Source of the DNA: Cohaesibacter gelatinilyticus
GTDB lineage: Bacteria > Pseudomonadota > Alphaproteobacteria > Rhizobiales > Cohaesibacteraceae
Direction: 5' to 3'
DNA length: 64,000 bases
Assembly (NCBI RefSeq): GCF_900215605.1
Contig: NZ_OBEL01000001.1
Location: 744,001 to 808,000, forward strand
The notes under the pieces are model-generated. The model saw only the letters and a list, made by a program, of their open reading frames with translations, searched no databases and was not told where the DNA came from. How positions within the stretch are numbered: position 1 is the first letter of the stretch; each line of letters starts with the position of its first letter. Of the stretch, positions 1 to 64,000 are shown in pieces. The translations under genes were made by a program, and so were the position numbers.

Positions 1-105
1 CCACACGTCGTTCACAGCCATGTAGGGAACGGCCAGAATGGTGATGATATGAATGATGATGGCAGCAAAGAGAGCCGCCAGAACGACATAAAGTGTTCTG
101 ATCAT
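1..105 (-). CDS. Small membrane protein, N-terminal fragment (DUF1254-type partner of the DUF1214 gene)
   Basis: Only the first 35 codons lie in the window. The ATG at 105-103 overlaps the TGA of the preceding DUF1214 gene by four bases (ATGA), so the two are translationally coupled. The visible peptide begins MIRTLYVVLAALFAAIII and is one hydrophobic helix that continues past the window edge. In rhizobia and Brucella a DUF1214 protein is commonly followed by a small DUF1254 membrane protein; the assignment rests on that gene-pair habit, because too little sequence is visible for a domain match. Function unknown. Confidence 0.6.
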   Translation of the reverse strand, partial: MIRTLYVVLAALFAAIIIHIITILAVPYMAVNDVW

Positions 106-677
106 CGACAACTCTCCCAGCGAATGGATGGCAGTGCGATATCGCTAAGAGTACCACCAGATGTCAGCGGTGTCTCATATAGACGTAGAACCAGTCGGAA
201 TGTTCCGTTTTGCGGGCTCTGAAGCCAATTACCCCCAAGAACCTGAGGACCGACGACGATATCAAAGGCGTCACCTGCATTTCGCATGATGGATTGGCTA
301 TGGAAGCTATAGCGAGAAGACGGGTTTTCAACGACCTTGCCCTGCTCATTGAGTAAAGAAAGCGTCCAGAGTCTTGCAGGCAATTGTTTGCCGCTCAGAC
401 GATATTGGCAAGCGCCATCAAGAGGAGTGCCATCGTCATCATGAATTGCCTCAAATGCCAATCCTTCACCGGCTCCCAGAAGCAGGGCACCTTGGCGGGC
501 TTGTTGCGCGCGCGTATAAGGATCAGCCTTTGGTGAAGTTGCTTCCGGCCAGGCCATCCAGGGCCCAATCTGGTATAGGCCGAGCTTGTCTGCATGATTG
601 ATCGCCGTATATGCACTTCCAAGTCCAAGCCCGGCAGCGACAACGACAAACAGCAAAATATCCCAGATCAAGCGCAC
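102..677 (-). CDS. DUF1214 domain-containing exported protein
   Basis: 191 residues starting at GTG 677-675, with AGGA about ten bases upstream. Residues 5-25 form a membrane or signal segment. The rest looks like the beta-rich DUF1214 fold, with conserved-looking stretches LYQIGPWMAWP near residue 34, YRLSGKQLPARLWTLSL near 92 and a C-terminal NGTFRLVLRLYETP. DUF1214 usually accompanies DUF1254, in one chain or as neighbours; no biochemical role is established. It is coupled by ATGA overlap to the fragment at 1-105. A perfect 7-bp hairpin (702-719) sits 25-42 bases upstream of the start, in the presumed leader. Confidence 0.75.
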   Translation of the reverse strand: MRLIWDILLFVVVAAGLGLGSAYTAINHADKLGLYQIGPWMAWPEATSPKADPYTRAQQARQGALLLGAGEGLAFEAIHDDDGTPLDGACQYRLSGKQLPARLWTLSLLNEQGKVVENPSSRYSFHSQSIMRNAGDAFDIVVGPQVLGGNWLQSPQNGTFRLVLRLYETPLTSGGTLSDIALPSIRWESCR

Positions 678-998
678 GCTTTGTTATCCTGTTGCCTTGC
701 CAAGAGCCTCCAGGCTCTTTTGTTAGTGACCACGGTCGTCCGTTTGCAAGCCTGTAATTCGCATTCCGCCAAACACAAGGCCAAAGCTGCAATTCATGTC
801 GCAACAGATCAATTTTTCCGCTGCAAGGGACAGAAAAAAGAGCGATACCGGCGAAGAATCGCAATGAGCTTACTTGGTACAATGATTCCTGCAAAGGCTC
901 TTGATGATTGTTATGTGCTTTCTTTCAATCAGATGATTGCTTGAACGTGGAACATTACAAGAGATTGCGCATGAAGAAAGATCAATATCTACAGGGAG
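678..998. other. Intergenic region without a convincing gene
   Basis: 321 bases between two minus-strand genes. Apart from the hairpin at 702-719 nothing is recognisable. Open frames crossing it lack start signals and recognisable protein character. It must contain the DUF1214 promoter and the 3' end of the penicillin-binding protein transcript, but no clear terminator is visible. Confidence 0.6.
702..719. terminator. Perfect short hairpin upstream of the DUF1214 gene
   Basis: AAGAGCC, loop TCCA, GGCTCTT, followed on the plus strand by a short T-run. No plus-strand gene precedes it, so it is either a remnant terminator or a leader structure in the minus-strand mRNA, lying close upstream of the GTG at 677. 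Confidence 0.4.
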
Positions 999-3200
999 CT
1001 AGCGTAACATGGTAACTTCAACCAAACCTTTGCCGGCTGGTTTTTTCATTTCTGTCAGTCCGCGTATAGGTGAGTGTTCTCTTGCCTTGGATTGAACGGA
1101 GCCAGGACGATTGCTGGCCGGGACATCCAGCAGATTTCCAAGATCACCCAGTGCTTCCACAGTTTGCGGAGACAGGCGCTGTAAACCACGTTTGGCTTTC
1201 AAATCCTTGATGCGTCCACCTTGTGCAACCTGAACATTGACTGGCTGTCCGGGAAGGGGAGAAAGGAATGGGATTGGTTTGATGTCAACTCTATCATGGG
1301 CAGCGGTCATGATGGCATTCCATGTCATGGCAGGCAAATTGCCACCTGTCAGTCGATTGGTGGCGCGGCTGCTGTCATTGCCATACCATACTGCAGCTGT
1401 GTAATTGCCAGTATAACCGACAAACCATGCATCCTTGTAGGCCGAAGTGGTTCCTGTTTTGCCGGCAGCGCGAATTCCGGGAAGTGCTGCCCGGCGTCCG
1501 GTGCCCGCTTCTACGACTGTCACCATCATCTTGTTCATGTTGGCAATGGCTTTTTGAGGAATGATCTGCTCGGGTGGATCCAGTTTGCGCCGATCATAGA
1601 TAACCTTGCCCTTGGAATTGACAATCTGCAAAATCGCATGAGCATCGACTTTCTTGCCGCCAGAAGCAAAAACTGAATAACCGGTTGCCATATCCATCAC
1701 GGTCACTTCAGCTGCACCAAGAGGAAGCGAACGAGTAATCAGCAGCTCGGATTTCACGCCCATCTTATAGGCAGTCTCCACAATCTTGTCTCGCCCCATT
1801 GCCTGAGCCAGACGAACCGGAATGGTATTGATGGAGCGACGAAGGGCGTTTGTCAGTGTCACGGGACCAGCATAGGAGCGGCCATAATTTTTGGGCGACC
1901 AGTTGCCAATGGTGATGGGGGCATCCTGAAGAACCGAACCTGGTTTATAGCCATTCATCATCGCTGTTGTATAAACAAAAGGTTTGAATGAAGAGCCTGG
2001 TTGACGTTTAGCGTCGGTTGCACGATTGAACTGGCTTTTGCCATAATCGCGTCCACCGACTATGGCCACGACGGCCCCCGTTGGTTCCATCAGGACCGCA
2101 GCGGCTTCATTCACACGCTTCTGCTTTCCATATTGGCGCAAATTGCTCTCGACGGCCTGTTCGGTTTGCTTCTGCAAATTAACATCTATCGTGGTTTTGA
2201 CCGTTAGTACGCGATATTTGGAGCCTGCAATGCGTTTGACCTCTTCAAAAGCCCAATCGAGGAAGTAGTTTGGTGTATAAATCTCGCTTTGATCAATGGG
2301 GGTGGCTGGATTGCGAAGCGCGGCCACAATCTGGCCCTCAGTCATGAAGCCCGCTTGAACCATATTGATCAGGACTTCCTTGGCGCGTGCACGTGCTGCC
2401 GGGAGGTTGATATGGGGGGCATATTTGGTTGGGGCCTTGAAAAGTCCGGCGAGCATGGCGGCTTCTGCCAAGCTCAGGTCTTTTGCCGATTTGCCAAAGT
2501 AATATTCTGATGCAGCGGCAATGCCAAAAGTGCCAGCGCCCATATAGGCCTTGTCGAGATAAAGTTTCAGGATTTCTCGTTTGGTGAGGTTCGCCTCAAG
2601 CCATAGAGATAGAAAAGCTTCATCAATTTTCCGTGTCAGTGTGCGTTCGTTGGTCAGAAAGAGATTTTTGGCCAGCTGTTGGGTGAGGGTGGATCCACCT
2701 TGCACCACACCGCCAGCTCTTGCATTTTCAACAATGGCACGTGCGAGGCCAAAAAAGTCGATCCCGAAATGCTCGAAGAAGCGACGATCTTCCGTTGCCA
2801 ATACTGCTTTGATGACATGATCGGGGAGCTCATCCAGTTCGAAGGAGTCATCTTGTAAAATGCCGCGCTTGCCAATCTCGTTGCCATAGCGATCCAGAAA
2901 GGTTACGGCATAGTCGGTTTGGGTGGTCAAGCCATTAGCGGTGTAATCAAAGCTGGATAGCGCGAGTGCAAGAGCCAGAAAAGCTCCGAAAACAGCCATA
3001 TTCAATCCACCGGACAATCCTTGAAACAACCAATATGCAAAGCCGGTTACACGGAAACGGCGCATGAAGTTGTTTGCATGATCCATGCCATTGCTCAAAG
3101 ACCCGCGCAATTGATAGAAAAAGCTATCGAATATGGCGTCAAGTGCCAAAAGCTTTTGCTTGAAATTGGAACTGGTCTTATTTTGAAACGGATCACGCAC
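999..3200 (-). CDS. Class A penicillin-binding protein (bifunctional transglycosylase/transpeptidase, PBP1A family)
   Basis: 733 residues. It polymerises glycan strands from lipid II and cross-links the stem peptides at the outer face of the inner membrane. A cytoplasmic tail of about 60 residues precedes one membrane segment (about 63-83). The GT51 domain shows EDRRFFEHFGID with the catalytic Glu near residue 137 and GGSTLTQQLAKNLFL near 168. The transpeptidase domain has all three motifs: SSFK at 403-406 with the nucleophilic Ser, SIN near 456, and KTGT near 581. The C-terminal tail of about 110 residues is low-complexity. A CtrA-type box (3248-3263) lies 48 bases upstream. Which paralogue this is (1A, 1B or 1C) cannot be settled from sequence alone. 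Confidence 0.95.
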   Translation of the reverse strand: MRDPFQNKTSSNFKQKLLALDAIFDSFFYQLRGSLSNGMDHANNFMRRFRVTGFAYWLFQGLSGGLNMAVFGAFLALALALSSFDYTANGLTTQTDYAVTFLDRYGNEIGKRGILQDDSFELDELPDHVIKAVLATEDRRFFEHFGIDFFGLARAIVENARAGGVVQGGSTLTQQLAKNLFLTNERTLTRKIDEAFLSLWLEANLTKREILKLYLDKAYMGAGTFGIAAASEYYFGKSAKDLSLAEAAMLAGLFKAPTKYAPHINLPAARARAKEVLINMVQAGFMTEGQIVAALRNPATPIDQSEIYTPNYFLDWAFEEVKRIAGSKYRVLTVKTTIDVNLQKQTEQAVESNLRQYGKQKRVNEAAAVLMEPTGAVVAIVGGRDYGKSQFNRATDAKRQPGSSFKPFVYTTAMMNGYKPGSVLQDAPITIGNWSPKNYGRSYAGPVTLTNALRRSINTIPVRLAQAMGRDKIVETAYKMGVKSELLITRSLPLGAAEVTVMDMATGYSVFASGGKKVDAHAILQIVNSKGKVIYDRRKLDPPEQIIPQKAIANMNKMMVTVVEAGTGRRAALPGIRAAGKTGTTSAYKDAWFVGYTGNYTAAVWYGNDSSRATNRLTGGNLPAMTWNAIMTAAHDRVDIKPIPFLSPLPGQPVNVQVAQGGRIKDLKAKRGLQRLSPQTVEALGDLGNLLDVPASNRPGSVQSKAREHSPIRGLTEMKKPAGKGLVEVTMLR

Positions 3201-3247
3201 GAAACTGGTTCATCCTTGTACAATTGCCAACGGGCAGACCTTCTTTC

Positions 3248-3263
3248 TTAATCATTGCTTAAC
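3248..3263. promoter_or_regulatory. CtrA-type box upstream of the penicillin-binding protein
   Basis: TTAA-TCATTGC-TTAAC is a full match to the alphaproteobacterial CtrA motif TTAA-N7-TTAAC. It lies in the divergent region between the PBP gene (start 3200, minus) and the YcgN gene (start 3467, plus). The nearer start is that of the PBP. Confidence 0.5.
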
Positions 3264-3466
3264 AAGAAGCAAGAGTGGGGCCAGAGTTTGACCCAACAAA
3301 ATGTTTATCATTATGCGGAGGGTTAATATGGTTCTGGTTGGTGCACTGAGCTTGCCTTTTTAAGGGCGTAGCCCGAAATGAGCCACATTTTCCTTGAATT
3401 TGCGGTACCTGATCTTAGAGTGCCTGTTTAGCCCGCTACGGGTGACCATAGAAGGACCAGACCAGA

Positions 3467-4030
3467 GTGACTGACAAACCGGCCAATGTCTCTGACACCG
3501 TGAGTGATTCCGATACGGAAGATTTCCTGACGACCCCAACACCAGTTGGACGTCCTTTTTGGCAGGTGAAAAGCCTGGAAAATATGAGCCGCATGGAATG
3601 GGAAGCTCTGTGTGATGGGTGCGCGCGTTGTTGTCTGAACAAGCTCGAGGATTGGGAAACAGGACAAATCATCTGGACCAATGTGGCCTGTTCATTGCTG
3701 GACGGAGAAAGTTGCAAATGTGCCGACTATGACAACCGTCTGGCAACCGTTCCTGATTGCGTTCCGCTTGATCCGGAAAAAGTGGCTACCCTGACATGGT
3801 TGCCTCCTACTTGTGCTTATCGCCTGTTGGAGGAAGGTTATGATCTTTATTGGTGGCATCCTCTCGTATCCGGCGACCCTGACACTGTCCATCAAGCAGG
3901 GATTTCTGTGCGTGGGAAAACTGTCTCGGAGGAGGGAATGGAAGTTGAAGACTATGAAAATCACGTGGTTTTCTGGCCTGGTGAAGATGGAGAAGATGAG
4001 CCCACGCTCATGCCCGCGTTGGGGAAGTGA
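3467..4030 (+). CDS. YcgN family cysteine-cluster protein (UPF0260)
   Basis: 187 residues from a GTG start at 3467 with AAGGA at 3452-3456. After about 27 polar residues comes the family core: [19 protein letters not shown], then [13 protein letters not shown], and later VACSLLD and CKCADYDNR, then a Cys near TCAYRLL and a WWHPLVSG stretch. The Cys arrangement is typical of UPF0260 and suggests a metal or Fe-S site, but the function of the family is unknown. An internal ATG at 3584 would cut into the conserved core, so the GTG is preferred. It stands alone, divergent from the penicillin-binding protein. Confidence 0.85.
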
Positions 4031-4125
4031 ACGCCGGGGCGTTTTGGATACCCAACGATCTGGCTTGGCAGGCCATTGGAGCATTGTTCCAACCGGGCAT
4101 ATGAAAATTTGATCGAGATGAAATT

Positions 4126-4158
4126 AGCCCGCGCCGTCGGACGGGGACGACGCGGGCT
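4126..4158. terminator. Strong GC-rich hairpin downstream of ycgN
   Basis: AGCCCGCG pairs with CGCGGGCT, extended by CGTC/GACG after one mismatch, with a 7-base loop. There is no long T-run on either side, so it may be a weak terminator for the ycgN transcript or an RNA-stabilising element. Confidence 0.5.
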
Positions 4159-4316
4159 ATAAATTGCCAGTGAACGACGAGGAGGGGCTCGGCCACCGAC
4201 GCGTCCCGGCAGTGAAGCAAGCTTCTTAGTCTCTTAATGATCAGCCCCCGGCGCTTCACAATAAAAGATATGCTGCTAAGACAGACGAACTATTCCATGT
4301 GACTTAGTCACTCTCC

Positions 4317-4330
4317 TTGATCAAGATCAA
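4317..4330. promoter_or_regulatory. Perfect FNR/FixK-type box
   Basis: TTGATCAAGATCAA matches TTGAT-N4-ATCAA at every fixed position. The centre lies 48 bases upstream of the ATG of the 31-codon ORF at 4372. That geometry would place a class II start site inside the ribosome-binding site, so the exact promoter it serves is uncertain; activation from another start or repression is possible. Confidence 0.7.
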
Positions 4331-4371
4331 AGCTCAAGGGTCTATTTGGCTTGCACGCGAGAGGATTTTCA

Positions 4372-4467
4372 ATGTGCAATAAGGGTTTCTACGGTGAGGT
4401 GGCCGTTGTGTCATACCTATGCATGCTTGTTGTATGCGCCATGCTCGGGGGCGGTGTACATGAATAA
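4372..4467 (+). CDS. Putative 31-residue small membrane protein
   Basis: A short ORF with its own signals: GAGAGGA at 4359-4365, six bases before ATG 4372, and a TAA at 4465. The peptide begins MCNKGFYGEVAVV and consists mainly of one hydrophobic segment (residues 9-27) with Cys at 2, 17 and 22, ending in GGGVHE. It resembles in shape the small subunits or regulators of membrane complexes, but I do not recognise a family; it is not an obvious CydX, CcoQ or CcoS. The perfect FNR-type box just upstream suggests oxygen-linked expression. A chance ORF cannot be excluded. Confidence 0.4.
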   Translation: MCNKGFYGEVAVVSYLCMLVVCAMLGGGVHE

Positions 4468-4600
4468 TATTGTAATTGCTTTTACAAGATGGGCTGATCG
4501 CAGATTGCTCTAATTTTGCAAAGAATTAACCCGGTTTGTTAATCAAGAAATATTGGGTGAAAATGAATTCTATCCAAGATTTTCATTCATGTAAGGTTCA

Positions 4601-4951
4601 GTGATTTTTCCTATACTTCATGTGATGAAAATTTGGAACCGCACATATTGGCTTTGGATGATACTGGCGTTTGTCTTGCTATTCACAGCAAGTGGACTAC
4701 AGGCATCAAAAGCGGCTTCTTGTCTTTCTCAACAACAAATTCGTGAAGCAATAGACAAGAAACAGATCAAACATCTGGCTGCCATCAAAGCAGCCGTGCG
4801 TAAGGTCGTGCGCGGTGATGTAGTGCGGGCTGATGTCTGTAATGGCAACAGTGGTCTGGTCTACGAATTAACAATCCTTTCCAGAACCGGTACTGTGACA
4901 CGTGCGATCGTCGACGCGCGCACAGGCTCTGTGTTGTCCAAGGGGTTTTGA
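4601..4951 (+). CDS. Exported PepSY-like domain protein next to a two-component system
   Basis: Up to 116 residues. A Sec-type signal segment (MILAFVLLFTASGLQASKA) is followed by a single PepSY-like domain: repeated Ala/Lys helix, then VYELTILSRTGTVTRAIVDA and GSVLSKGF. Two starts are possible: GTG 4601, with AAGG four bases too close, or in-frame ATG 4625 without a clear Shine-Dalgarno. The gene ends 57 bases before the FeuP-like regulator. Small periplasmic PepSY proteins often sit beside PhoPQ/FeuPQ-type systems and may modulate the sensor; that role is inferred from position only. Confidence 0.75.
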   Translation: MIFPILHVMKIWNRTYWLWMILAFVLLFTASGLQASKAASCLSQQQIREAIDKKQIKHLAAIKAAVRKVVRGDVVRADVCNGNSGLVYELTILSRTGTVTRAIVDARTGSVLSKGF

Positions 4952-5008
4952 TCCAAATTTCTAAATAGACGAAATGCGGTGATGGGCCGCTTTTAAAATG
5001 GGAAATGA

Positions 5009-5680
5009 ATGATGCGCGTGCTGGTGGTGGAAGACGAACCTGAACTGAATCGTCAATTAAGAGAAGCTCTGGAAGAAAATGGCTATGTTGTCGACGTCGC
5101 AACCGACGGAGAAGAAGGGCATTTTCTGGGAGATACCGAACCCTATGACACTGTGATTTTGGATATTGGTCTTCCAAAAATGGATGGTATCAGTGTGTTG
5201 GAAGCATGGCGACGGAATGAGCGGACCATGCCAGTTCTGATATTGACTGCGCGTGATCGCTGGAGTGACAAAGTGCAGGGAATTGATGCTGGCGCTGACG
5301 ATTATGTTTCCAAACCGTTCCATATGGAAGAAATCATCGCCCGGATCAGAGCTTTGGTCCGCAGAAATGCTGGCCATGCGTCCAATGAAATTACCTGTGG
5401 TCCAATCCGTCTGGATAGCCGGTCTGGCAAGGTGACGGTAGATGGTCAGGCGATCAAGCTCACCTCCCACGAATATCGCTTGCTATCCTATCTCATGCAT
5501 CATCAGGGAAAGGTGATTTCCAGAACAGAACTTGTCGAACATCTCTATGATCAGGACTTTGATCGGGATTCCAATACAATTGAAGTTTTCATCGGTCGGT
5601 TGAGGAAAAAGCTGGCGGTTGATGCAATCCATACCGTTCGCGGCCTTGGATATAACATGGTGGTACCAGGCTCACTATAA
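5009..5680 (+). CDS. feuP: OmpR-family response regulator, FeuP/PhoP-like
   Basis: 223 residues: receiver domain (residues 1-120) with the acidic pair at VEDEPE, phosphoacceptor Asp in VILDIGLPKMDG, Thr in LILTARD and Lys in YVSKPF; then a winged-helix DNA-binding domain from about 128, with LTSHEYRLLSYLMHHQG and the C-terminal RLRKKL and VRGLGYNM. The first of two adjacent ATGs (5009, 5012) is listed. Its stop codon overlaps the start of the kinase by one base (TAATG). The order PepSY / regulator / kinase and the sequence character resemble FeuP, which in rhizobia controls osmoadaptation and cyclic glucan export. The symbol rests on resemblance, not a search. Confidence 0.75.
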   Translation: MMRVLVVEDEPELNRQLREALEENGYVVDVATDGEEGHFLGDTEPYDTVILDIGLPKMDGISVLEAWRRNERTMPVLILTARDRWSDKVQGIDAGADDYVSKPFHMEEIIARIRALVRRNAGHASNEITCGPIRLDSRSGKVTVDGQAIKLTSHEYRLLSYLMHHQGKVISRTELVEHLYDQDFDRDSNTIEVFIGRLRKKLAVDAIHTVRGLGYNMVVPGSL

Positions 5681-7056
5681 TGTTCAAGTCCTTATCAGCT
5701 CGCCTGATGGCCTTTGCCGGTTTATGGGTGACGATTTGCATATTCATTGCGGGGATTCTGATCACGGATAATTTCCATCAATCGATGGAGAGGGATCTGG
5801 ATCGACGCCTGGATGTTGCTGTTAAATTGCTTGTTGCTCAATTTGCAGGGCAATTGACACAAGATAGTCCATTGACCGCCAGTGGAAATCTTGGCGACCC
5901 GCTTTTTGAACTGCCGTTATCTGGCTGGTATTGGTCCATCACCAAGGCAGAAGGTCAGGTACTTGCCTCCTCTTCTTCACTGGCAAGCGGCGAATTCACG
6001 CTGAGTGCAGATACAAATGCTGAGTTCAATGACGAGAATATACGCTATGGCTCTGGTTTGGGACCAGATCAAAAGCGTCTTCGGATTTTGGAGCGAAAAA
6101 TCAGCATTGGACCGAACCGGACGTTTCTGTTTCGGATATCCGGCAATGCTGACGAATTGAAACGCCGAAGCGATGAATTCAAAACTGATGCATGGCTGAC
6201 CATGGCTATTGTCGTGGCATTGCCTCTTCTCTCGGTCTTTTTCGTTGTGCGGTTGGTCCTGAAGCCTCTATTCGAGTTACAGGACCGCCTGCGAGAAGTA
6301 AGGCAAGGGCGTGCGTCTCAAATAGCCGGGGTCTACCCAAGCGAGATCTCGGGACTGGTTGAAGAAGCAAATGCCTTGATCACTTCCAATTCAGAGCTGG
6401 CTGAAAGAGCAAGAATGCAAGTGGGTAATTTGGCTCACGCGCTCAAGACCCCATTGTCAGTGATCACAAATGAAGCCAATGATCTGGATGATGAGATTGG
6501 CGAGCGTCTTCACAATCAGGCCAAAACCATGGGCGATCAGATCAGTCTATATCTCGAACGAGCCCGAATGGCTGCCCGGTCCAATGTCCTGGGGTCAGCG
6601 ACCAAGATGGAACCTGTTCTTGAGCGTCTCACCAACGTAATGAATAAGATCTATTCTCATCAGTCATTGAATATTGCACTGACTGTAGAAGAAGGCTTGT
6701 ATTTCCGGGGTGAAGAGCATGATCTCGAGGAAATGGTCGGAAATCTGGTCGACAATGCTTGTAAATGGGCACGAGACACTGTGATCATTCACGCCAAATC
6801 TGTCCCGTCTAAAAGCCAGAACGGGCCCAGTCAAACCTTTCTGCGTATTTCCATTGAAGATGATGGACCCGGTCTTACTGAGAAAGAGCGAAAAGAAGTC
6901 AAACGCAGAGGATATAGGCTGGATGAAAGCAAACCAGGCTCTGGCTTGGGATTATCAATTGTTGATGAACTGGCTCATCTTTATAAGGGTTCATTCACTC
7001 TTACCGTGTCAGAGTTGGGCGGACTCAAGGTTGAGCTTGATTTGCCTGCACTTTAG
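5680..7056 (+). CDS. feuQ: Sensor histidine kinase, FeuQ/PhoQ-like
   Basis: 458 residues. Two membrane segments (about 7-29 and 172-192) flank a periplasmic sensor of about 140 residues. The cytoplasmic part has a HAMP-like linker, a PhoQ-type H-box with VGNLAHALKTPLSVITNEA carrying the phosphorylated His near residue 252, an N-box (MVGNLVDNACKWA), a G1 box (IEDDGPGL) and a G2 box (PGSGLGLSIVDELA). It starts one base inside the stop of the regulator gene, so the two are made together. The length fits FeuQ. The stimulus cannot be read from sequence. Confidence 0.75.
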   Translation: MFKSLSARLMAFAGLWVTICIFIAGILITDNFHQSMERDLDRRLDVAVKLLVAQFAGQLTQDSPLTASGNLGDPLFELPLSGWYWSITKAEGQVLASSSSLASGEFTLSADTNAEFNDENIRYGSGLGPDQKRLRILERKISIGPNRTFLFRISGNADELKRRSDEFKTDAWLTMAIVVALPLLSVFFVVRLVLKPLFELQDRLREVRQGRASQIAGVYPSEISGLVEEANALITSNSELAERARMQVGNLAHALKTPLSVITNEANDLDDEIGERLHNQAKTMGDQISLYLERARMAARSNVLGSATKMEPVLERLTNVMNKIYSHQSLNIALTVEEGLYFRGEEHDLEEMVGNLVDNACKWARDTVIIHAKSVPSKSQNGPSQTFLRISIEDDGPGLTEKERKEVKRRGYRLDESKPGSGLGLSIVDELAHLYKGSFTLTVSELGGLKVELDLPAL

Positions 7057-7235
7057 CTTGGAAAATCTGTTGATGGTCCAATTTTCGCCAAACTCAGGCA
7101 AGACAATCCGTCCAAGAGTAGAGTGATTAATGGATAGAAATATCTCGCTCAAACCCGCCTTCAATGATAATCTTTAGTGGGTTTTATGTGATCTGCGGTT
7201 TCTCATAATGACCGCTATAAAAAATGAGGCTTCCA

Positions 7236-7703
7236 ATGAAATTCAAATCAATGGCTGTTGTGGCAATTGTCGGGCTGGCTTTGGCAGGATGTCAGGGCAC
7301 AGGACCAAAGCAAACATTCGGCGGTCTGGCCGGAGCTGTTGCTGGTGGTGCCATCGGCAATCAATTCGGTTCGGGAGAAGGCAAGGCTGCGGCAACTGTT
7401 GCTGGTGCTTTGATCGGTGCCTTGGCCGGATCTCAGATCGGTCAGCTGCTTGATGAGCGCGACCGTCAATTGTCTTATGGTGCTGAGCAGAATGCACTGG
7501 AATACGGGCGCTCAGGAGCGCCTGTATCGTGGCGCAACCCCGATAGTGGCCGTTATGGTCAAGTTGTCCCTGCACAACCGCGTACGGTCAACAATCTGAC
7601 TTGCCGTGATTATACCCATACCATCTATATTGATGGACAGCCACAGACTGCGCGTGGACAGGCTTGTCGCCAATCTGACGGAACATGGAGACCGGTAAGT
7701 TAA
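7236..7703 (+). CDS. Glycine-zipper lipoprotein (17-kDa surface antigen / SlyB-like)
   Basis: 155 residues from ATG 7236, chosen because GAGG at 7226-7229 lies six bases before it; an in-frame ATG at 7224 would place the initiation region inside that site. The signal peptide ends in a lipobox, LALAGC, near residue 20. Next comes a Gly/Ala-rich double glycine zipper (AGAVAGGAIGNQFG and AGALIGALAGSQIG), which usually spans or associates with membrane. The C-terminal part (CRDYTHTIYIDGQPQTARG, CRQSDGTW) resembles the Rickettsia 17-kDa antigen family. It is probably an outer-membrane lipoprotein. A canonical terminator follows at 7731-7763. Confidence 0.85.
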   Translation: MKFKSMAVVAIVGLALAGCQGTGPKQTFGGLAGAVAGGAIGNQFGSGEGKAAATVAGALIGALAGSQIGQLLDERDRQLSYGAEQNALEYGRSGAPVSWRNPDSGRYGQVVPAQPRTVNNLTCRDYTHTIYIDGQPQTARGQACRQSDGTWRPVS

Positions 7704-7730
7704 AATTACAACTACAGGTTTATCTGATTG

Positions 7731-7763
7731 AAAAGGGAGAGCTCAAGGTGCTCTCCCTTTTTT
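7731..7763 (+). terminator. Rho-independent terminator after the glycine-zipper lipoprotein
   Basis: AAAAGGGAGAGC, loop TCAAGGT, GCTCTCCCTTTTTT. The stem is GC-rich and is followed by a T-run 28 bases after the stop codon. Confidence 0.9.
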
Positions 7764-7885
7764 GTATTTTGTATTCGGACGACAATGAACACGGGCAAAA
7801 GTCCTTAGGTTCAAGGAAATATTAAAGTTTTTTCTGTTTTAATCATAAGGATATCGAGTTTGAAGTGATGGTGGAGTCCCCTGAT

Positions 7886-9298
7886 ATGAAGAGTGCTGAA
7901 GAGTTGAAGGAAAAGCTCTCTCTCTATCTTGCGTCCTTGTCTGAAAGCGCGCAGCAACTGTTGTTGCGCACATTGAAAAAGAATATGGCGAGTGGAGACA
8001 TGGATCCTTCGTCACAATTGATTCTGGAAGCATTGGAGAAAGTCCTCCCTGATCAGGAGCCCGAGGCTACTCCTCCGGTCAAAGTTGCGTTGGATCCCTT
8101 GTTGAAAGACGCTTTCTTTTCAACTGCAAAACCATTTACTGCACCGTTGAACCTTGCAAGCAAATCGGAAGGGCGATTGAGCCCTGACTCGTTGGATTCA
8201 ATCTGGGTTTGGATTAAGCGTGACATCGCACAGCCTGAACATTTGGCTTTGATTGATCAGGAAATTGTCGAACCTGATAAGTCTGAAATTCAAACAAAAG
8301 CAGAGCAGTTGAAGTCTGTTTTTCTTCCGAAAATTTCGCAGGTAACCAAAAAGATTCTCTCTGAATTGGGCGGCGAGCAGAAAATGGCCAACCAACTGGG
8401 ATCCAGAGAAATCTATGAAGATCTTCGAGATTTCATGGTATCCAAAGAAAAGGCCATGGCTCTGCAACCGTTTTTGAAACGTATCGACCAACCACTCGTA
8501 TCCTGGGGCTCACCACAGGGTGAGGAGGTCTACGCGCACATCAGAAAATTTGTGCAGCAGTTTCCCATGCAGACCGCCTGGTTGTTCTCAGGTTTGACAT
8601 CAAAGTTTGCAGACCCGAAGCTTCTCGTTCAATTGGCGACGAAACTGGCAGGATCAGAAGATGCAGTGCAGATTGGCGCTACTGTATATGCACCTGCGAT
8701 TACACAGATTCTGGTAGAGATGGAAGCGCATATTTTCCAATTCAAGGCCAAAGTAAATGATCCTGAAGGACTGGATCAGGCACTATATTCTTTGGCAGAA
8801 TGGCGCAAGTTGGTGCGGGCAGTTGATAGCGAGCTGGAAATGCCTGTGCAATGTCCATGGGCGAAGTCCTTGTCTGCAATGAAGACTGAAATGTCTGATA
8901 TCTTGGAAAAAGAAATCTCCTCGGTTGCAGGTCTCATTCGCAAAGCGTTGCGTGCTCCGAAAGAAGGTGCACAGGAAAGTGCAGATGAAAATCTTTTGCA
9001 GGATGCTACTCGTGCCGCCCAGATTTTCCATCATGCCGAGCGAATGAAAGACAGTTTGGCGATCAATGAGATCGTCAGAAAAGTTCGCAAAGAATTGGAT
9101 CAGACATTTGAGTTGCTCACCAAGTCTCTTGTCGAACGAACGCGCAATGCTGAGGGGCACGATGTCGAAACGTGTAAAACTCTTGGAGATGCCGCAGCAA
9201 TATTTGCGACCCATTTGGTGGACGACGATTATGCAAACAGTTTCCGACGCCAATTACGCGCTGCAGCCTCGTCTCCGGAACTAAAGGCCGCAGGCTGA
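7886..9298 (+). CDS. Uncharacterised alpha-helical protein
   Basis: About 470 residues from ATG 7886, which has GGAG at 7873-7876; GTG 7865 or ATG 7868 would add six or seven residues. The start MKSAEELKEKLSLYLASL is followed by LLLRTLKKNMASGD and SQLILEALEKVL, an N-terminal pattern I associate with an unstudied family in Hyphomicrobiales. The rest is charged, helical and Leu/Ala/Lys-rich, with no signal peptide, membrane segment, nucleotide-binding motif or Cys cluster. It is probably a soluble cytoplasmic protein. It stands between a terminator and a convergent gene, so it is likely transcribed alone. No function can be assigned. Confidence 0.75.
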   Translation: MKSAEELKEKLSLYLASLSESAQQLLLRTLKKNMASGDMDPSSQLILEALEKVLPDQEPEATPPVKVALDPLLKDAFFSTAKPFTAPLNLASKSEGRLSPDSLDSIWVWIKRDIAQPEHLALIDQEIVEPDKSEIQTKAEQLKSVFLPKISQVTKKILSELGGEQKMANQLGSREIYEDLRDFMVSKEKAMALQPFLKRIDQPLVSWGSPQGEEVYAHIRKFVQQFPMQTAWLFSGLTSKFADPKLLVQLATKLAGSEDAVQIGATVYAPAITQILVEMEAHIFQFKAKVNDPEGLDQALYSLAEWRKLVRAVDSELEMPVQCPWAKSLSAMKTEMSDILEKEISSVAGLIRKALRAPKEGAQESADENLLQDATRAAQIFHHAERMKDSLAINEIVRKVRKELDQTFELLTKSLVERTRNAEGHDVETCKTLGDAAAIFATHLVDDDYANSFRRQLRAAASSPELKAAG

Positions 9299-9313
9299 TC
9301 TGATCTCCAGTTT

Positions 9314-9811
9314 TTAAATGCGATCTTCACGAATTGGCATACATAGATCTGTCAGTGCATTTTCTATTCCTACCTCATTTGGGTTATTGAGATAAATCTC
9401 CAGAAATGGGCGACTGTAATCAGGGACTTTGTCGGAGGAAGGAAGCCATTCCTCATGCATTTTCATGAAATATTGCGGCATATCCTGGTAGGGGCCTTTC
9501 ATTTGATGAATTGCATATCGTCCACCAGGAATGGATAATCGTCCCATGGAAGCAGGAAGATCATTCTGTAAATCTTCAATTGCATCCGTGTCCATTTCCA
9601 TGCAGGCATAATAACGCAACATATCAGCTGGAATGATCCTCGGACTATCCAAACCATAGCCAATGCAGCTTTTCATCGCTGGCGGGTTGGGCAGACCAAA
9701 ATACCAATCCCATAGATTATTCCATGCCTGCTTGGCTTTCTCAGCATACGGGCCAACCTCCAGTGAATAAATGACATTGCGAGAAGAGAGGTCTTCAATC
9801 CTGATATCCAT
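9314..9811 (-). CDS. GyrI-like / AraC effector-binding domain protein
   Basis: 165 residues starting MDIRIEDLSSRNVIYSLEVGPY. The whole chain corresponds to a SHS2-type small-molecule-binding domain of the GyrI/SbmC and AraC-effector family: the opening beta strand and VGPY, a central YGLDSPRIIP and YYACMEMD, an IPGGRYAIHQMKGPY strand, and a C-terminal FLEIYLNNPNE acidic segment. There is no helix-turn-helix, so it is a stand-alone effector domain that may bind a ligand or a partner such as DNA gyrase. It faces the unknown protein tail to tail, 15 bases apart, and is divergent from ccmI. Confidence 0.8.
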   Translation of the reverse strand: MDIRIEDLSSRNVIYSLEVGPYAEKAKQAWNNLWDWYFGLPNPPAMKSCIGYGLDSPRIIPADMLRYYACMEMDTDAIEDLQNDLPASMGRLSIPGGRYAIHQMKGPYQDMPQYFMKMHEEWLPSSDKVPDYSRPFLEIYLNNPNEVGIENALTDLCMPIREDRI

Positions 9812-9992
9812 CGTGTGATGTCCTGTGTTCGAGTGCGGTTGCAGGAGAGCAAATGAGCATCCTCAAATCCATTAAACATTAAAAGTTAGTAAGGTTTGCT
9901 CGAAATTGACAAAACGCATCTTGGTTTAGATGAACATGAGTTAATTTGACATTCCAGTCAAAAGTGCAAATTTTTGACCAGAACCAGTCAGA

Positions 9993-11171
9993 ATGTGGAC
10001 CAGTATGTTTTGGATTTTTGCAGCCCTGCTTACGGCGCTTGCGGTTATGGTGATTTTGTACCCATTATCTCGCAAACAAAAGAAACTTGATAGCGCAGAG
10101 GCTTATGACCTGACCGTCTACAAGTCTCAGCTCAAAGAGATTGATGCAGATGTAAAGCGCGGCTTGATTGCTGCCAGTGAAGCGGACGCTGCTCGGGCCG
10201 AGGTTGCTCGCCGTCTGATCTACACTCAGGAAGCCTTGGATGCGGAACAGGAAAATACTTCATCGCATTCTGGTGCAGTCAAAGTTTCCAGCCTGTTGGC
10301 CTTGCTGATCGTTCCTGTCGTTGGGCTGGGGCTCTACTATCATATGGGAAAACCTGAAATATCAGGTCAGCCATTGGCTGAGCGATTGACCAAAGATCCG
10401 GAACAACAAACATTGATAGAGCGGGTTGCGTCAGTCGAACGGGTTTTGAAAGCCAATCCGGATGATATACGCGGATGGAAGCTGATTGCGCCGATTTATC
10501 TGACCATGCGTCGGCCTGATGATGCCATTCGGGCTTATGGCAACGTCGTGCGTCTGGAAGGGGAAACCGCGAAAAATCTCTCAGACCTTGGAGAAGCCTT
10601 GGTGGTGAAAGAGGGCGGCGTCGTTTCGCAGAAAGCGATCAGCTTGTTTCTTCAGGCAAACAAGCTGGATAGAATTGCTCCAAAACCTCGTTTCTTTCTT
10701 GCAATCGCTTTGGGGCAACAAGACAAGATCCCTCAGGCAATTGAAGCATGGGAAGCACTCATCAGCGATTCCAAGCCGGATTCAGCCTGGGTACCTTTTG
10801 CCAAGAGCCAAATTGCTGCACTGAACAAGAAGCTGGACGACACCAAAGTGCCAGCAATTTCAGAAAGCCAAAGGGCTTCAGCAGCAAAAGGTCCGACCCA
10901 GGAAGATATCGACAATGCATCTCAATTGGACGCCAAAGATCGCCAGGCAATGATTGAGAATATGGTTTCCACTTTGTCAGAGAGGTTGGAAAGCGAAGGT
11001 GGGAGTGCAGAAGAATGGGTACAGCTTATCAGAGCCGAACTGGTTCTTAAGCGCCCGGATAAGGCAGCCAAGACGGTTCACAATGCTTTGGATGCTTTGC
11101 GCTCCGATGTTCCAGGAATGGAAAAAGTCAAAGCAGCGGCTCGCTCATTGGGTCTGTCGATAAACCAGTGA
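9993..11171 (+). CDS. ccmI: Cytochrome c biogenesis protein CcmI (CycH)
   Basis: 392 residues. CcmI presents apocytochrome c to the haem ligation complex at the periplasmic face. An N-terminal membrane helix (about 4-23) is followed by the cytoplasmic leucine-zipper-like loop (YDLTVYKSQLKEIDADVKRG), a second helix (about 98-117) and a periplasmic TPR-like domain (about 140-270, e.g. RRPDDAIRAYGNVVRLEGETAKNLSDLGEAL, split here by family repeats). The C-terminal 100 residues are polar. ATG 9993 lacks an obvious Shine-Dalgarno; ATG 10005 is an alternative. It is the first gene of a ccmI-ccmE-ccmF-ccmH operon, in the cycHJKL order seen in rhizobia. The cytochromes of the nos cluster in this window would depend on it. 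Confidence 0.93.
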   Translation: MWTSMFWIFAALLTALAVMVILYPLSRKQKKLDSAEAYDLTVYKSQLKEIDADVKRGLIAASEADAARAEVARRLIYTQEALDAEQENTSSHSGAVKVSSLLALLIVPVVGLGLYYHMGKPEISGQPLAERLTKDPEQQTLIERVASVERVLKANPDDIRGWKLIAPIYLTMRRPDDAIRAYGNVVRLEGETAKNLSDLGEALVVKEGGVVSQKAISLFLQANKLDRIAPKPRFFLAIALGQQDKIPQAIEAWEALISDSKPDSAWVPFAKSQIAALNKKLDDTKVPAISESQRASAAKGPTQEDIDNASQLDAKDRQAMIENMVSTLSERLESEGGSAEEWVQLIRAELVLKRPDKAAKTVHNALDALRSDVPGMEKVKAAARSLGLSINQ

Positions 11172-11252
11172 GCCAATTGAATACAAACCGAATTCATCTG
11201 CCGGATGTGAAACCGGCGCTGAAACTGAGTTGAAAGAAAAAGGATCCCTCTC

Positions 11253-11708
11253 ATGACAAGAAAGCAACGTCGTATGACAATGATCGGTGCAGCAGGGGTT
11301 GTCCTGTTTGCCGCTGTTGGTCTGATTTTGTTTGCTTTGCAGGATCAGATTGTCTTCTTCAATTCTCCCTCTGACGTAGCAGCCAATAGCGTCAAGCCAG
11401 GACAGCGTATTCGTCTGGGTGGTTTGGTGAAAGATGGAACCATCAATCGCGGTCAGGGTACACAGGTTTCCTTCGTCGTAACTGACGGCGGCGCTGATGT
11501 GACGGTCGCTTATAACGGAATTCTGCCTGATCTGTTTCGTGAAGGGCAGGGCGTTGTGACAGAGGGTGTTATGAATACCAACGGAACCTTTGATGCTGAT
11601 ACCGTCCTCGCAAAGCATGACGAAACCTACATGCCAAAAGAAGTTGCAGATGCCTTGAAAGAGCAAGGGCATTGGCAAGGCGACGAGGCAGAAGCCAAAA
11701 CCTACTAG
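11253..11708 (+). CDS. ccmE: Haem chaperone CcmE (CycJ)
   Basis: 151 residues. A short cytoplasmic N-terminus is followed by one membrane helix (about 9-29) and an OB-fold periplasmic domain: [17 protein letters not shown] near residue 48, [18 protein letters not shown] near 85, and the haem-binding motif HDETYMP with the covalently attaching His at 122 and Tyr at 126. It carries haem from CcmC/D to CcmF. AAAAGGA lies about ten bases before the ATG. It stands 81 bases after ccmI and 123 before ccmF. Confidence 0.95.
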
Positions 11709-11831
11709 AATTTTGGTGTAAACCAAATTCGAAAATATTCCCGTCTTCGGACGTAAACAACCCGGACCAGTCGGGTGTAACAGACCAGTTATTCAATTGC
11801 CGCTTGGCGGGTAATTGATGGGAGTGACCAA

Positions 11832-13817
11832 ATGATCATTGAGCTTGGCCATTATATGCTGATTTTGGCATTCGCCCTGTCTCTCGTTCAATCCGTGGTG
11901 CCGATCTGGGGAGCTCAGATTGACGATAATCGCATGATGTCGGTGGCAAGCCCTATTGCCATCACGCAATTTCTGTTCGTTGGATTGGCTTTCGCGGCGC
12001 TGACACATGCCTATGTGACATCGGATTTCTCCGTGCAGAATGTCTGGGAGAATAGTCACTCAACTCAGCCTCTTTTGTACAAATACACTTCTGTTTGGGG
12101 TAACCATGAAGGTTCAATGCTTCTTTGGGTTTTCATTCTGGTTATCTTTGGTGCGATGGTTGGTGCTTTTGGGCGCAACCTGCCACCAAAGCTGAAGGCG
12201 AATACGCTCGGAGTGCAGGGATGGATTACAGCCGCGTTCCTGTTGTTTGTACTGGTTACGTCCAATCCTTTTCACAGAATTGCCGATGCCCCGATTGAAG
12301 GGCGTGATTTGAACCCGATCCTTCAAGATGTCGGCTTGGCTATTCACCCGCCACTGCTTTACCTCGGCTATGTCGGGTTCTCCATCTCGTTTGCATTCTC
12401 AATTGCAGCTCTTCTCGAGGGGCGCATTGATGCGGCATGGGCTCGATGGGTTCGTCCATGGGTTCTGACAGCTTGGGGCTTCCTGACCCTTGGTATCTCC
12501 ATGGGGTCATATTGGGCTTATTATGAGCTTGGATGGGGTGGTTACTGGTTCTGGGATCCAGTTGAAAACGCTTCCTTCATGCCTTGGTTGTGCGGTACGG
12601 CATTGCTTCATTCAGCAATCGTTATGGAAAAGCGGGGTGCATTGAAGGTCTGGACAATCCTGTTGTCCATCCTGACATTCTCGCTGTCTCTGCTCGGCAC
12701 TTTCCTCGTGCGTTCCGGCGTATTGACTTCAGTTCATGCTTTTGCGACCGATCCGGGCCGTGGTGTTTTTATTCTCATTCTGCTGGTAGCCTTCATTGGA
12801 GGCGGACTGTCTCTCTTTGCATGGCGCGCGTCCATGCTCCGTCAAGGAGGTGTTTTTGCGCCAATCTCCCGGGAAGGATCTTTGGTACTGAACAACCTTT
12901 TCCTCTCTGCTGCGACAGCTGCAGTTCTGGTTGGAACGCTCTATCCGCTGGCATTGGAAGCGACGACAGGAGCAAAGATTTCGGTTGGTGCGCCTTTCTT
13001 CAATCTTACCTTCGGCCCAATGATGATCCCGCTTTTGATCGCAGTGCCTTTCGGTCCGCTTCTCGCTTGGAAACGCGGTGATCTGGGTGCAGCCATGCAG
13101 CGCCTCTGGACGGCACTGGGTATCGCTATCCTGACCGTCATACTGGTTTATGGTTATGTTGAAGGTGGACCAGCACTGGCGCCACTTGGCATCGGCATCG
13201 GTGTCTGGCTGGTGATCGGGTCCTTTGCGGAAATCCAGTTGCGTTCGGGTTTCTTCAAAAATTCCTTCTCCAAAGCCATCTCTCGCATGTTTGGTATGCC
13301 AAAGTCGGTTTGGGGGGCAGCTCTGGGGCACCTTGGCGTCGGCATGACCGTCATTGGCATTGTTGTTGCCTCTTCCTATCAGCTGGAAGACATTTCCATC
13401 ATGAAGGTCGGCGATAGCCGTACTATTGCAGGTTATACCTTTACCTTTGAAGGCATGAAGGAAAGTTCTGAGCATAACTATTCAGATGTTGCAGGCACGT
13501 TCAGAGTGACTGAAGGTGACAAGCTGGTGACCACTCTAAACCCTGTCAAAAGGGTGTATAATACCCGCGGAATGCCTACGACTGAGACCGATATCTACAC
13601 CATCTGGGGCGTTACCCAGCTTTATATGTCGCTTGGTGACAAGCAAGATAATGGCGCGATGGCTGTTCGGATCTACTACAAGCCTTGGGTGACCTTCATC
13701 TGGTTGGGCTCCCTGGTGATGTTCTTCGGTGCATGTTTTTCACTGGCAGATCGTCGCCTTCGTATCGGTGCACCTGCCCGTAAAGGCCGTGCCAAGCAAG
13801 CTGCAAGTACAGCCTAG
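11832..13817 (+). CDS. ccmF: Haem lyase subunit CcmF (CycK)
   Basis: 661 residues with about 14-15 membrane helices. The tryptophan-rich WWD haem-handling motif WGGYWFWDPVENASF is at about residues 236-250, and family His positions occur in HPPLLYLGYVGFS (near 172) and TSVHAFATDPGRG (near 300). The periplasmic C-terminal loop (about 540-630) holds VKRVYNTRGMPTTETDI. CcmF with CcmH and CcmI reduces and ligates haem from CcmE to the apocytochrome. GGGAG precedes the ATG. The length is normal for the family. Confidence 0.96.
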   Translation: MIIELGHYMLILAFALSLVQSVVPIWGAQIDDNRMMSVASPIAITQFLFVGLAFAALTHAYVTSDFSVQNVWENSHSTQPLLYKYTSVWGNHEGSMLLWVFILVIFGAMVGAFGRNLPPKLKANTLGVQGWITAAFLLFVLVTSNPFHRIADAPIEGRDLNPILQDVGLAIHPPLLYLGYVGFSISFAFSIAALLEGRIDAAWARWVRPWVLTAWGFLTLGISMGSYWAYYELGWGGYWFWDPVENASFMPWLCGTALLHSAIVMEKRGALKVWTILLSILTFSLSLLGTFLVRSGVLTSVHAFATDPGRGVFILILLVAFIGGGLSLFAWRASMLRQGGVFAPISREGSLVLNNLFLSAATAAVLVGTLYPLALEATTGAKISVGAPFFNLTFGPMMIPLLIAVPFGPLLAWKRGDLGAAMQRLWTALGIAILTVILVYGYVEGGPALAPLGIGIGVWLVIGSFAEIQLRSGFFKNSFSKAISRMFGMPKSVWGAALGHLGVGMTVIGIVVASSYQLEDISIMKVGDSRTIAGYTFTFEGMKESSEHNYSDVAGTFRVTEGDKLVTTLNPVKRVYNTRGMPTTETDIYTIWGVTQLYMSLGDKQDNGAMAVRIYYKPWVTFIWLGSLVMFFGACFSLADRRLRIGAPARKGRAKQAASTA

Positions 13818-13831
13818 AAAGGAACAAGGTA

Positions 13832-14338
13832 ATGAAGCTTATTTCAATTCTTCGCCTCGTTTTTCTGTCGGCGTTTCTGGTTGTTACCTTGCAAGCTGGA
13901 CCATCCTTGGCGGTCAGCCCTGAGGAGATGCTCAAGGATCCCGCGCTTGAAGCACGGGCGAGGGAAATTTCCGCCGGACTGCGGTGTCTTGTCTGTCAGA
14001 ACCAGTCAATCGATGATTCGGACGCTCCATTGGCTAAGGATCTCCGACTTTTGGTGCGAGAACGGATAGTGAAGGGTGACAGCAATGACGAAGCCATGGA
14101 GTTTCTGGTAAGCCGGTATGGAGAATTCGTGCTTCTCAAGCCACGCTTTACTATGAAAACACTTTTGCTTTGGGGATTTGGGCCAGCCATTCTGCTTTTG
14201 GGGCTCTGGGCGGTCCATCTGTTGTATCGCAAGAATAAAAGTGTTGCGGCAACTGCACAGGCTACCGGGGCAGTCGAGTTGAGCAAGGAAGAGCAGGACA
14301 AGCTCAACAAAATTTTATCATCCGAGAGCGATAGCTGA
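13832..14338 (+). CDS. ccmH: Cytochrome c biogenesis thiol-disulfide protein CcmH (CycL)
   Basis: 168 residues: signal peptide (about 1-27), then the family motif LRCLVCQNQSI with the redox Cys pair at 52 and 55, and a C-terminal membrane anchor near 107-126 (LLLWGFGPAILLLGLWAVHLL). It keeps the CXXCH cysteines of apocytochromes reduced for haem attachment. This is the short CcmH/CycL form; the CcmI function is on a separate gene. It begins 14 bases after ccmF with AAGGAA and AAGG ahead of the ATG. A terminator at 14379-14415 closes the operon. Confidence 0.95.
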   Translation: MKLISILRLVFLSAFLVVTLQAGPSLAVSPEEMLKDPALEARAREISAGLRCLVCQNQSIDDSDAPLAKDLRLLVRERIVKGDSNDEAMEFLVSRYGEFVLLKPRFTMKTLLLWGFGPAILLLGLWAVHLLYRKNKSVAATAQATGAVELSKEEQDKLNKILSSESDS

Positions 14339-14378
14339 CTGGCTTTTCTCTTTCTCTGGCTTACATTGATAAGCAACC

Positions 14379-14415
14379 AGGCGCGGTACCATGCTGATTG
14401 GTGACCGCGCCTTTC
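14379..14415 (+). terminator. Terminator of the ccm operon
   Basis: AGGCGCGGT and ACCGCGCCT form a perfect 9-bp stem with a 16-base loop, followed by TTTC. It lies 40 bases after the ccmH stop. Confidence 0.75.
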
Positions 14416-14457
14416 ATTTGCAGCAATGATTGCCCGTATAGGGAAGGGACCGATAGA

Positions 14458-15714
14458 ATGAACAAATCAACATCCACTACCCAACCCTTGAAATTTGCCG
14501 GTGCACTAGGGGATGAATTGCAGGCCAGATTGGACATGCCAGCGGGTCCGGTGCGTGCAACGGCGATCTTTGCTCATTGCTTTACATGCTCGAAGGATTT
14601 GTTTGCGTCGCGCAGAATTGCTTCGGAATTGGCTGGCCGAGGATTTGCAGTATTGCGTTTTGATTTCACTGGTCTGGGGGCTTCTGGCGGCGATTTTTCT
14701 GATACCAATTTCTCTTCAAATATCTCGGATCTGGTGCATGCAGCCGATAGTTTACGGGAGGTTTTGGAAGGTCCAAGCCTTCTGGTCGGTCATTCGCTAG
14801 GGGGTGCGGCAGTGTTGGCTGCTGCCAGCCAGATCCCCGAAGTAAAAGCTGTTGCGACCATTGGAGCTCCCGCCGATGTGAAGCATATTGAGCATAGCTT
14901 CAAATGTCAGCTCGACGAGATTGAAGAAAAAGGCGAGGCCGCGGTCAGTCTTGCTGGTCGTCCTTTCACGATCAAGAAGCAATTTCTGGATGATTTGAAA
15001 GCTCATAGTCAGACCGACAATATCGCCAATATGAAAAAAGCACTGATGGTGCTGCATTCCCCATTGGACGATACCGTGGGAATTGAGAATGCGGCCGAAA
15101 TCTTTCAAGCGGCCAAACATCCCAAGAGCTTCGTATCTCTTGACAATGCAGATCACCTTTTGACCCGCAAGGAAGATGCGATCTATGCGGCGAATGTCAT
15201 TACCGCATGGGCGACCCGTTTTTTGGATCTTGATCATGAACCAGAAAGCGTTGTGCCGTTGGGGGCTGTGGTCGCTGAAACAGGTCTTGGAAAGTTCCAG
15301 AACTATGTGCGTGTAGGTCATCATACATTGTTGGCTGATGAGCCAAAATCGGTCGGTGGTTTGGATACTGGCCCAACCCCTTATGATTATTTGGCCACGG
15401 CTCTGGGGGCTTGTACCACGATGACCTTGCGCATGTATGCTGATTTCAAGAAACTTCCCGTTGAACATATCGAAACAGAAGTACTGCACAACAAGGTTCA
15501 CGCAGATGATTGCACGGATTGTTCCGATGATGACAAAGCTCAAAAGGCCAATCGTAAAGGCAAGATTGACCGATTTGAACGACGCATAACCATCAAGGGT
15601 GACTTGCCGGAAAAAGAACGGCAATCTTTGCTTCGCATTGCGGACAAATGCCCGGTGCATCAGACAATGGAACATGGTTCGGTTGTTGTCACAAAATTTG
15701 CCGAAGAGGTTTGA
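14458..15714 (+). CDS. Bifunctional alpha/beta hydrolase - OsmC family protein
   Basis: 418 residues from ATG 14458 (GGGAAGGGA upstream). The N-terminal part (about 1-250) is an alpha/beta hydrolase with the nucleophile elbow VGHSLGGAAVL near residue 104, an acid in HSPLDDTV near 200 and a His in DNADHLL near 228. The C-terminal part (about 265-418) is an OsmC/Ohr-like domain with LGACTTMTLRMYAD holding the first peroxidatic Cys and KCPVHQTMEHG the second. Such fusions are known and are thought to couple ester or peroxide removal; the substrate is unknown. Two hairpins follow (15715-15736 and 15746-15779). Confidence 0.9.
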   Translation: MNKSTSTTQPLKFAGALGDELQARLDMPAGPVRATAIFAHCFTCSKDLFASRRIASELAGRGFAVLRFDFTGLGASGGDFSDTNFSSNISDLVHAADSLREVLEGPSLLVGHSLGGAAVLAAASQIPEVKAVATIGAPADVKHIEHSFKCQLDEIEEKGEAAVSLAGRPFTIKKQFLDDLKAHSQTDNIANMKKALMVLHSPLDDTVGIENAAEIFQAAKHPKSFVSLDNADHLLTRKEDAIYAANVITAWATRFLDLDHEPESVVPLGAVVAETGLGKFQNYVRVGHHTLLADEPKSVGGLDTGPTPYDYLATALGACTTMTLRMYADFKKLPVEHIETEVLHNKVHADDCTDCSDDDKAQKANRKGKIDRFERRITIKGDLPEKERQSLLRIADKCPVHQTMEHGSVVVTKFAEEV

Positions 15715-15745
15715 GCGTTCCAAAGCCTCGGAACGCCGATATCGT

Positions 15746-15780
15746 GGAAGAGCAAGGATGATGTTCGCTTTGCTCTTCCC
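15746..15780 (+). terminator. Hairpin after the hydrolase-OsmC gene
   Basis: GGAAGAGCAA pairs with TTGCTCTTCC over a 14-base loop. It is preceded by a second hairpin, GCGTTCC/GGAACGC at 15715-15736. The T-run is poor, so termination is probable but not certain. Confidence 0.55.
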
Positions 15781-15822
15781 ATTCTTGCAAGACCATGATA
15801 AATCCGCCAGCTCGCAGTTATT

Positions 15823-15890
15823 TAGAGCGCGTTCCTGAAAAGTTGAAGCATTCTTCGGACAAGAATTCGCTTCAATATAAAGGCTTTAAG
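15823..15890. repeat. Dispersed intergenic repeat, copy R1
   Basis: Begins TAGAGCGCGTTCCTGAAAAG and shares GTTGAAGCATTCTTC with copy R2 (41880-41894) and TTCGGACAAGAAT with copy R3 (49161-49173). It resembles the short palindromic intergenic repeats of Brucella and rhizobia. It ends about ten bases before the YegD-type gene and may carry its promoter or ribosome-binding region. Confidence 0.7.
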
Positions 15891-15900
15891 GGCAGATATT

Positions 15901-17151
15901 ATGGCACATCCCTCCTATTGCGGTCTGGATTTTGGGACCTCCAACTCTACAATCGGTCTCATGAGTGGTGTGCAGGCACATCTGGTGCCTGTTGAAGGGA
16001 ATGACACGACTATCCCATCGACCCTGTTCTTTGATTTTGAAGAAAATAGTGCTCACTTTGGCCGTGACGCGATCTCAACCTATATGGAAGGTGGGGAAGG
16101 GCGCATGATGCGTGCGCTCAAGTCTGTCTTGGGAACATCCACGATGGAAGAGAGCACCATGATTGGCAAGGAACGAAAGCCATTTAAAGCGGTGTTAGGA
16201 CTGTTCATTTCTCACCTGAAGAGAAAGGCGGAACATCAGTCACAGCAAAACATAGACAAAGTGCTCATGGGGCGGCCGGTGCATTTCATCGATCATGATG
16301 AAAAAGCCGATCGAGTTGCGCAGGACACTTTGGAAGAGATAGCTCGTGACTGCGGATTTTCTCACGTGGAATTCGAATATGAGCCAGTAGCCGCTGCCCG
16401 TGATTTTGCGCAATCAGTGACAAAAGAAGAGTTGGCTCTTATCATCGACATCGGTGGTGGTACCTCGGATTTCACCATACTGAGGGTATCGCCTGATCAT
16501 GCTTTGGGACAGCAGGATATTCTGGCCAATACCGGTGTCCATGTCGGCGGAACAGACTTTGATCGTTGGCTGGGTCTGGCCCGTGTCATGCCGTTGCTTG
16601 GCTATCAAAGTCCAATGCTCAAGGAAGGACGCCTGATGCCTGTTGGCTATTACCACGACTTGGCGACCTGGCAGAAAATCAATTTCCTTTATGATCACAA
16701 AACAAGAAACGATCTTCGCAATCTCAGACGGGAGGCCAGACAACCGCAACTTATAGATCGTTTGATAGAGCTGTTGGATTTGCGAGAAGGGCATCGATTG
16801 GCACTCGCAATTGAGAATGGCAAAATCGCCCTTTCGGAGAAACCGATGACCAATATCAATCTGACCTTCATCGAGGCAGGTTTGATGGCAGAGATGACAC
16901 AGACTGATATCATGATGGCTCTGGATGATGGTGTTGCCAGAGTACGTCAAACCATTGAAGCGGCTTTGCAACAAGCCGATGTCGCGGGGGAGCAGATTAC
17001 CGCAGTCTGTCTGACCGGGGGATCCACAAAGGTGCCATTCGTTCGCCAATCGCTTCTGGGGTTGTTACCCGAAGCGGAGGTTGTTCAGCGCGATGCATTT
17101 GGTTCTGTTGGAACGGGTCTTGTCCTGGAAGCTCATCACAGATTTGCCTGA
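15901..17151 (+). CDS. Hsp70-family protein, YegD-like
   Basis: 416 residues from ATG 15901. It contains only the actin-like ATPase fold: phosphate-1 motif CGLDFGTSNSTIGL near residue 7, LIIDIGGGTSDFTIL near 180, and the adenosine motif VCLTGGSTKVPFVRQSLL near 367. The substrate-binding domain and lid of DnaK are missing, as is normal for YegD proteins, whose clients are unknown. The dispersed repeat R1 fills the upstream gap. Relative to the rhizobial cycL-degP order this gene and the OsmC fusion look like an insertion. Confidence 0.88.
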   Translation: MAHPSYCGLDFGTSNSTIGLMSGVQAHLVPVEGNDTTIPSTLFFDFEENSAHFGRDAISTYMEGGEGRMMRALKSVLGTSTMEESTMIGKERKPFKAVLGLFISHLKRKAEHQSQQNIDKVLMGRPVHFIDHDEKADRVAQDTLEEIARDCGFSHVEFEYEPVAAARDFAQSVTKEELALIIDIGGGTSDFTILRVSPDHALGQQDILANTGVHVGGTDFDRWLGLARVMPLLGYQSPMLKEGRLMPVGYYHDLATWQKINFLYDHKTRNDLRNLRREARQPQLIDRLIELLDLREGHRLALAIENGKIALSEKPMTNINLTFIEAGLMAEMTQTDIMMALDDGVARVRQTIEAALQQADVAGEQITAVCLTGGSTKVPFVRQSLLGLLPEAEVVQRDAFGSVGTGLVLEAHHRFA

Positions 17152-17509
17152 GGGATATGGCTTGAAGCATACATGATTGAAGCGAATGTGGCGAAAAGGT
17201 GCCGGAATGGAATTCAGCTTCGTCACAATTGTGCAATCTATCCATCAGTAACAGGAATTTTATTTTTTTAATATATTGAAATAAAAGATGAATTTTAGAA
17301 AATTCAACATTACCGATCTTTAATGCCTCCGGCCATCTCCGCATCTCATTGTGATCTCTATATGATAATTATCAGACAGTGCTTGTTCTTGAATCTGAAA
17401 AAGACGAGGACAAGATCAGATAGAAAATTCAACCTTCTGAGACATGATGCGGCCTCGGAATGGTCACCATGAAATGCTATTTATCGAGCCCGAGCGGAGA
17501 GATGAACCT
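17152..17509. promoter_or_regulatory. degP upstream region with a 12-bp perfect palindrome
   Basis: 358 bases without a gene. A very AT-rich stretch (17255-17305) is followed by TGATAATTATCA at 17363-17374, a perfect palindrome about 136 bases before the preferred degP start. It could be an operator; the bound factor is not recognisable. Confidence 0.4.
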
Positions 17510-19060
17510 ATGACCAATAATGCTAGTCACCAACCTTCAAAAAAAGCCCCGGTAAAAAAGACCTTGTTGGCTTCTGCTTTGGCTTTGGGTGTCGTTGCAG
17601 GCGTTACCGCCCCAACCTTGCTGAGTGGTCAGCCGACTGCTTCAGCTGAAGCTGTTTCTGTCACAACGCCGGCAGCTCCTGTTGATTTTTCCGGCGTTGT
17701 AAAAGCCGTTAAGCCTGCGGTTGTTTCAGTACAGGTCAAAACCAAAATCAGTGACGGCAACGGTTCGCGCAACTTTGGTATTCCCGGTATTCCAGGCTTT
17801 GAAGATCTTCCAAAGGATCATCCGTTCAATCGCTTCTTTCGTCGTTTCGGAGAAGGCCAGCAAGGTCAGCAAGGGCAGGAGGGCAATCGACGTCCGGCTC
17901 CCAAGCCACGATATGGTCAGTCTCAGGGCTCGGGTTTCTTCATTTCCGAGGACGGTTTTGTTGTCACAAACCATCACGTGATCGACAAGGGATCAGAATT
18001 TACGCTGGTCATGGATGATGGTACTGAGCTGGAAGCCGAATTGGTGGGTTCCGATGCACGGTCTGATTTGGCTCTCTTGAAGGTCAAGGATAGCAAGAAG
18101 AAGTTCACTTATGTGAAGTTTGCTGAAGATCTGCCTCCAGTTGGGCAATGGGTTGTCGCAGTTGGTAACCCGTTCGGGCTTGGTGGTACCGTGACCGCAG
18201 GTATCGTGTCTGCCCATGGTCGCGACATCAATGCTCGTAATTATGAAAGCTTCATTCAGATTGATGCTGCCGTGAACAAGGGGAACTCAGGTGGCCCGAC
18301 CTTCAACCTCAAAGGTGAAGTGATCGGCGTTAACACCGCTATCTTCTCGCCATCTGGTGGTAACGTAGGCATTGCATTTGCCATCCCGGCGGAAGTTGCA
18401 TTTGACGTTGTCAAAGATCTTAAGAATGGTGGCAAGGTCAAACGCGGCTGGCTTGGTGTTCGTATTCAGGGTGTTAGCGAAGATATCGCAGATAGCTTGG
18501 GGCTCTCTGATGCCGCAGGTGCTATGGTTACCAGCCTTGATGATAAATCTCCGGCCAAGACAGCAGGTGTCGAACCTGGTGACGTGATATTGGCGGTAGA
18601 TGGAACTATCGTTAAAACCACTCGCGAACTGGCGCGCGAAATTGGGCGCAAAGATCCTGAGACCAACGTGAAGCTGACCGTATGGCGTGATGGCAAGGAA
18701 AGGGAAATTTCTGTCAATCTTGGTTTGTTTCCAGAGCAATTGGAAGCCCAGGCAAACGGTGAAAAGGCACCACAAGAGCCAGTTAAACCAGCCATGATGG
18801 AAGAGTTTGGTCTGGAATTGCAAGCGAACCCGGATGGTGATGGGGTGCTGATTGCCAAGGTGGAACAAGATAGCATTGGTGCTGAAAAAGCCCTGCGTGC
18901 AGGTGACATCATCCAGTCGGTGGCAGGCAAAAATGTCAACTCTGCTGCTGAAGTGAAAAAACAGATTGAAGCGGTAAAAGACGATGGTCGCAAAACGGTT
19001 CTGATGCGAATTCAGGCTCGTAACGGTATTCGTTTTGTTGCACTGCCTTTGAAGAAGTAG
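17510..19060 (+). CDS. degP: Periplasmic serine protease DegP/HtrA (Do family)
   Basis: 516 residues from ATG 17510, which has GGAGAG eight bases upstream; ATG 17444 would add 22 residues without a good site. A signal segment (about 17-45) leads into a trypsin-like domain with a Gln/Gly-rich LA loop. The triad is His in TNHHVID, Asp in ARSDLALLK and Ser in NKGNSGGPTF. Two PDZ domains follow (KRGWLGVRIQ onward, and ELQANPDGDGV onward). It degrades or refolds envelope proteins. It is followed by a terminator and then a two-component pair that may respond to envelope stress. Confidence 0.96.
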   Translation: MTNNASHQPSKKAPVKKTLLASALALGVVAGVTAPTLLSGQPTASAEAVSVTTPAAPVDFSGVVKAVKPAVVSVQVKTKISDGNGSRNFGIPGIPGFEDLPKDHPFNRFFRRFGEGQQGQQGQEGNRRPAPKPRYGQSQGSGFFISEDGFVVTNHHVIDKGSEFTLVMDDGTELEAELVGSDARSDLALLKVKDSKKKFTYVKFAEDLPPVGQWVVAVGNPFGLGGTVTAGIVSAHGRDINARNYESFIQIDAAVNKGNSGGPTFNLKGEVIGVNTAIFSPSGGNVGIAFAIPAEVAFDVVKDLKNGGKVKRGWLGVRIQGVSEDIADSLGLSDAAGAMVTSLDDKSPAKTAGVEPGDVILAVDGTIVKTTRELAREIGRKDPETNVKLTVWRDGKEREISVNLGLFPEQLEAQANGEKAPQEPVKPAMMEEFGLELQANPDGDGVLIAKVEQDSIGAEKALRAGDIIQSVAGKNVNSAAEVKKQIEAVKDDGRKTVLMRIQARNGIRFVALPLKK

Positions 19061-19134
19061 GGGCGAGCCAAATCAGATTGAGCCGGCCAAGCTTGGTTGA
19101 ACGCGATGCTGTCGGATTAATCAAATAAAATCAT

Positions 19135-19165
19135 AAGGGAAAGCTGCAAAGCTTTCCCTTTTTTA
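19135..19165 (+). terminator. Rho-independent terminator after degP
   Basis: AAGGGAAAGC, loop TGCAAA, GCTTTCCCTTTTTT. It is canonical and separates degP from the downstream regulator. Confidence 0.9.
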
Positions 19166-19246
19166 ATGGATTTTTCCTTCATTTCGATGGATTAGTCGAT
19201 ATAATTCGAGCATCAAATCAACCCTTAGCCAGAAATAGGATAAGCC

Positions 19247-19924
19247 ATGCATGTTCTGATCATTGAAGACGACACAGAAGCTGCTGCTTATCTGATAAAA
19301 GGCCTTCAAGAAGCCGGGCATGCCTGTGATCATGCTGCTGATGGTGATGAAGGCTACAAACTGGCCTCCGGTCAGAGCTATGATGTGATGATCGTTGATC
19401 GCATGCTGCCAAAACGTGATGGTCTATCGATCATTGAGCAGCGTCGGGCGGAAGGTGATGAAACCCCGGTTTTGATTTTGTCGGCTTTGGGAGAGGTGGA
19501 TGATCGGGTAACAGGTCTTCGTGCTGGTGGAGACGATTATCTAACCAAGCCTTATGCTTTTTCCGAGCTATTGGCGCGTATCGAAGTGATGGCACGCAGG
19601 CGTAATCCGGGTGAGGTAGAGACCACCTATCGTGTGGCGGATCTGGAGCTGGATCGTCTGGCCCATACCGTCAAACGAGCAGGGGAGCAGATCATTCTTC
19701 AGCCCCGTGAGTTCCGCCTTCTGGAATATCTCATGAAAAATGCCGGGCAGGTAGTCACCCGCACCATGCTTCTTGAAAATGTCTGGGATTATCATTTTGA
19801 TCCCCAGACGAATGTCATTGACGTCCACATTTCACGTTTACGATCAAAAATCGATAAGGGGTTTGATCCTGCCTTGCTGCAAACCATACGTGGCTCCGGC
19901 TATAGCCTGCGCGAACCGGCTTGA
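19247..19924 (+). CDS. OmpR-family response regulator paired with the kinase at 19.9 kb
   Basis: 225 residues. The receiver has IIEDDTEAAA, the phosphoacceptor Asp in MIVDRMLPKRDG, and Lys in YLTKPYAF; the winged helix has LQPREFRLLEYLMKN and the C-terminal SRLRSKI and IRGSGYSLREP. The sequence is of the CzcR/CusR subtype. The kinase begins 22 bases later. The pair sits between degP and glnE, an arrangement I recall from rhizobia. Its targets are unknown; envelope stress control of degP is a positional guess. Confidence 0.9.
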   Translation: MHVLIIEDDTEAAAYLIKGLQEAGHACDHAADGDEGYKLASGQSYDVMIVDRMLPKRDGLSIIEQRRAEGDETPVLILSALGEVDDRVTGLRAGGDDYLTKPYAFSELLARIEVMARRRNPGEVETTYRVADLELDRLAHTVKRAGEQIILQPREFRLLEYLMKNAGQVVTRTMLLENVWDYHFDPQTNVIDVHISRLRSKIDKGFDPALLQTIRGSGYSLREPA

Positions 19925-19946
19925 ATCAGCATAAAAGAGCAGTATC

Positions 19947-21434
19947 GTGGCTATCAGTTCCATCAATAAGATCATGCGTACGACAGCATTCAAGCTGTCG
20001 GCTATCTATCTGATAATTTTTTCGATCTTTGCTACTTTCCTGATTGTCTATATCGCCTTCAATACTCAGGTACTGATGACGCGGCAAATGAATGCCACCA
20101 TTCAATTGGAAGTCAGAGGACTTGTTGAGCGTTATCGTGCTGGTGGCTTGAATGCTCTGGTGAAGGTGATCGAGGATAGGTCCCGCCGTCCCGGCGCTAG
20201 CCTTTATCTGGTAACAGATTTCCGAGGTCATTATGTTGCGGGCAATGTCGCTGCCCTTCCCAAATGGGTCATGGATAAGCGGGGTGCAGTGGATCAGGCT
20301 GTGACCTATCAGCGTCTTGGTGATGTTGACCAGAGAAAACAATATAAGGCGGTGGTCAATGTTTACGAGACCTTTGGCGGATATCGCCTTTTGGTCGGGC
20401 GGGATATTGGTGAGCGTGAAACCTTTCGCAAAGTCGTAGAACAGGCATTCATCGTTTCCGGCTTTCTGCTTGTCTTCCTTGCTCTTCTGGCTTGGCTTTT
20501 TGTATCTCGAAAGGTTTTGAACCGGATCGATATGATTGCGGTGGCTTCCCGCCATATCATGGCCGGGCAGTTGGATGAACGCTTGCCGGTGACACAGGCT
20601 GGTGACGAGTTTGATCGCCTGTCTGACAGTCTCAATGTAATGCTATCTCGCATCGAGGGCCTTATGCAGGGGCTTAAGGAGGTCTCCGATAATATTGCTC
20701 ACGATTTGAAGACACCACTGACACGTTTGCGTAACCGTGTTGAAGTAACGCTCGCGAGTGAAGAAGCAGGTGCCGAGATCTATCGAGATGCGCTTGAGCA
20801 GACTTTGGAAGAATCTGAGAGCCTCATTCGTACCTTTGATGCTTTGCTGCGTATTGCAAGGGTGGAAGCCAAATCAACACAGATTGAAAAAACAACGCTG
20901 GATATTGGGGCCATCGCTGCCGATATGGCCGAGCTTTATGAACCTGTGGCCGAAGACGAAGGTGCTGTCCTGACCTGGAATTCTCCCTCTCAACAATTCA
21001 TTGATGGGAACCGCGAGCTTGTAAGCCAGGCTGTTGCCAACCTCATTGATAATGCTCTGAAATATGCCGTTCGCCATGTGGCAGAACAAAGACAGGCGCA
21101 ACAAGATCATGAGGACGAGCAAACCGAATGCACTCTGCCTGAACAGGCAAGAATTGATGTTAGTGTCGCCACAAATGAGGGCAGAGTGATATTGACAGTG
21201 CGGGATAACGGGCCAGGCATTGCGAAAGAGGATCGACAGCGTGTGCTTCAGCGCTTTGTAAGACTGGATAAAAGTCGTACTCAGCCGGGAAGTGGCCTTG
21301 GTTTGAGTCTGGTCAATGCTGTGGCCAGTCTGCATGAGGCTAATATACAACTCGACGATAATGAGCCAGGTTTGGTATTTTCCATTGGCTTTTTGCAAAT
21401 GAAGCCGAACAATCAGGGCACCGAAGCCCATTAG
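19947..21434 (+). CDS. HAMP-containing sensor histidine kinase
   Basis: 495 residues from GTG 19947; ATG 19974 is a plausible alternative that starts closer to the first membrane helix. Two membrane segments (about 15-38 and 165-188) enclose a periplasmic sensor of about 125 residues. A HAMP domain (RIDMIAVASRHIMAGQLDERL) precedes the H-box VSDNIAHDLKTPLTRLRN, N-box VANLIDNALKYA, and G boxes VRDNGPGI and GSGLGLSLV. An unusual Gln/Glu-rich insert (HVAEQRQAQQDHEDEQ) separates the N and G1 boxes. It is co-transcribed with the preceding regulator. The signal is unknown. Confidence 0.88.
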   Translation: MAISSINKIMRTTAFKLSAIYLIIFSIFATFLIVYIAFNTQVLMTRQMNATIQLEVRGLVERYRAGGLNALVKVIEDRSRRPGASLYLVTDFRGHYVAGNVAALPKWVMDKRGAVDQAVTYQRLGDVDQRKQYKAVVNVYETFGGYRLLVGRDIGERETFRKVVEQAFIVSGFLLVFLALLAWLFVSRKVLNRIDMIAVASRHIMAGQLDERLPVTQAGDEFDRLSDSLNVMLSRIEGLMQGLKEVSDNIAHDLKTPLTRLRNRVEVTLASEEAGAEIYRDALEQTLEESESLIRTFDALLRIARVEAKSTQIEKTTLDIGAIAADMAELYEPVAEDEGAVLTWNSPSQQFIDGNRELVSQAVANLIDNALKYAVRHVAEQRQAQQDHEDEQTECTLPEQARIDVSVATNEGRVILTVRDNGPGIAKEDRQRVLQRFVRLDKSRTQPGSGLGLSLVNAVASLHEANIQLDDNEPGLVFSIGFLQMKPNNQGTEAH

Positions 21435-21514
21435 CTTTCAGCTGTGGGGCTCCCCTGATGTTTTTCCGGCTCTGCATATTTTAAGATCGAGTACTGTAAG
21501 GCTCGATTGAGTAA

Positions 21515-24500
21515 ATGACGGGGGAGCACATGACTGCTAAGCAGCCATCCATTTCAGCACTTGCGCAAATCTGGACTGGAGCCAAAGCCATCCCGCATCT
21601 TGCAGATGACCAAGCGCTTCTTGTTCCTCTTTATGAGAAAATAGGCAAGATCGAGGAACGTGATGAAATCTCTCTCAATATTCTTCGGAAATGCTTGAGT
21701 GATGAAACTCTCAAAGGATTGCTGGCGGGTATCTTTGAGACCTCTTCATATCTATCCGATCTGATCTTGAAAGATCCTGCACGTCTGGAGCAGATCCTGA
21801 CCTCAGATCCTAAGAGGCATATTGAGGTTTTGGTCCAGTCCGCAATTTTTCATGAAGCCTCCAGTGAAGCCGAGATTATGCGGCACTTACGTCTGATCAA
21901 GCAAGATGCTGCTCTCACATTAGGACTTGCCGATATTGGCGGACTCTGGAATGTCAAGCAGGTCACCAATGCACTCACTGATATTGCCGATGCGACTTTG
22001 CGCGGGGCCATTCGTTTTTTGCTGAAGGATAATCATCGTCGTGGCAAATTGCATCTTCCCAACCCGGAGGAACCGGAAGAAGGCAGTGGTTATTTCGCTC
22101 TTGCCATGGGGAAGCATGGCGCAGGTGAATTGAACTACTCCTCGGACATCGATCTGATTGTTCTATATGATTCCGACATTGCACCATGCAGGGACAAGTG
22201 GGAAATGGGCACAACCTTTGTGCGCCTGACCAAGCAGCTTGTCAAAATCATGCAGGACAGAACAGCAGATGGCTATGTTTTCCGTACAGATCTTCGTCTG
22301 CGGCCTGATCCGGGCGCAACCCCACCTGCCATGTCGGTTCTGGCGGCTTTGCAATATTATGAAAGCATGGGGCAAAATTGGGAGCGAGCAGCGCTGATCA
22401 AGGCTCGTGCCTGTGCCGGGGATATCAAGGCTGGCAAGTATTTCCTTGGTGAGGTTGCTCCTTTCATCTGGCGTAAGTATTTCGACTATGCGGCTTTGGC
22501 GGATGTGCATTCCATCAAACGTCAAATCCATGCGCACAAAGGGCATGGTCAGATTGCTATCAAAGGGCACAATGTCAAACTGGGGCGCGGTGGCATTCGG
22601 GAGATCGAGTTCTATGTCCAGACGCAGCAACTGATTGCAGGTGGACGCAATCCGGCTCTTCGCGGGCGAGAGACCATTCCAATGCTCTCCGAATTGGTCA
22701 AACTTACCTGGATCGAACCTGAAGCACGTGATCAACTAACGGAGGCCTATGAGTTCTTGCGCAAGGTCGAGCATCGCATTCAGATGCAGCGTGACGAGCA
22801 GACCCATAACATGCCCGAACAGGATGAGGGTGTGGCCGAGATTGGCCGAATGATGGGATATGCTGATCTCGACACATTCAAGACAGATCTACGGTCCTGG
22901 TTGGAATGCGTTCAGGGGCATTATGCTGAATTGTTCGAGGAAGAGCAGGCTTTGGGTGCCGAGAGCGGAGGGAACCTTGTCTTTACCGGTGAAGATGATG
23001 ATCCCGAGACCCTGCATACTTTGACGGAAATGGGGTTTCAAAACCCAACCGAGGTTACCAAGACCGTTAGAGCATGGCATTTTGGTCGCTATGCAGCGAC
23101 ACGTTCAACCAAATCAAGAGAGCGCCTGACGGAGCTTACTCCGGCTTTGTTGCAAGCACTGGCTAACACGGATAATCCCGACAAGGCCTTCCTGTCCTTC
23201 AACAGTTTCCTTGGGGCCTTGCCATCCGGTATCCAGTTATTCTCGCTTTTGAAGAACAATCCTCAAATGCTGGAAACCTTGGCAATCGTGCTTGGAGCTT
23301 CGCCTCGTTTAGCCCAAACTGCGAGCCGTCGCCCGCGAGTGATTGACGCACTCCTGGATCCAGCCTTCTTCGGTGACATGCTCGAGCGCGACAATCTGGA
23401 TGCGCGCTTGTCGCGTATGCTGAAAGAAGCCACTTGCTACGAGGACGCGCTGGACGGCGCCCGTATTTTTGGGCAAGAGCAATTGTTTTTGATTGGTGTG
23501 CGCATTTTGATGGGTGCGATCTCCGCCTCTCAGGCCGGTGCAGCTTACGCCATGCTAGCTGGCGTTATCATTCGCCATTTACTGAAATTCAGTCAGCAGG
23601 AGTTGGAACGTCGCCACGGCAGAATTCCAGGCGGCAAAGTTGCGGTTATTGCACTTGGTAAGTTGGGTGGTCGGGAAATGACGGCCGGCTCAGACCTTGA
23701 TCTGATGCTGCTTTATGATCATGATCCGGATGCCAAATGGTCAGACGGCGACAAGCCGTTGGCTCCAAGCCAATACTACACACGTCTGACCCAGCGTCTG
23801 ATTACAGCTTTGTCTGCGCCGACAGCAGAAGGGGAATTGTATGAAGTGGATTTCCGCCTGCGTCCTTCGGGCAATTCCGGACCTTTGGCAACATCACTCA
23901 GTTCTTTCCGTTCCTATCATGAAAAAGATGCTTGGACCTGGGAGCATATGGCCCTGACAAGAGCGCGTATTGTGGCGGCGGATGAAGGTTTCTCAAATAT
24001 TGTGAGAAAAGAGATTGTATCCGTCTTGGCGCAACCTCGTGAAGCAGAAGCTGTTTTTGCAGATGTGACCGACATGCGCGTGCGTATAGAGGACGAAAAA
24101 CGAACCTCCAATCCCTGGCATATCAAGCAGGTAGCTGGAGGGTTGGTCGATGTCGAGTTTATCGCCCAAGCGTTACAGCTGATTCATGCAAACAAACATC
24201 CTGAGGTCCTGCATGCGAATACGGCAGAAGCATTGCGTCTCTGCGTCGATGAAGGATTGATCGATCACGGAGTAGCGGACAAACTTCTTCCGGCAATTCG
24301 TCTCTATCACAATTTGACGCAAATCCTGCGGGTATGTCTTGACGGTAATTTTGATCCGCATTCCGCGTCGAACGGATTGAAACAGGCGATTGCAAGGGCA
24401 GGGGAAGAGCCCGACATTGCTCAATTGGAGCTGAGATTGCGGCAATATCAAAGTGAAGCACGAGACTGTTTCACGCAGCTCATAGGATCGGTTGAAGCCC

Positions 24501-24517
24501 GCCAGGAAACAGTTTGA
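21515..24517 (+). CDS. glnE: Bifunctional glutamine synthetase adenylyltransferase/deadenylase GlnE
   Basis: 1000 residues. It adenylylates and deadenylylates glutamine synthetase in response to PII and glutamine. Both nucleotidyltransferase domains are intact: GKHGAGELNYSSDIDLIV (about residue 195, deadenylase half) and GKLGGREMTAGSDLDLML (about 710, adenylylase half), each with the G-x-D-x-D signature. Helical linkers contain LGRGGIREIEF and the related AGGLVDVEFIAQALQL. ATG 21515 or ATG 21530 (GGGGAG close upstream) may be the start. Convergent with the PleC-like kinase; the shared gap holds a terminator. Confidence 0.96.
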   Translation: MTGEHMTAKQPSISALAQIWTGAKAIPHLADDQALLVPLYEKIGKIEERDEISLNILRKCLSDETLKGLLAGIFETSSYLSDLILKDPARLEQILTSDPKRHIEVLVQSAIFHEASSEAEIMRHLRLIKQDAALTLGLADIGGLWNVKQVTNALTDIADATLRGAIRFLLKDNHRRGKLHLPNPEEPEEGSGYFALAMGKHGAGELNYSSDIDLIVLYDSDIAPCRDKWEMGTTFVRLTKQLVKIMQDRTADGYVFRTDLRLRPDPGATPPAMSVLAALQYYESMGQNWERAALIKARACAGDIKAGKYFLGEVAPFIWRKYFDYAALADVHSIKRQIHAHKGHGQIAIKGHNVKLGRGGIREIEFYVQTQQLIAGGRNPALRGRETIPMLSELVKLTWIEPEARDQLTEAYEFLRKVEHRIQMQRDEQTHNMPEQDEGVAEIGRMMGYADLDTFKTDLRSWLECVQGHYAELFEEEQALGAESGGNLVFTGEDDDPETLHTLTEMGFQNPTEVTKTVRAWHFGRYAATRSTKSRERLTELTPALLQALANTDNPDKAFLSFNSFLGALPSGIQLFSLLKNNPQMLETLAIVLGASPRLAQTASRRPRVIDALLDPAFFGDMLERDNLDARLSRMLKEATCYEDALDGARIFGQEQLFLIGVRILMGAISASQAGAAYAMLAGVIIRHLLKFSQQELERRHGRIPGGKVAVIALGKLGGREMTAGSDLDLMLLYDHDPDAKWSDGDKPLAPSQYYTRLTQRLITALSAPTAEGELYEVDFRLRPSGNSGPLATSLSSFRSYHEKDAWTWEHMALTRARIVAADEGFSNIVRKEIVSVLAQPREAEAVFADVTDMRVRIEDEKRTSNPWHIKQVAGGLVDVEFIAQALQLIHANKHPEVLHANTAEALRLCVDEGLIDHGVADKLLPAIRLYHNLTQILRVCLDGNFDPHSASNGLKQAIARAGEEPDIAQLELRLRQYQSEARDCFTQLIGSVEARQETV

Positions 24518-24566
24518 TCAATAAAGTTCTGCACAAAACATATCAATGTGGTTCTGGAAAAAGCGC

Positions 24567-24605
24567 AAAAAATTGCCCCGGATACTGCTCACACTTCCGG
24601 GGCAA
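24567..24605 (-). terminator. Terminator of the PleC-like kinase gene
   Basis: TTGCCCCGG and CCGGGGCAA form a perfect 9-bp stem. Read on the minus strand it is followed by TTTTTT (24572-24567), so it serves the minus-strand kinase; it may also slow glnE transcripts. Confidence 0.85.
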
Positions 24606-24636
24606 GGTGCCAGTCATTCGGAGGCGGCTGCATTGC

Positions 24637-27297
24637 TCAGTTGGCACTGGTTACCGCGTGAGCTGCCTCCTCGGGAGAAACCTCTAGCATCGGAACATCC
24701 AGATCAGGAGAATCCGAGCTAAAATCGGGCGTTTTGGAAGCTGCTATTTCTTCTTTCAGGGCATAAGCAGCTTCCTTGCTGCAAGTCTGTGGTAGGCGAA
24801 TGGTTATGCGTGTTCCCTGACCAATCCGGGAGCGAATTTTCATCGTTCCGCCATTCAGGTTCACGAGTGAACGTGCGATGCTCAAACCAAGGCCTGAGCC
24901 CTTGTGGGTCTTGGTAAACTGGTTTTGGACCTGTTCAAACGGATGTCCTAACCGGTCAATCGCATCCTGCGGAATACCAACGCCTGTGTCTGCAATTGTC
25001 AAAGCGGAGTAGCCTGCTTCCTCAAATCCATAGAGCGAAATCTCGCCGCCTGACGGGGTAAATTTCACGGCGTTGTCCAGAAGATTTATCAGAACCTGGC
25101 CAACCAAATCCGGGTCGGCAAAGGCTTTCAGATCGTCGGGCAGTTTATCGGTAAGCGTCAGGTTCCGCGATTTTGCCAGCTCCATTATCGAAGCGTCACA
25201 TGTAGTGCGAGCAACTTCAGCCAGATCAATACTCTCAGCTTCCAGCTCCACCTCTCCGTCATCCAGACGTGACATGTTCAGGATGTCATCGATGAGACCG
25301 AGAAGATAAGTGCCACTGCCATGAATATCGTTGCAATAGTCGCGATATTTATCGGTACCAAGTGCGCCAAAGATCTCCTGCTTCATGACTTCCGAGAAGC
25401 CGATAATGGCATTGAGCGGTGTACGCAATTCGTGGGAAATGTTGGCGAGGAATTGTGTCTTCGTACGGTTGGCAGCCTCCGCGTTATCCTTTTCTTTGGC
25501 ATATTGCTCGGTCATGACGACCAACTGTTGTGCTTGCAACTCAAGATCCTGGCGTGATTGACGAAGATCGGTCACACTTTCCATAAGTTGTTGTTCGGAA
25601 TTCAGGAGACGTGTTTCCTGATTCTTCATGGCGGTGATGTCGGTGCCAACAGAGACAAAGCCACCGTCCGATGTTCTGCGTTCACTGATTTGAAGCCAGC
25701 GACCATCTGCAAGTTGTGCTTTGTACTGGCGTGCCTCAGTCGCTGAATGCTCCTGGCCATCGCTCATCAGTGAGTTCAATTCGTTTGCGGATTCCTCTTC
25801 AAGGTGCACCACCTGTGGCTCACCACAATCCATGACTTGTTGATAGCCAAGACCGGTTATGTCTTGATTGGACGGCAGACTGTAAAGCTCGCGATACCGC
25901 TGGTTGCATAGAACAAGCTGGCTGTTGTGGTTCCATAAAACAAAGGCTTCCGAGATGGCATCAATTGCGTCACGTAGGCGTTGATCAGCCATACGCCCCA
26001 TTTCGTCACGCTCGATCTGTTGGCTGACATCCATTGCGATGCCAATCAGGTGCAAGCGATTTGCCCCGTGGGTACCTGAAGAAGGCTCGATAGCTGCGTT
26101 TGGCTTTGCGGAAAGCTCGGCGCGGATGCGGATCCAAACCCAGTGACCTTCCTCATGGAGCATTCTGAACTTGCGATCCAATATAGTCTCATTTGCTTGC
26201 AAAAGCGTCTCGATATGAGATTGAAGATCGCCATCTTCAGGATGTATACGCTCTTTGACGGCTGCAAATCCAATAAGGTCGGTCCGTGGCGGCATGCCAA
26301 GCAGATCATACATGCTTTGGGACCAATAAAGATGTCCACGGGCTAGATCCCAATCCCATAGACCGGAGCGACTGCGTTTCAAGGCGGCATCCATGCGATT
26401 GGTGCTGGATGTATGAATATCGTCAGCTTCTCGCGCTCGAGCCCCTTGGCTGAAAAATGCATAGACGATAAGCAGAATAATTCCGCTCATCACCACAAAA
26501 GCAATCACATTGCGCGAGACATCCCGACGCCAAACGGCAAACAGTTGATCTGTACTGCGCAACACAGTGATCGAACCGCGGCCACCACCAAGATGATGAA
26601 CCGCACCCAGTGCTGTTTCTTTATTGGGAAGGGTAATTTCCAGAACACCGGCACTTGCACCAAATGTGGACAGGGCTTGAGAGCGCCCCAGCAAGTCGAT
26701 CAGTGTTTTACGCATATCGGTTTCATTGCGAGGAATGCTCGCCACGATCATGCCATTCTCATCAGTCAGGAAAATTTGATAGTCTTTTGCCAAGTCCATA
26801 TTTGGCAATGCAGAGAATAGCCATTCCTGAAATGCCTCTTTACCTGGAGCATCAATAGCTGGAACTGTCGTTGCTGCAACAGCATCGTTTTCAAGTTTGT
26901 CCGCCTTTTCGGTTTTTGTTTTTTTTGCGCTTGCGGTTGTCTTGGATTTGGTCTCGGCAATCAAGGTTTCCTGTTGGACGACATGCCGGTCATATTGATT
27001 GGCTACGCGTTCCGTCAATAACGTTGCCAGCATCTGAATATCCTGACGAGCATCAAGATCAAGACCTTCCTTGCGTTCAAGCAAGTCAGATGCGCGCCAA
27101 AAGACGACAATGCCAAAGAATATTAGAATAACGACGGGTATGACCTGTCGAAGCCAAGGCTCTTCTTTTGCAAATTTGAAATAGCTAGGGCGGGCCAGTA
27201 GGCGAACTTGACCGTTTGCCACATCTTTGGGGCTGTTGGTTCCGAAAAAACGGAATCGTCCCTTATTGGGCGCGCTGGCAAAATCAGCCTGCGTCAT
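24637..27297 (-). CDS. pleC: PAS-domain sensor histidine kinase of the PleC/DivJ type
   Basis: 886 residues. Membrane segments at about 51-70 and 266-287 flank a periplasmic domain with a Lys/Thr/Ala-rich insert. Two PAS domains follow (from about 310 and 450), then a coiled coil (SEQQLMESVTDLRQSRQDLE) and the kinase core: NISHELRTPLNAIIGFSEVM with the phosphorylated His near 631, a YRDYCNDIHGSGTYLLGLID helix, N-box VLINLLDNAVKF, G1 ADTGVGIP and G2 GSGLGLSIARSLV. That helical hairpin is characteristic of PleC/DivJ/PdhS kinases acting on DivK. The order glnE-kinase-pepN matches pleC in S. meliloti as I recall it. A perfect CtrA box lies upstream. A tail of about 45 acidic residues is extra. 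Confidence 0.75.
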   Translation of the reverse strand: MTQADFASAPNKGRFRFFGTNSPKDVANGQVRLLARPSYFKFAKEEPWLRQVIPVVILIFFGIVVFWRASDLLERKEGLDLDARQDIQMLATLLTERVANQYDRHVVQQETLIAETKSKTTASAKKTKTEKADKLENDAVAATTVPAIDAPGKEAFQEWLFSALPNMDLAKDYQIFLTDENGMIVASIPRNETDMRKTLIDLLGRSQALSTFGASAGVLEITLPNKETALGAVHHLGGGRGSITVLRSTDQLFAVWRRDVSRNVIAFVVMSGIILLIVYAFFSQGARAREADDIHTSSTNRMDAALKRSRSGLWDWDLARGHLYWSQSMYDLLGMPPRTDLIGFAAVKERIHPEDGDLQSHIETLLQANETILDRKFRMLHEEGHWVWIRIRAELSAKPNAAIEPSSGTHGANRLHLIGIAMDVSQQIERDEMGRMADQRLRDAIDAISEAFVLWNHNSQLVLCNQRYRELYSLPSNQDITGLGYQQVMDCGEPQVVHLEEESANELNSLMSDGQEHSATEARQYKAQLADGRWLQISERRTSDGGFVSVGTDITAMKNQETRLLNSEQQLMESVTDLRQSRQDLELQAQQLVVMTEQYAKEKDNAEAANRTKTQFLANISHELRTPLNAIIGFSEVMKQEIFGALGTDKYRDYCNDIHGSGTYLLGLIDDILNMSRLDDGEVELEAESIDLAEVARTTCDASIMELAKSRNLTLTDKLPDDLKAFADPDLVGQVLINLLDNAVKFTPSGGEISLYGFEEAGYSALTIADTGVGIPQDAIDRLGHPFEQVQNQFTKTHKGSGLGLSIARSLVNLNGGTMKIRSRIGQGTRITIRLPQTCSKEAAYALKEEIAASKTPDFSSDSPDLDVPMLEVSPEEAAHAVTSAN

Positions 27298-27413
27298 ACC
27301 CTGGCCTCCTGGTTGAATTGTCGGTGGTTCGGAAGAAAATGCCGCGCTTCCGAATCAATTCCATTTGAATCGACAAGAGGCATTTTGTCTAGAGTCTGAC
27401 GAGGATTTTTTGG

Positions 27414-27429
27414 TTAACGAAAGGTTAAC
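27414..27429. promoter_or_regulatory. Perfect CtrA-type box upstream of pleC-like gene
   Basis: TTAA-CGAAAGG-TTAAC inside the tandem GGTTAACGAAA GGTTAACGAAA (27412-27434). Because each half is GTTAAC, the motif TTAA-N7-TTAAC is met on both strands. It lies about 117-132 bases upstream of the kinase start. Confidence 0.65.
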
Positions 27430-27441
27430 GAAAGTAAAGAG

Positions 27442-27480
27442 TGAGGCTGATCCTGTGATTCTGTTGAAGAATCAGCCTCA
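27442..27480 (-). terminator. Terminator downstream of pepN
   Basis: TGAGGCTGAT and ATCAGCCTCA form a perfect 10-bp stem immediately after the pepN stop (27486). On the minus strand it runs into a T-rich stretch; on the plus strand TTTT follows, so it may act in both directions. Confidence 0.75.
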
Positions 27481-27485
27481 TTTTC

Positions 27486-30164
27486 TTAATGCAAGCATCG
27501 ATTTACAATATCTGCGACATCCTTGGATAGTGGATTTGCTGTAGCGATTCTCTCCAATTCTGTCCGAGCTTTTGCCTGTCGTCCTTCTTCCAGAACGCGC
27601 CAGGAGCGAAAATTGTTAAGCAGCCTTGCTGCGGTTTGAGGGTTTTTATCATCCAGTTCCAAAATGATATCCGCAACAAGCCGATAACCTTTTCCGTCTG
27701 CTCGATTGAACTGGCAGGCATTGCTCATGGCAAAGGCGCCTATCAACGCACGGGTTCGGTTCGGGTTGTTCAAGCTGAAGCTAGGATGGTCAAGCAGGCT
27801 TTGGACAGTTGCAAGGCAGTCTGATTTTGGAGATGTCGCTTGCAAGGAAAGCCATTTGTCGATGACCAGAGCATCATCCTTGAACTGTTCGTAGAAAGAA
27901 GTAAGCAACGGTTTGGCTGCATCCTTGCCATGGTGGGTGAGGCTGGCAAGCGCGGCGAAGCGATCCGTCATGTTGGTTGCAGTATTGAATTGTATCTGGG
28001 CCAGTTCAATGCCGCTCTTGTCAGGGAGCATGACCAAAAGATCGAGAACTCGATTGCGCAATGCACGGCGGCCGGAACCTTCTGCATCGGGTTGGTATGG
28101 GCCGTGTTGTTGCAAGGAGTGATATAGCTTTCTCAACTGAGTTTGCAATCGTTCCGCCAGCGACTGACGGAATGTTTCGCGTCCGTGGTGAATAGCATCA
28201 GGGTCGACATTTCGACCAATCTCGCGTGCGATATCTGTTTCACTTGGAATGGCCAGAATTTCCGCGCGGAAGGCCATGTCCAGCTGAGGGTCAAAAATGA
28301 CCTTGCCCAAAGCTTCAATCAAAGTCATATCGCGTTGGTTGACTTCAATGGGATTGTCCTGTTCGCTCTTTCTGATCAGTGTGCGTATCAGCAGATATTG
28401 TGATGCTTCCCAGCGATTGAAACTATCACTATCGTGCTGCATCAAGTGCAGGATGTCGTCATCGGTCAGATTGGAGCGCAAGCGCACAGGAGCAGAAAAG
28501 CCTCTTAGCAACGAGGGAAGGGCAGGACTCTCGACGCCTTCCAGAACGAAGCTCTGCTTACGCTCACGAATATGCAGAATGCCTTCCATGCCATGAAGGT
28601 CAATGTCGCCCCCACGAGTATTGGTGAATGAAACTTCCTGACCGTTCTTGCCGATCAGGCCAAACCGAACCGGTATATGCATGGCGCGTTTGGTTGGCTG
28701 TCCGGGGGTTGCAGGGCAAGATTGTTCTACAGCAAGTGTCAATTCTTTATGCTTGGCATTATAGGTGGATGTAACAGCAACATCTGGTGTACCAGCCTGA
28801 CTGTACCAAAGGGAGAATTGCGATAGATCTTTGCCGGAGGCATCTTCGAATGCTTTGAGAAAATCCTCGATCGTCGCGGCTTCGCCATCATGACGCTCGA
28901 AATAAAGATCCAGTCCATTGGAAAATGCATCGCGACCCAATATGGCTTTGATCATTCGGCAAAGTTCGGCGCCCTTCTCATAAACAGTTGCTGTATAGAA
29001 GTTGTTGATCTCGGAATAGCTTTCAGGACGAACTGGATGAGCCAGAGGGCCGCCATCTTCAGGGAACTGACGGGAGCGGAGCTGGCGGGTGTCCTCAATG
29101 CGTTTCACGGCGCGAGAACGCATGTCGGATGAGAATTCCTGATCGCGGAAAACGGTTAGACCTTCTTTCAGACAAAGCTGAAACCAGTCGCGACAGGTAA
29201 TCCGGTTGCCTGTCCAGTTGTGAAAATACTCATGTGCGATGATGGCTTCAATCAGGGCGTAATCGGTATCAGTTGCTGTATCCGGTTTGGCTAGAACATA
29301 TTTGTCATTGAAAATGTTCAGGCCCTTGTTCTCCATGGCTCCCATATTGAAGTCTGATACGGCCACGATCTGAAACAGATCCAGATCATACTCGCGGCCA
29401 TATACTTCCTCGTCCCAACGCATGGAGCGTTTCAGTGCGTCCATGGCATATGACACGCGGTCTTCCTTGCCATGTTCGACATAAATATGCAGATTTACTT
29501 CTCGGCCTGAGGAGGTGGTGAAGCTATCTTCGATACGTGCCAGATCTCCGGCAACACATGCAAAGAGATAAGCAGGCTTTGGGTGGGGATCATGCCACTG
29601 TGCGAAATGCCAATCAGATCCATCTCTTTTCTCCGTCAAAGCTCCGCTATCGATTAGATTGCCGTTGGAGAGCAGGTGCGGGTTGCCTGTGACTGGGGCT
29701 TCCAAGCGGACGTCATAGACGGACAGGCAATCCGGGCGATCATAGAAATAGGTGATACGCCGAAAGCCTTCGGCCTCGCATTGGGTACAATAGGTATTGC
29801 TTGTTCGGTAGAGGCCTTCGAGACGCGTATTGGCTGTTGGATTGATCTCGGTTGTAATGGTCAGAGTAAAGGCTTGCTCTGGTGGGTGAGGAATTGTGAG
29901 ATGTTTGTCATCAACATGATAATCATCAGAGAGCAATAATGAGCCATTCAGTTCTACTGAGAGCAATTTCAAGCCTTCACCATTCAGGATAAGGGCTGGT
30001 TTCTCGCCTGCGCTTTCCTTCGGCTCAATGTGCATTTCATTTCGAACGCAGGTTTTCTCAGGATGCAATTCGAACGTCATGGCAAGACGGGGAATGGCAT
30101 AAGGAGTGGGGCGGTAATCTTCCAGACGAATTATGGAATAATCGGTTCGCATCATCATCATCAT
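27486..30164 (-). CDS. pepN: Aminopeptidase N (M1 family)
   Basis: About 890 residues, the normal length of bacterial PepN. A zinc metallopeptidase that removes N-terminal residues from peptides in the cytoplasm. The substrate-anchoring exopeptidase motif GAMEN occurs in DFNMGAMENKGLNIF (about residue 285), and the zinc site HEYFHNWTGNRITCRDWF with the distal Glu in LKEGLTVFRDQEF is at about 318-345. The C-terminal half is the helical repeat domain. The gene opens with five consecutive ATG codons (30164-30150) behind a purine run, so the exact start is ambiguous within five residues. A terminator follows. Confidence 0.95.
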   Translation of the reverse strand: MMMMMRTDYSIIRLEDYRPTPYAIPRLAMTFELHPEKTCVRNEMHIEPKESAGEKPALILNGEGLKLLSVELNGSLLLSDDYHVDDKHLTIPHPPEQAFTLTITTEINPTANTRLEGLYRTSNTYCTQCEAEGFRRITYFYDRPDCLSVYDVRLEAPVTGNPHLLSNGNLIDSGALTEKRDGSDWHFAQWHDPHPKPAYLFACVAGDLARIEDSFTTSSGREVNLHIYVEHGKEDRVSYAMDALKRSMRWDEEVYGREYDLDLFQIVAVSDFNMGAMENKGLNIFNDKYVLAKPDTATDTDYALIEAIIAHEYFHNWTGNRITCRDWFQLCLKEGLTVFRDQEFSSDMRSRAVKRIEDTRQLRSRQFPEDGGPLAHPVRPESYSEINNFYTATVYEKGAELCRMIKAILGRDAFSNGLDLYFERHDGEAATIEDFLKAFEDASGKDLSQFSLWYSQAGTPDVAVTSTYNAKHKELTLAVEQSCPATPGQPTKRAMHIPVRFGLIGKNGQEVSFTNTRGGDIDLHGMEGILHIRERKQSFVLEGVESPALPSLLRGFSAPVRLRSNLTDDDILHLMQHDSDSFNRWEASQYLLIRTLIRKSEQDNPIEVNQRDMTLIEALGKVIFDPQLDMAFRAEILAIPSETDIAREIGRNVDPDAIHHGRETFRQSLAERLQTQLRKLYHSLQQHGPYQPDAEGSGRRALRNRVLDLLVMLPDKSGIELAQIQFNTATNMTDRFAALASLTHHGKDAAKPLLTSFYEQFKDDALVIDKWLSLQATSPKSDCLATVQSLLDHPSFSLNNPNRTRALIGAFAMSNACQFNRADGKGYRLVADIILELDDKNPQTAARLLNNFRSWRVLEEGRQAKARTELERIATANPLSKDVADIVNRCLH

Positions 30165-30430
30165 TTTCTTCTTCTTTTTCTGTCTTCTTCTTGTTGAATG
30201 TCAGAGAGGCTGCTCATTGGTGCGAGGTAGCCTATCCATCTCTCCTTGGTCATGGCAAGTGAGAAAAATGGGGCTAGGAAAGAATGTCGATTTCGAGCTG
30301 TTATGGCATTATTTATCCGGGCATGATCAAAATGACTCAATCTCTCAGCTTCCTGGTCTAACATTCTGAGCAGACTCGTATATTTCCTGTTCTTGAACCG
30401 CTTTGTCAGGTGAATTGCAAGTTGAATCAA
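30161..30430 (-). CDS. Hypothetical basic protein overlapping the pepN start (doubtful)
   Basis: An 89-codon frame whose TGA overlaps the first pepN ATG by four bases (ATGA). It has a basic N-terminal helix (KRFKNRKYTSLLRMLDQEAE) faintly like DUF1127 proteins and a very basic end (EEDRKRRRK). There is no clear ribosome-binding site and no recognised family. It could be a decayed small gene or chance. If it is not coding, 30165-30484 contains nothing else recognisable beyond the pepN promoter. Confidence 0.25.
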   Translation of the reverse strand: MIQLAIHLTKRFKNRKYTSLLRMLDQEAERLSHFDHARINNAITARNRHSFLAPFFSLAMTKERWIGYLAPMSSLSDIQQEEDRKRRRK

Positions 30431-30484
30431 TTTGTTAAGTAGACTTCAGCGAAAAAAAGAGGTGCACTGGTAGGGCGTTGACGT

Positions 30485-31909
30485 CTAGCCAAGGTCGAAT
30501 GGAACGAATTGGCGCTTGTTCGGATCGACAATAAGCTTGCGATCAATTGGCGGTACGGCGCGCTGATGACAGCGTTTGCGTTCGCAGATACGGCATGAAA
30601 CCCCAATCCCGACAACTCCGGCATCCGATTTTAAATCCAGTCCGTCGGCATAGATGATCTGATCGGCAAAGGAGAGCTCACAGCCAATGCCGATCGCATA
30701 GCGGCGAACAGGGGCGCGATAGCCAGCACCAAATTTGGTGACACTGGTGGCTACGCACAGGTAACGGATGCCATCTGGCATTTCTGCAATTTGTACCAGA
30801 TGTCGACCTGGAGCCTCAAAAGCTTCATGCACGTTCCAGAGCGCGCAAGCACCACCAAATCGAGCAAACTGGAAGCGGGTAGCTGAATGACGTTTTGTGA
30901 CATTGCCAGCTCGATCAACGCGTACGAAGTAAAATGGAATACCACGAGCGCCAGGGCGTTGTAGGGATGAGAGGCGATGGCCAACTTGTTCCGGTGATGC
31001 TCCGAAATGATGACGAAGACGGTCAATGTCATGTCGTGTCTCTTGGGCAACATCCAAAAAGCGTTTGTAAGGAAGGCAGAGGGCTCCAGCAAAATAATTG
31101 GCCAAACCAATGCGGGCGATGGATTCGGCGGCTTCAGATCGAAGGCCGGACTTGGTGATGCGATTGTCGATGAGATCCGAATAGTCCAGAATTGCAATCT
31201 GGTGCGCCAGCAGGAATGAGATGGATGGAGTGTCTTGGGCAGCGTTGATGGAGAGAATGCGTGTCTCCTCATCGAATTGGCGCATGGTCTGATCTTGTGT
31301 GGGTTTCTCTATATAACGCACCCTCACATTATGTCGATCTTCCAGATAGCCCTGAAAGGCGCTGATACGATTGCCATCCAGCATTCCGTGACGTTTGGCC
31401 AGATCTTCGGCGGCTTGATCGAGCTCATCAATATAGTTGTTATGATAGTGGAAGTAGTCGCGTACTTCCTCGTAAGGAAGAATGGAACGTTCTTCCCCCT
31501 CATTGGAATGGGCGGACAATGCGTCATCCAGCATCATCAGGCGATCATTTGTGCGGCGATTTGCTTGATGCAAAGCCAGGAAAGCTTGGGTCAGCCAAGG
31601 AGAGTTTGAGGCCGCCATCTTCAATTCCTGCAGTCCCGGGTTGGTATCCCGGAACAAAGGGTCGGCCAGTGCTTCTTTCAAATCGGCCAAAACCCGACTG
31701 GTGTCCGCTGAAGCCAGATCACTCAAGGACATGTCATAGTGATGGCTGAGAGCCAGTAGAACAGGAGCGGTCAGCGGGCGCTGATTGTTTTCTATCTGGT
31801 TGAGATAAGAAGTTGAAATTCCAAGGCGTTCGGCAAAGCTGGCTTGTGTCAAGCCATGTGTCTCGCGTAATGACCTGACCTTTGGGCCAACAAATAATTT
31901 CTCTGCCAT
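30485..31909 (-). CDS. XRE/IrrE-type short-chain fatty acyl-CoA regulator (ScfR; PccR/RamB-like)
   Basis: 474 residues in the order typical of ScfR proteins: HTH_3 domain (residues 8-62: VRSLRETHGLTQASFAERLG, then LNQIENNQR), an IrrE/ImmA-like domain (about 160-300, with FLLAHQIAILDYSDLI in place of the protease HEXXH, hence not a peptidase), and a C-terminal domain with the zinc-like cluster CRICERKRCH near 445. Members sense acyl-CoAs and control propionate, acetate or glyoxylate-cycle genes; PccR of Rhodobacter regulates propionyl-CoA carboxylase. Four TTTGCAAA half-sites 15-65 bases upstream indicate autoregulation. No propionyl-CoA gene is adjacent. Confidence 0.9.
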   Translation of the reverse strand: MAEKLFVGPKVRSLRETHGLTQASFAERLGISTSYLNQIENNQRPLTAPVLLALSHHYDMSLSDLASADTSRVLADLKEALADPLFRDTNPGLQELKMAASNSPWLTQAFLALHQANRRTNDRLMMLDDALSAHSNEGEERSILPYEEVRDYFHYHNNYIDELDQAAEDLAKRHGMLDGNRISAFQGYLEDRHNVRVRYIEKPTQDQTMRQFDEETRILSINAAQDTPSISFLLAHQIAILDYSDLIDNRITKSGLRSEAAESIARIGLANYFAGALCLPYKRFLDVAQETRHDIDRLRHHFGASPEQVGHRLSSLQRPGARGIPFYFVRVDRAGNVTKRHSATRFQFARFGGACALWNVHEAFEAPGRHLVQIAEMPDGIRYLCVATSVTKFGAGYRAPVRRYAIGIGCELSFADQIIYADGLDLKSDAGVVGIGVSCRICERKRCHQRAVPPIDRKLIVDPNKRQFVPFDLG

Positions 31910-32262
31910 GATGTGGTCCTGATATTTGCAAATTTTGCATTTTGCAAAGTTAAGTTTGCAAAAATATTTGCAAATTAACTCAATAAAATCAAGACATTCA
32001 TTGACTTTTTTGTGTAATTGATCGAATTATGCTTCACGAATTGCCCTTTGGACTAGTTTGGGTGGATAAAAGGCTAAGACTGATCATTCGGTTGAAAAAG
32101 CTGATTGATGATCCTCCTAAAGGTGCAGCTCCCATCAATATATGGGTGTTATTTCCCCGTCATTTGATTGGGTGAAGCTGAGTAAGGGCAAGGGAGAACC
32201 GGACTTAACGCCGATGGAATGCGAATGCGTCATTCGGCACTTGATACTTAGGGGGAAGACAA
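31910..32262. other. Divergent promoter region between the ScfR and LuxR-type genes
   Basis: 353 bases. The left 65 hold the TTTGCAAA operators. The remainder is AT-rich and shows only GGGGGAAG (32251-32258), the ribosome-binding site of the LuxR-type gene. No other structure was recognised. Confidence 0.6.
31925..31974. promoter_or_regulatory. ScfR operator: four TTTGCAAA sites
   Basis: TTTGCAAA occurs at 31925-31932, 31941-31948, 31955-31962 and 31967-31974. The last two are separated by exactly four bases (AATA), reproducing TTTGCAAA-N4-TTTGCAAA, the motif reported for Rhodobacter PccR. The cluster sits directly before the ScfR start at 31909. Confidence 0.85.
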
Positions 32263-32955
32263 ATGTTGTTGCTTGAGGATGTAGGTGGTGAAGTTCGTCG
32301 TGGCATGACCCATCAGGCAGAGCAGGGGATGGTGACTTACCGTACCTTGGTGTTTGCCGAGACGCACCCGATCTTCACGGAATGTCTGCTGAACATGCTC
32401 GGCATCAAACGTGAATATACCCCGGTATTGGAATGCGCCGGACTGGACCAGCTGCTCAGCGCAGCTCCGGACCGCGAAGACACTCTGCTGGTTCTCAATT
32501 TGTCGGCGACTGCCAGCCGGGGTTCTGCTGCGATTGCGGATGTGCGCAAAGCTTATAAACATGCGCGTCTGGTTTTGATTTGCGATGAGAATGATAAAGG
32601 TCTTGCTCATTTTGCATTGGGCCATGGGGCTGATTGGGTGATCAGCAAGACTGCTCCTATTGCCGAGCTTCGTGCTGCTGCTGCCCGCGTTCAAGCCGGA
32701 CTGGCTGATGAGGCACCGGTTGTTGAGGGCGGGGAAATATATGAGCGTTCGGATCTCTACTCCAAGCTGGCCAATTTGACACCAAAACAGATGACCATTC
32801 TGCAATATCTGCGTGATGGTTTGCTGAACAAGCAGATTGCCTATGAGCTGGGTTTGACTGAAGCGACCGTCAAACATCATATTTCCTTGATCCTGAAGAA
32901 ACTTAATTGCTATCGCCGGACACAGGCCGTTGCCATCGCCAACCGGATGATGTGA
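32263..32955 (+). CDS. LuxR-type transcriptional regulator with degenerate receiver domain
   Basis: 230 residues from ATG 32263 (GGGGGAAG upstream). A receiver-like domain (about 25-145) is followed by a LuxR helix-turn-helix: LTPKQMTILQYLRDGLLNKQ and ATVKHHISLILKKLN near 175-215. The expected phosphoacceptor position reads VLNLSA, Asn instead of Asp, and the N-terminal acidic pair is reduced to AETH; only the distal Ser-Lys (ISKTAPI) is kept. It is therefore probably not phosphorylated at this site and works through expression, ligand or partner. A perfect terminator follows. Targets unknown. Confidence 0.88.
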   Translation: MLLLEDVGGEVRRGMTHQAEQGMVTYRTLVFAETHPIFTECLLNMLGIKREYTPVLECAGLDQLLSAAPDREDTLLVLNLSATASRGSAAIADVRKAYKHARLVLICDENDKGLAHFALGHGADWVISKTAPIAELRAAAARVQAGLADEAPVVEGGEIYERSDLYSKLANLTPKQMTILQYLRDGLLNKQIAYELGLTEATVKHHISLILKKLNCYRRTQAVAIANRMM

Positions 32956-33000
32956 TCTTTGCCGGATGTACATCAGGTGATTGTCTTCTGAAGGAAAGAA

Positions 33001-33027
33001 AAAGCGAGCCAATGGCTCGCTTTTTTT
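33001..33027 (+). terminator. Rho-independent terminator after the LuxR-type gene
   Basis: AAAGCGAGCC, loop AAT, GGCTCGCTTTTTTT. It is canonical. Confidence 0.92.
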
Positions 33028-33172
33028 CGTTCCAGGTTTGCTTTCGCCCCCATGGACTGGCCAGTGGATGCGAAGGAGGGATATAAGTGATTGCCATCAG
33101 GAAGATCATTAGTTACAAAAATGAATAAAGATATATAATTTATGTAACGTGTCGGTGAGGAGGCATCATAAG

Positions 33173-35287
33173 ATGGACCAACACAATCATCCTAACCCGG
33201 TCTCTGTCATAAAAGCAGAAAATGGGATTGCGGTCATCCAGATTGATAACCCGCCGGTCAATGCTCTTTCCCATGCAGTTCGACTGGGCTTGAAGCAGGC
33301 AATAGAGCAGGTCGAGGTCGATGAAAGCATCAAGGGAGCAGTTCTGCATTGTCTTGGTCGCACCTTCATCGCTGGTGCAGACATCAAGGAATTGGGAAAG
33401 CCACCAAAACAGCCTTATCTGCCAGATGTCATCGCATATCTGGATGCATGCAGTAAACCCCTTGTGTCTGCATTGCATGGCACTGCGTTGGGAGGTGGAT
33501 TCGAAGTGGCTATGGGGTGCCATTATAGAGTGGCTTTGCCACAGGCCAGGGTCGGTTTGCCAGAAGTAAAGCTGGGCATCATCCCCGGGGCAGGTGGCAC
33601 TCAGCGGCTTCCTCGGTTGATTGGGCAGGAAAAAGCCGCAGATATCATCACATCGTGCCGCCAGGTCAAGATGACCGAGGCACTGGAAATCGGTTTGATC
33701 GATGCTCTGATCGATGAGAATGATCTGCTTGAGGGTGCAAAATCCTTCCTGATCAAGCAATTTGGGACCGGAGAGGCACCGGTTTCCATTTCAAAGCGTC
33801 CGATCATGGAGACCAATGAGGAGAGTTATGCCTCATTGAAAGCAAAGGTGACGAAGCGCACGCGAGGTCAGATTTCACCAATAAAGGCATTGGAGAGCAT
33901 TGATAATGCCGCAACCCTGTCATTTGAGGAAGGTATGGCGGCGGAACGCGCAATATTTCTGGAGTTGGCAAGCAGTGATCAAGCCGCTGCGTTGCGTCAT
34001 GCATTTTTTGGAGAGCGTACCATTGCCAAAGTACCTGGTCTGGAAAATATTGATCCACGCTCTGTGACTGATGTTGCCGTGATCGGTGCTGGCAATATGG
34101 GATCCGGAATAGCGGCAGCATTTGCTGATGCTGGATACTCGGTCACGGTGGTGGAGATGAGCGAAGCCGGACTGGAACAAGGAAAGGGCCGGGTTGCCGG
34201 TATCTATCAAGGTGGTGTGAAGCGCGGGAAGTTGACGCAAGAACAGGCTGAAAGAAAAATAGCGAGCTTTTCCTTCACCACACAGCTTGCAGATCTCTCT
34301 CGGAGTGATCTGGTGATCGAAGCAGTCTTTGAAGATATGCAGGTAAAAAAAGACCTCTTCACCAATCTCCAATCTGTTGTTGGCCCGGATTGTATTCTCG
34401 CGACCAACACGTCCTATCTGGACATTAATGAGATTGCTTCCGTTCTTGAGAAACCGGAAAATGTCGTTGGTCTTCATTTCTTTTCACCCGCTAATATCAT
34501 GAAATTGCTTGAGATTGTCGACGCGGAAAAAACGGCGCCTGAAGTCTTAGCAACTGCTCTGGCAGTTGGCAAAAAACTGCGAAAAATTGCCGTCATAGCT
34601 GGTGTTTGCGATGGCTTTATCGGCAATCGTATCTGGGCACGCAATCGCCAGCTGCTGGAGTTCTTTTTGGAAGATGGTGCAGAGGTAGAAGACATTGATA
34701 AGGCGATGCTCGAATTTGGTTTCCCGATGGGGCCATATTCGGTCTTTGATCTTTCAGGTCTGGACATTGCTTGGGCACAGCGCAAACGTAAAAAAACTTC
34801 TATGAAACCCGCTGAGCGGTATGTCGAGATCCCCGATCTATTATGTGAGCAGGGACGGTTGGGCATCAAGGCAGGCAAGGGTTGGTATGACTATGAGGAT
34901 GGAAGCCGTAAACCTCAGCCATCTTCAGAGGTTGCCAAGCTTGTTGCTTCGGAGCGTGTCAGGAAAGGCATTTCGCAGCGAAAGCTCTCCTCCGAAGAAA
35001 TTCAGAAGCGGGTGCTTGCTGGTATGATCAATGAAGGGTGCAAAATTCTGCAGGAGAAGATCGCATTGCGACCTGTTGATATAGATATGGTACTTCTCAA
35101 TGGTTATGGCTATCCCGTTTGGCGTGGTGGACCGATGTTTGCCGCTGATCAGTTGGGCCTTGCTGACATTGTTCGAACCCTGAAGGAGATGGAAGCTGAG
35201 TACGGAGAGGGGTGGGAAGTCTCGCCGGTATTGGCAGCTTGTATCGAACGGGGCATGAAACTGGCCGAATGGCAGTGTACGGAGTAA
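33173..35287 (+). CDS. Bifunctional enoyl-CoA hydratase / 3-hydroxyacyl-CoA dehydrogenase (FadB/FadJ-like)
   Basis: 704 residues from ATG 33173, with GAGGAGG nine bases upstream (GTG 33149 lies before that site). The N-terminal crotonase domain (about 1-190) shows the oxyanion strands RTFIAGADIKEL and ALGGGFEVAMGCHY and both glutamates (GLPEVKLGIIPGAGGTQR). The dehydrogenase part has a Rossmann motif VAVIGAGNMGSGIAAAFADAG near 300 split over the Gly-rich loop, the catalytic His in GLHFFSPANIMKLLEIV, and a C-terminal repeat domain (GKGWYDYED). It catalyses two steps of beta-oxidation. It appears monocistronic; a weak hairpin (35345-35366) follows. Confidence 0.93.
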   Translation: MDQHNHPNPVSVIKAENGIAVIQIDNPPVNALSHAVRLGLKQAIEQVEVDESIKGAVLHCLGRTFIAGADIKELGKPPKQPYLPDVIAYLDACSKPLVSALHGTALGGGFEVAMGCHYRVALPQARVGLPEVKLGIIPGAGGTQRLPRLIGQEKAADIITSCRQVKMTEALEIGLIDALIDENDLLEGAKSFLIKQFGTGEAPVSISKRPIMETNEESYASLKAKVTKRTRGQISPIKALESIDNAATLSFEEGMAAERAIFLELASSDQAAALRHAFFGERTIAKVPGLENIDPRSVTDVAVIGAGNMGSGIAAAFADAGYSVTVVEMSEAGLEQGKGRVAGIYQGGVKRGKLTQEQAERKIASFSFTTQLADLSRSDLVIEAVFEDMQVKKDLFTNLQSVVGPDCILATNTSYLDINEIASVLEKPENVVGLHFFSPANIMKLLEIVDAEKTAPEVLATALAVGKKLRKIAVIAGVCDGFIGNRIWARNRQLLEFFLEDGAEVEDIDKAMLEFGFPMGPYSVFDLSGLDIAWAQRKRKKTSMKPAERYVEIPDLLCEQGRLGIKAGKGWYDYEDGSRKPQPSSEVAKLVASERVRKGISQRKLSSEEIQKRVLAGMINEGCKILQEKIALRPVDIDMVLLNGYGYPVWRGGPMFAADQLGLADIVRTLKEMEAEYGEGWEVSPVLAACIERGMKLAEWQCTE

Positions 35288-35585
35288 AAACAAGAATAAG
35301 TAAGCTTTTGAACTCAGTTGTACATATCAGGCAATCAAATTGGAGGATGGAAATAATAATCCATCCCCCAGTTTTGGTTTATGTGCGAACTAATTGAATT
35401 ATTCACTTCAATTATTTGGTATAAATTACAATGACAGGGGCGGGTTGCGGGAAAAAACATTGCACTAATAACAATATTGAACGGAAATATTCAATTAGTT
35501 ATCTCTTTATCGCTTCTGTTTACCAAACAGCAATACTAATCCCGAAAACTCTGGGGCAAGATAAAACAGTTTTCGAGGATTCGAG

Positions 35586-37730
35586 ATGTCAATTTTGCCA
35601 AAACGCCTCGCAACCAAATTACCAGTGATCATGGTGCTATCGGTCACTTTTCTGGTTGCTCTTCTCGTTTCTGTTGCGTCCTGGATGGGTGGAAACACGT
35701 CAGTTCAACTGACTGAAACAGCATTGCAGAATGCTGCCAGAGGACGAACGGATACGGTCACATTATATCTGGAGCAGCTTCAGGGCAGTATGCAAACTCT
35801 GGCCAGTCACACCGATGTTGGTGATGCAGCGACCGAGCTTTTTGGTGGCTGGAAGGTGCTGAAGGATGACGCGCCAGGGAAGCTAAAGGAAATCTATGTA
35901 GACAATAATCCAAACCCGGAAAACCTGCGTCATCAGTTCGTCGATGCAAAGGTTCAGGGTGTCTACTATTCCGCCGCTCACAAGAAACATCAACCTCGTA
36001 TCACAAAGCTTCTGAAGGGTGGCATGTTCCGCGATGTTATTTTCTTTGGCAAAGAGGGTAACGTCTATTACAGCTACCGCAAGGGTCCTGAATTCACGAC
36101 CAATATCAGTCAATCAGGCATTCTCCATGAAGAGTTGATCGCCCAAGTTCAGCCGATCCTCAAATTGGCCAAGGAAGATCCGGAAAGTGGCTACAAGGGC
36201 AATGGCTTTACTGGATTTGTTCCGGTCAACGGAGAAATTACCGCATATATGGTGACACCAATCGCCAAATGGGGACGCATTCTGGGTGCAATAGCCTTCG
36301 AGGTGAACACCAAGGAACTGGCGTCTATCATTGAAGATAAGACAGGGCTTGGCAAGACCGGGCACATTGATCTGGTCAATGCAGATTTGCGGGCTATTTC
36401 CTTTGCCAACAAAACCGTTGAAGAGGTGCCAACCTCGGAAAATGAAATCGCCTTGGCTGCTCTGACGGGTAAGACTGCCATGGATGATGTTGCTTTTGAT
36501 GGCAATAAGTATCGTGCAGTTGCCGTTCCGATGGAAGTTCTGGGGACAGCTTGGGCTATTGTGGTTCGGCAGAATTATGAGGAACTGCTGGCGCCAGCTG
36601 CGACTTTGCGTAACAGCCTTCTGGCTCTTGGACTTGGCATGTTGGTTGTTATAGGTGGTCTCGCAACCTGGTTTATTAGAAGTGCCATGGCGCCATTGAA
36701 GACACTGAACGATGGAGTTACTCGCATTGCGAAAGATGATCTGAATGTTCAGTTGCCTGATGCAAAACGCAAAGACGAAATTGGCGAATTGTCACGGGCC
36801 GTTGAAGTGCTGCGTAACAACGCCATTGATCGCAGACGTCTTGAGGAACAGGCTCGCAGCGAACAGGAGGAACGTACCACTCGACAGCGTGCTATTGAAA
36901 GCATGATTGATGGTTTCCGTTCCTCTTCCAACGATTTGCTCAATGACGTGACCCAGAATATGGACACCATGCAGCAGACTGCCAATGGCTTGTTTGGTAT
37001 GGCTGAGAATACTGCAGCCCAGGCAACTTCTTCTGCATGTGCATCTGAAGAAGCATCATCCAATGTTCAAACAGTTGCATCTGCAGCTGAAGAACTGGCG
37101 AGTTCCATTGAGGAAATCAAGCGCCAGGTTGATGAAACAGCCAATGTCGTCAATCAGGCTACAGAAGCCACTCGCCATACCAATGAGAAGGTTTCCGGCC
37201 TGTCCAACTCTGCTCAGAAAATCGGCGATGTCGTTTCCCTCATTCAGGATATTGCCGAACAGACCAATCTGCTGGCGCTGAATGCCACCATCGAAGCTGC
37301 CCGTGCTGGCGAACATGGCAAGGGCTTCGCGGTTGTCGCATCTGAAGTCAAGGAACTGGCGAACCAGACCTCCAAGGCGACCGAGGAAATCTCCTCACAA
37401 ATCAACGAAATTCAGGGAGCGACCAACGAAGCCGTTCATGCTATCGCTGGCATCGCAACAACAATGGAACAGGTAAACGAATACACCAATTCCATTTCTG
37501 TGGCAGTAGATGAACAGGGGTCGGCAACGTTCGAAATTTCTCAGAATGTTACCCAGGCCGCGAATGGAACGCAGGCTGTAGCTGGCAATATGTCAGGCCT
37601 TCAGGAATCGGTCACTCAGACCACTCAGTCTGTCGAGCAGGTCAAGGAAAGCTCCTCTAATGTTGCTGAGCGGACAGACCGTTTGCGCAATGAGGTCGAC
37701 AGTTTCCTCAAGAATGTTGCATCTGCCTGA
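35586..37730 (+). CDS. Methyl-accepting chemotaxis protein
   Basis: 714 residues. Membrane segments at about 11-34 and 337-360 enclose a periplasmic dCache-like sensor of about 300 residues. A HAMP domain (about 362-415, [20 protein letters not shown]) precedes the signalling domain with the highly conserved hairpin tip [20 protein letters not shown] near 556 and [19 protein letters not shown]. Methylation-type Gln/Glu pairs are present. There is no CheR-binding C-terminal pentapeptide; the chain ends NVASA. The ligand is unknown. A strong terminator follows at 37773-37797. Confidence 0.94.
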
Positions 37731-37772
37731 TGTGGCACGGTTATGCCTGCCACTAAAGAAACTGATCATGGA

Positions 37773-37797
37773 AAAGCGCCCCAGGGGGCGCTTTTTT
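37773..37797 (+). terminator. Rho-independent terminator after the chemoreceptor
   Basis: AAAGCGCCCC, loop AGG, GGGCGCTTTTTT. It is canonical and isolates the chemoreceptor from the trp leader. Confidence 0.92.
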
Positions 37798-37835
37798 CAT
37801 TGTCGCATATTGTAAAATCGGTTACACCCGTTGGC

Positions 37836-37883
37836 ATGACTTACTTGATTGCACAAAATTGGTGGTGGTGGCAGACGCAATAA
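37836..37883 (+). CDS. trpL: trp operon leader peptide TrpL
   Basis: A 15-codon ORF, MTYLIAQNWWWWQTQ, ending in TAA at 37881-37883, with four consecutive Trp codons. It lies 52 bases upstream of an intrinsic terminator (37936-37959) and 183 bases before trpE(G). This is the classic attenuation arrangement: stalling at the Trp codons when charged tRNA-Trp is scarce frees the transcript to form the antiterminator. Rhizobial trpE(G) genes are known to be controlled in this way. Confidence 0.92.
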   Translation: MTYLIAQNWWWWQTQ

Positions 37884-37960
37884 CGGCGGCTGACCCTTTG
37901 CTATGCAATCAGGCAAAACATGAAATTGGGATCTGGCCGTCGGTTTTCCGACGGCTTTTG
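37882..37960 (+). promoter_or_regulatory. trp attenuator (antiterminator segment and terminator)
   Basis: Terminator: GCCGTCGG, loop TTTT, CCGACGGC, then TTTT (37936-37959). The segment ACGGC at the end of trpL (about 37883-37887) is complementary to GCCGT of the terminator's left arm and can form the competing antiterminator. Pairings were read by eye. Confidence 0.85.
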
Positions 37961-38065
37961 TGTATCTGGGCAAAGTTGCAAACCGTCGGGCGATAGATGG
38001 AACGACCCGCAGATTTGGAACAAAGGTGCTATCCTTACAGGCACAGCACAAGCTAGGGACATATC

Positions 38066-40267
38066 ATGACTGTTCATCAGACAGACACTTCATCCATTGA
38101 TTTTATAGAAGATGGTCTCTACCTGACCGAAGGTGGGATCGAAGTGATCCGGCAGGTCGGCAAGGATGATTTCGCTACCGCTCTGGATACCATCCTTTCG
38201 CAATTGGATGAACGACGTGGGGTCGTTCTGTCCTCCAACTATGAATATCCCGGTCGGTATACTCGTTGGGAAGTTGGTTTTGTCGATCCTCCGTTGGCCG
38301 TTACAGCCCGTGGTCGTTCAATGACGATTGAGGCGTTGAATGACCGTGGTGTCGTACTTGTTCCAGCGATTAATCGAGAGTTGAAAGACCTGCCGGAACT
38401 GAAATCCTACATGGCGGATGACACCAGAATTGAGTTGGTCGTTAGGGAGCCCGAAGGTAGTTTCACAGAGGAAGATCGTAGCCGCATCCCATCCGTTTTC
38501 AGCATCGTGCGAGCACTGATTGGTCTCTTTAAATCCGGACAAGATGCGCAACTTGGGCTCTATGGAGCATTTGGTTATGATCTTGCTTTCCAGTTCGATC
38601 CCATCGAGATGCAGCTTCAGCGTCCGTCGGATCAGCGCGATCTGGTGCTTTATCTTCCAGATGATTTGCTGATCGTCGACCTCTATGCTGAAGAAGCCTA
38701 TCGCTATCGCTACGACTTCGCCTATGAAGGCAACACGACGGAAGATATCGAGCGGCAGATCACAAGCGAGCCATTCCAACGGTCTTTTGAAAATCTTCCA
38801 CGTGGCGATCATGAAAAGGGCGAATATGCAGAAGTCGCTCGCAAGGCCGTTGAGTATTTCAAACGTGGCGATTTGTTTGAATGTGTGCCCGGCCAGACTT
38901 TCTATGAGCGGGTAGACTGCAACCCTTCCGCTATCTCGCGTCGCCTGCAGGAGATCAACCCATCACCTTACGGCTTCATGATCAATCTGGGTGACCAGGA
39001 ATATCTGGTGGGCGCCAGCCCTGAAATGTTTGTCAAAGTCAGTGATGGTACATTGGTCGAGACTTGCCCGATCTCGGGTACCATTAAACGAGGTAAGGAT
39101 CCCATCGAAGATAGCGAGCAAATCTTGAAGCTACTCAACTCCAAAAAAGATGAGAGCGAGCTGACAATGTGCTCAGATGTGGATCGTAATGACAAAAGTC
39201 GCGTCTGCGTTCCCGGGTCCGTTCGTGTCAAGGGGCGTCGTCAGATCGAGCTTTATTCCCGCCTCATTCATACTGTTGATCATATTGAAGGTCGCTTGAG
39301 AGAAGGGTTGGATGCTCTTGATGCATTCTTGTCTCATGCTTGGGCGGTGACGGTCACAGGTGCACCAAAGCTATGGGCCATGGACTTCATCGAGAAACAT
39401 GAAAAATCTCCGCGAGCCTGGTATGGCGGTGCCATAGGCATGATTGGCTTCGATGGAAACATGAATACAGGTCTGACCCTGCGTACCATTCGCATCAAGG
39501 ATGGTGTGGCTCAGGTGCGGGCCGGGGCGACTTTGCTCTATGATTCCTGCCCGGAAGACGAAGAGGCTGAGACAGAATTGAAGGCTTCTGCGATGCGAGC
39601 GGCAATTCGCGATGCAGCACGACCACAAAGCGATATCGGTGCTGCCGAAGCTCCCAAGTCTGGAGAAGGCTTGAAAATTCTGCTCGTCGATCATCAGGAC
39701 AGCTTTGTCCATACACTTGCCAACTACTTCCGGCAAACCGGTGCCGAGGTCGTCACGGTGCGATCTCCTGTTGCAGACCAGGTGTTTGAGAAGGTGCAGC
39801 CTGATTTGGTGGTGATGTCACCAGGGCCGGGTAATCCGCAACATTTTGGAACGAATGAGACCATCACCAAGGCCCGGGCTCGCAAGTTGCCAATCTTTGG
39901 TGTGTGTCTGGGATTGCAAGCTATCACCGAAGCCTTTGGAGGTGAGTTGGATCAGCTTGACATTCCGATGCATGGCAAACCTTCTCGTATCGATGTGGAG
40001 CCAAAAGGCGTGTTCGAAGGTCTGGAAGATCAGATCGTGGTGGGGCGTTATCATTCTCTCTTTGCCAATCGTGACAAATTGCCAGACGATCTGCGTATTA
40101 CCGCAAGCACGGAAGATGGCATTATCATGGCAATTGAACATGTTAGTGAGCCAATCAGCGCCGTTCAGTTTCATCCGGAATCCATCATGTCTCTTGGTGG
40201 CAATGCTGGTATGGTCATGATCGAGAACGTCGTGCGTCAGACAAAAGCCTTTGCGAAAAAGAGTTGA
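38066..40267 (+). CDS. trpE(G): Anthranilate synthase, fused TrpE-TrpG
   Basis: 733 residues combining both subunits, the form found in Rhizobiales. The TrpE part (about 1-510) contains [32 protein letters not shown], the [14 protein letters not shown] segment, [17 protein letters not shown] and [10 protein letters not shown]. The TrpG glutamine amidotransferase (about 535-733) has the nucleophilic Cys in [16 protein letters not shown] and the His-Glu pair in [13 protein letters not shown]. It makes anthranilate from chorismate and glutamine, the first step of Trp synthesis. Expression is controlled by the upstream trpL attenuator. No other trp gene follows, so it is monocistronic here. Confidence 0.97.
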
Positions 40268-40287
40268 TATTGATGGCTTGATATAGG

Positions 40288-40325
40288 AAATCCCCGTCAA
40301 AGATGCCCTTGGCGGGGATCTTCTA
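40288..40325 (+). terminator. Terminator-like hairpin after trpE(G)
   Basis: ATCCCCG-T-CAA pairs with TTG-G-CGGGGAT around a short loop, followed by CTTCT. The T-run is weak. Confidence 0.65.
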
Positions 40326-40493
40326 TGCATATTTCTACATCATCCACATCCCGTGCGGAAAACAGGACAGAGTAGTAATAAGTGCGCTAACATACTGCCT
40401 ATCTATGTGGCAAATGCCTGAGTCTGGTTGAGAGCCTCAACCAATCGGTGCGCTGCCTCGGATGCGGCAAAATTTGCGGAGAGGATAGAGGTC

Positions 40494-41849
40494 ATGACCC
40501 AGACGTGGACAATTGCGTCAGCTCGAAAAGCCTTGGAAGAGGGTCAGGTAAGCGCCGTCGATCTGGTGAGCAATGCCTTTAGCGCCATCGAACGCGAGGA
40601 AGGCGAGGGCAGCCGAACCTTCATACGAACCTTCAAGAATAATGCAATCACGCAAGCAGCGGCCTCTGATGCTTTGCGCAAAATGAATGTGCCGCAAGGC
40701 CCACTTGCTGGTATTCCAATTTCGATTAAGGATCTCTTTGATATTACTGGTGAAGTGACCACTGCTGGTTCCAGGGTTTTGGCCGACACAGAGCCTGCGA
40801 GCAAAGATGCGAAGGTGATAGAGAATCTGCGAGCGGCTGGAGCCATTTTCCTTGGTCATACCAATATGACTGAGTTCGCTTATTCCGGTCTTGGTATCAA
40901 CCCGCACCATGGCACTCCTTTGAATGTCTGGGATCGCCGGATCGGACGTGTGCCAGGTGGGTCTTCTTCTGGTGCCGCCATATCTGTGGCCGAGAATATG
41001 GCCATCGCTGCCTTGGGATCTGATACTGGTGGATCCATCCGTATCCCGGCCGCCTTTAATCGGCTTTATGGATTCAAGCCCTCTCTAGATCGGCACTCCA
41101 TGGATGGCATCTTCCCTTTGTCCAGCTCGCTTGATACCATTGGTGCTATTGCAAGATCTATGGAATGTTGCCGTATTCTGGATCATGTCATGGCTGGTTT
41201 GCCCGTACCGGAAGCCAATATACGACCACTTGCCGGGATGCGCTTTGCCATTCTGGAAACCATCGCTCTGGACGGTCTGGATGTGGAAGTGGCCGGCGGT
41301 TTTGTACGCGCACTCGAAAAGATGTCTCAGGCTGGCGCGAGATTGGAGAGGGTAAAGATCGATGCAATCAATCGCTTCTCGGATATTGCAGAGCTTGGTT
41401 CCTTGGCTGGGCCGGAAGCCTGGCATCTGCATAGAGATTTGATCAGCTCAGATGAGGCAGATTTCGATCCTCGCGTGGCCAGCCGCATTAAGGCGGCTCA
41501 ATCGATTTCAGCCGCTGATTATATCGAGATGCTGGCTCTGCAAAGAGATATGCAGGAGCGTACACATCTGGCAACTCGTAATTATGATGCAGTTCTGTTG
41601 CCTTCTGTGGCAGTTGTTCCGCCAGAGATCAAACCATTGCTCTCATCTGATGATGCTTACATTGAGACCAACCTGAAAGTTCTGCGCAACACTGCCATAG
41701 GCAACGTGCTGGGGGTTCCTGCTGCGAGTATTCCGGTGGGAGGAGAAGATACCGCACCAGTGGGCATGATGGTCATGGGTGAGATGGGGCAGGATGCACT
41801 GGTACAAGATATTGCACAGAGCATTGATATGGTACTGAATGCAAAATGA
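40494..41849 (+). CDS. Amidase signature family hydrolase
   Basis: 451 residues from ATG 40494, preceded by GGAGAGGATAGAGG. The Ser-cisSer-Lys catalytic set is complete: Lys in PISIKDLFDITGE (near 81), the Gly/Ser-rich GGSSSGAAISVAE (near 160) and the nucleophilic Ser in DTGGSIRIPAA (near 180). It hydrolyses an amide; the substrate cannot be read from sequence. It is not GatA, because there are no GatB/GatC neighbours and the C-terminus differs. The nearest resemblance is to indoleacetamide- or aryl-amidase-type enzymes. Transcribed alone; repeat R2 follows. Confidence 0.88.
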   Translation: MTQTWTIASARKALEEGQVSAVDLVSNAFSAIEREEGEGSRTFIRTFKNNAITQAAASDALRKMNVPQGPLAGIPISIKDLFDITGEVTTAGSRVLADTEPASKDAKVIENLRAAGAIFLGHTNMTEFAYSGLGINPHHGTPLNVWDRRIGRVPGGSSSGAAISVAENMAIAALGSDTGGSIRIPAAFNRLYGFKPSLDRHSMDGIFPLSSSLDTIGAIARSMECCRILDHVMAGLPVPEANIRPLAGMRFAILETIALDGLDVEVAGGFVRALEKMSQAGARLERVKIDAINRFSDIAELGSLAGPEAWHLHRDLISSDEADFDPRVASRIKAAQSISAADYIEMLALQRDMQERTHLATRNYDAVLLPSVAVVPPEIKPLLSSDDAYIETNLKVLRNTAIGNVLGVPAASIPVGGEDTAPVGMMVMGEMGQDALVQDIAQSIDMVLNAK

Positions 41850-41863
41850 CGCTGCTACATTTG

Positions 41864-41970
41864 AAGCGCATTTTCAAAAGTTGAAGCATTCTTCAAACAA
41901 GAACTCTCTTCAAAAAGCAATGAGTTTAAGCCTTTCCTGTGATTCCAAAATCACGAGAAAGGCTTAAAGT
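41864..41970. repeat. Dispersed intergenic repeat, copy R2, ending in a long hairpin
   Basis: Starts GAAGCGCATTTTCAAAAG and shares GTTGAAGCATTCTTC with R1. Its right half is a near-perfect hairpin (41925-41968): TTTAAGCCTTTC, then GTGATT, a CCAA loop, AATCAC, and GAAAGGCTTAAA. The hairpin may terminate both the amidase (+) and the lipoprotein gene (-), which converge here. Confidence 0.7.
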
Positions 41971-42020
41971 GATAACGCCATTTCGGTTTTAAATTATCAA
42001 ACAAGCCGAATGTGCATTCA

Positions 42021-42476
42021 TCATTGCGCTGGATAGCCTGTTGTTTGCTGATAGATCGTCTGGCCACCATAGCCGGGCTGAGCCGGATAGGGCTGAACAG
42101 GCATTGGTGGAATAGGTGGTTGTACCGGATAAACCGAACGTCTTATCTGCTGCTGGACAGGTCGGTTGATGCCTGCAGTCGTAATCGGATCAACACTGCC
42201 ACCTGAGCAACCTGCCATTAGTTTTTGTTGGCCGGTAATGTCATAAGCGATGGGCAGTCCGGTCAACCTGTTCGTGATAACAAAGCTCTCCCTGCCCAGA
42301 TTTTCCTGCATATACCCCTTTGTGCCGCGTGGGATTACGATCCCCTCATTCGTGATCTGGTCGGCTGTCAGGCACTGATTGGTAGCAACCTTATCCACGC
42401 CGAGACTGTTGGCGGTTATGGTATCTGAACATCCAGCAATTGAGGCAAGGATAATTCCAGTTGCCCACCAACGCAT
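42021..42476 (-). CDS. Small putative lipoprotein, Pro/Gln-rich tail
   Basis: 151 residues if translation begins at ATG 42476 (MRWWATGIILASIAGCS), which gives a proper signal peptide with lipobox SIAGC, Cys at about 15; the longer frame needs a TTG start. The middle segment (TNEGIVIPRGTKGYMQENLG, FVITNRLTGLPIAYDIT) has no family I recognise. The tail is rich in Pro, Gln and Tyr (PVQPPIPPMPVQPYP). It is likely anchored in the outer or inner membrane. Function unknown. Confidence 0.6.
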   Translation of the reverse strand: MRWWATGIILASIAGCSDTITANSLGVDKVATNQCLTADQITNEGIVIPRGTKGYMQENLGRESFVITNRLTGLPIAYDITGQQKLMAGCSGGSVDPITTAGINRPVQQQIRRSVYPVQPPIPPMPVQPYPAQPGYGGQTIYQQTTGYPAQ

Positions 42477-42785
42477 TGGCTGGTGATTGGCAAAAATAGA
42501 GTGTAACGTCACAATCGTCCCCACAATTGTAATGCGCAACTTGGCGCATGAAGGCGGTCCCCAAAATTTCAGCTTTCTATAGGGCAAAGGGGTTAAAGAG
42601 GAGCAAAGAGACTCGTATTCTTTTGCATAAGTGTCAAAAGGTGCATAAGGATTTTTACAAATAGAATTGTATATGTTTCAAAAATGAATATACTTTATGA
42701 AATTTCGTAACATAAAATCGCGCAATCAGAAGTAGACGAGCTGATCCTGAGAAGGTCGTCTGATATACAAGGAACTACGGGGACC
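42477..42785. other. Divergent intergenic region before the thiolase gene
   Basis: 309 AT-rich bases between the lipoprotein (minus) and thiolase (plus) genes. They must contain both promoters. No recognisable operator was seen. Confidence 0.5.
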
Positions 42786-43991
42786 ATGACGCAAGCATTC
42801 ATTTGTGATTATATCCGCACGCCTATTGGCCGCTTCGGTGGCGCTCTTTCTACCGTACGGGCAGACGATCTCGCAGCTATTCCGTTGAAAGCACTTATGG
42901 AGCGCAACAGTTCTGTTGATTGGGAAGCCATTGATGATGTGATCTTGGGCAATGCCAATCAGGCAGGTGAGGACAATCGCAATGTGGCCCGTATGGCCGT
43001 ATTGTTGTCTGGAATGCCGCAGTCTGTTCCCGGTACAACAGTCAATCGTCTCTGTGGCTCTGGGATGGATGCCATCATGATGTGCGCCCGTGCCATAAAG
43101 GCGGGAGAAGCTGAGATCATGATCGCAGGAGGTGCAGAATCCATGTCACGCGCTCCTTTTGTCATGCCAAAAGCAACAAGCGCCTTCTCTCGCAATGCTG
43201 AGATCTACGACACCACGATTGGTTGGCGCTTTGTAAACAAGCTGATGAAGAAGCAGTTCGGGATCGATTCCATGCCTGAGACCGCAGAGAATGTTGCAGA
43301 AGATTTTGCAGTTTCGCGCGAAGATCAGGATGCATTTGCAGGGCGTTCCCAAGACAAGGCAATCAAAGCTCAGGAATCAGGTCGTTTTGCCGAAGAAATC
43401 ACTTCGGTCACCATACCTCAGCGTAAAGGAGATCCTGTTGTCGTAGAGCATGATGAGCATATCCGTCGTGGAACAACGGTGGAAGGGTTGGCAAAATTGA
43501 AAGCACCATTTCGCGAGGGGGGGACTGTTACCGCCGGTAATGCGTCCGGCGTTAATGATGGCGCTGCAGGCCTGATCATTGCATCAGAACAGGCCGTTGA
43601 GAAGTATGGGTTAAAGCCGATAGCGAGAATTCTGGGCGGAGCGACTGCTGGTTTGGCTCCACGTATCATGGGGTTTGGCCCGGCACCAGCTTCGAAAAAA
43701 CTCATGGCCCGCTTGGAACTGACAATTGATGATTTCGATGTCATCGAGTTGAATGAAGCCTTCGCCTCTCAAGGCTTGGCCGTGATGCGTGATCTGGGAC
43801 TGCCGGATGACGCAGAGCAGGTCAACCCCAATGGAGGAGCCATCGCGTTGGGGCACCCCCTTGGAATGTCAGGGGCCCGGATTACAGGCACAGCCGCTCT
43901 GCAATTGCGTAAGAATGGCGGAAAACGGGCGTTGGCAACGATGTGTATCGGTGTGGGGCAGGGGATTGCGATTGCTATCGAAGCAGTCTAG
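42786..43991 (+). CDS. Acetyl-CoA acyltransferase, 3-oxoadipyl-CoA thiolase-like (PcaF/PaaJ type)
   Basis: 401 residues. Thiolase I fold with the acyl-accepting Cys in TTVNRLCGSGMDAIM near residue 90, the His in GGAIALGHPLGMSGARI near 357 and the second Cys in TMCIGVGQGIAIAI near 387. The segment GNANQAGEDNRNVARMA is characteristic of 3-oxoadipyl-CoA thiolases of the beta-ketoadipate or phenylacetate pathways, but no other such gene is near, so a general beta-ketothiolase role alongside the FadB-like enzyme is possible. A terminator follows at 44064-44103. Confidence 0.88.
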   Translation: MTQAFICDYIRTPIGRFGGALSTVRADDLAAIPLKALMERNSSVDWEAIDDVILGNANQAGEDNRNVARMAVLLSGMPQSVPGTTVNRLCGSGMDAIMMCARAIKAGEAEIMIAGGAESMSRAPFVMPKATSAFSRNAEIYDTTIGWRFVNKLMKKQFGIDSMPETAENVAEDFAVSREDQDAFAGRSQDKAIKAQESGRFAEEITSVTIPQRKGDPVVVEHDEHIRRGTTVEGLAKLKAPFREGGTVTAGNASGVNDGAAGLIIASEQAVEKYGLKPIARILGGATAGLAPRIMGFGPAPASKKLMARLELTIDDFDVIELNEAFASQGLAVMRDLGLPDDAEQVNPNGGAIALGHPLGMSGARITGTAALQLRKNGGKRALATMCIGVGQGIAIAIEAV

Positions 43992-44063
43992 TCAATCATT
44001 TCCTGCATTTTCCGCATTATACTTTCGGATTATCCACAAGATTTTCCTGTATTGCAAAAACAT

Positions 44064-44103
44064 AAAACATCCCATTTGATCAAAAAAAAGGGGTGTTTTT
44101 TCT
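44064..44103 (+). terminator. Terminator after the thiolase gene
   Basis: AAAACATCCC pairs with GGGGTGTTTT (one G-T pair) across a 16-base A-rich loop and is followed by a T-run. Confidence 0.75.
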
Positions 44104-44226
44104 ATTTTACCTCCTAAATTTTGTAAAATTTCTTGCTTTATACTAAAATCTGTAAAGTTAAGTAGTAATACGCATTAGTATAGTTAATGTGGTTATTGCA
44201 AAGCTGCATGAGTTGGATTAACAAGG

Positions 44227-44253
44227 CCCGACCATTGAGGTGACAGGGTCGGG
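44227..44253. terminator. Isolated hairpin in the gene desert
   Basis: CCCGACC and GGTCGGG with a 13-base loop, followed by TTTAAG. Possible terminator of an unrecognised small transcript from about 44150-44225. Confidence 0.4.
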
Positions 44254-44568
44254 TTTAAGATGTGGCTAGATTAAACCCGCCTCGGGAAATGGTACTTTTC
44301 TCAGAGTCAGTGCTATCAGGTTTTTTACTGATTTTTGCATGATATGTTGATAATGATGAAAAGACAGGTGCTATCCTTATTTCCTGTTAGGTCAATGGGT
44401 TGGCTTGGTTTCAAAAAGACACAGCATTTGATACCAAACCCGAATGTAGGCAATCAAGTATCATTGAAGTGAAACCAAATTTTGCGATCTAGTCGTGTTC
44501 TTTCCCGTGAGAAGAAGAATACGAGAACGTATAATTGGTATGGTTGTCTAAACTTTTACTCTCAGAGC

Positions 44569-44815
44569 TTTACCGAGTTCAATGGGGTAGGAAATCGCTC
44601 TCTAACAGGCTTGTGTCCTCCTTACGGCCTGTAGATGAGAGCAACGAAGCGTCCAGATGCGTTTGCGGCACGTCCCCCACTAGATGCCGCAATGCACACC
44701 CTTTGGGTGGAAAGTCTGGCGTAGGGCGAATAGCCCGTTTGGCGATTCTGAAACCAGTTTTCGCCAGCTGGCCGTCGTTGTCCCCGCAGCGGCGGCCAGC
44801 CCATGGGGACAATAT
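44569..44815. ncRNA. Candidate structured RNA: dense block of perfect stem-loops
   Basis: A GC-rich island in AT-rich surroundings containing consecutive stems: GCTCTC/GAGAGC enclosing ACAGGC/GCCTGT (44597-44642), TGCGGCA/TGCCGCA (about 44664-44691), CACCC/GGGTG (44697-44709), CTGGCG/CGCCAG (about 44716-44767) enclosing GGGC/GCCC, and TTGTCCCC/GGGGACAA (44778-44812). I cannot match it to tmRNA, RNase P, 6S or SRP RNA. It could be a new structured RNA or a miniature mobile element. Confidence 0.35.
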
Positions 44816-45202
44816 TGTTCATTATTGCCTATTATTTGAAATAATATTTGGTTCTTGAACACTAGAGCGTGTGTATTTGGGTGTGAAACGGGACAATCTT
44901 GTGAATTCACACAGATACTATATCTAACGCTTGCATTTTTAACCATGTTGTCTGCTATAGTCATATCATTGGAGACATGGGTTTCTTAATCATGTGTCCT
45001 AGATCTGAGCAGACGAGTAAGCCTGAAATTGCAGGTGAATTTGCCTTGACGATAGAAGAGATATGCTGGTCAACACAATTCTGATCAGCAAAGATCGCCG
45101 GTCCGGTTAGGCGAGCTGATGGTGGGGACCTGTCAGTTTTGGGGATTGCTTTTGTGGGGGTCGCAAAAGCATCTATCATGATTTCATGAGACAGCAAGGT
45201 AG

Positions 45203-45220
45203 TCCGTCAGCTTTGACGGA
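45203..45220. terminator. Short perfect hairpin
   Basis: TCCGTCA, loop GCTT, TGACGGA, followed by TTTACCTTTG on the plus strand. No gene is attached to it with confidence. Confidence 0.35.
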
Positions 45221-45299
45221 TTTACCTTTGTTTGTTATCGGCTGAAGCAAATATTCCCTCCATATATTCAGTTGGAAGCCAATGCTTGAAGCGGCATTC

Positions 45300-45328
45300 A
45301 AAAAGCGCCAGTGACAACTCCGGCGCTT
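45300..45328 (-). terminator. Terminator of the small secreted-protein gene
   Basis: AAGCGCC/GGCGCTT stem with TTTTT after it on the minus strand, 27 bases beyond the stop codon at 45355. Confidence 0.8.
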
Positions 45329-45354
45329 GAGCGATGAATATGGAAGGCTTACGC

Positions 45355-45726
45355 CTAGAATGCTTGTGAGACATTCAGTTTGGCGAGAAGAGCCTCAGAC
45401 TGAAACTGTTGGAGCTTCGGGCATTCATAGTCGCCTTGCTTGCCGCTATTGAATGCTTTGTCACGCGTGCTGTGATAGGCATTTCCAAGCTTGGCCCGGG
45501 TCGCTTCGTCCATATGATGTTTGTCTGCGACCTCAATTACCACCTCCTTAAGTGGAATCGCTGCATCGTGATGGCCGCAGAAGAGGCCAATACCAGTCAG
45601 TTGGCCAAGCTTTTCAATGGCATTCATGCGCTCTGGAGTGAGAATATTGCCAGCCAAAGCATTGGATGAGCTAACTGTCATTACCAATATGGTCGCGATT
45701 AGAAGGTTGGATCCGCGAGGTTTCAT
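45355..45726 (-). CDS. Small secreted protein of unknown function
   Basis: 123 residues from ATG 45726 (MKPRGSNLLIATILVM); an upstream ATG at 45744 would add six residues. A signal peptide of about 25 residues ends in ALAG. The mature chain (about 98 residues) is helical and charged with two Cys (GLFCGHHDA and YECPKLQ), probably forming a disulfide in the periplasm, and His pairs (GHHD, KHHMD) that could bind metal. I do not recognise a family. A terminator follows. Confidence 0.65.
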   Translation of the reverse strand: MKPRGSNLLIATILVMTVSSSNALAGNILTPERMNAIEKLGQLTGIGLFCGHHDAAIPLKEVVIEVADKHHMDEATRAKLGNAYHSTRDKAFNSGKQGDYECPKLQQFQSEALLAKLNVSQAF

Positions 45727-45791
45727 GACGTTTATCCTTGTCATTGCAAATCAGGAAAGATTTAGCTGCCCTAAAGGCAGAAATATACGAA

Positions 45792-46688
45792 TCAGAGTGT
45801 GTCTACAGGTCTTGCTGTACCTGGTTTGATCAAGCTTTGTCCGATGTAAATGAGGCCCAGAATCGAAATGTTCATTACGAGGGCATAAATTGAAGCGGGA
45901 ACCATCAGCGCACTATTGCCAAGCAGTAGCTGGCAAATGACCAAGGCCAAGGCGACATTTTGCAACCCACATTCTACGGCGATTGTGATCGCTTCCGAAG
46001 CGGTTAGAGAGAAGAATCTCGACATTATCAGGGCAGAACCAATGGATAGACAATTCAACAAGATCACGGCAGGTCCGACGACTGACCAATGGCTGGATAT
46101 TGATCCCCATTCCGTCACAAAAGATGTGACGACAATAGCGCCAAAGATAGCGGATGCCACAAAACGAGCTTGTCTGACGATCCGTCCCGAAAAATCGGGG
46201 AAGAAATGCCGAATGGTCATTCCCAGAGCAAGAGGTAAGGCAGAAATCACAAGAACACCAATCACCATACGTCCAAAGGGAAGGGCAAAGAGGGATTGAG
46301 TTGATTGCTCACCAAGAGATGGCTCTGCGATTGCCAAGAGTGTTATGGACAAAACAACGGGGATAGTCACAAAGGCCAGCATGTTCGTCAGCACGGTCAG
46401 GGAAACAGACAGCGCCACCTTGCCGCGAGCAAGAACAGAAAGAAAATTTGATGTGATCCCTCCCGGTGCTGCAGCCAAAACCACAAGGCCTATCGCATAC
46501 ACGGGATCAAGTTTTAGAACCAGGCCAATGCTCAACGCCAGCATTGGCAAGATCAGAACTTGTGCGATAAGTCCTGCGGAGACGGCTGACATGTGCTTGC
46601 GCAAGGCTCGAAAGTCTTGCATCTGTACCGACAGGCCGACAGTAATCATGATGATTGCCAGCCCCAAAGGAATAAGGGGAGTGTTCAC
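45792..46688 (-). CDS. Bile acid:sodium symporter (BASS) family transporter
   Basis: 298 residues, nearly all membrane-embedded, with nine or ten predicted helices. Characteristic BASS features are APGGITSNFLSVLARGK near residue 75 and VECGLQNVALALVICQ near 238, which correspond to the two crossing regions that bind Na+ and substrate. Bacterial members move organic anions such as taurocholate analogues, pyruvate or pantoate; the substrate here is unknown. It is divergent from the Sco1 gene at the left edge of the nos island, with no obvious functional link. Confidence 0.9.
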   Translation of the reverse strand: MNTPLIPLGLAIIMITVGLSVQMQDFRALRKHMSAVSAGLIAQVLILPMLALSIGLVLKLDPVYAIGLVVLAAAPGGITSNFLSVLARGKVALSVSLTVLTNMLAFVTIPVVLSITLLAIAEPSLGEQSTQSLFALPFGRMVIGVLVISALPLALGMTIRHFFPDFSGRIVRQARFVASAIFGAIVVTSFVTEWGSISSHWSVVGPAVILLNCLSIGSALIMSRFFSLTASEAITIAVECGLQNVALALVICQLLLGNSALMVPASIYALVMNISILGLIYIGQSLIKPGTARPVDTL

Positions 46689-46945
46689 GTTTGGACCTTT
46701 TTGCTCACCTCACCAGCTCTTCAACGGGAGGCAAAAGAACTGCGACGTTAAGCCTTAGCATCGGTGACCGGAGGGTGTTCGAGCCTTAACAAAAGTCAAG
46801 GCTGAGGCTTGCTTGCAGTTTTACCAAAATAAGAAGTGTCAAAGAATGACTGCAATCATTTTTGGCGAGCAATCAGAAAGTTACGAGGGTATTTTCTGAT
46901 CTGCCTATCAGACAATTCTTTCTGCGACCCCGTGCAGGCAAAACC

Positions 46946-47647
46946 ATGGTCCATACTTCCAACTTCTTACGTTCACTGTCGAAAAAATGGACGAGGCATG
47001 TTGTGCTGTCAGGTGTGGTGGCAAGCATGGTGTTGACCGGAATGCAACCGACCCAATCTGTATCTCCAGCAATGGCAGCCCCTCAGCTGATCCTGGGATC
47101 TGGCAATGTCGATAGCGACAAGCCACGCCGTCCATTCATGCTGGAAACCGGGATGGGGGAGACGTTCGGTGATCAGGATTTGTTGGGCAAGTTCACCCTG
47201 ATTTATTTCGGTTATACGTTCTGCCCTGATGTTTGCCCGACATCCATGATGACCATGACGGACATTCTCAATCAGTTAGGGGATGATGCCAAAGTCATCA
47301 CGCCCATCTTCATCTCTGTTGATCCAGATCGCGATACTCTGGCTATCTTGCGCGATTATGCGAATGCATTTCACCCAAAGATCATCGGTATGACCGGGCC
47401 AAAAGTAATGGTCGATGCTGCGGTCGATGCCTACAACGCCCGATACAAGTTCATTCCAAGCGAAGATGGAGATCCGATGGGGTATTCGGTCGACCATACG
47501 GCTTCCATCGCCTTTGTCGGTCCCAATGGTCGCATTGTGACCCGCTTCGGTCATGGTAAACCGCTTGATGAAATCCTCTTCGAGATCAAGGCAACGCTTT
47601 CCCAGCATCAGAAACTGGTCAAGATTTTAAAAGAAAAAGCCAAATAG
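46946..47647 (+). CDS. Sco1/SenC/PrrC family copper chaperone
   Basis: 233 residues from ATG 46946; a TTG at 46862 would add 28. An N-terminal anchor or signal segment (about 18-45) leads to a thioredoxin-like domain with the copper site: CPDVCP (Cys 93 and 97) and His 184 in SVDHTASIAFVG. Sco proteins deliver copper to, or reduce, CuA sites of cytochrome oxidase and of NosZ. The gene opens a plus-strand set Sco1 - pentapeptide protein - TlpA (34- and 33-base gaps) that converges on the nos genes, so service to NosZ CuA is the likely role. Confidence 0.9.
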   Translation: MVHTSNFLRSLSKKWTRHVVLSGVVASMVLTGMQPTQSVSPAMAAPQLILGSGNVDSDKPRRPFMLETGMGETFGDQDLLGKFTLIYFGYTFCPDVCPTSMMTMTDILNQLGDDAKVITPIFISVDPDRDTLAILRDYANAFHPKIIGMTGPKVMVDAAVDAYNARYKFIPSEDGDPMGYSVDHTASIAFVGPNGRIVTRFGHGKPLDEILFEIKATLSQHQKLVKILKEKAK

Positions 47648-47680
47648 TATGAAATTTGCGAGCCGGATCGAAGGACGGAT

Positions 47681-48433
47681 ATGATGGTTCAAACCAAACC
47701 AAATACAGGTTTCAAAGCCCTGATAGCCTGCGGTGCAATTATCATGACTTCTGCCTGTGCAAGTGCGGCAGATTGCGCGAATCCTGCACCCAATGACGAT
47801 TTGACGGTGTGCACAGAGTTGAAAGGCAAGGTCTTTTCCAATTGTGATCTGTCCGGCGCGAAATTTACTGGCATGGATTTACGCAATACGCGTTTTGAGA
47901 AATGCAAACTGGATGGGGCAGATTTCTCGGCGGCTACTCTGAAATGGGCATCCTTCAAGCATAGTTCGCTTGTTGGTGCCAATTTCACCAAAGCTGATCT
48001 GTTTCACACCAACATGAATGAAACGGATATTTCCAAAGGCATCTTCATCAAGGCATTCATGTTCGGCACCAATCTTAATTTTGCAAAGGCACGTGACGTA
48101 ACGTTTGATACGGCCAATATGAAAGACATCAATATGGAAGAGACTGATTTCTCGGGGTCGACTTTCAAAGATGCTTATATGCTGCGTGCAGTCTCTTATC
48201 AGGTCAATTTCACTGACGCGAAACTGGATGGGGCAGTACTGACAGGTGCTACCTTCGAGGAAGGCAATTTTACGCGCACCAGTATGGTCGGCGTCAATCT
48301 TGACGGAGCAAGTCTTGAAGGCTCCAGGTTTGACAAGGCAATTCTAAAGGGTGCAACATTTAAGAATGCTGTATTGGACGATGTTGTCTGGCAAGATGTC
48401 GTTGAGCCACCAGCACATCTCAAACTGCCTTAA
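47681..48433 (+). CDS. Exported pentapeptide-repeat protein of the nos island
   Basis: 250 residues. An N-terminal signal segment ends TSACASAAD, either a signal peptidase I site or a lipoprotein Cys near 26. From about residue 45 to 240 the chain is A(D/N)LxX pentapeptide repeats, e.g. CDLSGAKFTGMDLRNTRF and LDGADFSAATLKWASF, which form a right-handed quadrilateral beta helix. The mature protein starts with extra Cys (ADCANP, TVCTELKG, SNCDLSG, EKCKLDG). Most pentapeptide proteins have unknown roles. Its place between Sco1 and TlpA, tightly spaced, suggests a scaffold or copper/thiol role in NosZ maturation; that is inference. Confidence 0.88.
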   Translation: MMVQTKPNTGFKALIACGAIIMTSACASAADCANPAPNDDLTVCTELKGKVFSNCDLSGAKFTGMDLRNTRFEKCKLDGADFSAATLKWASFKHSSLVGANFTKADLFHTNMNETDISKGIFIKAFMFGTNLNFAKARDVTFDTANMKDINMEETDFSGSTFKDAYMLRAVSYQVNFTDAKLDGAVLTGATFEEGNFTRTSMVGVNLDGASLEGSRFDKAILKGATFKNAVLDDVVWQDVVEPPAHLKLP

Positions 48434-48466
48434 ATTGTCCGGCAATACTTATTGATAGGATCCAAT

Positions 48467-49051
48467 ATGAGAGAGATAATCACCACTCGTCGTCAAACCC
48501 TGGCCGGGCTATTGGCATCCTGTGCAGGATTGGCCATCGGCTTTGGGCCACAAGAGGCACAAGCATCCAGCATCATCAGTCCGTTGAAAAAAATGATCGA
48601 AGGGTCGACCGCCTATCAGAGCGATAAGGTGATTGAACTGATCAACGAGAAGGGCGAGGAAAGCACACTGGATAGCTATCAGGGGCGCTTTGTGCTCGTT
48701 AATGTCTGGGCCACATGGTGTTTCTCTTGCCGTCAGGAAATGCCGGATCTGGACGCCTTGCAAGGCAAGTTCGACCCAGAAAAGCTACTTGTCATGCCAA
48801 TTTCAGTGGATCGCAAAGGTATCGATGCTGTCATGCCATTCTATGATCGCACCAATATCAAACATCTGCCAATTTTTCTTGGTTCAGGCATGCAGGCCAT
48901 AACCACATTTGGTGAGCGCGGTATTCCGTTTTCCATTTTGCTGGATCCTGAAGGCAAAGAGTTTGGTCGTATCCTGGGGCCGGTCAAATGGGACGCCGAG
49001 GATTTTATCGCCTATCTGCAGGATAAAATAGATCATTGGAAGCCTGCTTGA
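48467..49051 (+). CDS. TlpA-family thiol-disulfide oxidoreductase
   Basis: 194 residues from ATG 48467 (AGGA at 48457-48460). The N-terminus (TTRRQTLAGLLASCAG) looks like a twin-arginine or Sec signal. A thioredoxin fold follows with VNVWATWCFSCRQEMPDL, active Cys 85 and 88, and the cis-Pro in RGIPFSILLDPEG. TlpA proteins reduce the cysteines of Sco and CuA sites so that copper can be loaded. As the third gene after Sco1 and the pentapeptide protein it probably acts on NosZ CuA. A terminator follows. Confidence 0.9.
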   Translation: MREIITTRRQTLAGLLASCAGLAIGFGPQEAQASSIISPLKKMIEGSTAYQSDKVIELINEKGEESTLDSYQGRFVLVNVWATWCFSCRQEMPDLDALQGKFDPEKLLVMPISVDRKGIDAVMPFYDRTNIKHLPIFLGSGMQAITTFGERGIPFSILLDPEGKEFGRILGPVKWDAEDFIAYLQDKIDHWKPA

Positions 49052-49079
49052 AAAAGACCTTTTAGCTATATCAGACGAA

Positions 49080-49103
49080 AAAAGGCTCGTTGTGAGCCTT
49101 TTT
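49080..49103 (+). terminator. Terminator of the Sco1-pentapeptide-TlpA unit
   Basis: AAAAGGCTC, loop GTTGT, GAGCCTTTTT, 28 bases after the tlpA-like stop. It is canonical. Confidence 0.88.
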
Positions 49104-49128
49104 AATGCTTGAGTGATTGACTTATAGG

Positions 49129-49234
49129 CTAGAGCCTATTCCCGAAAAGTGTGTGCGGTTTTCGGACAAGAATATGCTCGGAAATAATAGCTTGGGCATT
49201 TTGAATGACCGGGTATTCATTCAAAATGCTCTAG
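49129..49234. repeat. Dispersed intergenic repeat, copy R3, with terminal inverted repeats
   Basis: 106 bases bounded by CTAGAGC and GCTCTAG. Inside are CCGAAAA/TTTTCGG (49142-49165) and ATTTTGAATGA/TCATTCAAAAT hairpins (49197-49226). TTCGGACAAGAAT is shared with R1. The right end (CTAG) supplies the TAG stop codon of nosY (49233-49231). Confidence 0.8.
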
Positions 49235-50073
49235 ACGAGATCTCCCGATCGCATGCGCCAGAAGCCAAGAGCAGCAAAGATCAGGCCCAAGGCGCTTGGG
49301 TAGGCCAGTGCCCAGAAAACATAGCCTTGTGATCCGAAATTGTCCAAAATCAGGAAGGCTGCAGGGCCAAGCAGAACCAGCTGTGGGTCAAAAAGGATCA
49401 TGGCGGCCGTACGGAAGGTTTGCAATGGATTGGCAAGTGCAATCGCAAGCACGAAGTCCGGATCAAAATTTTCTCGGATCAAAACACCAATCAAGATCAG
49501 ATCAAGGAATGCGACCAGCAAGAGCCAGGTGAGTAGCGACAGGCCAAGTGCAAATTCTGTGCTCTTGGCGATAGAAGAGAGGAAGAAGGCAAAGCCAAGA
49601 AAGCAAAGAGAGAGTGAGACTACCAAGCCGCTATAATAAGCAATCTCCATATAGGGTAAGGCATGGCCTTTGATCAGACTGAAACCAGCAGCGATGACCA
49701 GAGCGATACCAATTGGCACCACCACCACGAACAAGCGGCCCAGCAACTTGCCCCAATACCAGTCGGATAGTTTGATCGGGAAGGAAAGGAGATATTCCAG
49801 CGTACCAGCCTCACGATCTCCCACCAGAGAACGCACGGTGGTAACCAGAACGAACAAAGGCAAAATGGCCATGGTGAGCTGAATGAAAGTCACCAGCAGG
49901 CGTGACAAGCCGGTAAAGCCCAGAACACGTGATTCGGTGATGCCCATGGAGATGAGAAGGACCATCAGGCCGGTAAAGACCAACGAGTAGATATGGAACC
50001 AGCGCGAGCGCATGGCTTCTTTCAAATCCAGACCAGCACTGAGCATCAAGCCGGAACGAGCTTTGGCAGACAT
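49231..50073 (-). CDS. nosY: NosY, ABC transporter permease for NosZ maturation
   Basis: 280 residues with six membrane helices (about 28-48, 58-80, 103-127, 143-165, 173-197, 250-270) and an ABC-2-type fold. The loop VRSLVGDREAGTLEYLLSFP near 84 is typical of NosY. With NosF it forms the NosFY transporter, which passes a sulfur or copper-linked factor via NosD for CuZ assembly. It is the last gene of the minus-strand nos set, 18 bases after nosL. Its stop codon is the edge of repeat R3, so the extreme C-terminus may have been reset by the repeat insertion. Confidence 0.9.
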   Translation of the reverse strand: MSAKARSGLMLSAGLDLKEAMRSRWFHIYSLVFTGLMVLLISMGITESRVLGFTGLSRLLVTFIQLTMAILPLFVLVTTVRSLVGDREAGTLEYLLSFPIKLSDWYWGKLLGRLFVVVVPIGIALVIAAGFSLIKGHALPYMEIAYYSGLVVSLSLCFLGFAFFLSSIAKSTEFALGLSLLTWLLLVAFLDLILIGVLIRENFDPDFVLAIALANPLQTFRTAAMILFDPQLVLLGPAAFLILDNFGSQGYVFWALAYPSALGLIFAALGFWRMRSGDLV

Positions 50074-50091
50074 AGTGTCGTCCTTTTGTTT

Positions 50092-50565
50092 TTATTCTTC
50101 TTCGATGTCTTCGAGTGGGATTTCACAACGCGCTGACAGACCTTGAGCCAAAATGAGTTTCTTCATCTTGGCAAAGCCAAAGGCGCCATCGCGATTATCC
50201 TTGATAGCCGCGATGCCGTAATCCATTGGGGTGAGGGCTCCAGCGACATAATAGGATTTCTTGGCATCCAGCCAGTCTTTGGCTGTTTCGCTGTTCATCA
50301 CCCAGATTTCTGTCTCTGGCTCATCTTTCCAGCTTCGGGTCTCCAGCCAATGTATGGCGTCACCAATGTCATCAAACTTGTAGAGCTTGCGTTTTGGTCC
50401 ACCGCGTACTTCGGTCGCATACATGGGATCAGAAATAATCATGCGGCAAATCTCGCACATATCCCGACCATATTTGATGGGTTCCGGACCGGTAGTCTGT
50501 TTCTGACACGCCGATAGGCCCAATGAGACGGCGACGGTCAAACCAATGAGGATGGAACGGATCAT
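50092..50565 (-). CDS. nosL: NosL, copper-binding lipoprotein
   Basis: 157 residues from ATG 50565 (GGAG seven bases upstream). The signal peptide ends in a lipobox LGLSAC, lipid-bearing Cys at 20. The mature N-terminus has the Cu(I) site region MCEICRMIISDPMYATEVRGG (Cys 37 and 40, Met 42), shown here in two parts by position. NosL donates Cu(I) for CuZ assembly through the NosDFY complex. An acidic C-terminus ends EDIEEE. It lies between nosF and nosY. Confidence 0.92.
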   Translation of the reverse strand: MIRSILIGLTVAVSLGLSACQKQTTGPEPIKYGRDMCEICRMIISDPMYATEVRGGPKRKLYKFDDIGDAIHWLETRSWKDEPETEIWVMNSETAKDWLDAKKSYYVAGALTPMDYGIAAIKDNRDGAFGFAKMKKLILAQGLSARCEIPLEDIEEE

Positions 50566-50654
50566 GCCCCCACTCCTGTCAAAATCAACTGGTGTAAGCC
50601 TAAGGGTTTTTGCGCAATGCAAACTTGCCCTTGGTCAAACGTGACCATGAAAGA

Positions 50655-51524
50655 TTAGTCTTCGCCCAGGTTTTCAAAACTGATGTCCGAAAGCAGACCA
50701 CCATAACGAGAGAGGGTGGACAGAAAGCGGATCATATCTCCCCCTGCTACCTGGCCGCTAGCACTCAAGCCATTGCTGGCAATGGAAAAATCCCATTCGG
50801 ACAAGGTCTTGGACAGGGCCTCGCTTGGCACCGCCAGTTTCAGCGTGCAAAGACGGCGATCTCCTTCTTTCAAACGGTCGGAGATACGATCATCCAGCAC
50901 GATCTTGCCCTGGTCCATCTCGATGACTCGATTGACCAAGGACGCAATCTCTTCCAGTCGATGACTGGCGATCAGCATCGCGCGGTCCTTGTGTTGGGCA
51001 AGAAGGTCGAGAAATGCAGAGCGGGCGGCGGGGTCGAGGTTTGCAGAAGGTTCGTCGAAAATGAACAATTTCGCCGGGCGAGCCAATGCAATGGAAATCA
51101 GTAATTTTTGTTTCTGACCGCCTGAAAGTCTGTTGAACGGAATAGACATCAGGATCGCCAGTTCCAATCCCAGCTTGTCGGCAATGTCCCAGATCTTGTC
51201 TTTGTCCGCCTTGCCAGAGGCGCAGGAGAATTTGATCAGATCAGCAACAGGCATCTTCAGAGGAGGAGGAAGCTGGGGCACAAAGGCGATGGCTTCCAGC
51301 ATGGAGCGGTTATGGGTGGAAACCTTCTCTCCTGCCAAAAGGATATCTCCCTTATGGCGATAGTGGCCAAGCAGACAGCGGATAAGGGTTGTCTTGCCTG
51401 CACCATTCGAGCCAATTAGTGCAATGCGATCATCTGATGCGATATCCACATCAAGCGACTGCAGCACAGGACGGCGAACAAAGGTTTTTTCCAACGCGCT
51501 TATTTGGATAAGTGGACCGGTCAT
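50655..51524 (-). CDS. nosF: NosF, ABC transporter ATPase
   Basis: 289 residues from ATG 51524, chosen for AAGG eight bases upstream; the longer frame adds nine residues. Walker A is GSNGAGKTTL (about 38-47), followed by the Q-loop, signature LSGGQKQKLLISIA, Walker B LFIFDEPSANLD and the H-loop in LIASHRLEE. The C-terminal 70 residues are a NosF-type extension. It powers the NosFY transporter. It is 89 bases upstream of nosL and 63 downstream of nosH. Confidence 0.92.
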   Translation of the reverse strand: MTGPLIQISALEKTFVRRPVLQSLDVDIASDDRIALIGSNGAGKTTLIRCLLGHYRHKGDILLAGEKVSTHNRSMLEAIAFVPQLPPPLKMPVADLIKFSCASGKADKDKIWDIADKLGLELAILMSIPFNRLSGGQKQKLLISIALARPAKLFIFDEPSANLDPAARSAFLDLLAQHKDRAMLIASHRLEEIASLVNRVIEMDQGKIVLDDRISDRLKEGDRRLCTLKLAVPSEALSKTLSEWDFSIASNGLSASGQVAGGDMIRFLSTLSRYGGLLSDISFENLGED

Positions 51525-51587
51525 TGGGTTACCTTTTAAGTTAGTGGGCATCTTCGGCCAGCCAAAGCTCGCCGAAGTGTTCAGTGA

Positions 51588-52565
51588 TCAGAGCAGGGAG
51601 TCGGAGCCACGAATGTGGAACTTCAACGCCCCTGTCGGACAGGCATCAAGGCACATACCGCAACGCGTGCAGTCAGCGCCCATATAGTGGAATTCCTGAT
51701 CGGCAAAACCGAGCTTGGTAGGTTCCAGAACATGCGGCACCATGCAGACATCGCGGCATTCGCCTTCATGCAAACATTTGGTGGAATCATATTTGATCTG
51801 AACCGGCGAGAGAGCTCCGGCAAAGCCATAGGTCAGGCCAATCGGACAGACATATCGGCACCAGAAACGGCGAGAATAAAAAATCTCTATCAGCAGCAAA
51901 ATACCCACAATGACAAGGGCAAAGCTTGCTCCATAGGTGAAGGCACGGGACAGAATGCCAACTGGAGATATATATTCAAACACCGTGTAGCCAGTGACAA
52001 AGGCCAATATGGCAAAGATGAAATACAACACCGTACGCATACGGCGGTCAAACGTGTGATCCTTGACCAGACCTTTCGCGGCAAGCTTCATATGTATCAT
52101 CTCTGCAATCTCAGCCAGCAGATGATAAGGGCAGGCCCAGGCGCAGAAGGTACGCCCCCCAAGCAGCCACCAACCAAATAGAACAGTTGCCGTACCAATC
52201 AGCAAATTGACGACGATATGCTTGTAAGCCAGCATCACTTGCAAAGCAGAGTTCAGGTCCGCCATATGGAAGCCGACAACGCGAGAGCCGGTAAGAGCTC
52301 CTTCAATCAGTTGAATATCGAGCCAGAAAGACAAAACGAACAACAGATTGACGATGATGACCGAGGCCCAGCGACGTTTCAGCCATTTGGTGCCTGGTTT
52401 GAACCAGACTTTCTCTTCCTTGATCAGGCGAATGCGTTCTTGCACTGCTTCCTTGGTTTTCTTGCCTTTGAAAATCTCAAGAGCTTTGGGTGAAAATTGA
52501 TCACGGGCAGGCCTCGCTGCGTCTTTGCCAAGCATCAAGAGAATGGAATGGACAATCTTGCTCAT
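51588..52565 (-). CDS. nosH: NosH, membrane quinol dehydrogenase subunit (NapH-like ferredoxin)
   Basis: 325 residues. Four or five membrane helices carry the two CXXXCP motifs on the cytoplasmic side of the NapH/NosH/NosR family: TFCAWACPYHLL (near 135) and FWCRYVCPIGL (near 235). Two [4Fe-4S] clusters follow: KCLHEGECRDVCMVP and CTRCGMCLDACPTG. With NosG it oxidises menaquinol and passes electrons to periplasmic cytochromes in clade II N2O reducers. It overlaps nosG by four bases. This pair replaces NosR, which is absent. Confidence 0.88.
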   Translation of the reverse strand: MSKIVHSILLMLGKDAARPARDQFSPKALEIFKGKKTKEAVQERIRLIKEEKVWFKPGTKWLKRRWASVIIVNLLFVLSFWLDIQLIEGALTGSRVVGFHMADLNSALQVMLAYKHIVVNLLIGTATVLFGWWLLGGRTFCAWACPYHLLAEIAEMIHMKLAAKGLVKDHTFDRRMRTVLYFIFAILAFVTGYTVFEYISPVGILSRAFTYGASFALVIVGILLLIEIFYSRRFWCRYVCPIGLTYGFAGALSPVQIKYDSTKCLHEGECRDVCMVPHVLEPTKLGFADQEFHYMGADCTRCGMCLDACPTGALKFHIRGSDSLL

Positions 52566-53413
52566 GCTGCCGTCTCCATTGATACTTCGGGTTCAATGAT
52601 GATCACTGCCGGTTCGACCGGGCACATCATTTCGCAAGTGCCACAGCCCACACAGCTTTTATGAATGATTGGTTCGCGACGCTTGTCCCCTGGATCACTG
52701 GAGATAGGTTCGAGTGAAATTGCCCCTTCAATCGGGCATTCCCGAACGCAGAGATCGCAAAGCTCCAGATCATAGTCATGATCCGCGATCTTGATGGGCG
52801 TCCAACGATCAATTTCCTCGTAACGTAGCAGGCCTTCAAAATCAGGACCGCGCGCAGTACCACTGAAACCAAGCCCTTGCATGGCAAGGCAATTTTCAGG
52901 CTCCACCAGCTTGGCAAAGCCCATCGTGACTTCTTCTTTCTTGGTAATGACATGGTCCAATGCGCCAGTCGGGCAGGCCAGAATGCACTGGGTAGCGTCA
53001 CAGGAGAAATCACAGGCCTGAGTACGGGCATCAATATAGGGCACTCCAATGCCCATACCCTCATCGACATCAGCGAGTTTGATGGCCTCTACCGGACAGA
53101 CCTGCACACATTGGCCGCATTTGATGCAAGCTGCCAGAAAGGCATCTTCATCAATGGCACCAGGTGGACGCAAACGCTCTTTCAAGCGTTTGAGAACAGG
53201 ATAAACACCGCTCAAGGCTGCTGCCAGAATGACAGAGCCAAAGCCGATGGAGCGCAGGAACCGACGGCGTGCTTCCCTCTGCCGTTCGGACATCTTGCGC
53301 TTCTTGGGAGGCGTAGCCTTTGCGGGAGCTGCGCTATTATCGGATGGTGGGTCCATATCTGCGTTCGCCGGGGGAGGCGATGCATTGTTAGTCTTTGACT
53401 GGTCGGATGTCAT
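52562..53413 (-). CDS. nosG: NosG, periplasmic polyferredoxin (NapG-like)
   Basis: 283 residues. A Pro/Ala-rich N-terminus precedes RREARRRFLRSIGFGSVILAAALSG-like sequence (REARRRFLRSIG near 48), a twin-arginine or anchor signal. Four [4Fe-4S] motifs follow: CIKCGQCVQVCP, CDFSCDATQCILACP, CDLCVRECP and CVGCGTCEMMCP. NosG accepts electrons from NosH and hands them to cytochrome c. Four-base overlaps with both nosD and nosH show tight coupling. The proline-rich extension of about 40 residues is unusual. Confidence 0.88.
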   Translation of the reverse strand: MTSDQSKTNNASPPPANADMDPPSDNSAAPAKATPPKKRKMSERQREARRRFLRSIGFGSVILAAALSGVYPVLKRLKERLRPPGAIDEDAFLAACIKCGQCVQVCPVEAIKLADVDEGMGIGVPYIDARTQACDFSCDATQCILACPTGALDHVITKKEEVTMGFAKLVEPENCLAMQGLGFSGTARGPDFEGLLRYEEIDRWTPIKIADHDYDLELCDLCVRECPIEGAISLEPISSDPGDKRREPIIHKSCVGCGTCEMMCPVEPAVIIIEPEVSMETAA

Positions 53414-54840
53414 TGACTTTGCCTCGCTTTTAGCAGGAGTTGCAGGGCAGTTGAGGGAGGAGAGTGAACAACCTTTGGCGCCGGTCCCGCCTCAGCTCGT
53501 TTGGTCTCTGCCTCATTCTCAAAATCCCCTTCCGGTTCTGGATGGATGGTATTGGTCTTCAATTCCACCGGGTCCAGACCGGCAATCCGCTCCATCATGG
53601 GCTGTTGGTCGCGGATAAGATGTTTTGGTTCGGAGAAAGGAGCCAGTCTTTCAATGAAGTCGAGTGCTTCCAGGCCAGGGGAGCCGCGGAAGAAGGAGAT
53701 GGGCATGATGTCCATCCAAAGACGGTCGGCATAACTCCAGAGATCAAAGGGGGATTCGCCTTTTCCATCTTTGTTTTTGTCGAAACCTTCATAGGAATCC
53801 CAATGATTGCTATCCCAAAGGTGTCGCCTGGCGGAGCCACCACCGCGCACAACGATTTGGGTGAAATTGGAAGCAAAGTCATTATGGACGATGCGATTGC
53901 CTTTCCAATCACTGTGGAATTGTACGCCGATACCATTGAAGGAGATATTGTTGTCCGAGATCAGGTTCTCGCTATCAGGCTGATAAGGAGAGACATCAAG
54001 ATACAGTCCTACGGAATTGCCCAGCACATCATTTCCCGCAATGATGACATCTGAGGTTTCCTTGAAGCCAATACCCATTCCGGATGAGCCGGAGCTCTCA
54101 ATAATCTTGTTGTTGAGCACTTTGATACCGTCGGAATACATCAGAAAGATGCCAACGGTATTGTTGCGAATGTCATTCTTCTCGACCAGGTTATACTGGC
54201 TGTACATGAAGTGAATGCCATATCGACCGCGTCGGATCTTGTTGCCTGCAATACGGTTATTCTTGGAATACCAGACCACCACATCACGACTGTCGGTGAT
54301 AATGTTGTTCAGGATCTTGTTCTCGGTCGAATACCAAAGGCGGATTGCGTCGCCTCGCAAGGGTAGATCGACATCACGGCTGTTGATCTTGTTGTTTTTG
54401 ACGATGTTGTTGTTGGATTGCTGGATATCAAAACCGAACAATACATTTTCCATCGTCAGGTTTTTGAGAATATTGAAATCGCCGCGTACCTGAATTCCGC
54501 TATCCAACTCATTATGTAGCCGGCCGGAATTACGTAGGATCATGTCCTGAACTGTCGCTCCAGTGGTCTTGACCAGAAGGACTGTTCCTTTGCCCTCAGC
54601 ATCCAGTATCACACCATTGGAACCATCAAAGGTAATGGCGTTCGTGATGGTAAAATTACCTTTATAGATGCCAGCAGGCGGGATGATGGTCTCACCTGGC
54701 TTTGCTGCATCAATGGTAGCCTGCAGATCATATGATGCAGATGCTGTGGTGGACGCCGAAGACAGGGCTATCCATAGGCAAAACAGGGACATGATTTTGG
54801 CAAGATTATGCATTTTCTGGACCGTTTTTCGCACACTCAT
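53410..54840 (-). CDS. nosD: NosD, periplasmic beta-helix protein for CuZ assembly
   Basis: 476 residues. A signal segment (about 10-34) precedes parallel beta-helix repeats of the CASH/NosD family between about 60 and 350, with many N-x-I/V-x-x-N turns such as NNNIVKNNKINSRD and NDIRNNTVGIFLMYSDG. NosD bridges NosL and NosFY in CuZ maturation. The C-terminal 100 residues are low-complexity. ATG 54840 or 54813 may be the start; neither has a clear ribosome-binding site. A strong bidirectional terminator (54901-54933) separates it from nosB, so it may be read from its own promoter or by read-through. Confidence 0.92.
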   Translation of the reverse strand: MSVRKTVQKMHNLAKIMSLFCLWIALSSASTTASASYDLQATIDAAKPGETIIPPAGIYKGNFTITNAITFDGSNGVILDAEGKGTVLLVKTTGATVQDMILRNSGRLHNELDSGIQVRGDFNILKNLTMENVLFGFDIQQSNNNIVKNNKINSRDVDLPLRGDAIRLWYSTENKILNNIITDSRDVVVWYSKNNRIAGNKIRRGRYGIHFMYSQYNLVEKNDIRNNTVGIFLMYSDGIKVLNNKIIESSGSSGMGIGFKETSDVIIAGNDVLGNSVGLYLDVSPYQPDSENLISDNNISFNGIGVQFHSDWKGNRIVHNDFASNFTQIVVRGGGSARRHLWDSNHWDSYEGFDKNKDGKGESPFDLWSYADRLWMDIMPISFFRGSPGLEALDFIERLAPFSEPKHLIRDQQPMMERIAGLDPVELKTNTIHPEPEGDFENEAETKRAEAGPAPKVVHSPPSTALQLLLKARQSQ

Positions 54841-54900
54841 TCATGAGTGATCTGAAAGAAAAATGCTGATAGAGCATCAAGTTGGCTCTAGTGTCTAAAA

Positions 54901-54934
54901 AGGTTGGTCAAGTTTCCTTGACCAACCTCATTTT
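54901..54934. terminator. Strong bidirectional terminator inside the nos cluster
   Basis: AGGTTGGTCAAG, loop TTTC, CTTGACCAACCT: a perfect 12-bp stem with T-runs on both strands. It lies just after nosB and before nosD, dividing the cluster into nosZ-cytochromes-nosB and nosDGHFLY units. Confidence 0.9.
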
Positions 54935-54952
54935 TTAGGGTTTTACGCAGTT

Positions 54953-56218
54953 TTATGCCTGCTTGATGGTTGGGCCCGCAGAAACAGAAGCCTCAACTTT
55001 GGGAGCTGCCGCATCCTTGCGGATTTTGCGGCGGATCAAGCCAGCCAGAGCTAGCAATACAAAGCTCGCCATCATCAAACCAAAACCGATATGCGGATAG
55101 GAGTGGGTGGTAAACTGTGCCACTTTGCCATCACCGAATACAGTTGGCATGAATGGCTTCAAAGTGAAGGCGCCCATGGTGGAAAGGCTATGACCATACC
55201 ACCACAACCAACCGGCATATTCGACGATGAAGGCGAATGGAACAATAGCCGGGATGATGACCAGCAACCAGAACCAAGGCTTGTCTTCACGCCAGGAAAG
55301 GGCGGTGAGCACGACCATTGCCAGAATAATGATAACAAACAATGCCTGAGCCACCCATGTCATGGTAGCAACCAGTGGGTCATTACGAGCGGGATCCATG
55401 AACCAGCGACCAAGGCTCTTCTCATAATGCCAAAGCATTGCCTGCATACCAGACGCATTCCATTCGACGCGTTCTGATGCCGGCAATTTGGATTGATCGT
55501 TATTGTAAACTGTTGCAAGTTTGGTGATTAAGGAAGCACGATCCAACTCGGTTGCTGGAGCATCGGGCACAGCTGTAATGCCTTGAGCTTCTTGCTGTTT
55601 GGCATAGACCTCTGCCATTTCCTCACGAAGGCGTTTGACCAGCGGATGCAGCTCCTCCTCTTCATCCGTCTCCTCATCGCCCTGACCTAACGAGACCACC
55701 ATACCGGTAATATAGCCTTTGGAATGCAACATCAGTCCGTCCTTGGCATACATGACATGCCCCATCCAGACTGCAACCGTACCAAAGCCTAGAACCAGAA
55801 CAACCATGCGTGACTTTCGCCCAGGAGCAGCAAATCCAAGCAGCATCACGACCAAAAGACCGATCATGAAGGGAGAGAAAGCTTTTTCGACCGGACCACC
55901 AGAGGCAATTGGGAACATACCCACAAAGTGGTTGATCGTATCCATTTCGTGGACACAATCCAGCGCTTCCTTCTCGTCAACCTCGGTGGATTGACGTAAG
56001 GCGCAGCCATTGCGAACACTATCAATGTGGAAGTGGATTTTTACACCATCCGGGAAGGTCTGTTTGGGATAGTTGACTGCTTCGAGAGACACCCACCAAA
56101 GGGGAGCAAAGAAATAGCCAATCACGCAAACCAGACCGGCCAAGGTCAATATACGATAGATCCAGACCCGTTTGTCTTTGTTTTCATCAATCACGGGGTG
56201 GTTGGCAGTATCAGACAT
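54953..56218 (-). CDS. nosB: NosB-like membrane protein of clade II nos clusters
   Basis: 421 residues from ATG 56218 (AAGG upstream). About six membrane helices: near 20-42, 120-140, 148-168, 285-307, 315-340 and 385-405. A periplasmic loop after helix 1 contains two Cys (NGCALRQ, LDCVHEMD) and the motif INHFVGMFPI. A large hydrophilic loop carries an acidic run (GDEETDEEEEL) and a coiled coil. nosB is found only in atypical nos clusters, between nosZ and nosD, and its role is unknown. Identification is by position, topology and this loop; hence moderate certainty. Confidence 0.72.
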   Translation of the reverse strand: MSDTANHPVIDENKDKRVWIYRILTLAGLVCVIGYFFAPLWWVSLEAVNYPKQTFPDGVKIHFHIDSVRNGCALRQSTEVDEKEALDCVHEMDTINHFVGMFPIASGGPVEKAFSPFMIGLLVVMLLGFAAPGRKSRMVVLVLGFGTVAVWMGHVMYAKDGLMLHSKGYITGMVVSLGQGDEETDEEEELHPLVKRLREEMAEVYAKQQEAQGITAVPDAPATELDRASLITKLATVYNNDQSKLPASERVEWNASGMQAMLWHYEKSLGRWFMDPARNDPLVATMTWVAQALFVIIILAMVVLTALSWREDKPWFWLLVIIPAIVPFAFIVEYAGWLWWYGHSLSTMGAFTLKPFMPTVFGDGKVAQFTTHSYPHIGFGLMMASFVLLALAGLIRRKIRKDAAAPKVEASVSAGPTIKQA

Positions 56219-56304
56219 GGGGTGAACGCCTTGTCGTTGGAAGATGCCCCATGGGTCTATGCGTAGAACAAACAAGCCCAGGCAGCTTCACTGTGAACCG
56301 GGGA

Positions 56305-56371
56305 GACGCATCAGGCACGAAGCAAGAAGCGTGCGTCTTGAGGATTGGGGCACCCCAACGTGTCCCAATCC
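56305..56371. other. Intercistronic hairpins between nosB and the first cytochrome
   Basis: AGACGCA/TGCGTCT (about 56305-56340) followed by GGATTGGG/CCCAATCC (56342-56371). No T-run follows, so RNA processing or stability is more likely than termination. Confidence 0.5.
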
Positions 56372-56384
56372 AGTCATTTGGGTG

Positions 56385-57092
56385 TTACCAGTCAAAATCT
56401 GGGTTCACCCAGTCAGGATCGGCCAGTTTTTCTTTTGGTGGCGTCAGACGGGATACGTAATCCATCACGGCAACCATATCCTTGTCGGAGAAGCCTTCGA
56501 TCTGCTTGACCATGTCAGGGTTGGCGTTACGGCGCTTGCCATCACGGATCCACTCGAACTGACGCAGCAAATAATTGTAATGCTGGCCTTGAATCAGAGG
56601 GTAGAATTTATCTGGCTTGCCTTCGCCACGCTCGCCATGACAACGAACACAATTGTCTTTGTAGAGTTTTTCGCCCAACTCCAGATCTTTGCCTGGTCCT
56701 TTGCCGTTATTCGGGTTCATCGGCAGTTTTTCGATATAGGCAGCAACGTCTGCCAGAGCCTGTGCACCACCGATTTCACGAGGCAGAGCAAAAGGATACA
56801 TGGTTGGGTTGTCACGGTTCTTGGCACGAATATCAGCAAGCTGCTTGATGGTTACAACTGCATGCTGACCAGCCAATTGAGGGAAAGTACCGTCTTCCAG
56901 ACCCCAACCATTGAGCTGGTGACAGGCAGAGCAAACTTCGTAAGTCTCAATGCCACCTTCATGATTAGGTTTGAGGTGCAGGGCTTCGTCCTGCTCTTCG
57001 TTGCCCTCGTTCCAGCCACCTGCGGCATAAGCAGCACCGGACAGCATGAGAGCTGTGCAACCAACTGCTAGAAATTTCATATACATTTTCAT
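56385..57092 (-). CDS. Diheme periplasmic cytochrome c (nos cluster)
   Basis: 235 residues from ATG 57092 (GGAG six bases upstream). A signal peptide ends AAYAAGG. Two class I haem domains follow: CSACH near residue 54 and CVRCH near 144, with distal Met candidates in NPTMYPFA and NPDMVKQ. The architecture resembles cytochrome c4. In clade II clusters two such cytochromes sit beside nosZ and carry electrons from NosGH to CuA. Maturation would need the Ccm system at 10-14 kb. Confidence 0.9.
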   Translation of the reverse strand: MKMYMKFLAVGCTALMLSGAAYAAGGWNEGNEEQDEALHLKPNHEGGIETYEVCSACHQLNGWGLEDGTFPQLAGQHAVVTIKQLADIRAKNRDNPTMYPFALPREIGGAQALADVAAYIEKLPMNPNNGKGPGKDLELGEKLYKDNCVRCHGERGEGKPDKFYPLIQGQHYNYLLRQFEWIRDGKRRNANPDMVKQIEGFSDKDMVAVMDYVSRLTPPKEKLADPDWVNPDFDW

Positions 57093-57124
57093 AATTGACT
57101 CCAATAGTCAGGTCCGTGGATCAG

Positions 57125-57156
57125 GACGCGGGCCTGTTCTGGTCTGGGTCCGCGTC
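57125..57156. other. Intercistronic hairpin between the two cytochrome genes
   Basis: GACGCGG and CCGCGTC with an 18-base loop, sitting in the 74-base gap between the cytochromes. The downstream sequence has no T-run. Confidence 0.5.
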
Positions 57157-57166
57157 TTGAATTCTT

Positions 57167-57898
57167 CTATTTCTTCTTCTTTGCTTTACGCTCGACCGTG
57201 GACAGATAGTCGGCGATCGCTACGATCTGTTCATCCTTGGCGCGTTTGATTACGCCATACATCAGCTTGGATTTGCCATTCACACGCACTTTTTCACGCA
57301 TGTCGGTCATCTGATTGATCAAATAGGCTTTCTTCTGGCCAGCAATGATTGGATAAGCTTTGTTTGAGGCTTTGGTGCCGTCCTTGCTATGGCAGGCTTT
57401 GCAACCGAGCTTTTTGTAAGCTTTCTTGCCCGCGGCAATTTGCTCTTCAGAGACAGGCTCTTCTGGTGGGCGCAGTTTCGCAGGAGGTAACTCGCTCAGC
57501 CATGCTGCCAGATCCTTGATCTCATCCTTGTTCACCAGATGCATGATGTCCGCCATACCTTTGGTACGCGGATGACCAGTCTCTTCCTCGACACTGGCAA
57601 CACGCTTGCCAGACTGGATGTCCAGCATTTGCTGTGTCAGATATTTGGCATTCTGGCCTGCGAGGTTTGGATAATCGCGAATTGCTTTGGCCCCATTGCG
57701 GCCATGACAGGCCATGCAGGATTTGGTCCGGTAAATTCTGGAGCGTGGGTCGCGCTTTCTCTTCTTCTTTTTTTCGACTTTTTTCTCGGCCGTCGCAGCC
57801 TGTGCATTTGTCTCGGTTGTCGAGACAGGCATGGCGATTACAGCTGCAAGGGCAGCTACGCTCAAACCTTTCAACAAAGTAGGAATAAAAGTTCGCAT
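57167..57898 (-). CDS. Diheme periplasmic cytochrome c, Lys-rich (nos cluster)
   Basis: 243 residues. A signal peptide of about 34 residues is followed by a strongly basic segment (KKVEKKKKRKRDPRSR) before the first haem site CMACH near residue 62; the second, CKACH, is near 167. The C-terminus is also basic (ERKAKKKK). Distal Met candidates are in KGMADIM and SKLMYG. It is a c4-like electron carrier of the N2O reductase chain. The unusual charge may favour docking to an acidic partner or membrane. It lies 254 bases after nosZ, with a hairpin between. Confidence 0.9.
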   Translation of the reverse strand: MRTFIPTLLKGLSVAALAAVIAMPVSTTETNAQAATAEKKVEKKKKRKRDPRSRIYRTKSCMACHGRNGAKAIRDYPNLAGQNAKYLTQQMLDIQSGKRVASVEEETGHPRTKGMADIMHLVNKDEIKDLAAWLSELPPAKLRPPEEPVSEEQIAAGKKAYKKLGCKACHSKDGTKASNKAYPIIAGQKKAYLINQMTDMREKVRVNGKSKLMYGVIKRAKDEQIVAIADYLSTVERKAKKKK

Positions 57899-58103
57899 GT
57901 CTGGTCACTCCTCATCGAACCCTTTTCGCCCTGGACCTTGAAGCTGGCTTTTTCGAGTTCTTACCAATTGGCGTCTTTAATAAGTAATTGCCATGCCGGT
58001 TATGGGCTGGCCTTGACCTTCGTTAATTACTTGCGCAAAGAAGAAATAACTAAAAGGTATAATTACTTAGCTGTCGCTCAATGGTGTTGGTCACATGGGA
58101 AAG

Positions 58104-58124
58104 AAGGGGGCGCTAGGCCCCCTT
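58104..58124. other. Hairpin downstream of nosZ
   Basis: AAGGGGGC and GCCCCCTT, 29 bases after the nosZ stop. On the minus strand it is followed by CTTTC rather than a full T-run, so it may act as a partial terminator that sets a higher nosZ transcript level than the downstream genes. Confidence 0.55.
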
Positions 58125-58152
58125 TCCAAGTTTGTCAGATTTGAAGTTCAGC

Positions 58153-60444
58153 TTACTTCTTCACGACAGCGCCGTGCTCTTCCAGATAGGTTTTGGCTCG
58201 CAGACCAATGTCAGCGGCTTTAACCTGGAACTGCCACCACTGGTTCGCCCAAAGCATGGCGTTGTTCCAGTCTTCCTTGGCAGCTGCTTCTTCAGCCTTT
58301 TTCTTCACTTCCTCGATGCGGCCGAGCTGATCAGTCGCGTCTTCAACCAGTGCTACGACATTGTCGAAGTCTTTGAAGTTGGTGGACACGATGTAAGCGA
58401 CAACAGAGTCGATGACTTGCTGAGTCTGCAAGTTGGTCTTGTACTGCTTGTCATAGTCAGCTTTGGTGTAGGTGGTACCAACACTCACTTCGCCAGAACC
58501 AGCTTTGGTGCCTTTCGGACGGACAATCAGGTAACCCTGCATTTCCAGATGAAGGGCAGAGCAGAACTCGGTGCAGAAGTATGGGAAGACGCCTGCACGG
58601 TCAGCCGTAAAGGTCGCAGAAGCAGTTTTGCCTGGTTCCAGTGACAGGTTGACGTTGTAGGTGTCCACTGCGAAGCCGTGGGTTTCATCCTCTGCACGTT
58701 CAGCATTGGTGAAGTGGAAGGAGACAACATCACCCTGTTCAACTTCAACAATCTCTGGTGTGAGGTGTGAACGAATGGCGGTGCCGTAGATGTCAACACG
58801 ACCATCGGTGCGAACAATCTTCTCACGACCTGGACGTACAGCTGCTTCATGACGTTTGCCGGTACGGCTGTTTGTGCCATATTTGTAGCGAACAAGCGGC
58901 TTCAGTTTGTCAGCGGAGATAGCGACCACATAGTGAGGCTCACCAAGTGGAATTGGCATATCATAGAGCAATTCCATCTTGCTATTGCCGATATCAATCA
59001 GCTGGTGGTTCTGCGGATGCAGAGGACCAACTGGGTTGAAGCGGTCAATTGCAAGCTTGTTCAGGGCAACCAGATATTTGCCTTTAGGAGCAACGGTGTC
59101 GCCTTCCATGGTCATCAAGTGACCAATGTTGTAGTGAACGGAAACTTTGTCGAGGATCTTGCCTTCACAATAATTGTATTTGGCAACCTGACTGTCCACA
59201 TACAACGAGGTGTAGGCGATACATGGAGTGCTGTCGAATTGGGTATGGAGAGGTCCAAGGCCCAGATCGATTTGCTTGTGAATCACAGATTCAAGATCAA
59301 GAATTGGAATGCCGTATGGGTCTTCGCCAGCATATTTCTTGTCTTTGATAGCCTGCTGCAGTTTCTCGAAGGAGTAAACGGTGACCTGGGTGTCCAGTTT
59401 ACCGGATACGATGAGGAACTTACCGTCTGGAGTAACGTCCACACCGTGTGGAGACTTCACTTCAGGAGCCAGGAACAGAACGCCCTCAGCAACAGCAACA
59501 TCCATGGTCAGAACCTGATGACCATTGATTTCCTTGCCTTTGCCTGCAGCAATCAGCTCAGCAGCTTTCTTCCAGTTCACGATATGCAGGAAGTCGGTGT
59601 CGTTTGCAGAACAGCCAGCTTCGAATGGAGGGCGACCGGACTCGATGCCGCCAACATAACGCTCGGAACAGAATGAGTTGGTGAAGGACCAACCGTCGGA
59701 TACCAGTTTACCAGCATCGGACAAATCCTGAGAATATGGAGGCATTTCGACGGTGAAGGATTTGGACGGATCAATGCGGCCAGCTTCACGGTCAAATTTC
59801 CAGTAGGTCACACCACCGCGGTATTTCTCGTTGAACTCGGACAGTGGAGCATATTCGCCACCCAGAGGCGCAGCATATTGTGCGGCTTCCAGAACATAAT
59901 CGGTGTTTGGCGTAACAAATGCACCACCATGCTCAGATTGGAAAACCGGATTGGCAACAATCTGCTGGGTTTCGAAGTCATGCAGATTGATGACTGCGAT
60001 ACGAGGGTTGGCCTTATCGTTGATGAAGAGCCATTCACCGTCATATTCACCATTGGTCTCGGAGATTGCAGGGTGGTGAGTATCACCCCAGGTCAACACG
60101 TTGCCCTTAGGAGAACCTTCTTCAAGGATTTTTTTGGATTCGTCATCAAAGCCGAAGCCCTGCCATGGTTCCGGTGTAAAGGCGGAAACATATTTCAGGA
60201 TGCGCATGGACGGGATGCCGTAAACGATGACCTGGCCAGACTGACCACCGGAGGAGAAGGCAACAAATTCGTCGCGACCGCCGGTCGGGGTGTAGGTCTT
60301 GGCTGCGGCCAACAAGTCTTTCTGGGAAAGACCACGCCGCTTCATGACATCGTCCAGGGATTCAGCGGAATAAGCAGCTCCAGCAGCGCCAAAACCGATA
60401 ATGGCAGCTGTGGAAGCGCCCAAGATACGCTTCAGAGATTTCAT
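58153..60444 (-). CDS. nosZ: Nitrous oxide reductase NosZ, clade II (Sec-type)
   Basis: 763 residues. It reduces N2O to N2 in the periplasm. The N-terminus MKSLKRILGASTAAIIGFG is a Sec-type signal without the twin arginines of clade I. The beta-propeller carries CuZ His candidates in WGDTHHPAISE, EHGGAFV, SPHGVDV, GPLHTQFDS, NIGHLMTMEG and GEPHYVV. The cupredoxin domain has the CuA set CTEFCSALHLEM at about 624-635. A tail of about 107 residues after CuA is helical and Glu/Lys/Ala-rich with no CXXCH, unlike Wolinella NosZ, which has a haem domain there. It heads the minus-strand nos cluster. Confidence 0.95.
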   Translation of the reverse strand: MKSLKRILGASTAAIIGFGAAGAAYSAESLDDVMKRRGLSQKDLLAAAKTYTPTGGRDEFVAFSSGGQSGQVIVYGIPSMRILKYVSAFTPEPWQGFGFDDESKKILEEGSPKGNVLTWGDTHHPAISETNGEYDGEWLFINDKANPRIAVINLHDFETQQIVANPVFQSEHGGAFVTPNTDYVLEAAQYAAPLGGEYAPLSEFNEKYRGGVTYWKFDREAGRIDPSKSFTVEMPPYSQDLSDAGKLVSDGWSFTNSFCSERYVGGIESGRPPFEAGCSANDTDFLHIVNWKKAAELIAAGKGKEINGHQVLTMDVAVAEGVLFLAPEVKSPHGVDVTPDGKFLIVSGKLDTQVTVYSFEKLQQAIKDKKYAGEDPYGIPILDLESVIHKQIDLGLGPLHTQFDSTPCIAYTSLYVDSQVAKYNYCEGKILDKVSVHYNIGHLMTMEGDTVAPKGKYLVALNKLAIDRFNPVGPLHPQNHQLIDIGNSKMELLYDMPIPLGEPHYVVAISADKLKPLVRYKYGTNSRTGKRHEAAVRPGREKIVRTDGRVDIYGTAIRSHLTPEIVEVEQGDVVSFHFTNAERAEDETHGFAVDTYNVNLSLEPGKTASATFTADRAGVFPYFCTEFCSALHLEMQGYLIVRPKGTKAGSGEVSVGTTYTKADYDKQYKTNLQTQQVIDSVVAYIVSTNFKDFDNVVALVEDATDQLGRIEEVKKKAEEAAAKEDWNNAMLWANQWWQFQVKAADIGLRAKTYLEEHGAVVKK

Positions 60445-60599
60445 TGTAAGTGCCCCTTACATTTGAGCGCGTTCAATCGGGTTTCAGAGCATGGAGAAAT
60501 CTGAGATTTGATCGAAACGCGAGAGAACATTACGTCCAACAAATTCGTAATGTGCGAAAACACGCGAGGACATATTGGTCGGGGCAGGGCATTTCCTAC

Positions 60600-60613
60600 T
60601 TGACGATCATCAA
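60600..60613. promoter_or_regulatory. FNR/FixK-type box in the nosZ upstream region
   Basis: TTGACGATCATCAA: one mismatch to TTGAT-N4-ATCAA, and compatible with the FixK/Dnr half-site TTGAC. It is 156 bases upstream of nosZ (minus) and 122 upstream of the DUF2946-like gene (plus), so it could control both. Confidence 0.6.
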
Positions 60614-60734
60614 GGAAGAAAAAGTTTTGGATCGTCATGCTTGAGCCATCTTGTCACAGGTCTCAATCCGTTCTAGCTTAGCTGGGCGGCATAAGATAGT
60701 TTGGCCAAAATAAAGAGCGAGATCGATTTTTTAA

Positions 60735-61166
60735 ATGTTTGATTTAAAAAAGACATTTAAGATGATGCATTTCTCACTCTCTCTAAAAAAGGGAGATGGG
60801 CTGCATGCATTTGCGCTCGCTTTGGTCCTATTCGCACTCACCTTGCGGGCCGCGCTGCCTCTTGGCTTGGCCGTTACCGTAAATGAGGACGGAATTCCCC
60901 TGGTTATTTGCCAACAGGTGGCGACCGTCGCCAATTTGATGGCCGATGAAGATGGGGAAGAGCAGCCAGTCAATACGGCGTATAAATGCCCATATTGCAT
61001 GGTTCTGAGCGCTGATGGCGCACCCTTGGCTAATCTTCTCGAGACCCCTGCAACTCCGGACTGGGTTGCGTTCTTGACGCTGAAACCTCTCAAACGAGAG
61101 CGGATTGTTCATGCAGCTCCAACACTGTCTGACAATCTCGGCAGAGACCCACCAAAATACGCTTGA
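60735..61166 (+). CDS. DUF2946-like small exported protein, divergent from nosZ
   Basis: 143 residues from ATG 60735, or 133-134 from ATG 60762/60765. A hydrophobic segment (about 24-48, ALALVLFALTLRAALPLGLAV) is followed by a short periplasmic domain with Cys in PLVICQQVA and the pair KCPYCMVL. This Cys layout resembles DUF2946 proteins, which often accompany copper genes. The first ATG lies in an inverted repeat (TTAAATGT/ACATTTAA, about 60730-60758). Together with the PCuAC gene it probably serves copper supply to NosZ; that is inferred from position. Confidence 0.65.
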   Translation: MFDLKKTFKMMHFSLSLKKGDGLHAFALALVLFALTLRAALPLGLAVTVNEDGIPLVICQQVATVANLMADEDGEEQPVNTAYKCPYCMVLSADGAPLANLLETPATPDWVAFLTLKPLKRERIVHAAPTLSDNLGRDPPKYA

Positions 61167-61397
61167 TCTCTTGATGATGTGCGTACGCGCTCACCATTCA
61201 GTCTGGCTATTTGCGTCCTGCCCCTTCGCATTCACCCTTTCGAATTTGGTTTGTAGCTTGTTCGTGTAGCTTCAGTATTTCATGGAATTTGCAAAAATAT
61301 CTGTGAATGAATTCCTCTCAGAACAATGATGCGCCAGTTACGCCCAACTGAGGAGCGTATGCACGTGGTCTGAGTCGTGCCTTTTAAACCCATCACC

Positions 61398-61424
61398 GAG
61401 GGTTTGGCATGGTGCCAAATCCTC
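61398..61424. promoter_or_regulatory. Long perfect hairpin upstream of the PCuAC gene
   Basis: GAGG-G-TTTGGCA, loop TGG, TGCCAAA-T-CCTC. It lies 42 bases before the ATG at 61466, in a 299-base gap that otherwise shows nothing recognisable. It may be a terminator for the DUF2946-like gene or an operator or leader structure. Confidence 0.5.
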
Positions 61425-61465
61425 TCATTTCTCACGTTGATCCTTTTTAGAGACAGGAACTTCTT

Positions 61466-61993
61466 ATGAAAAAGACTCTTGCTGGTGCCCTTATTGCGTC
61501 TGTTATGGCACTCACCCCCGCTCTCGCTGATGTGATGTCTGGCGATCTGACCATTTCCGGTGCCTTTGCCCGTGCGTCTGCTGGTAAAGCTACCGCAGGC
61601 GGTGCCTTCATGATGATCAAGAACAAAGGTGACGCAGATCGTCTGGTGTCTGCCAGCTCCGATGTTGCCGAACGCACCGAGCTACATACGCACATCAAGG
61701 ATGGTGATGTGATGCGCATGCGTGAAGTAAAAGATGGTATTCCAGTGCCTGCCAAAGGCGAAGTCGCCCTGAAGCCAGGTGGATATCACGTGATGTTCAT
61801 GAAGCTTCACAAGCCATTGAAAGCCGGTGAAAAATTCCCTGTCGAGCTGACCTTTGAGAAGGGCGGCAAAGTGACCGTCGAGATCGAAGTTGGCAAGGTC
61901 GGTGCCATGAAGGCCATGGACCATTCAAAAATGGATCATTCCAAAATGAAACATGGTGATATGAAAAAAGGTGATATGAAAAAATCGAACTAA
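61466..61993 (+). CDS. PCu(A)C copper chaperone with Met/His-rich tail
   Basis: 175 residues. A signal peptide ends PALAD (residue 22). The cupredoxin-like PCuAC domain has the copper ligands in the order His 74, Met 85, His 108 and Met 110 (TELHTH, MRMRE, GGYHVMFM), close to the family pattern H-x10-M-x21-H-x-M. The last 25 residues repeat MDHSKMDHSKMKHGDMKKG, a flexible extra Cu-binding tail. PCuAC delivers Cu(I) to CuA sites together with Sco. Next to nosZ it most likely loads NosZ. A terminator follows at 62048. Confidence 0.92.
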   Translation: MKKTLAGALIASVMALTPALADVMSGDLTISGAFARASAGKATAGGAFMMIKNKGDADRLVSASSDVAERTELHTHIKDGDVMRMREVKDGIPVPAKGEVALKPGGYHVMFMKLHKPLKAGEKFPVELTFEKGGKVTVEIEVGKVGAMKAMDHSKMDHSKMKHGDMKKGDMKKSN

Positions 61994-62047
61994 CGCGACA
62001 CCCTCAAATTAGTCACGTTGGTAGAAGGTCGGTTTGCTCCCCGGCCC

Positions 62048-62080
62048 AATCCCTGCCAGGTTCAACTTGGCAGGGATTTT
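62048..62080 (+). terminator. Terminator between PCuAC and menA
   Basis: AATCCCTGCCA and TGGCAGGGATT form a perfect 11-bp stem followed by TT on the plus strand. The two genes converge here; the menA stop is at 62080. Confidence 0.85.
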
Positions 62081-62997
62081 CAGGTGCTGAATAGCCAAAT
62101 GCCGAATATTACGATCCACATAAGCTGAAACGCCGCTGTCTGGCTCAGAATTTTATTCAAGGATTGGGCATCCGCTGCGTGCCACAAGGAGCGAATGGGC
62201 AAGGTTAGAGCTATGACAAAGAGCAGCGCGGAAGCCGCTATTGCTGTGACTGATCCGTGTCCAAGATGGAGTGGGCCAAGTGAAGAAACGCTCATAAGGG
62301 CAGTGTAAAAGATCTTGGTGGCTTGAGGGCCAAGAAGGATGGCTAGCGTGCGACGACCGCCTTGTTCATCACCAATGCGATCTCTGTGATTGTTCACGAT
62401 CAATACGGCAGCGGCTGGCAAGCCAGCATAGAGCCCCGCCACCAGCGCCATTTGGGACCAGAAACCGGTCAGTAGATAATGACTGCCTGCGACCGCAAAT
62501 AGGCCAAAGAAGGCTAATACAAAAGCTTCTCCGAAAGGGGATGCTGCAATGGGATAGGGGCCACTGGAATAGGCCAAAGCGCAGATGATACCAGCCAGAC
62601 CAATGGCAAGAATGGGCCAACCGCCTGCAAAAACCAGAAACAGTCCGCATAGTGATGCAATTGCTAGAAATAAGAGCGCGGCGAGCCGAACTTGTTGCGC
62701 ACTTAATAATCCCATTGATGTCATGCGAGCTGGGCCAAGGCGCGTGGTTTGATCGTCCAGCCCACTATCGGAATCAGCTGCGTCATTCCATAGGTTGGTT
62801 GCGATCTGTATCGCCATTGCAGCAAGGGCTATAATGGGAAATAAATACCAGTAGGTGAGGGATCCCTCACGGCCGCCAATAAGAGCTGAGAGAATGACAG
62901 GGCCAAGGGACAGGAGTAGTGTTTTAGGTCGAATGGCAGCAAGCCAAATGCCAATCATGCCTGATGGCGCATTGTTTGGGGCTTGCTGTGGGGCCAT
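62080..62997 (-). CDS. menA: 1,4-dihydroxy-2-naphthoate polyprenyltransferase MenA
   Basis: 305 residues with about eight membrane helices. UbiA-superfamily motifs fit MenA: NLWNDAADSDSGLDD (about 68-82) as the first Asp-rich motif and NNHRDRIGDEQGGRRTLA (about 200-217) as the second. It attaches the polyprenyl chain to DHNA, the penultimate step of menaquinone synthesis. UbiA itself has a different first motif (NDxxDRxxD). The start ATG 62997 is followed at 60 bases by the menG-like gene, so the two form an operon. Menaquinone genes are uncommon in alphaproteobacteria. Confidence 0.88.
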   Translation of the reverse strand: MAPQQAPNNAPSGMIGIWLAAIRPKTLLLSLGPVILSALIGGREGSLTYWYLFPIIALAAMAIQIATNLWNDAADSDSGLDDQTTRLGPARMTSMGLLSAQQVRLAALLFLAIASLCGLFLVFAGGWPILAIGLAGIICALAYSSGPYPIAASPFGEAFVLAFFGLFAVAGSHYLLTGFWSQMALVAGLYAGLPAAAVLIVNNHRDRIGDEQGGRRTLAILLGPQATKIFYTALMSVSSLGPLHLGHGSVTAIAASALLFVIALTLPIRSLWHAADAQSLNKILSQTAAFQLMWIVIFGIWLFST

Positions 62998-63057
62998 GGA
63001 ATTCTCCTGATTGATCCATCAAACTTAATTTGAGCTGCTCGACTAGCATACGGATCT

Positions 63058-63855
63058 TTAAGCGTCCACTTTCTCGGCAATATGAATTGCGGCGATCCCG
63101 AATAGCACTTTCTCGGTATGAACGACCTCGAGACCGGAAATCTCAAGCGCTTCGCTGACCACCTCAATAGGCGGAAATCCTGCGATTGATTCAACCAGAT
63201 AGCGATAAGCACCGCGGTTGCCTGTCACCAATGCACCGATTGCCGGAATGACCAGCCTCGCATAGAAGCGATAAAAGGGAGCAAGCCAAGCGTCAGGCTG
63301 AGAGAATTCGAGAATATGCAGTCTTCCACCGGGCTTTAAAACACGAGCAATCTCGGTAAAAGCGAGACTCGGACGCGTGAAGTTTCGAAGGCCAAAGGAA
63401 AGGGTAGCACCTGAGACACTGCTAGCAGGAAGAGGCCAGTCCTCAGCTTGAGCCTCAACGTAGGAACATTTCTCTCCCAATCGCTCTTTGGCCACGGCCA
63501 GCATCTTGGACGAGGGATCTAGGACGCAAATTTCACGTCCGGGCAATTGTGTCAGTAGTAACTTGGCGATATCACCAGTACCACCAGCAACATCATAGAT
63601 GGGACCCTCGGGAAGATCTTTAACCCGCGAGACAAAACGTTGCTTCCAAAGCCGATGCATACCGCCGCTCATCAGATCATTCATAAGATCATAGCGAGAG
63701 GCGATGGATTGAAAGAGGGATCGAATATTGTTCTGCCGGGTTTCTGGCGTCACATTTTGTGTACCGAAGGCCGTGCTGAGCTCATCTAGAGTGCAAGGAA
63801 GAGGATTGGGCTCAGCCATATCGGGTGAGCCCTGGATCTGTGTGTCCTGGGACAT
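63058..63855 (-). CDS. menG: Demethylmenaquinone / ubiquinone methyltransferase UbiE/MenG
   Basis: 265 residues. A class I SAM methyltransferase: IASRYDLMNDLMSGGMHRLWK near residue 50 (family signature, read in parts), the SAM loop YDVAGGTGDIAKLLL near 88, acidic residue in CVLDPSSKML, and LSFGLRNFTRPSLAF and GGRLHILEFSQP. UbiE methylates both demethylmenaquinone and the ubiquinone precursor. Its operon with menA argues for a menaquinone role; hyphomicrobial ubiE normally lies elsewhere with ubiB. The N-terminus is about 25 residues longer than usual. Confidence 0.85.
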   Translation of the reverse strand: MSQDTQIQGSPDMAEPNPLPCTLDELSTAFGTQNVTPETRQNNIRSLFQSIASRYDLMNDLMSGGMHRLWKQRFVSRVKDLPEGPIYDVAGGTGDIAKLLLTQLPGREICVLDPSSKMLAVAKERLGEKCSYVEAQAEDWPLPASSVSGATLSFGLRNFTRPSLAFTEIARVLKPGGRLHILEFSQPDAWLAPFYRFYARLVIPAIGALVTGNRGAYRYLVESIAGFPPIEVVSEALEISGLEVVHTEKVLFGIAAIHIAEKVDA

Positions 63856-63909
63856 GAAGGTCCTTACTCGGGTTAACCCGTTCGGTATATTTGATGTATC
63901 AATCTTTGA

Positions 63910-64000
63910 CTATTGGCGAATGAGAATATCAAACTCGTCAGATTTCAATTCACCGGTCTTGTAACCCGTGATGCAATAGCCTTCACTATTGATGGTGCCG
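63910..64000 (-). CDS. C-terminal fragment of an unidentified protein
   Basis: The last 29 codons of a minus-strand gene entering from the right edge, ending GELKSDEFDILIRQ and TAG (63912-63910). It is 54 bases upstream of menG and in the same direction, so it may be co-transcribed. A Cys in GYCITGYK is the only notable residue. Too short to identify; another menaquinone gene is possible but unproven. Confidence 0.5.
   Translation of the reverse strand, partial: GTINSEGYCITGYKTGELKSDEFDILIRQ

Follow-up and report, generated by a model that had tools for sequence, protein, structure and literature searches.

The window analysed here, a whole stretch of 64,000 nucleotides, comes from the genome, 99.55% complete, of a marine Cohaesibacter, and holds an island in which a clade II (Sec-type) nos cluster for reduction of the greenhouse gas N2O is combined with menA and a menG/ubiE paralogue. 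All the genes named in the original prediction were recovered, at or very near where it had placed them. On the plus strand, one side of the island carries a SCO1/SenC copper chaperone (46862..47647, with an alternative start at 46946; PF02630, 140.1 bits), a pentapeptide-repeat protein (47681..48433; PF00805, 115.7 bits) and a TlpA/ResA-like thioredoxin (48452..49051; NF047696, 103.5 bits, below the cut-off of 230), and the other side a DUF2946 protein (60735..61166; PF11162, 28.7 bits, cut-off 23.7) and a PCu(A)C copper chaperone (61466..61993; PF04314, 138.9 bits), the proposed copper flanks, SCO1/SenC and PCuAC, both being clear matches.

The nos genes lie between these flanks on the minus strand. 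NosZ (58153..60444) reaches 882 bits with the Sec-dependent clade II model TIGR04246 (cut-off 625) versus 377 for the Tat-type model, which agrees with its earlier assignment. It is accompanied by two diheme cytochromes c, Cyt1 (57167..57898) and Cyt2 (56385..57104), each with two CxxCH motifs and a match to PF00034 (Cytochrom_C), and by a NosB-like membrane protein (54953..56275), named from its position and its conservation beside other clade II NosZ. These are followed by NosD (53410..54840; TIGR04247, 361 bits, cut-off 300), the NapG-type ferredoxin NosG (52562..53413; MauM/NapG models matched under cut-off, TIGR00397 with 138.5 bits for 178.85), the NapH-type quinol dehydrogenase NosH (51588..52565; TIGR02163, 231.7 bits, cut-off 213), the ABC ATPase NosF (50655..51551; generic ABC ATPase models only, and position), a NosL-like lipoprotein (50092..50622) and the ABC permease NosY (49231..50073; PF12679, 78 bits, and position). 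The NosL-like gene is named from its position, its conservation in nos loci and a motif that we take to be the NosL lipobox and CEIC; no Pfam or NCBIfam model matched it or the NosB-like gene. As predicted, none of the island genes matched as NosR or NosX above cut-off in Pfam and NCBIfam profile searches, and with NosH and NosD over their cut-offs and NosG below its own, the cluster belongs to clade II. The clade II system of Wolinella succinogenes, reportedly treated by Hein et al. in 2017, belongs to a menaquinone host and comprises a Sec-type NosZ, NosG, NosH, NosB, NosD and two c-cytochromes. The present island shares this set, with a NosB-like protein; unlike in Wolinella, both cytochromes are of the diheme type and adjoin NosZ, and the cluster has gained menA-ubiE as neighbours.

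This added pair is also on the minus strand. The first gene (62080..62997) encodes an orphan MenA of the 1,4-dihydroxy-2-naphthoate (DHNA) prenyltransferase family, which passes TIGR00751 (126.2 bits, cut-off 102) and conserves the columns of both Asp-rich motifs; this MenA is predicted to act on DHNA. The second (63058..63855) encodes a MenG/UbiE paralogue (TIGR01934, 231 bits, cut-off 158), which is the second copy in the genome, the host UbiE lying at G000:C3:331417, with a 38% match in that region. Two features were absent from the original prediction: nir (heme d1), nnrS and nor genes shortly beyond position 64000, and a gene of the bile-acid:sodium-symporter (BASS) family on the minus strand (45792..46688). 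The BASS protein, a candidate DHNA importer, passes the gathering score of PF01758 (99.4 bits, cut-off 24.3), falls outside subfamily TIGR00841 (144 bits for a cut-off of 326), matches BASS transporters in the PDB (E 5e-20) and holds E-x-G-x-Q-N and G-G-x-T-S-N stretches. Proteins of this family carry varied organic anions; unlike the family at large, this member is linked with an orphan menA.

From where would such a MenA obtain its substrate? In profile searches of the own genome, the best scores were 143.6 bits for menB (cut-off 342.7) and 68.4 bits for menD (cut-off 244.2), so that the complete Men pathway is missing, and PF02621 (MqnA/MqnD) gave a partial match of 24.1 bits (cut-off 26), which leaves the futalosine pathway missing as well. 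With menB, menD and MqnA/D all under cut-off, this genome has no known route to DHNA, and self-contained menaquinone synthesis is ruled out for it. The idea of a self-sufficient menaquinone module, which had been made to depend on other menaquinone genes in the genome, thus has to be given up as far as menB, menD and MqnA/D are concerned. For the genes searched, what is present is the partial pathway of a DHNA salvager, namely menA and menG, and the missing precursor route shifts the reading from own synthesis to salvage. The same check on 22 genomes gave menB and menD over their cut-offs in an identical set of five, and MqnA/D in none.

The proposed linkage of menaquinone genes with clade II nos holds in so far as it recurs in Alpha-, Beta- and Gammaproteobacteria; the part in which the island alone brings a usable pathway does not. 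A menA-ubiE pair is found near clade II nos in many Alphaproteobacteria and Rhodocyclales, mostly with menD under cut-off, and menA is also near nos in Gammaproteobacteria, the linkage occurring in several gene orders and many families. In Sedimenticola-type genomes, nos is directly followed by menF-D-B-A. Like the present island, the loci of Sedimenticola (L146), Chromatiaceae CTD079 (L138) and Rhodocyclaceae SKW243 (L188) link clade II nos with menA; unlike it, they hold menF, menD and menB too, and no BASS gene in the stretches examined. Counting as linked any menA with a nos match of more than 42% identity within 12 kb, 35 named genomes hold 36 nos-linked menA loci; menD passes in six of these genomes, and a seventh scores 161.8, under the cut-off. 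Among nos-linked loci, ubiE is at most 3 kb from menA in 34 of the 36 that lack menD, versus one of the six that bear it. Many of the named genomes are MAGs whose completeness is not given, and completeness is 84% for G336 and 86% for G349, so that some menD absences may be gaps, which is not the case of the own genome.

For wider comparisons of MenA loci, 29 were taken as menD-bearing, 17 by the menD model over cut-off, one (L133) by a partial match of 238.2 for 244.2, and the other 11 by a tblastn MenD match of more than 200 bits inside the locus only, the genomes themselves being unsearched. L132 (161.8 bits) and G315 (menB-like 316.5, under cut-off, and no menD) were scored as menD-lacking, and L181 and L196, which lie in one genome, count as two loci. 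Six further MenA rows (L121, L122, L123, L126, L172, L193) repeated genomes of the own order and were left out.

BASS often directly follows menA in relatives. When all loci are compared over equal first flanks, it is found in 28 of 48 menD-lacking menA loci versus two of 29 menD-bearing ones, and in none of 18 loci without a menD test; for 19 of these 28 loci the two genes share a strand, with 15 to 167 bp between the parts of menA and BASS that were matched. The count rises to 36 of 42 menD-lacking loci once the window is added, the flanks of eight loci are extended beyond those of the menD-bearing loci, and seven cut-off loci are left unscored (L117, L118, L119, L128, L156, L186, L189); BASS is absent from the other six, and L077 was scored as BASS-free in spite of a contig end a short way beyond the cluster. 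No BASS gene was found in ten nos regions from men-bearing genomes, several of which cover one side of nos only, nor in five other nos regions. The contrast in BASS between menD-lacking and menD-bearing loci is clustered on the tree, with six independent pairs on the best tree and one on well-supported branches, and a sign test on independent pairs was not significant. Also counting against a tie of BASS to the lack of menD, a BASS from this clade lies 5.7 kb from menA in two Rhodobium-type genomes that bear menD, with ubiE beside nosZ. MenA and BASS distances are correlated (r 0.86 over 37 pairs, with none of 1000 permutations as high), and a branch with an SH-aLRT of 92 separates the menA-linked BASS from ten other BASS from plasmids.

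Taken together, a menA, a menG and a transporter gene, with the searched earlier genes missing, suggest that the organism finishes a vitamin K2 precursor taken from neighbouring microbes. We would give a probability of roughly 60% to the reading that importer, prenyltransferase and methyltransferase form a DHNA-salvage unit feeding menaquinone to NosGH, and perhaps to other respiration. The BASS protein would import DHNA, or a closely related naphthoate, that neighbouring cells release; MenA, whose family, motifs and phylogeny are established, would prenylate it to demethylmenaquinone, and the UbiE/MenG paralogue, established as to family, would methylate this to menaquinone, the substrates of all three being predicted. 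By analogy with Wolinella, menaquinol would be oxidised by NosGH, and the diheme cytochromes would carry the electrons on to NosZ. Ubiquinone would be made by the host via its own UbiE, its menaquinone branch depending on outside DHNA, and the gammaproteobacterial menFDBA-nos loci would represent this coupling in a self-sufficient form. A point against this reading is that NosGH-type dehydrogenases may accept ubiquinol, as may NapGH.

Salvage with menA and menG only is known from lactobacilli. Of eight genes, Lactiplantibacillus plantarum has only these two, copies of which restore menaquinone in L. lactis mutants (PMC8303990), and its iron reduction requires exogenous DHNA (PMC8837199). As here, such DHNA users encode the last two steps only, DHNA coming there from outside (PMC8303990, PMC8837199, PMC10746273, PMC5738691); unlike there, the present bacteria are proteobacteria with a ubiquinone background, in which the pair is linked to clade II nos and a BASS gene. 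Exogenous quinone was still used by L. plantarum mutants defective in prenylation genes (PMC10746273), which counts against salvage. Transporters for DHNA-type compounds were stated to be undescribed as of 2017 (PMC5738691), and their uptake pathways to be yet to be identified as of 2023 (PMC10746273). Two elements here, a candidate importer and a link with N2O respiration, were not found in the literature searched.

Could the pair instead start from some other aromatic acid and make a new quinone with a different prenylated ring? Such a function, although unlikely, survives best among the alternatives: a dedicated methyltransferase paralogue is kept besides the host UbiE, and the adjacency of ubiE is typical of menD-lacking loci. 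However, menD-bearing and menD-lacking genomes are intermixed on the MenA tree, where the menD state changes at least six times, the catalytic motifs are common to both groups, and 37 alignment columns are more than 97% conserved in both (29 menD-bearing, 49 menD-lacking), with no column separating them by the criterion of the script. Next, and likewise improbable, comes a third, unrecognised pathway making DHNA or another naphthoate inside the cell, with MenA and UbiE finishing endogenous menaquinone and BASS doing something else. The orphan menA-ubiE pair is indeed conserved over deep divergence on the MenA tree, and menaquinone was measured in four species without a genomic pathway (PMC13386864). 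Yet the families recurring beside orphan nos-menA, judged by eye and consisting mostly of nos genes and opposite-strand frames, include a transporter and no recognised biosynthetic candidate, and Pseudomonadota are described as having the Men route only (PMC11707229).

More doubtful still is that menA-ubiE would be a decaying remnant of a lost menFDBA-nos locus, with nos running on ubiquinol. MenA has the highest dN/dS, 0.353 versus 0.02 to 0.12 for nos genes, a figure from the close pair L117/L118 alone, with several other dS values saturated and the NirN_cyt figures (a reading-frame artefact) left out; MenA identity to Cohaesibacter kin is also only 58 to 62%, for a NosZ identity of 96 to 97%. 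This dN/dS is nevertheless well below 1, open frames and catalytic columns are kept across many families, and the unit is kept where nos is absent from the place. A chance neighbourhood of ordinary genes, which clade II clusters without nearby men genes might suggest, is very improbable, since the pair recurs close to nos in both Alpha- and Betaproteobacteria, as menA does in Gammaproteobacteria, and the gene order varies. A small phylum sample of clade II genomes, in which four of eight lack a men gene in the stretches retrieved near nos, also speaks against chance, but those four count against the salvage reading as well.

For the originally proposed acquisition of the island as a module, a recent date is unsupported: G+C is flat (0.49 to 0.52) and gives no signal of a recent foreign origin, and menA and BASS stand in unchanged order in those Cohaesibacter that have no nos at this place, so that the unit and N2O reduction are not strictly coupled. 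Plasmid-borne copies of the island were looked for and discounted: 22 plasmid records have a MenA-like match, at most 37% identical, of which a Priestia record was examined further. FNR/NNR-type sites (TTGAT-N4-ATCAA, one mismatch) showed no signal in the window (7 versus 4.74 expected) or in locus L005 (1 versus 1.45 expected).

Beyond this locus, it is possible, at somewhat short of even odds, that an importer-MenA-MenG salvage operon extends across Alpha- and Betaproteobacteria, that its BASS protein is the first dedicated DHNA importer identified in the literature searched, and that, among clade II N2O reducers whose background quinone is ubiquinone, many are conditional vitamin-K-precursor auxotrophs, whose use of N2O depends on cross-feeding. 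Since an O2-independent ubiquinone route is found in 17% of the alphaproteobacterial genomes of one study (PMC11707229), menaquinone may be retained as the quinone whose synthesis needs no O2. Microbes bearing NosZ have been called the only known biological N2O sink (PMC11906303). If part of the clade II N2O reducers need a precursor from neighbours, a compound that is neither supplied nor measured could limit their activity, be it in bioreactors, in sediments or in pure culture. The linked BASS gene is a concrete candidate for the missing DHNA transporter, and the comparison of menFDBA-nos with BASS-menA-ubiE-nos loci makes it testable why ubiquinone bacteria attach menaquinone to N2O respiration.

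The nos cluster of the window is of clade II and lies on the minus strand, in the order NosZ (58153-60444, minus strand), two diheme cytochromes, a NosB-like protein, NosD, NosG, NosH, NosF, a NosL-like protein and NosY. It is flanked on the left by SCO1, a pentapeptide-repeat protein and a TlpA-like protein, and on the right by DUF2946 and PCuAC, beyond which come menA (62080-62997) and a ubiE/menG paralogue (63058-63855). This gene content and order are as the original prediction had described them. Past position 64000 (L005 1910-19203, from window 63910 on), the minus strand encodes a DM9-repeat protein, a second Sco (by inspection) and a CbiX-like protein, and also heme d1/nir genes, among which NirJ scores 612 bits and a protein with a cytochrome-d1 domain 340 bits. 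The plus strand continues with nnrS and norCBQDE, named by inspection. The nos, men and nir/nor genes form a single denitrification region in the Cohaesibacter genome, where the window occupies G000:C1:744001-808000.

The Men route yields 1,4-dihydroxy-2-naphthoate (DHNA), which MenA prenylates; apart from it, the futalosine route is known to lead to menaquinone. Profile searches of the whole genome (5.2 Mb, completeness 99.55%) left menB (best match 143.6 bits, cut-off 342.7), menD (68.4 bits, cut-off 244.2) and MqnA/D (a partial match of 24.1 bits, cut-off 26) all under cut-off, and the island menA and ubiE are thus orphans as far as searched. The original prediction, read as a self-sufficient menaquinone module, holds in part: the observed linkage proves general (see below), but the genome has no known route to DHNA. 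There are three UbiA-family genes and two UbiE genes matching the full profile. The second UbiE gene precedes one that by eye resembles ubiB, and its product is assumed to be the host ubiquinone enzyme.

Among 150 genomes from this order, counting the window's own, 19 carry a match to the window MenA (a weak one in one genome). In a subsequent check of 22 genomes, menB was over cut-off in five and menD in those same five, clade II NosZ was present in 12, and MqnA/D passed in none. In G300, G302, G310, G315, G336, G372, G382 and G422, nos lies within 12 kb of menA-ubiE, as in the window, and menD is over cut-off in none of these genomes. A scan of named genomes gave at least 80 relatives; nos genes lie in the flanks of 36 of the 80 listed, judged by reading the flank comparison, and these loci come from Cohaesibacter, Rhodobacterales, other Hyphomicrobiales, Magnetospirillum, Magnetovibrio, Rhodocyclales, Sedimenticola and others. 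They represent 35 genomes, with menD over cut-off in six and one further genome at 161.8 bits; this menD search took in 50 of the 80 listed loci, many of them MAGs of unstated completeness. Across 95 loci, duplicates removed, nos is linked to 36/48 menD-lacking versus 6/29 menD-bearing menA loci, and ubiE lies within 3 kb of menA in 34/36 of the nos-linked menD-lacking loci versus 1/6 of the nos-linked menD-bearing ones. Clade II NosZ is over cut-off in 8 of 398 Pseudomonadota sampled, with men genes near nos in four (the own genome, G310, G640 and G715) and none in the fetched stretches near nos of the other four, three of which share one genus. The linkage of menA-ubiE with nos is general. 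G715 carries a tandem pair of clade II NosZ genes (G715:C1:804307-810813, L198/L204) of equal score, with starts about 4.7 kb apart.

Fuller men sets also occur beside nos. In Sedimenticola (L146), nos genes are followed on the same strand by menF, menD, menB and menA; menD, menB and menA pass their own models, and menF passes an isochorismate synthase model. L137, L138 and L162 are arranged alike, by similarity, and L188, G640 and G715 have menF/D/B in other arrangements.

Clustering the reading frames around menA revealed a transporter of the bile-acid:sodium-symporter family (BASS), encoded in the window at 45792-46688, just beyond the span first outlined for the island. Of the 28 menD-lacking loci whose first flanks contain BASS, 19 have it 15 to 167 bp after menA on the same strand. 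Three Rhodobacterales and some Hyphomicrobiales resemble the window, with the gene on the far side of the nos cluster. With equal flanks, BASS is found at 28/48 menD-lacking loci, 2/29 menD-bearing loci and 0/18 loci outside the menD scoring; a second tally, with flanks lengthened for eight menD-lacking loci, the window added and seven cut loci unscored, gives 36/42 menD-lacking loci. It is absent from ten nos regions of genomes with men genes (several covered on one side only) and from five other nos regions. The contrast between BASS and menD has a Fisher value of 1.4e-11, computed on loci that are kin; the tree-aware version comprises six independent contrasts, one on strong branches, and is not significant. 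The menA-linked BASS, together with those of two Rhodobium-type genomes, are split by one branch (SH-aLRT 92) from ten plasmid BASS, and BASS distances track MenA distances (r 0.86, 37 pairs).

Where nos is missing from this position, in four Cohaesibacter (G370, G404, G434 and L120; loci L060-L062 and L120), the order BASS, PCuAC, menA persists within 3 kb; in the window, the nos block sits between BASS and PCuAC. The putative salvage pair can therefore exist without nos. G370 has a NosZ match elsewhere in its genome (464 bits, under the clade II cut-off). Two other alphaproteobacterial genomes, G035 and G143 (L078, L079), pass the MenA cut-off but have menB, menD and MqnA/D all under theirs, with no BASS in the menA flanks seen; one of the two measures just about 0.9 Mb. 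On the Priestia filamentosa plasmid NZ_CP015326.1 (L258/L259, record ends), menA lies about 1 kb from a divergent BASS frame of 338 residues without a stop, which spans the record start and has no gene-table entry; this makes menA and BASS neighbours in a member of Bacillota.

DHNA is probably still the substrate of orphan MenA. MenAs from menD-bearing and from menD-lacking genomes intermingle in the phylogeny, with at least six changes of menD state, no alignment column separates them, and 37 columns are more than 97% conserved in both groups. MenA is under purifying selection, weaker than on its neighbours (dN/dS in one close pair: MenA 0.353, DUF2946 0.349, UbiE 0.148, nos genes 0.02 to 0.12). 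The window MenA is 58-62% identical to its Cohaesibacter kin and NosZ of the same kin 96-97%, a MenA divergence unusually fast for an island gene.

In Wolinella, clade II N2O respiration reportedly depends on NosG-C1-C2-H, NosB and a bc complex (Hein et al. 2017, title). Searches of open PubMed Central texts found no publication linking men genes to nos clusters or naming BASS as a DHNA importer. A comparable case is L. plantarum, which out of eight genes possesses just menA and menG, copies of both functioning in L. lactis (PMC8303990); its iron reduction requires external DHNA (PMC8837199), and its prenylation mutants can still use exogenous quinone (PMC10746273). Conversion of DHNA to menaquinone is stated to require menA and ubiE (PMC5738691), transporters for these compounds are described there as not yet reported, and uptake pathways as yet to be identified (PMC10746273). 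In Pseudomonadota, the futalosine route was not found (PMC11707229).

Taken together, the most likely mechanism is that DHNA, or a closely related compound, is salvaged. The genes present, those missing, the linkage and the phylogeny are observed; each substrate and the electron path are inferred. BASS would import the compound, MenA and then MenG would convert it into menaquinone, and the resulting menaquinol would feed NosGH, and perhaps further reductases.
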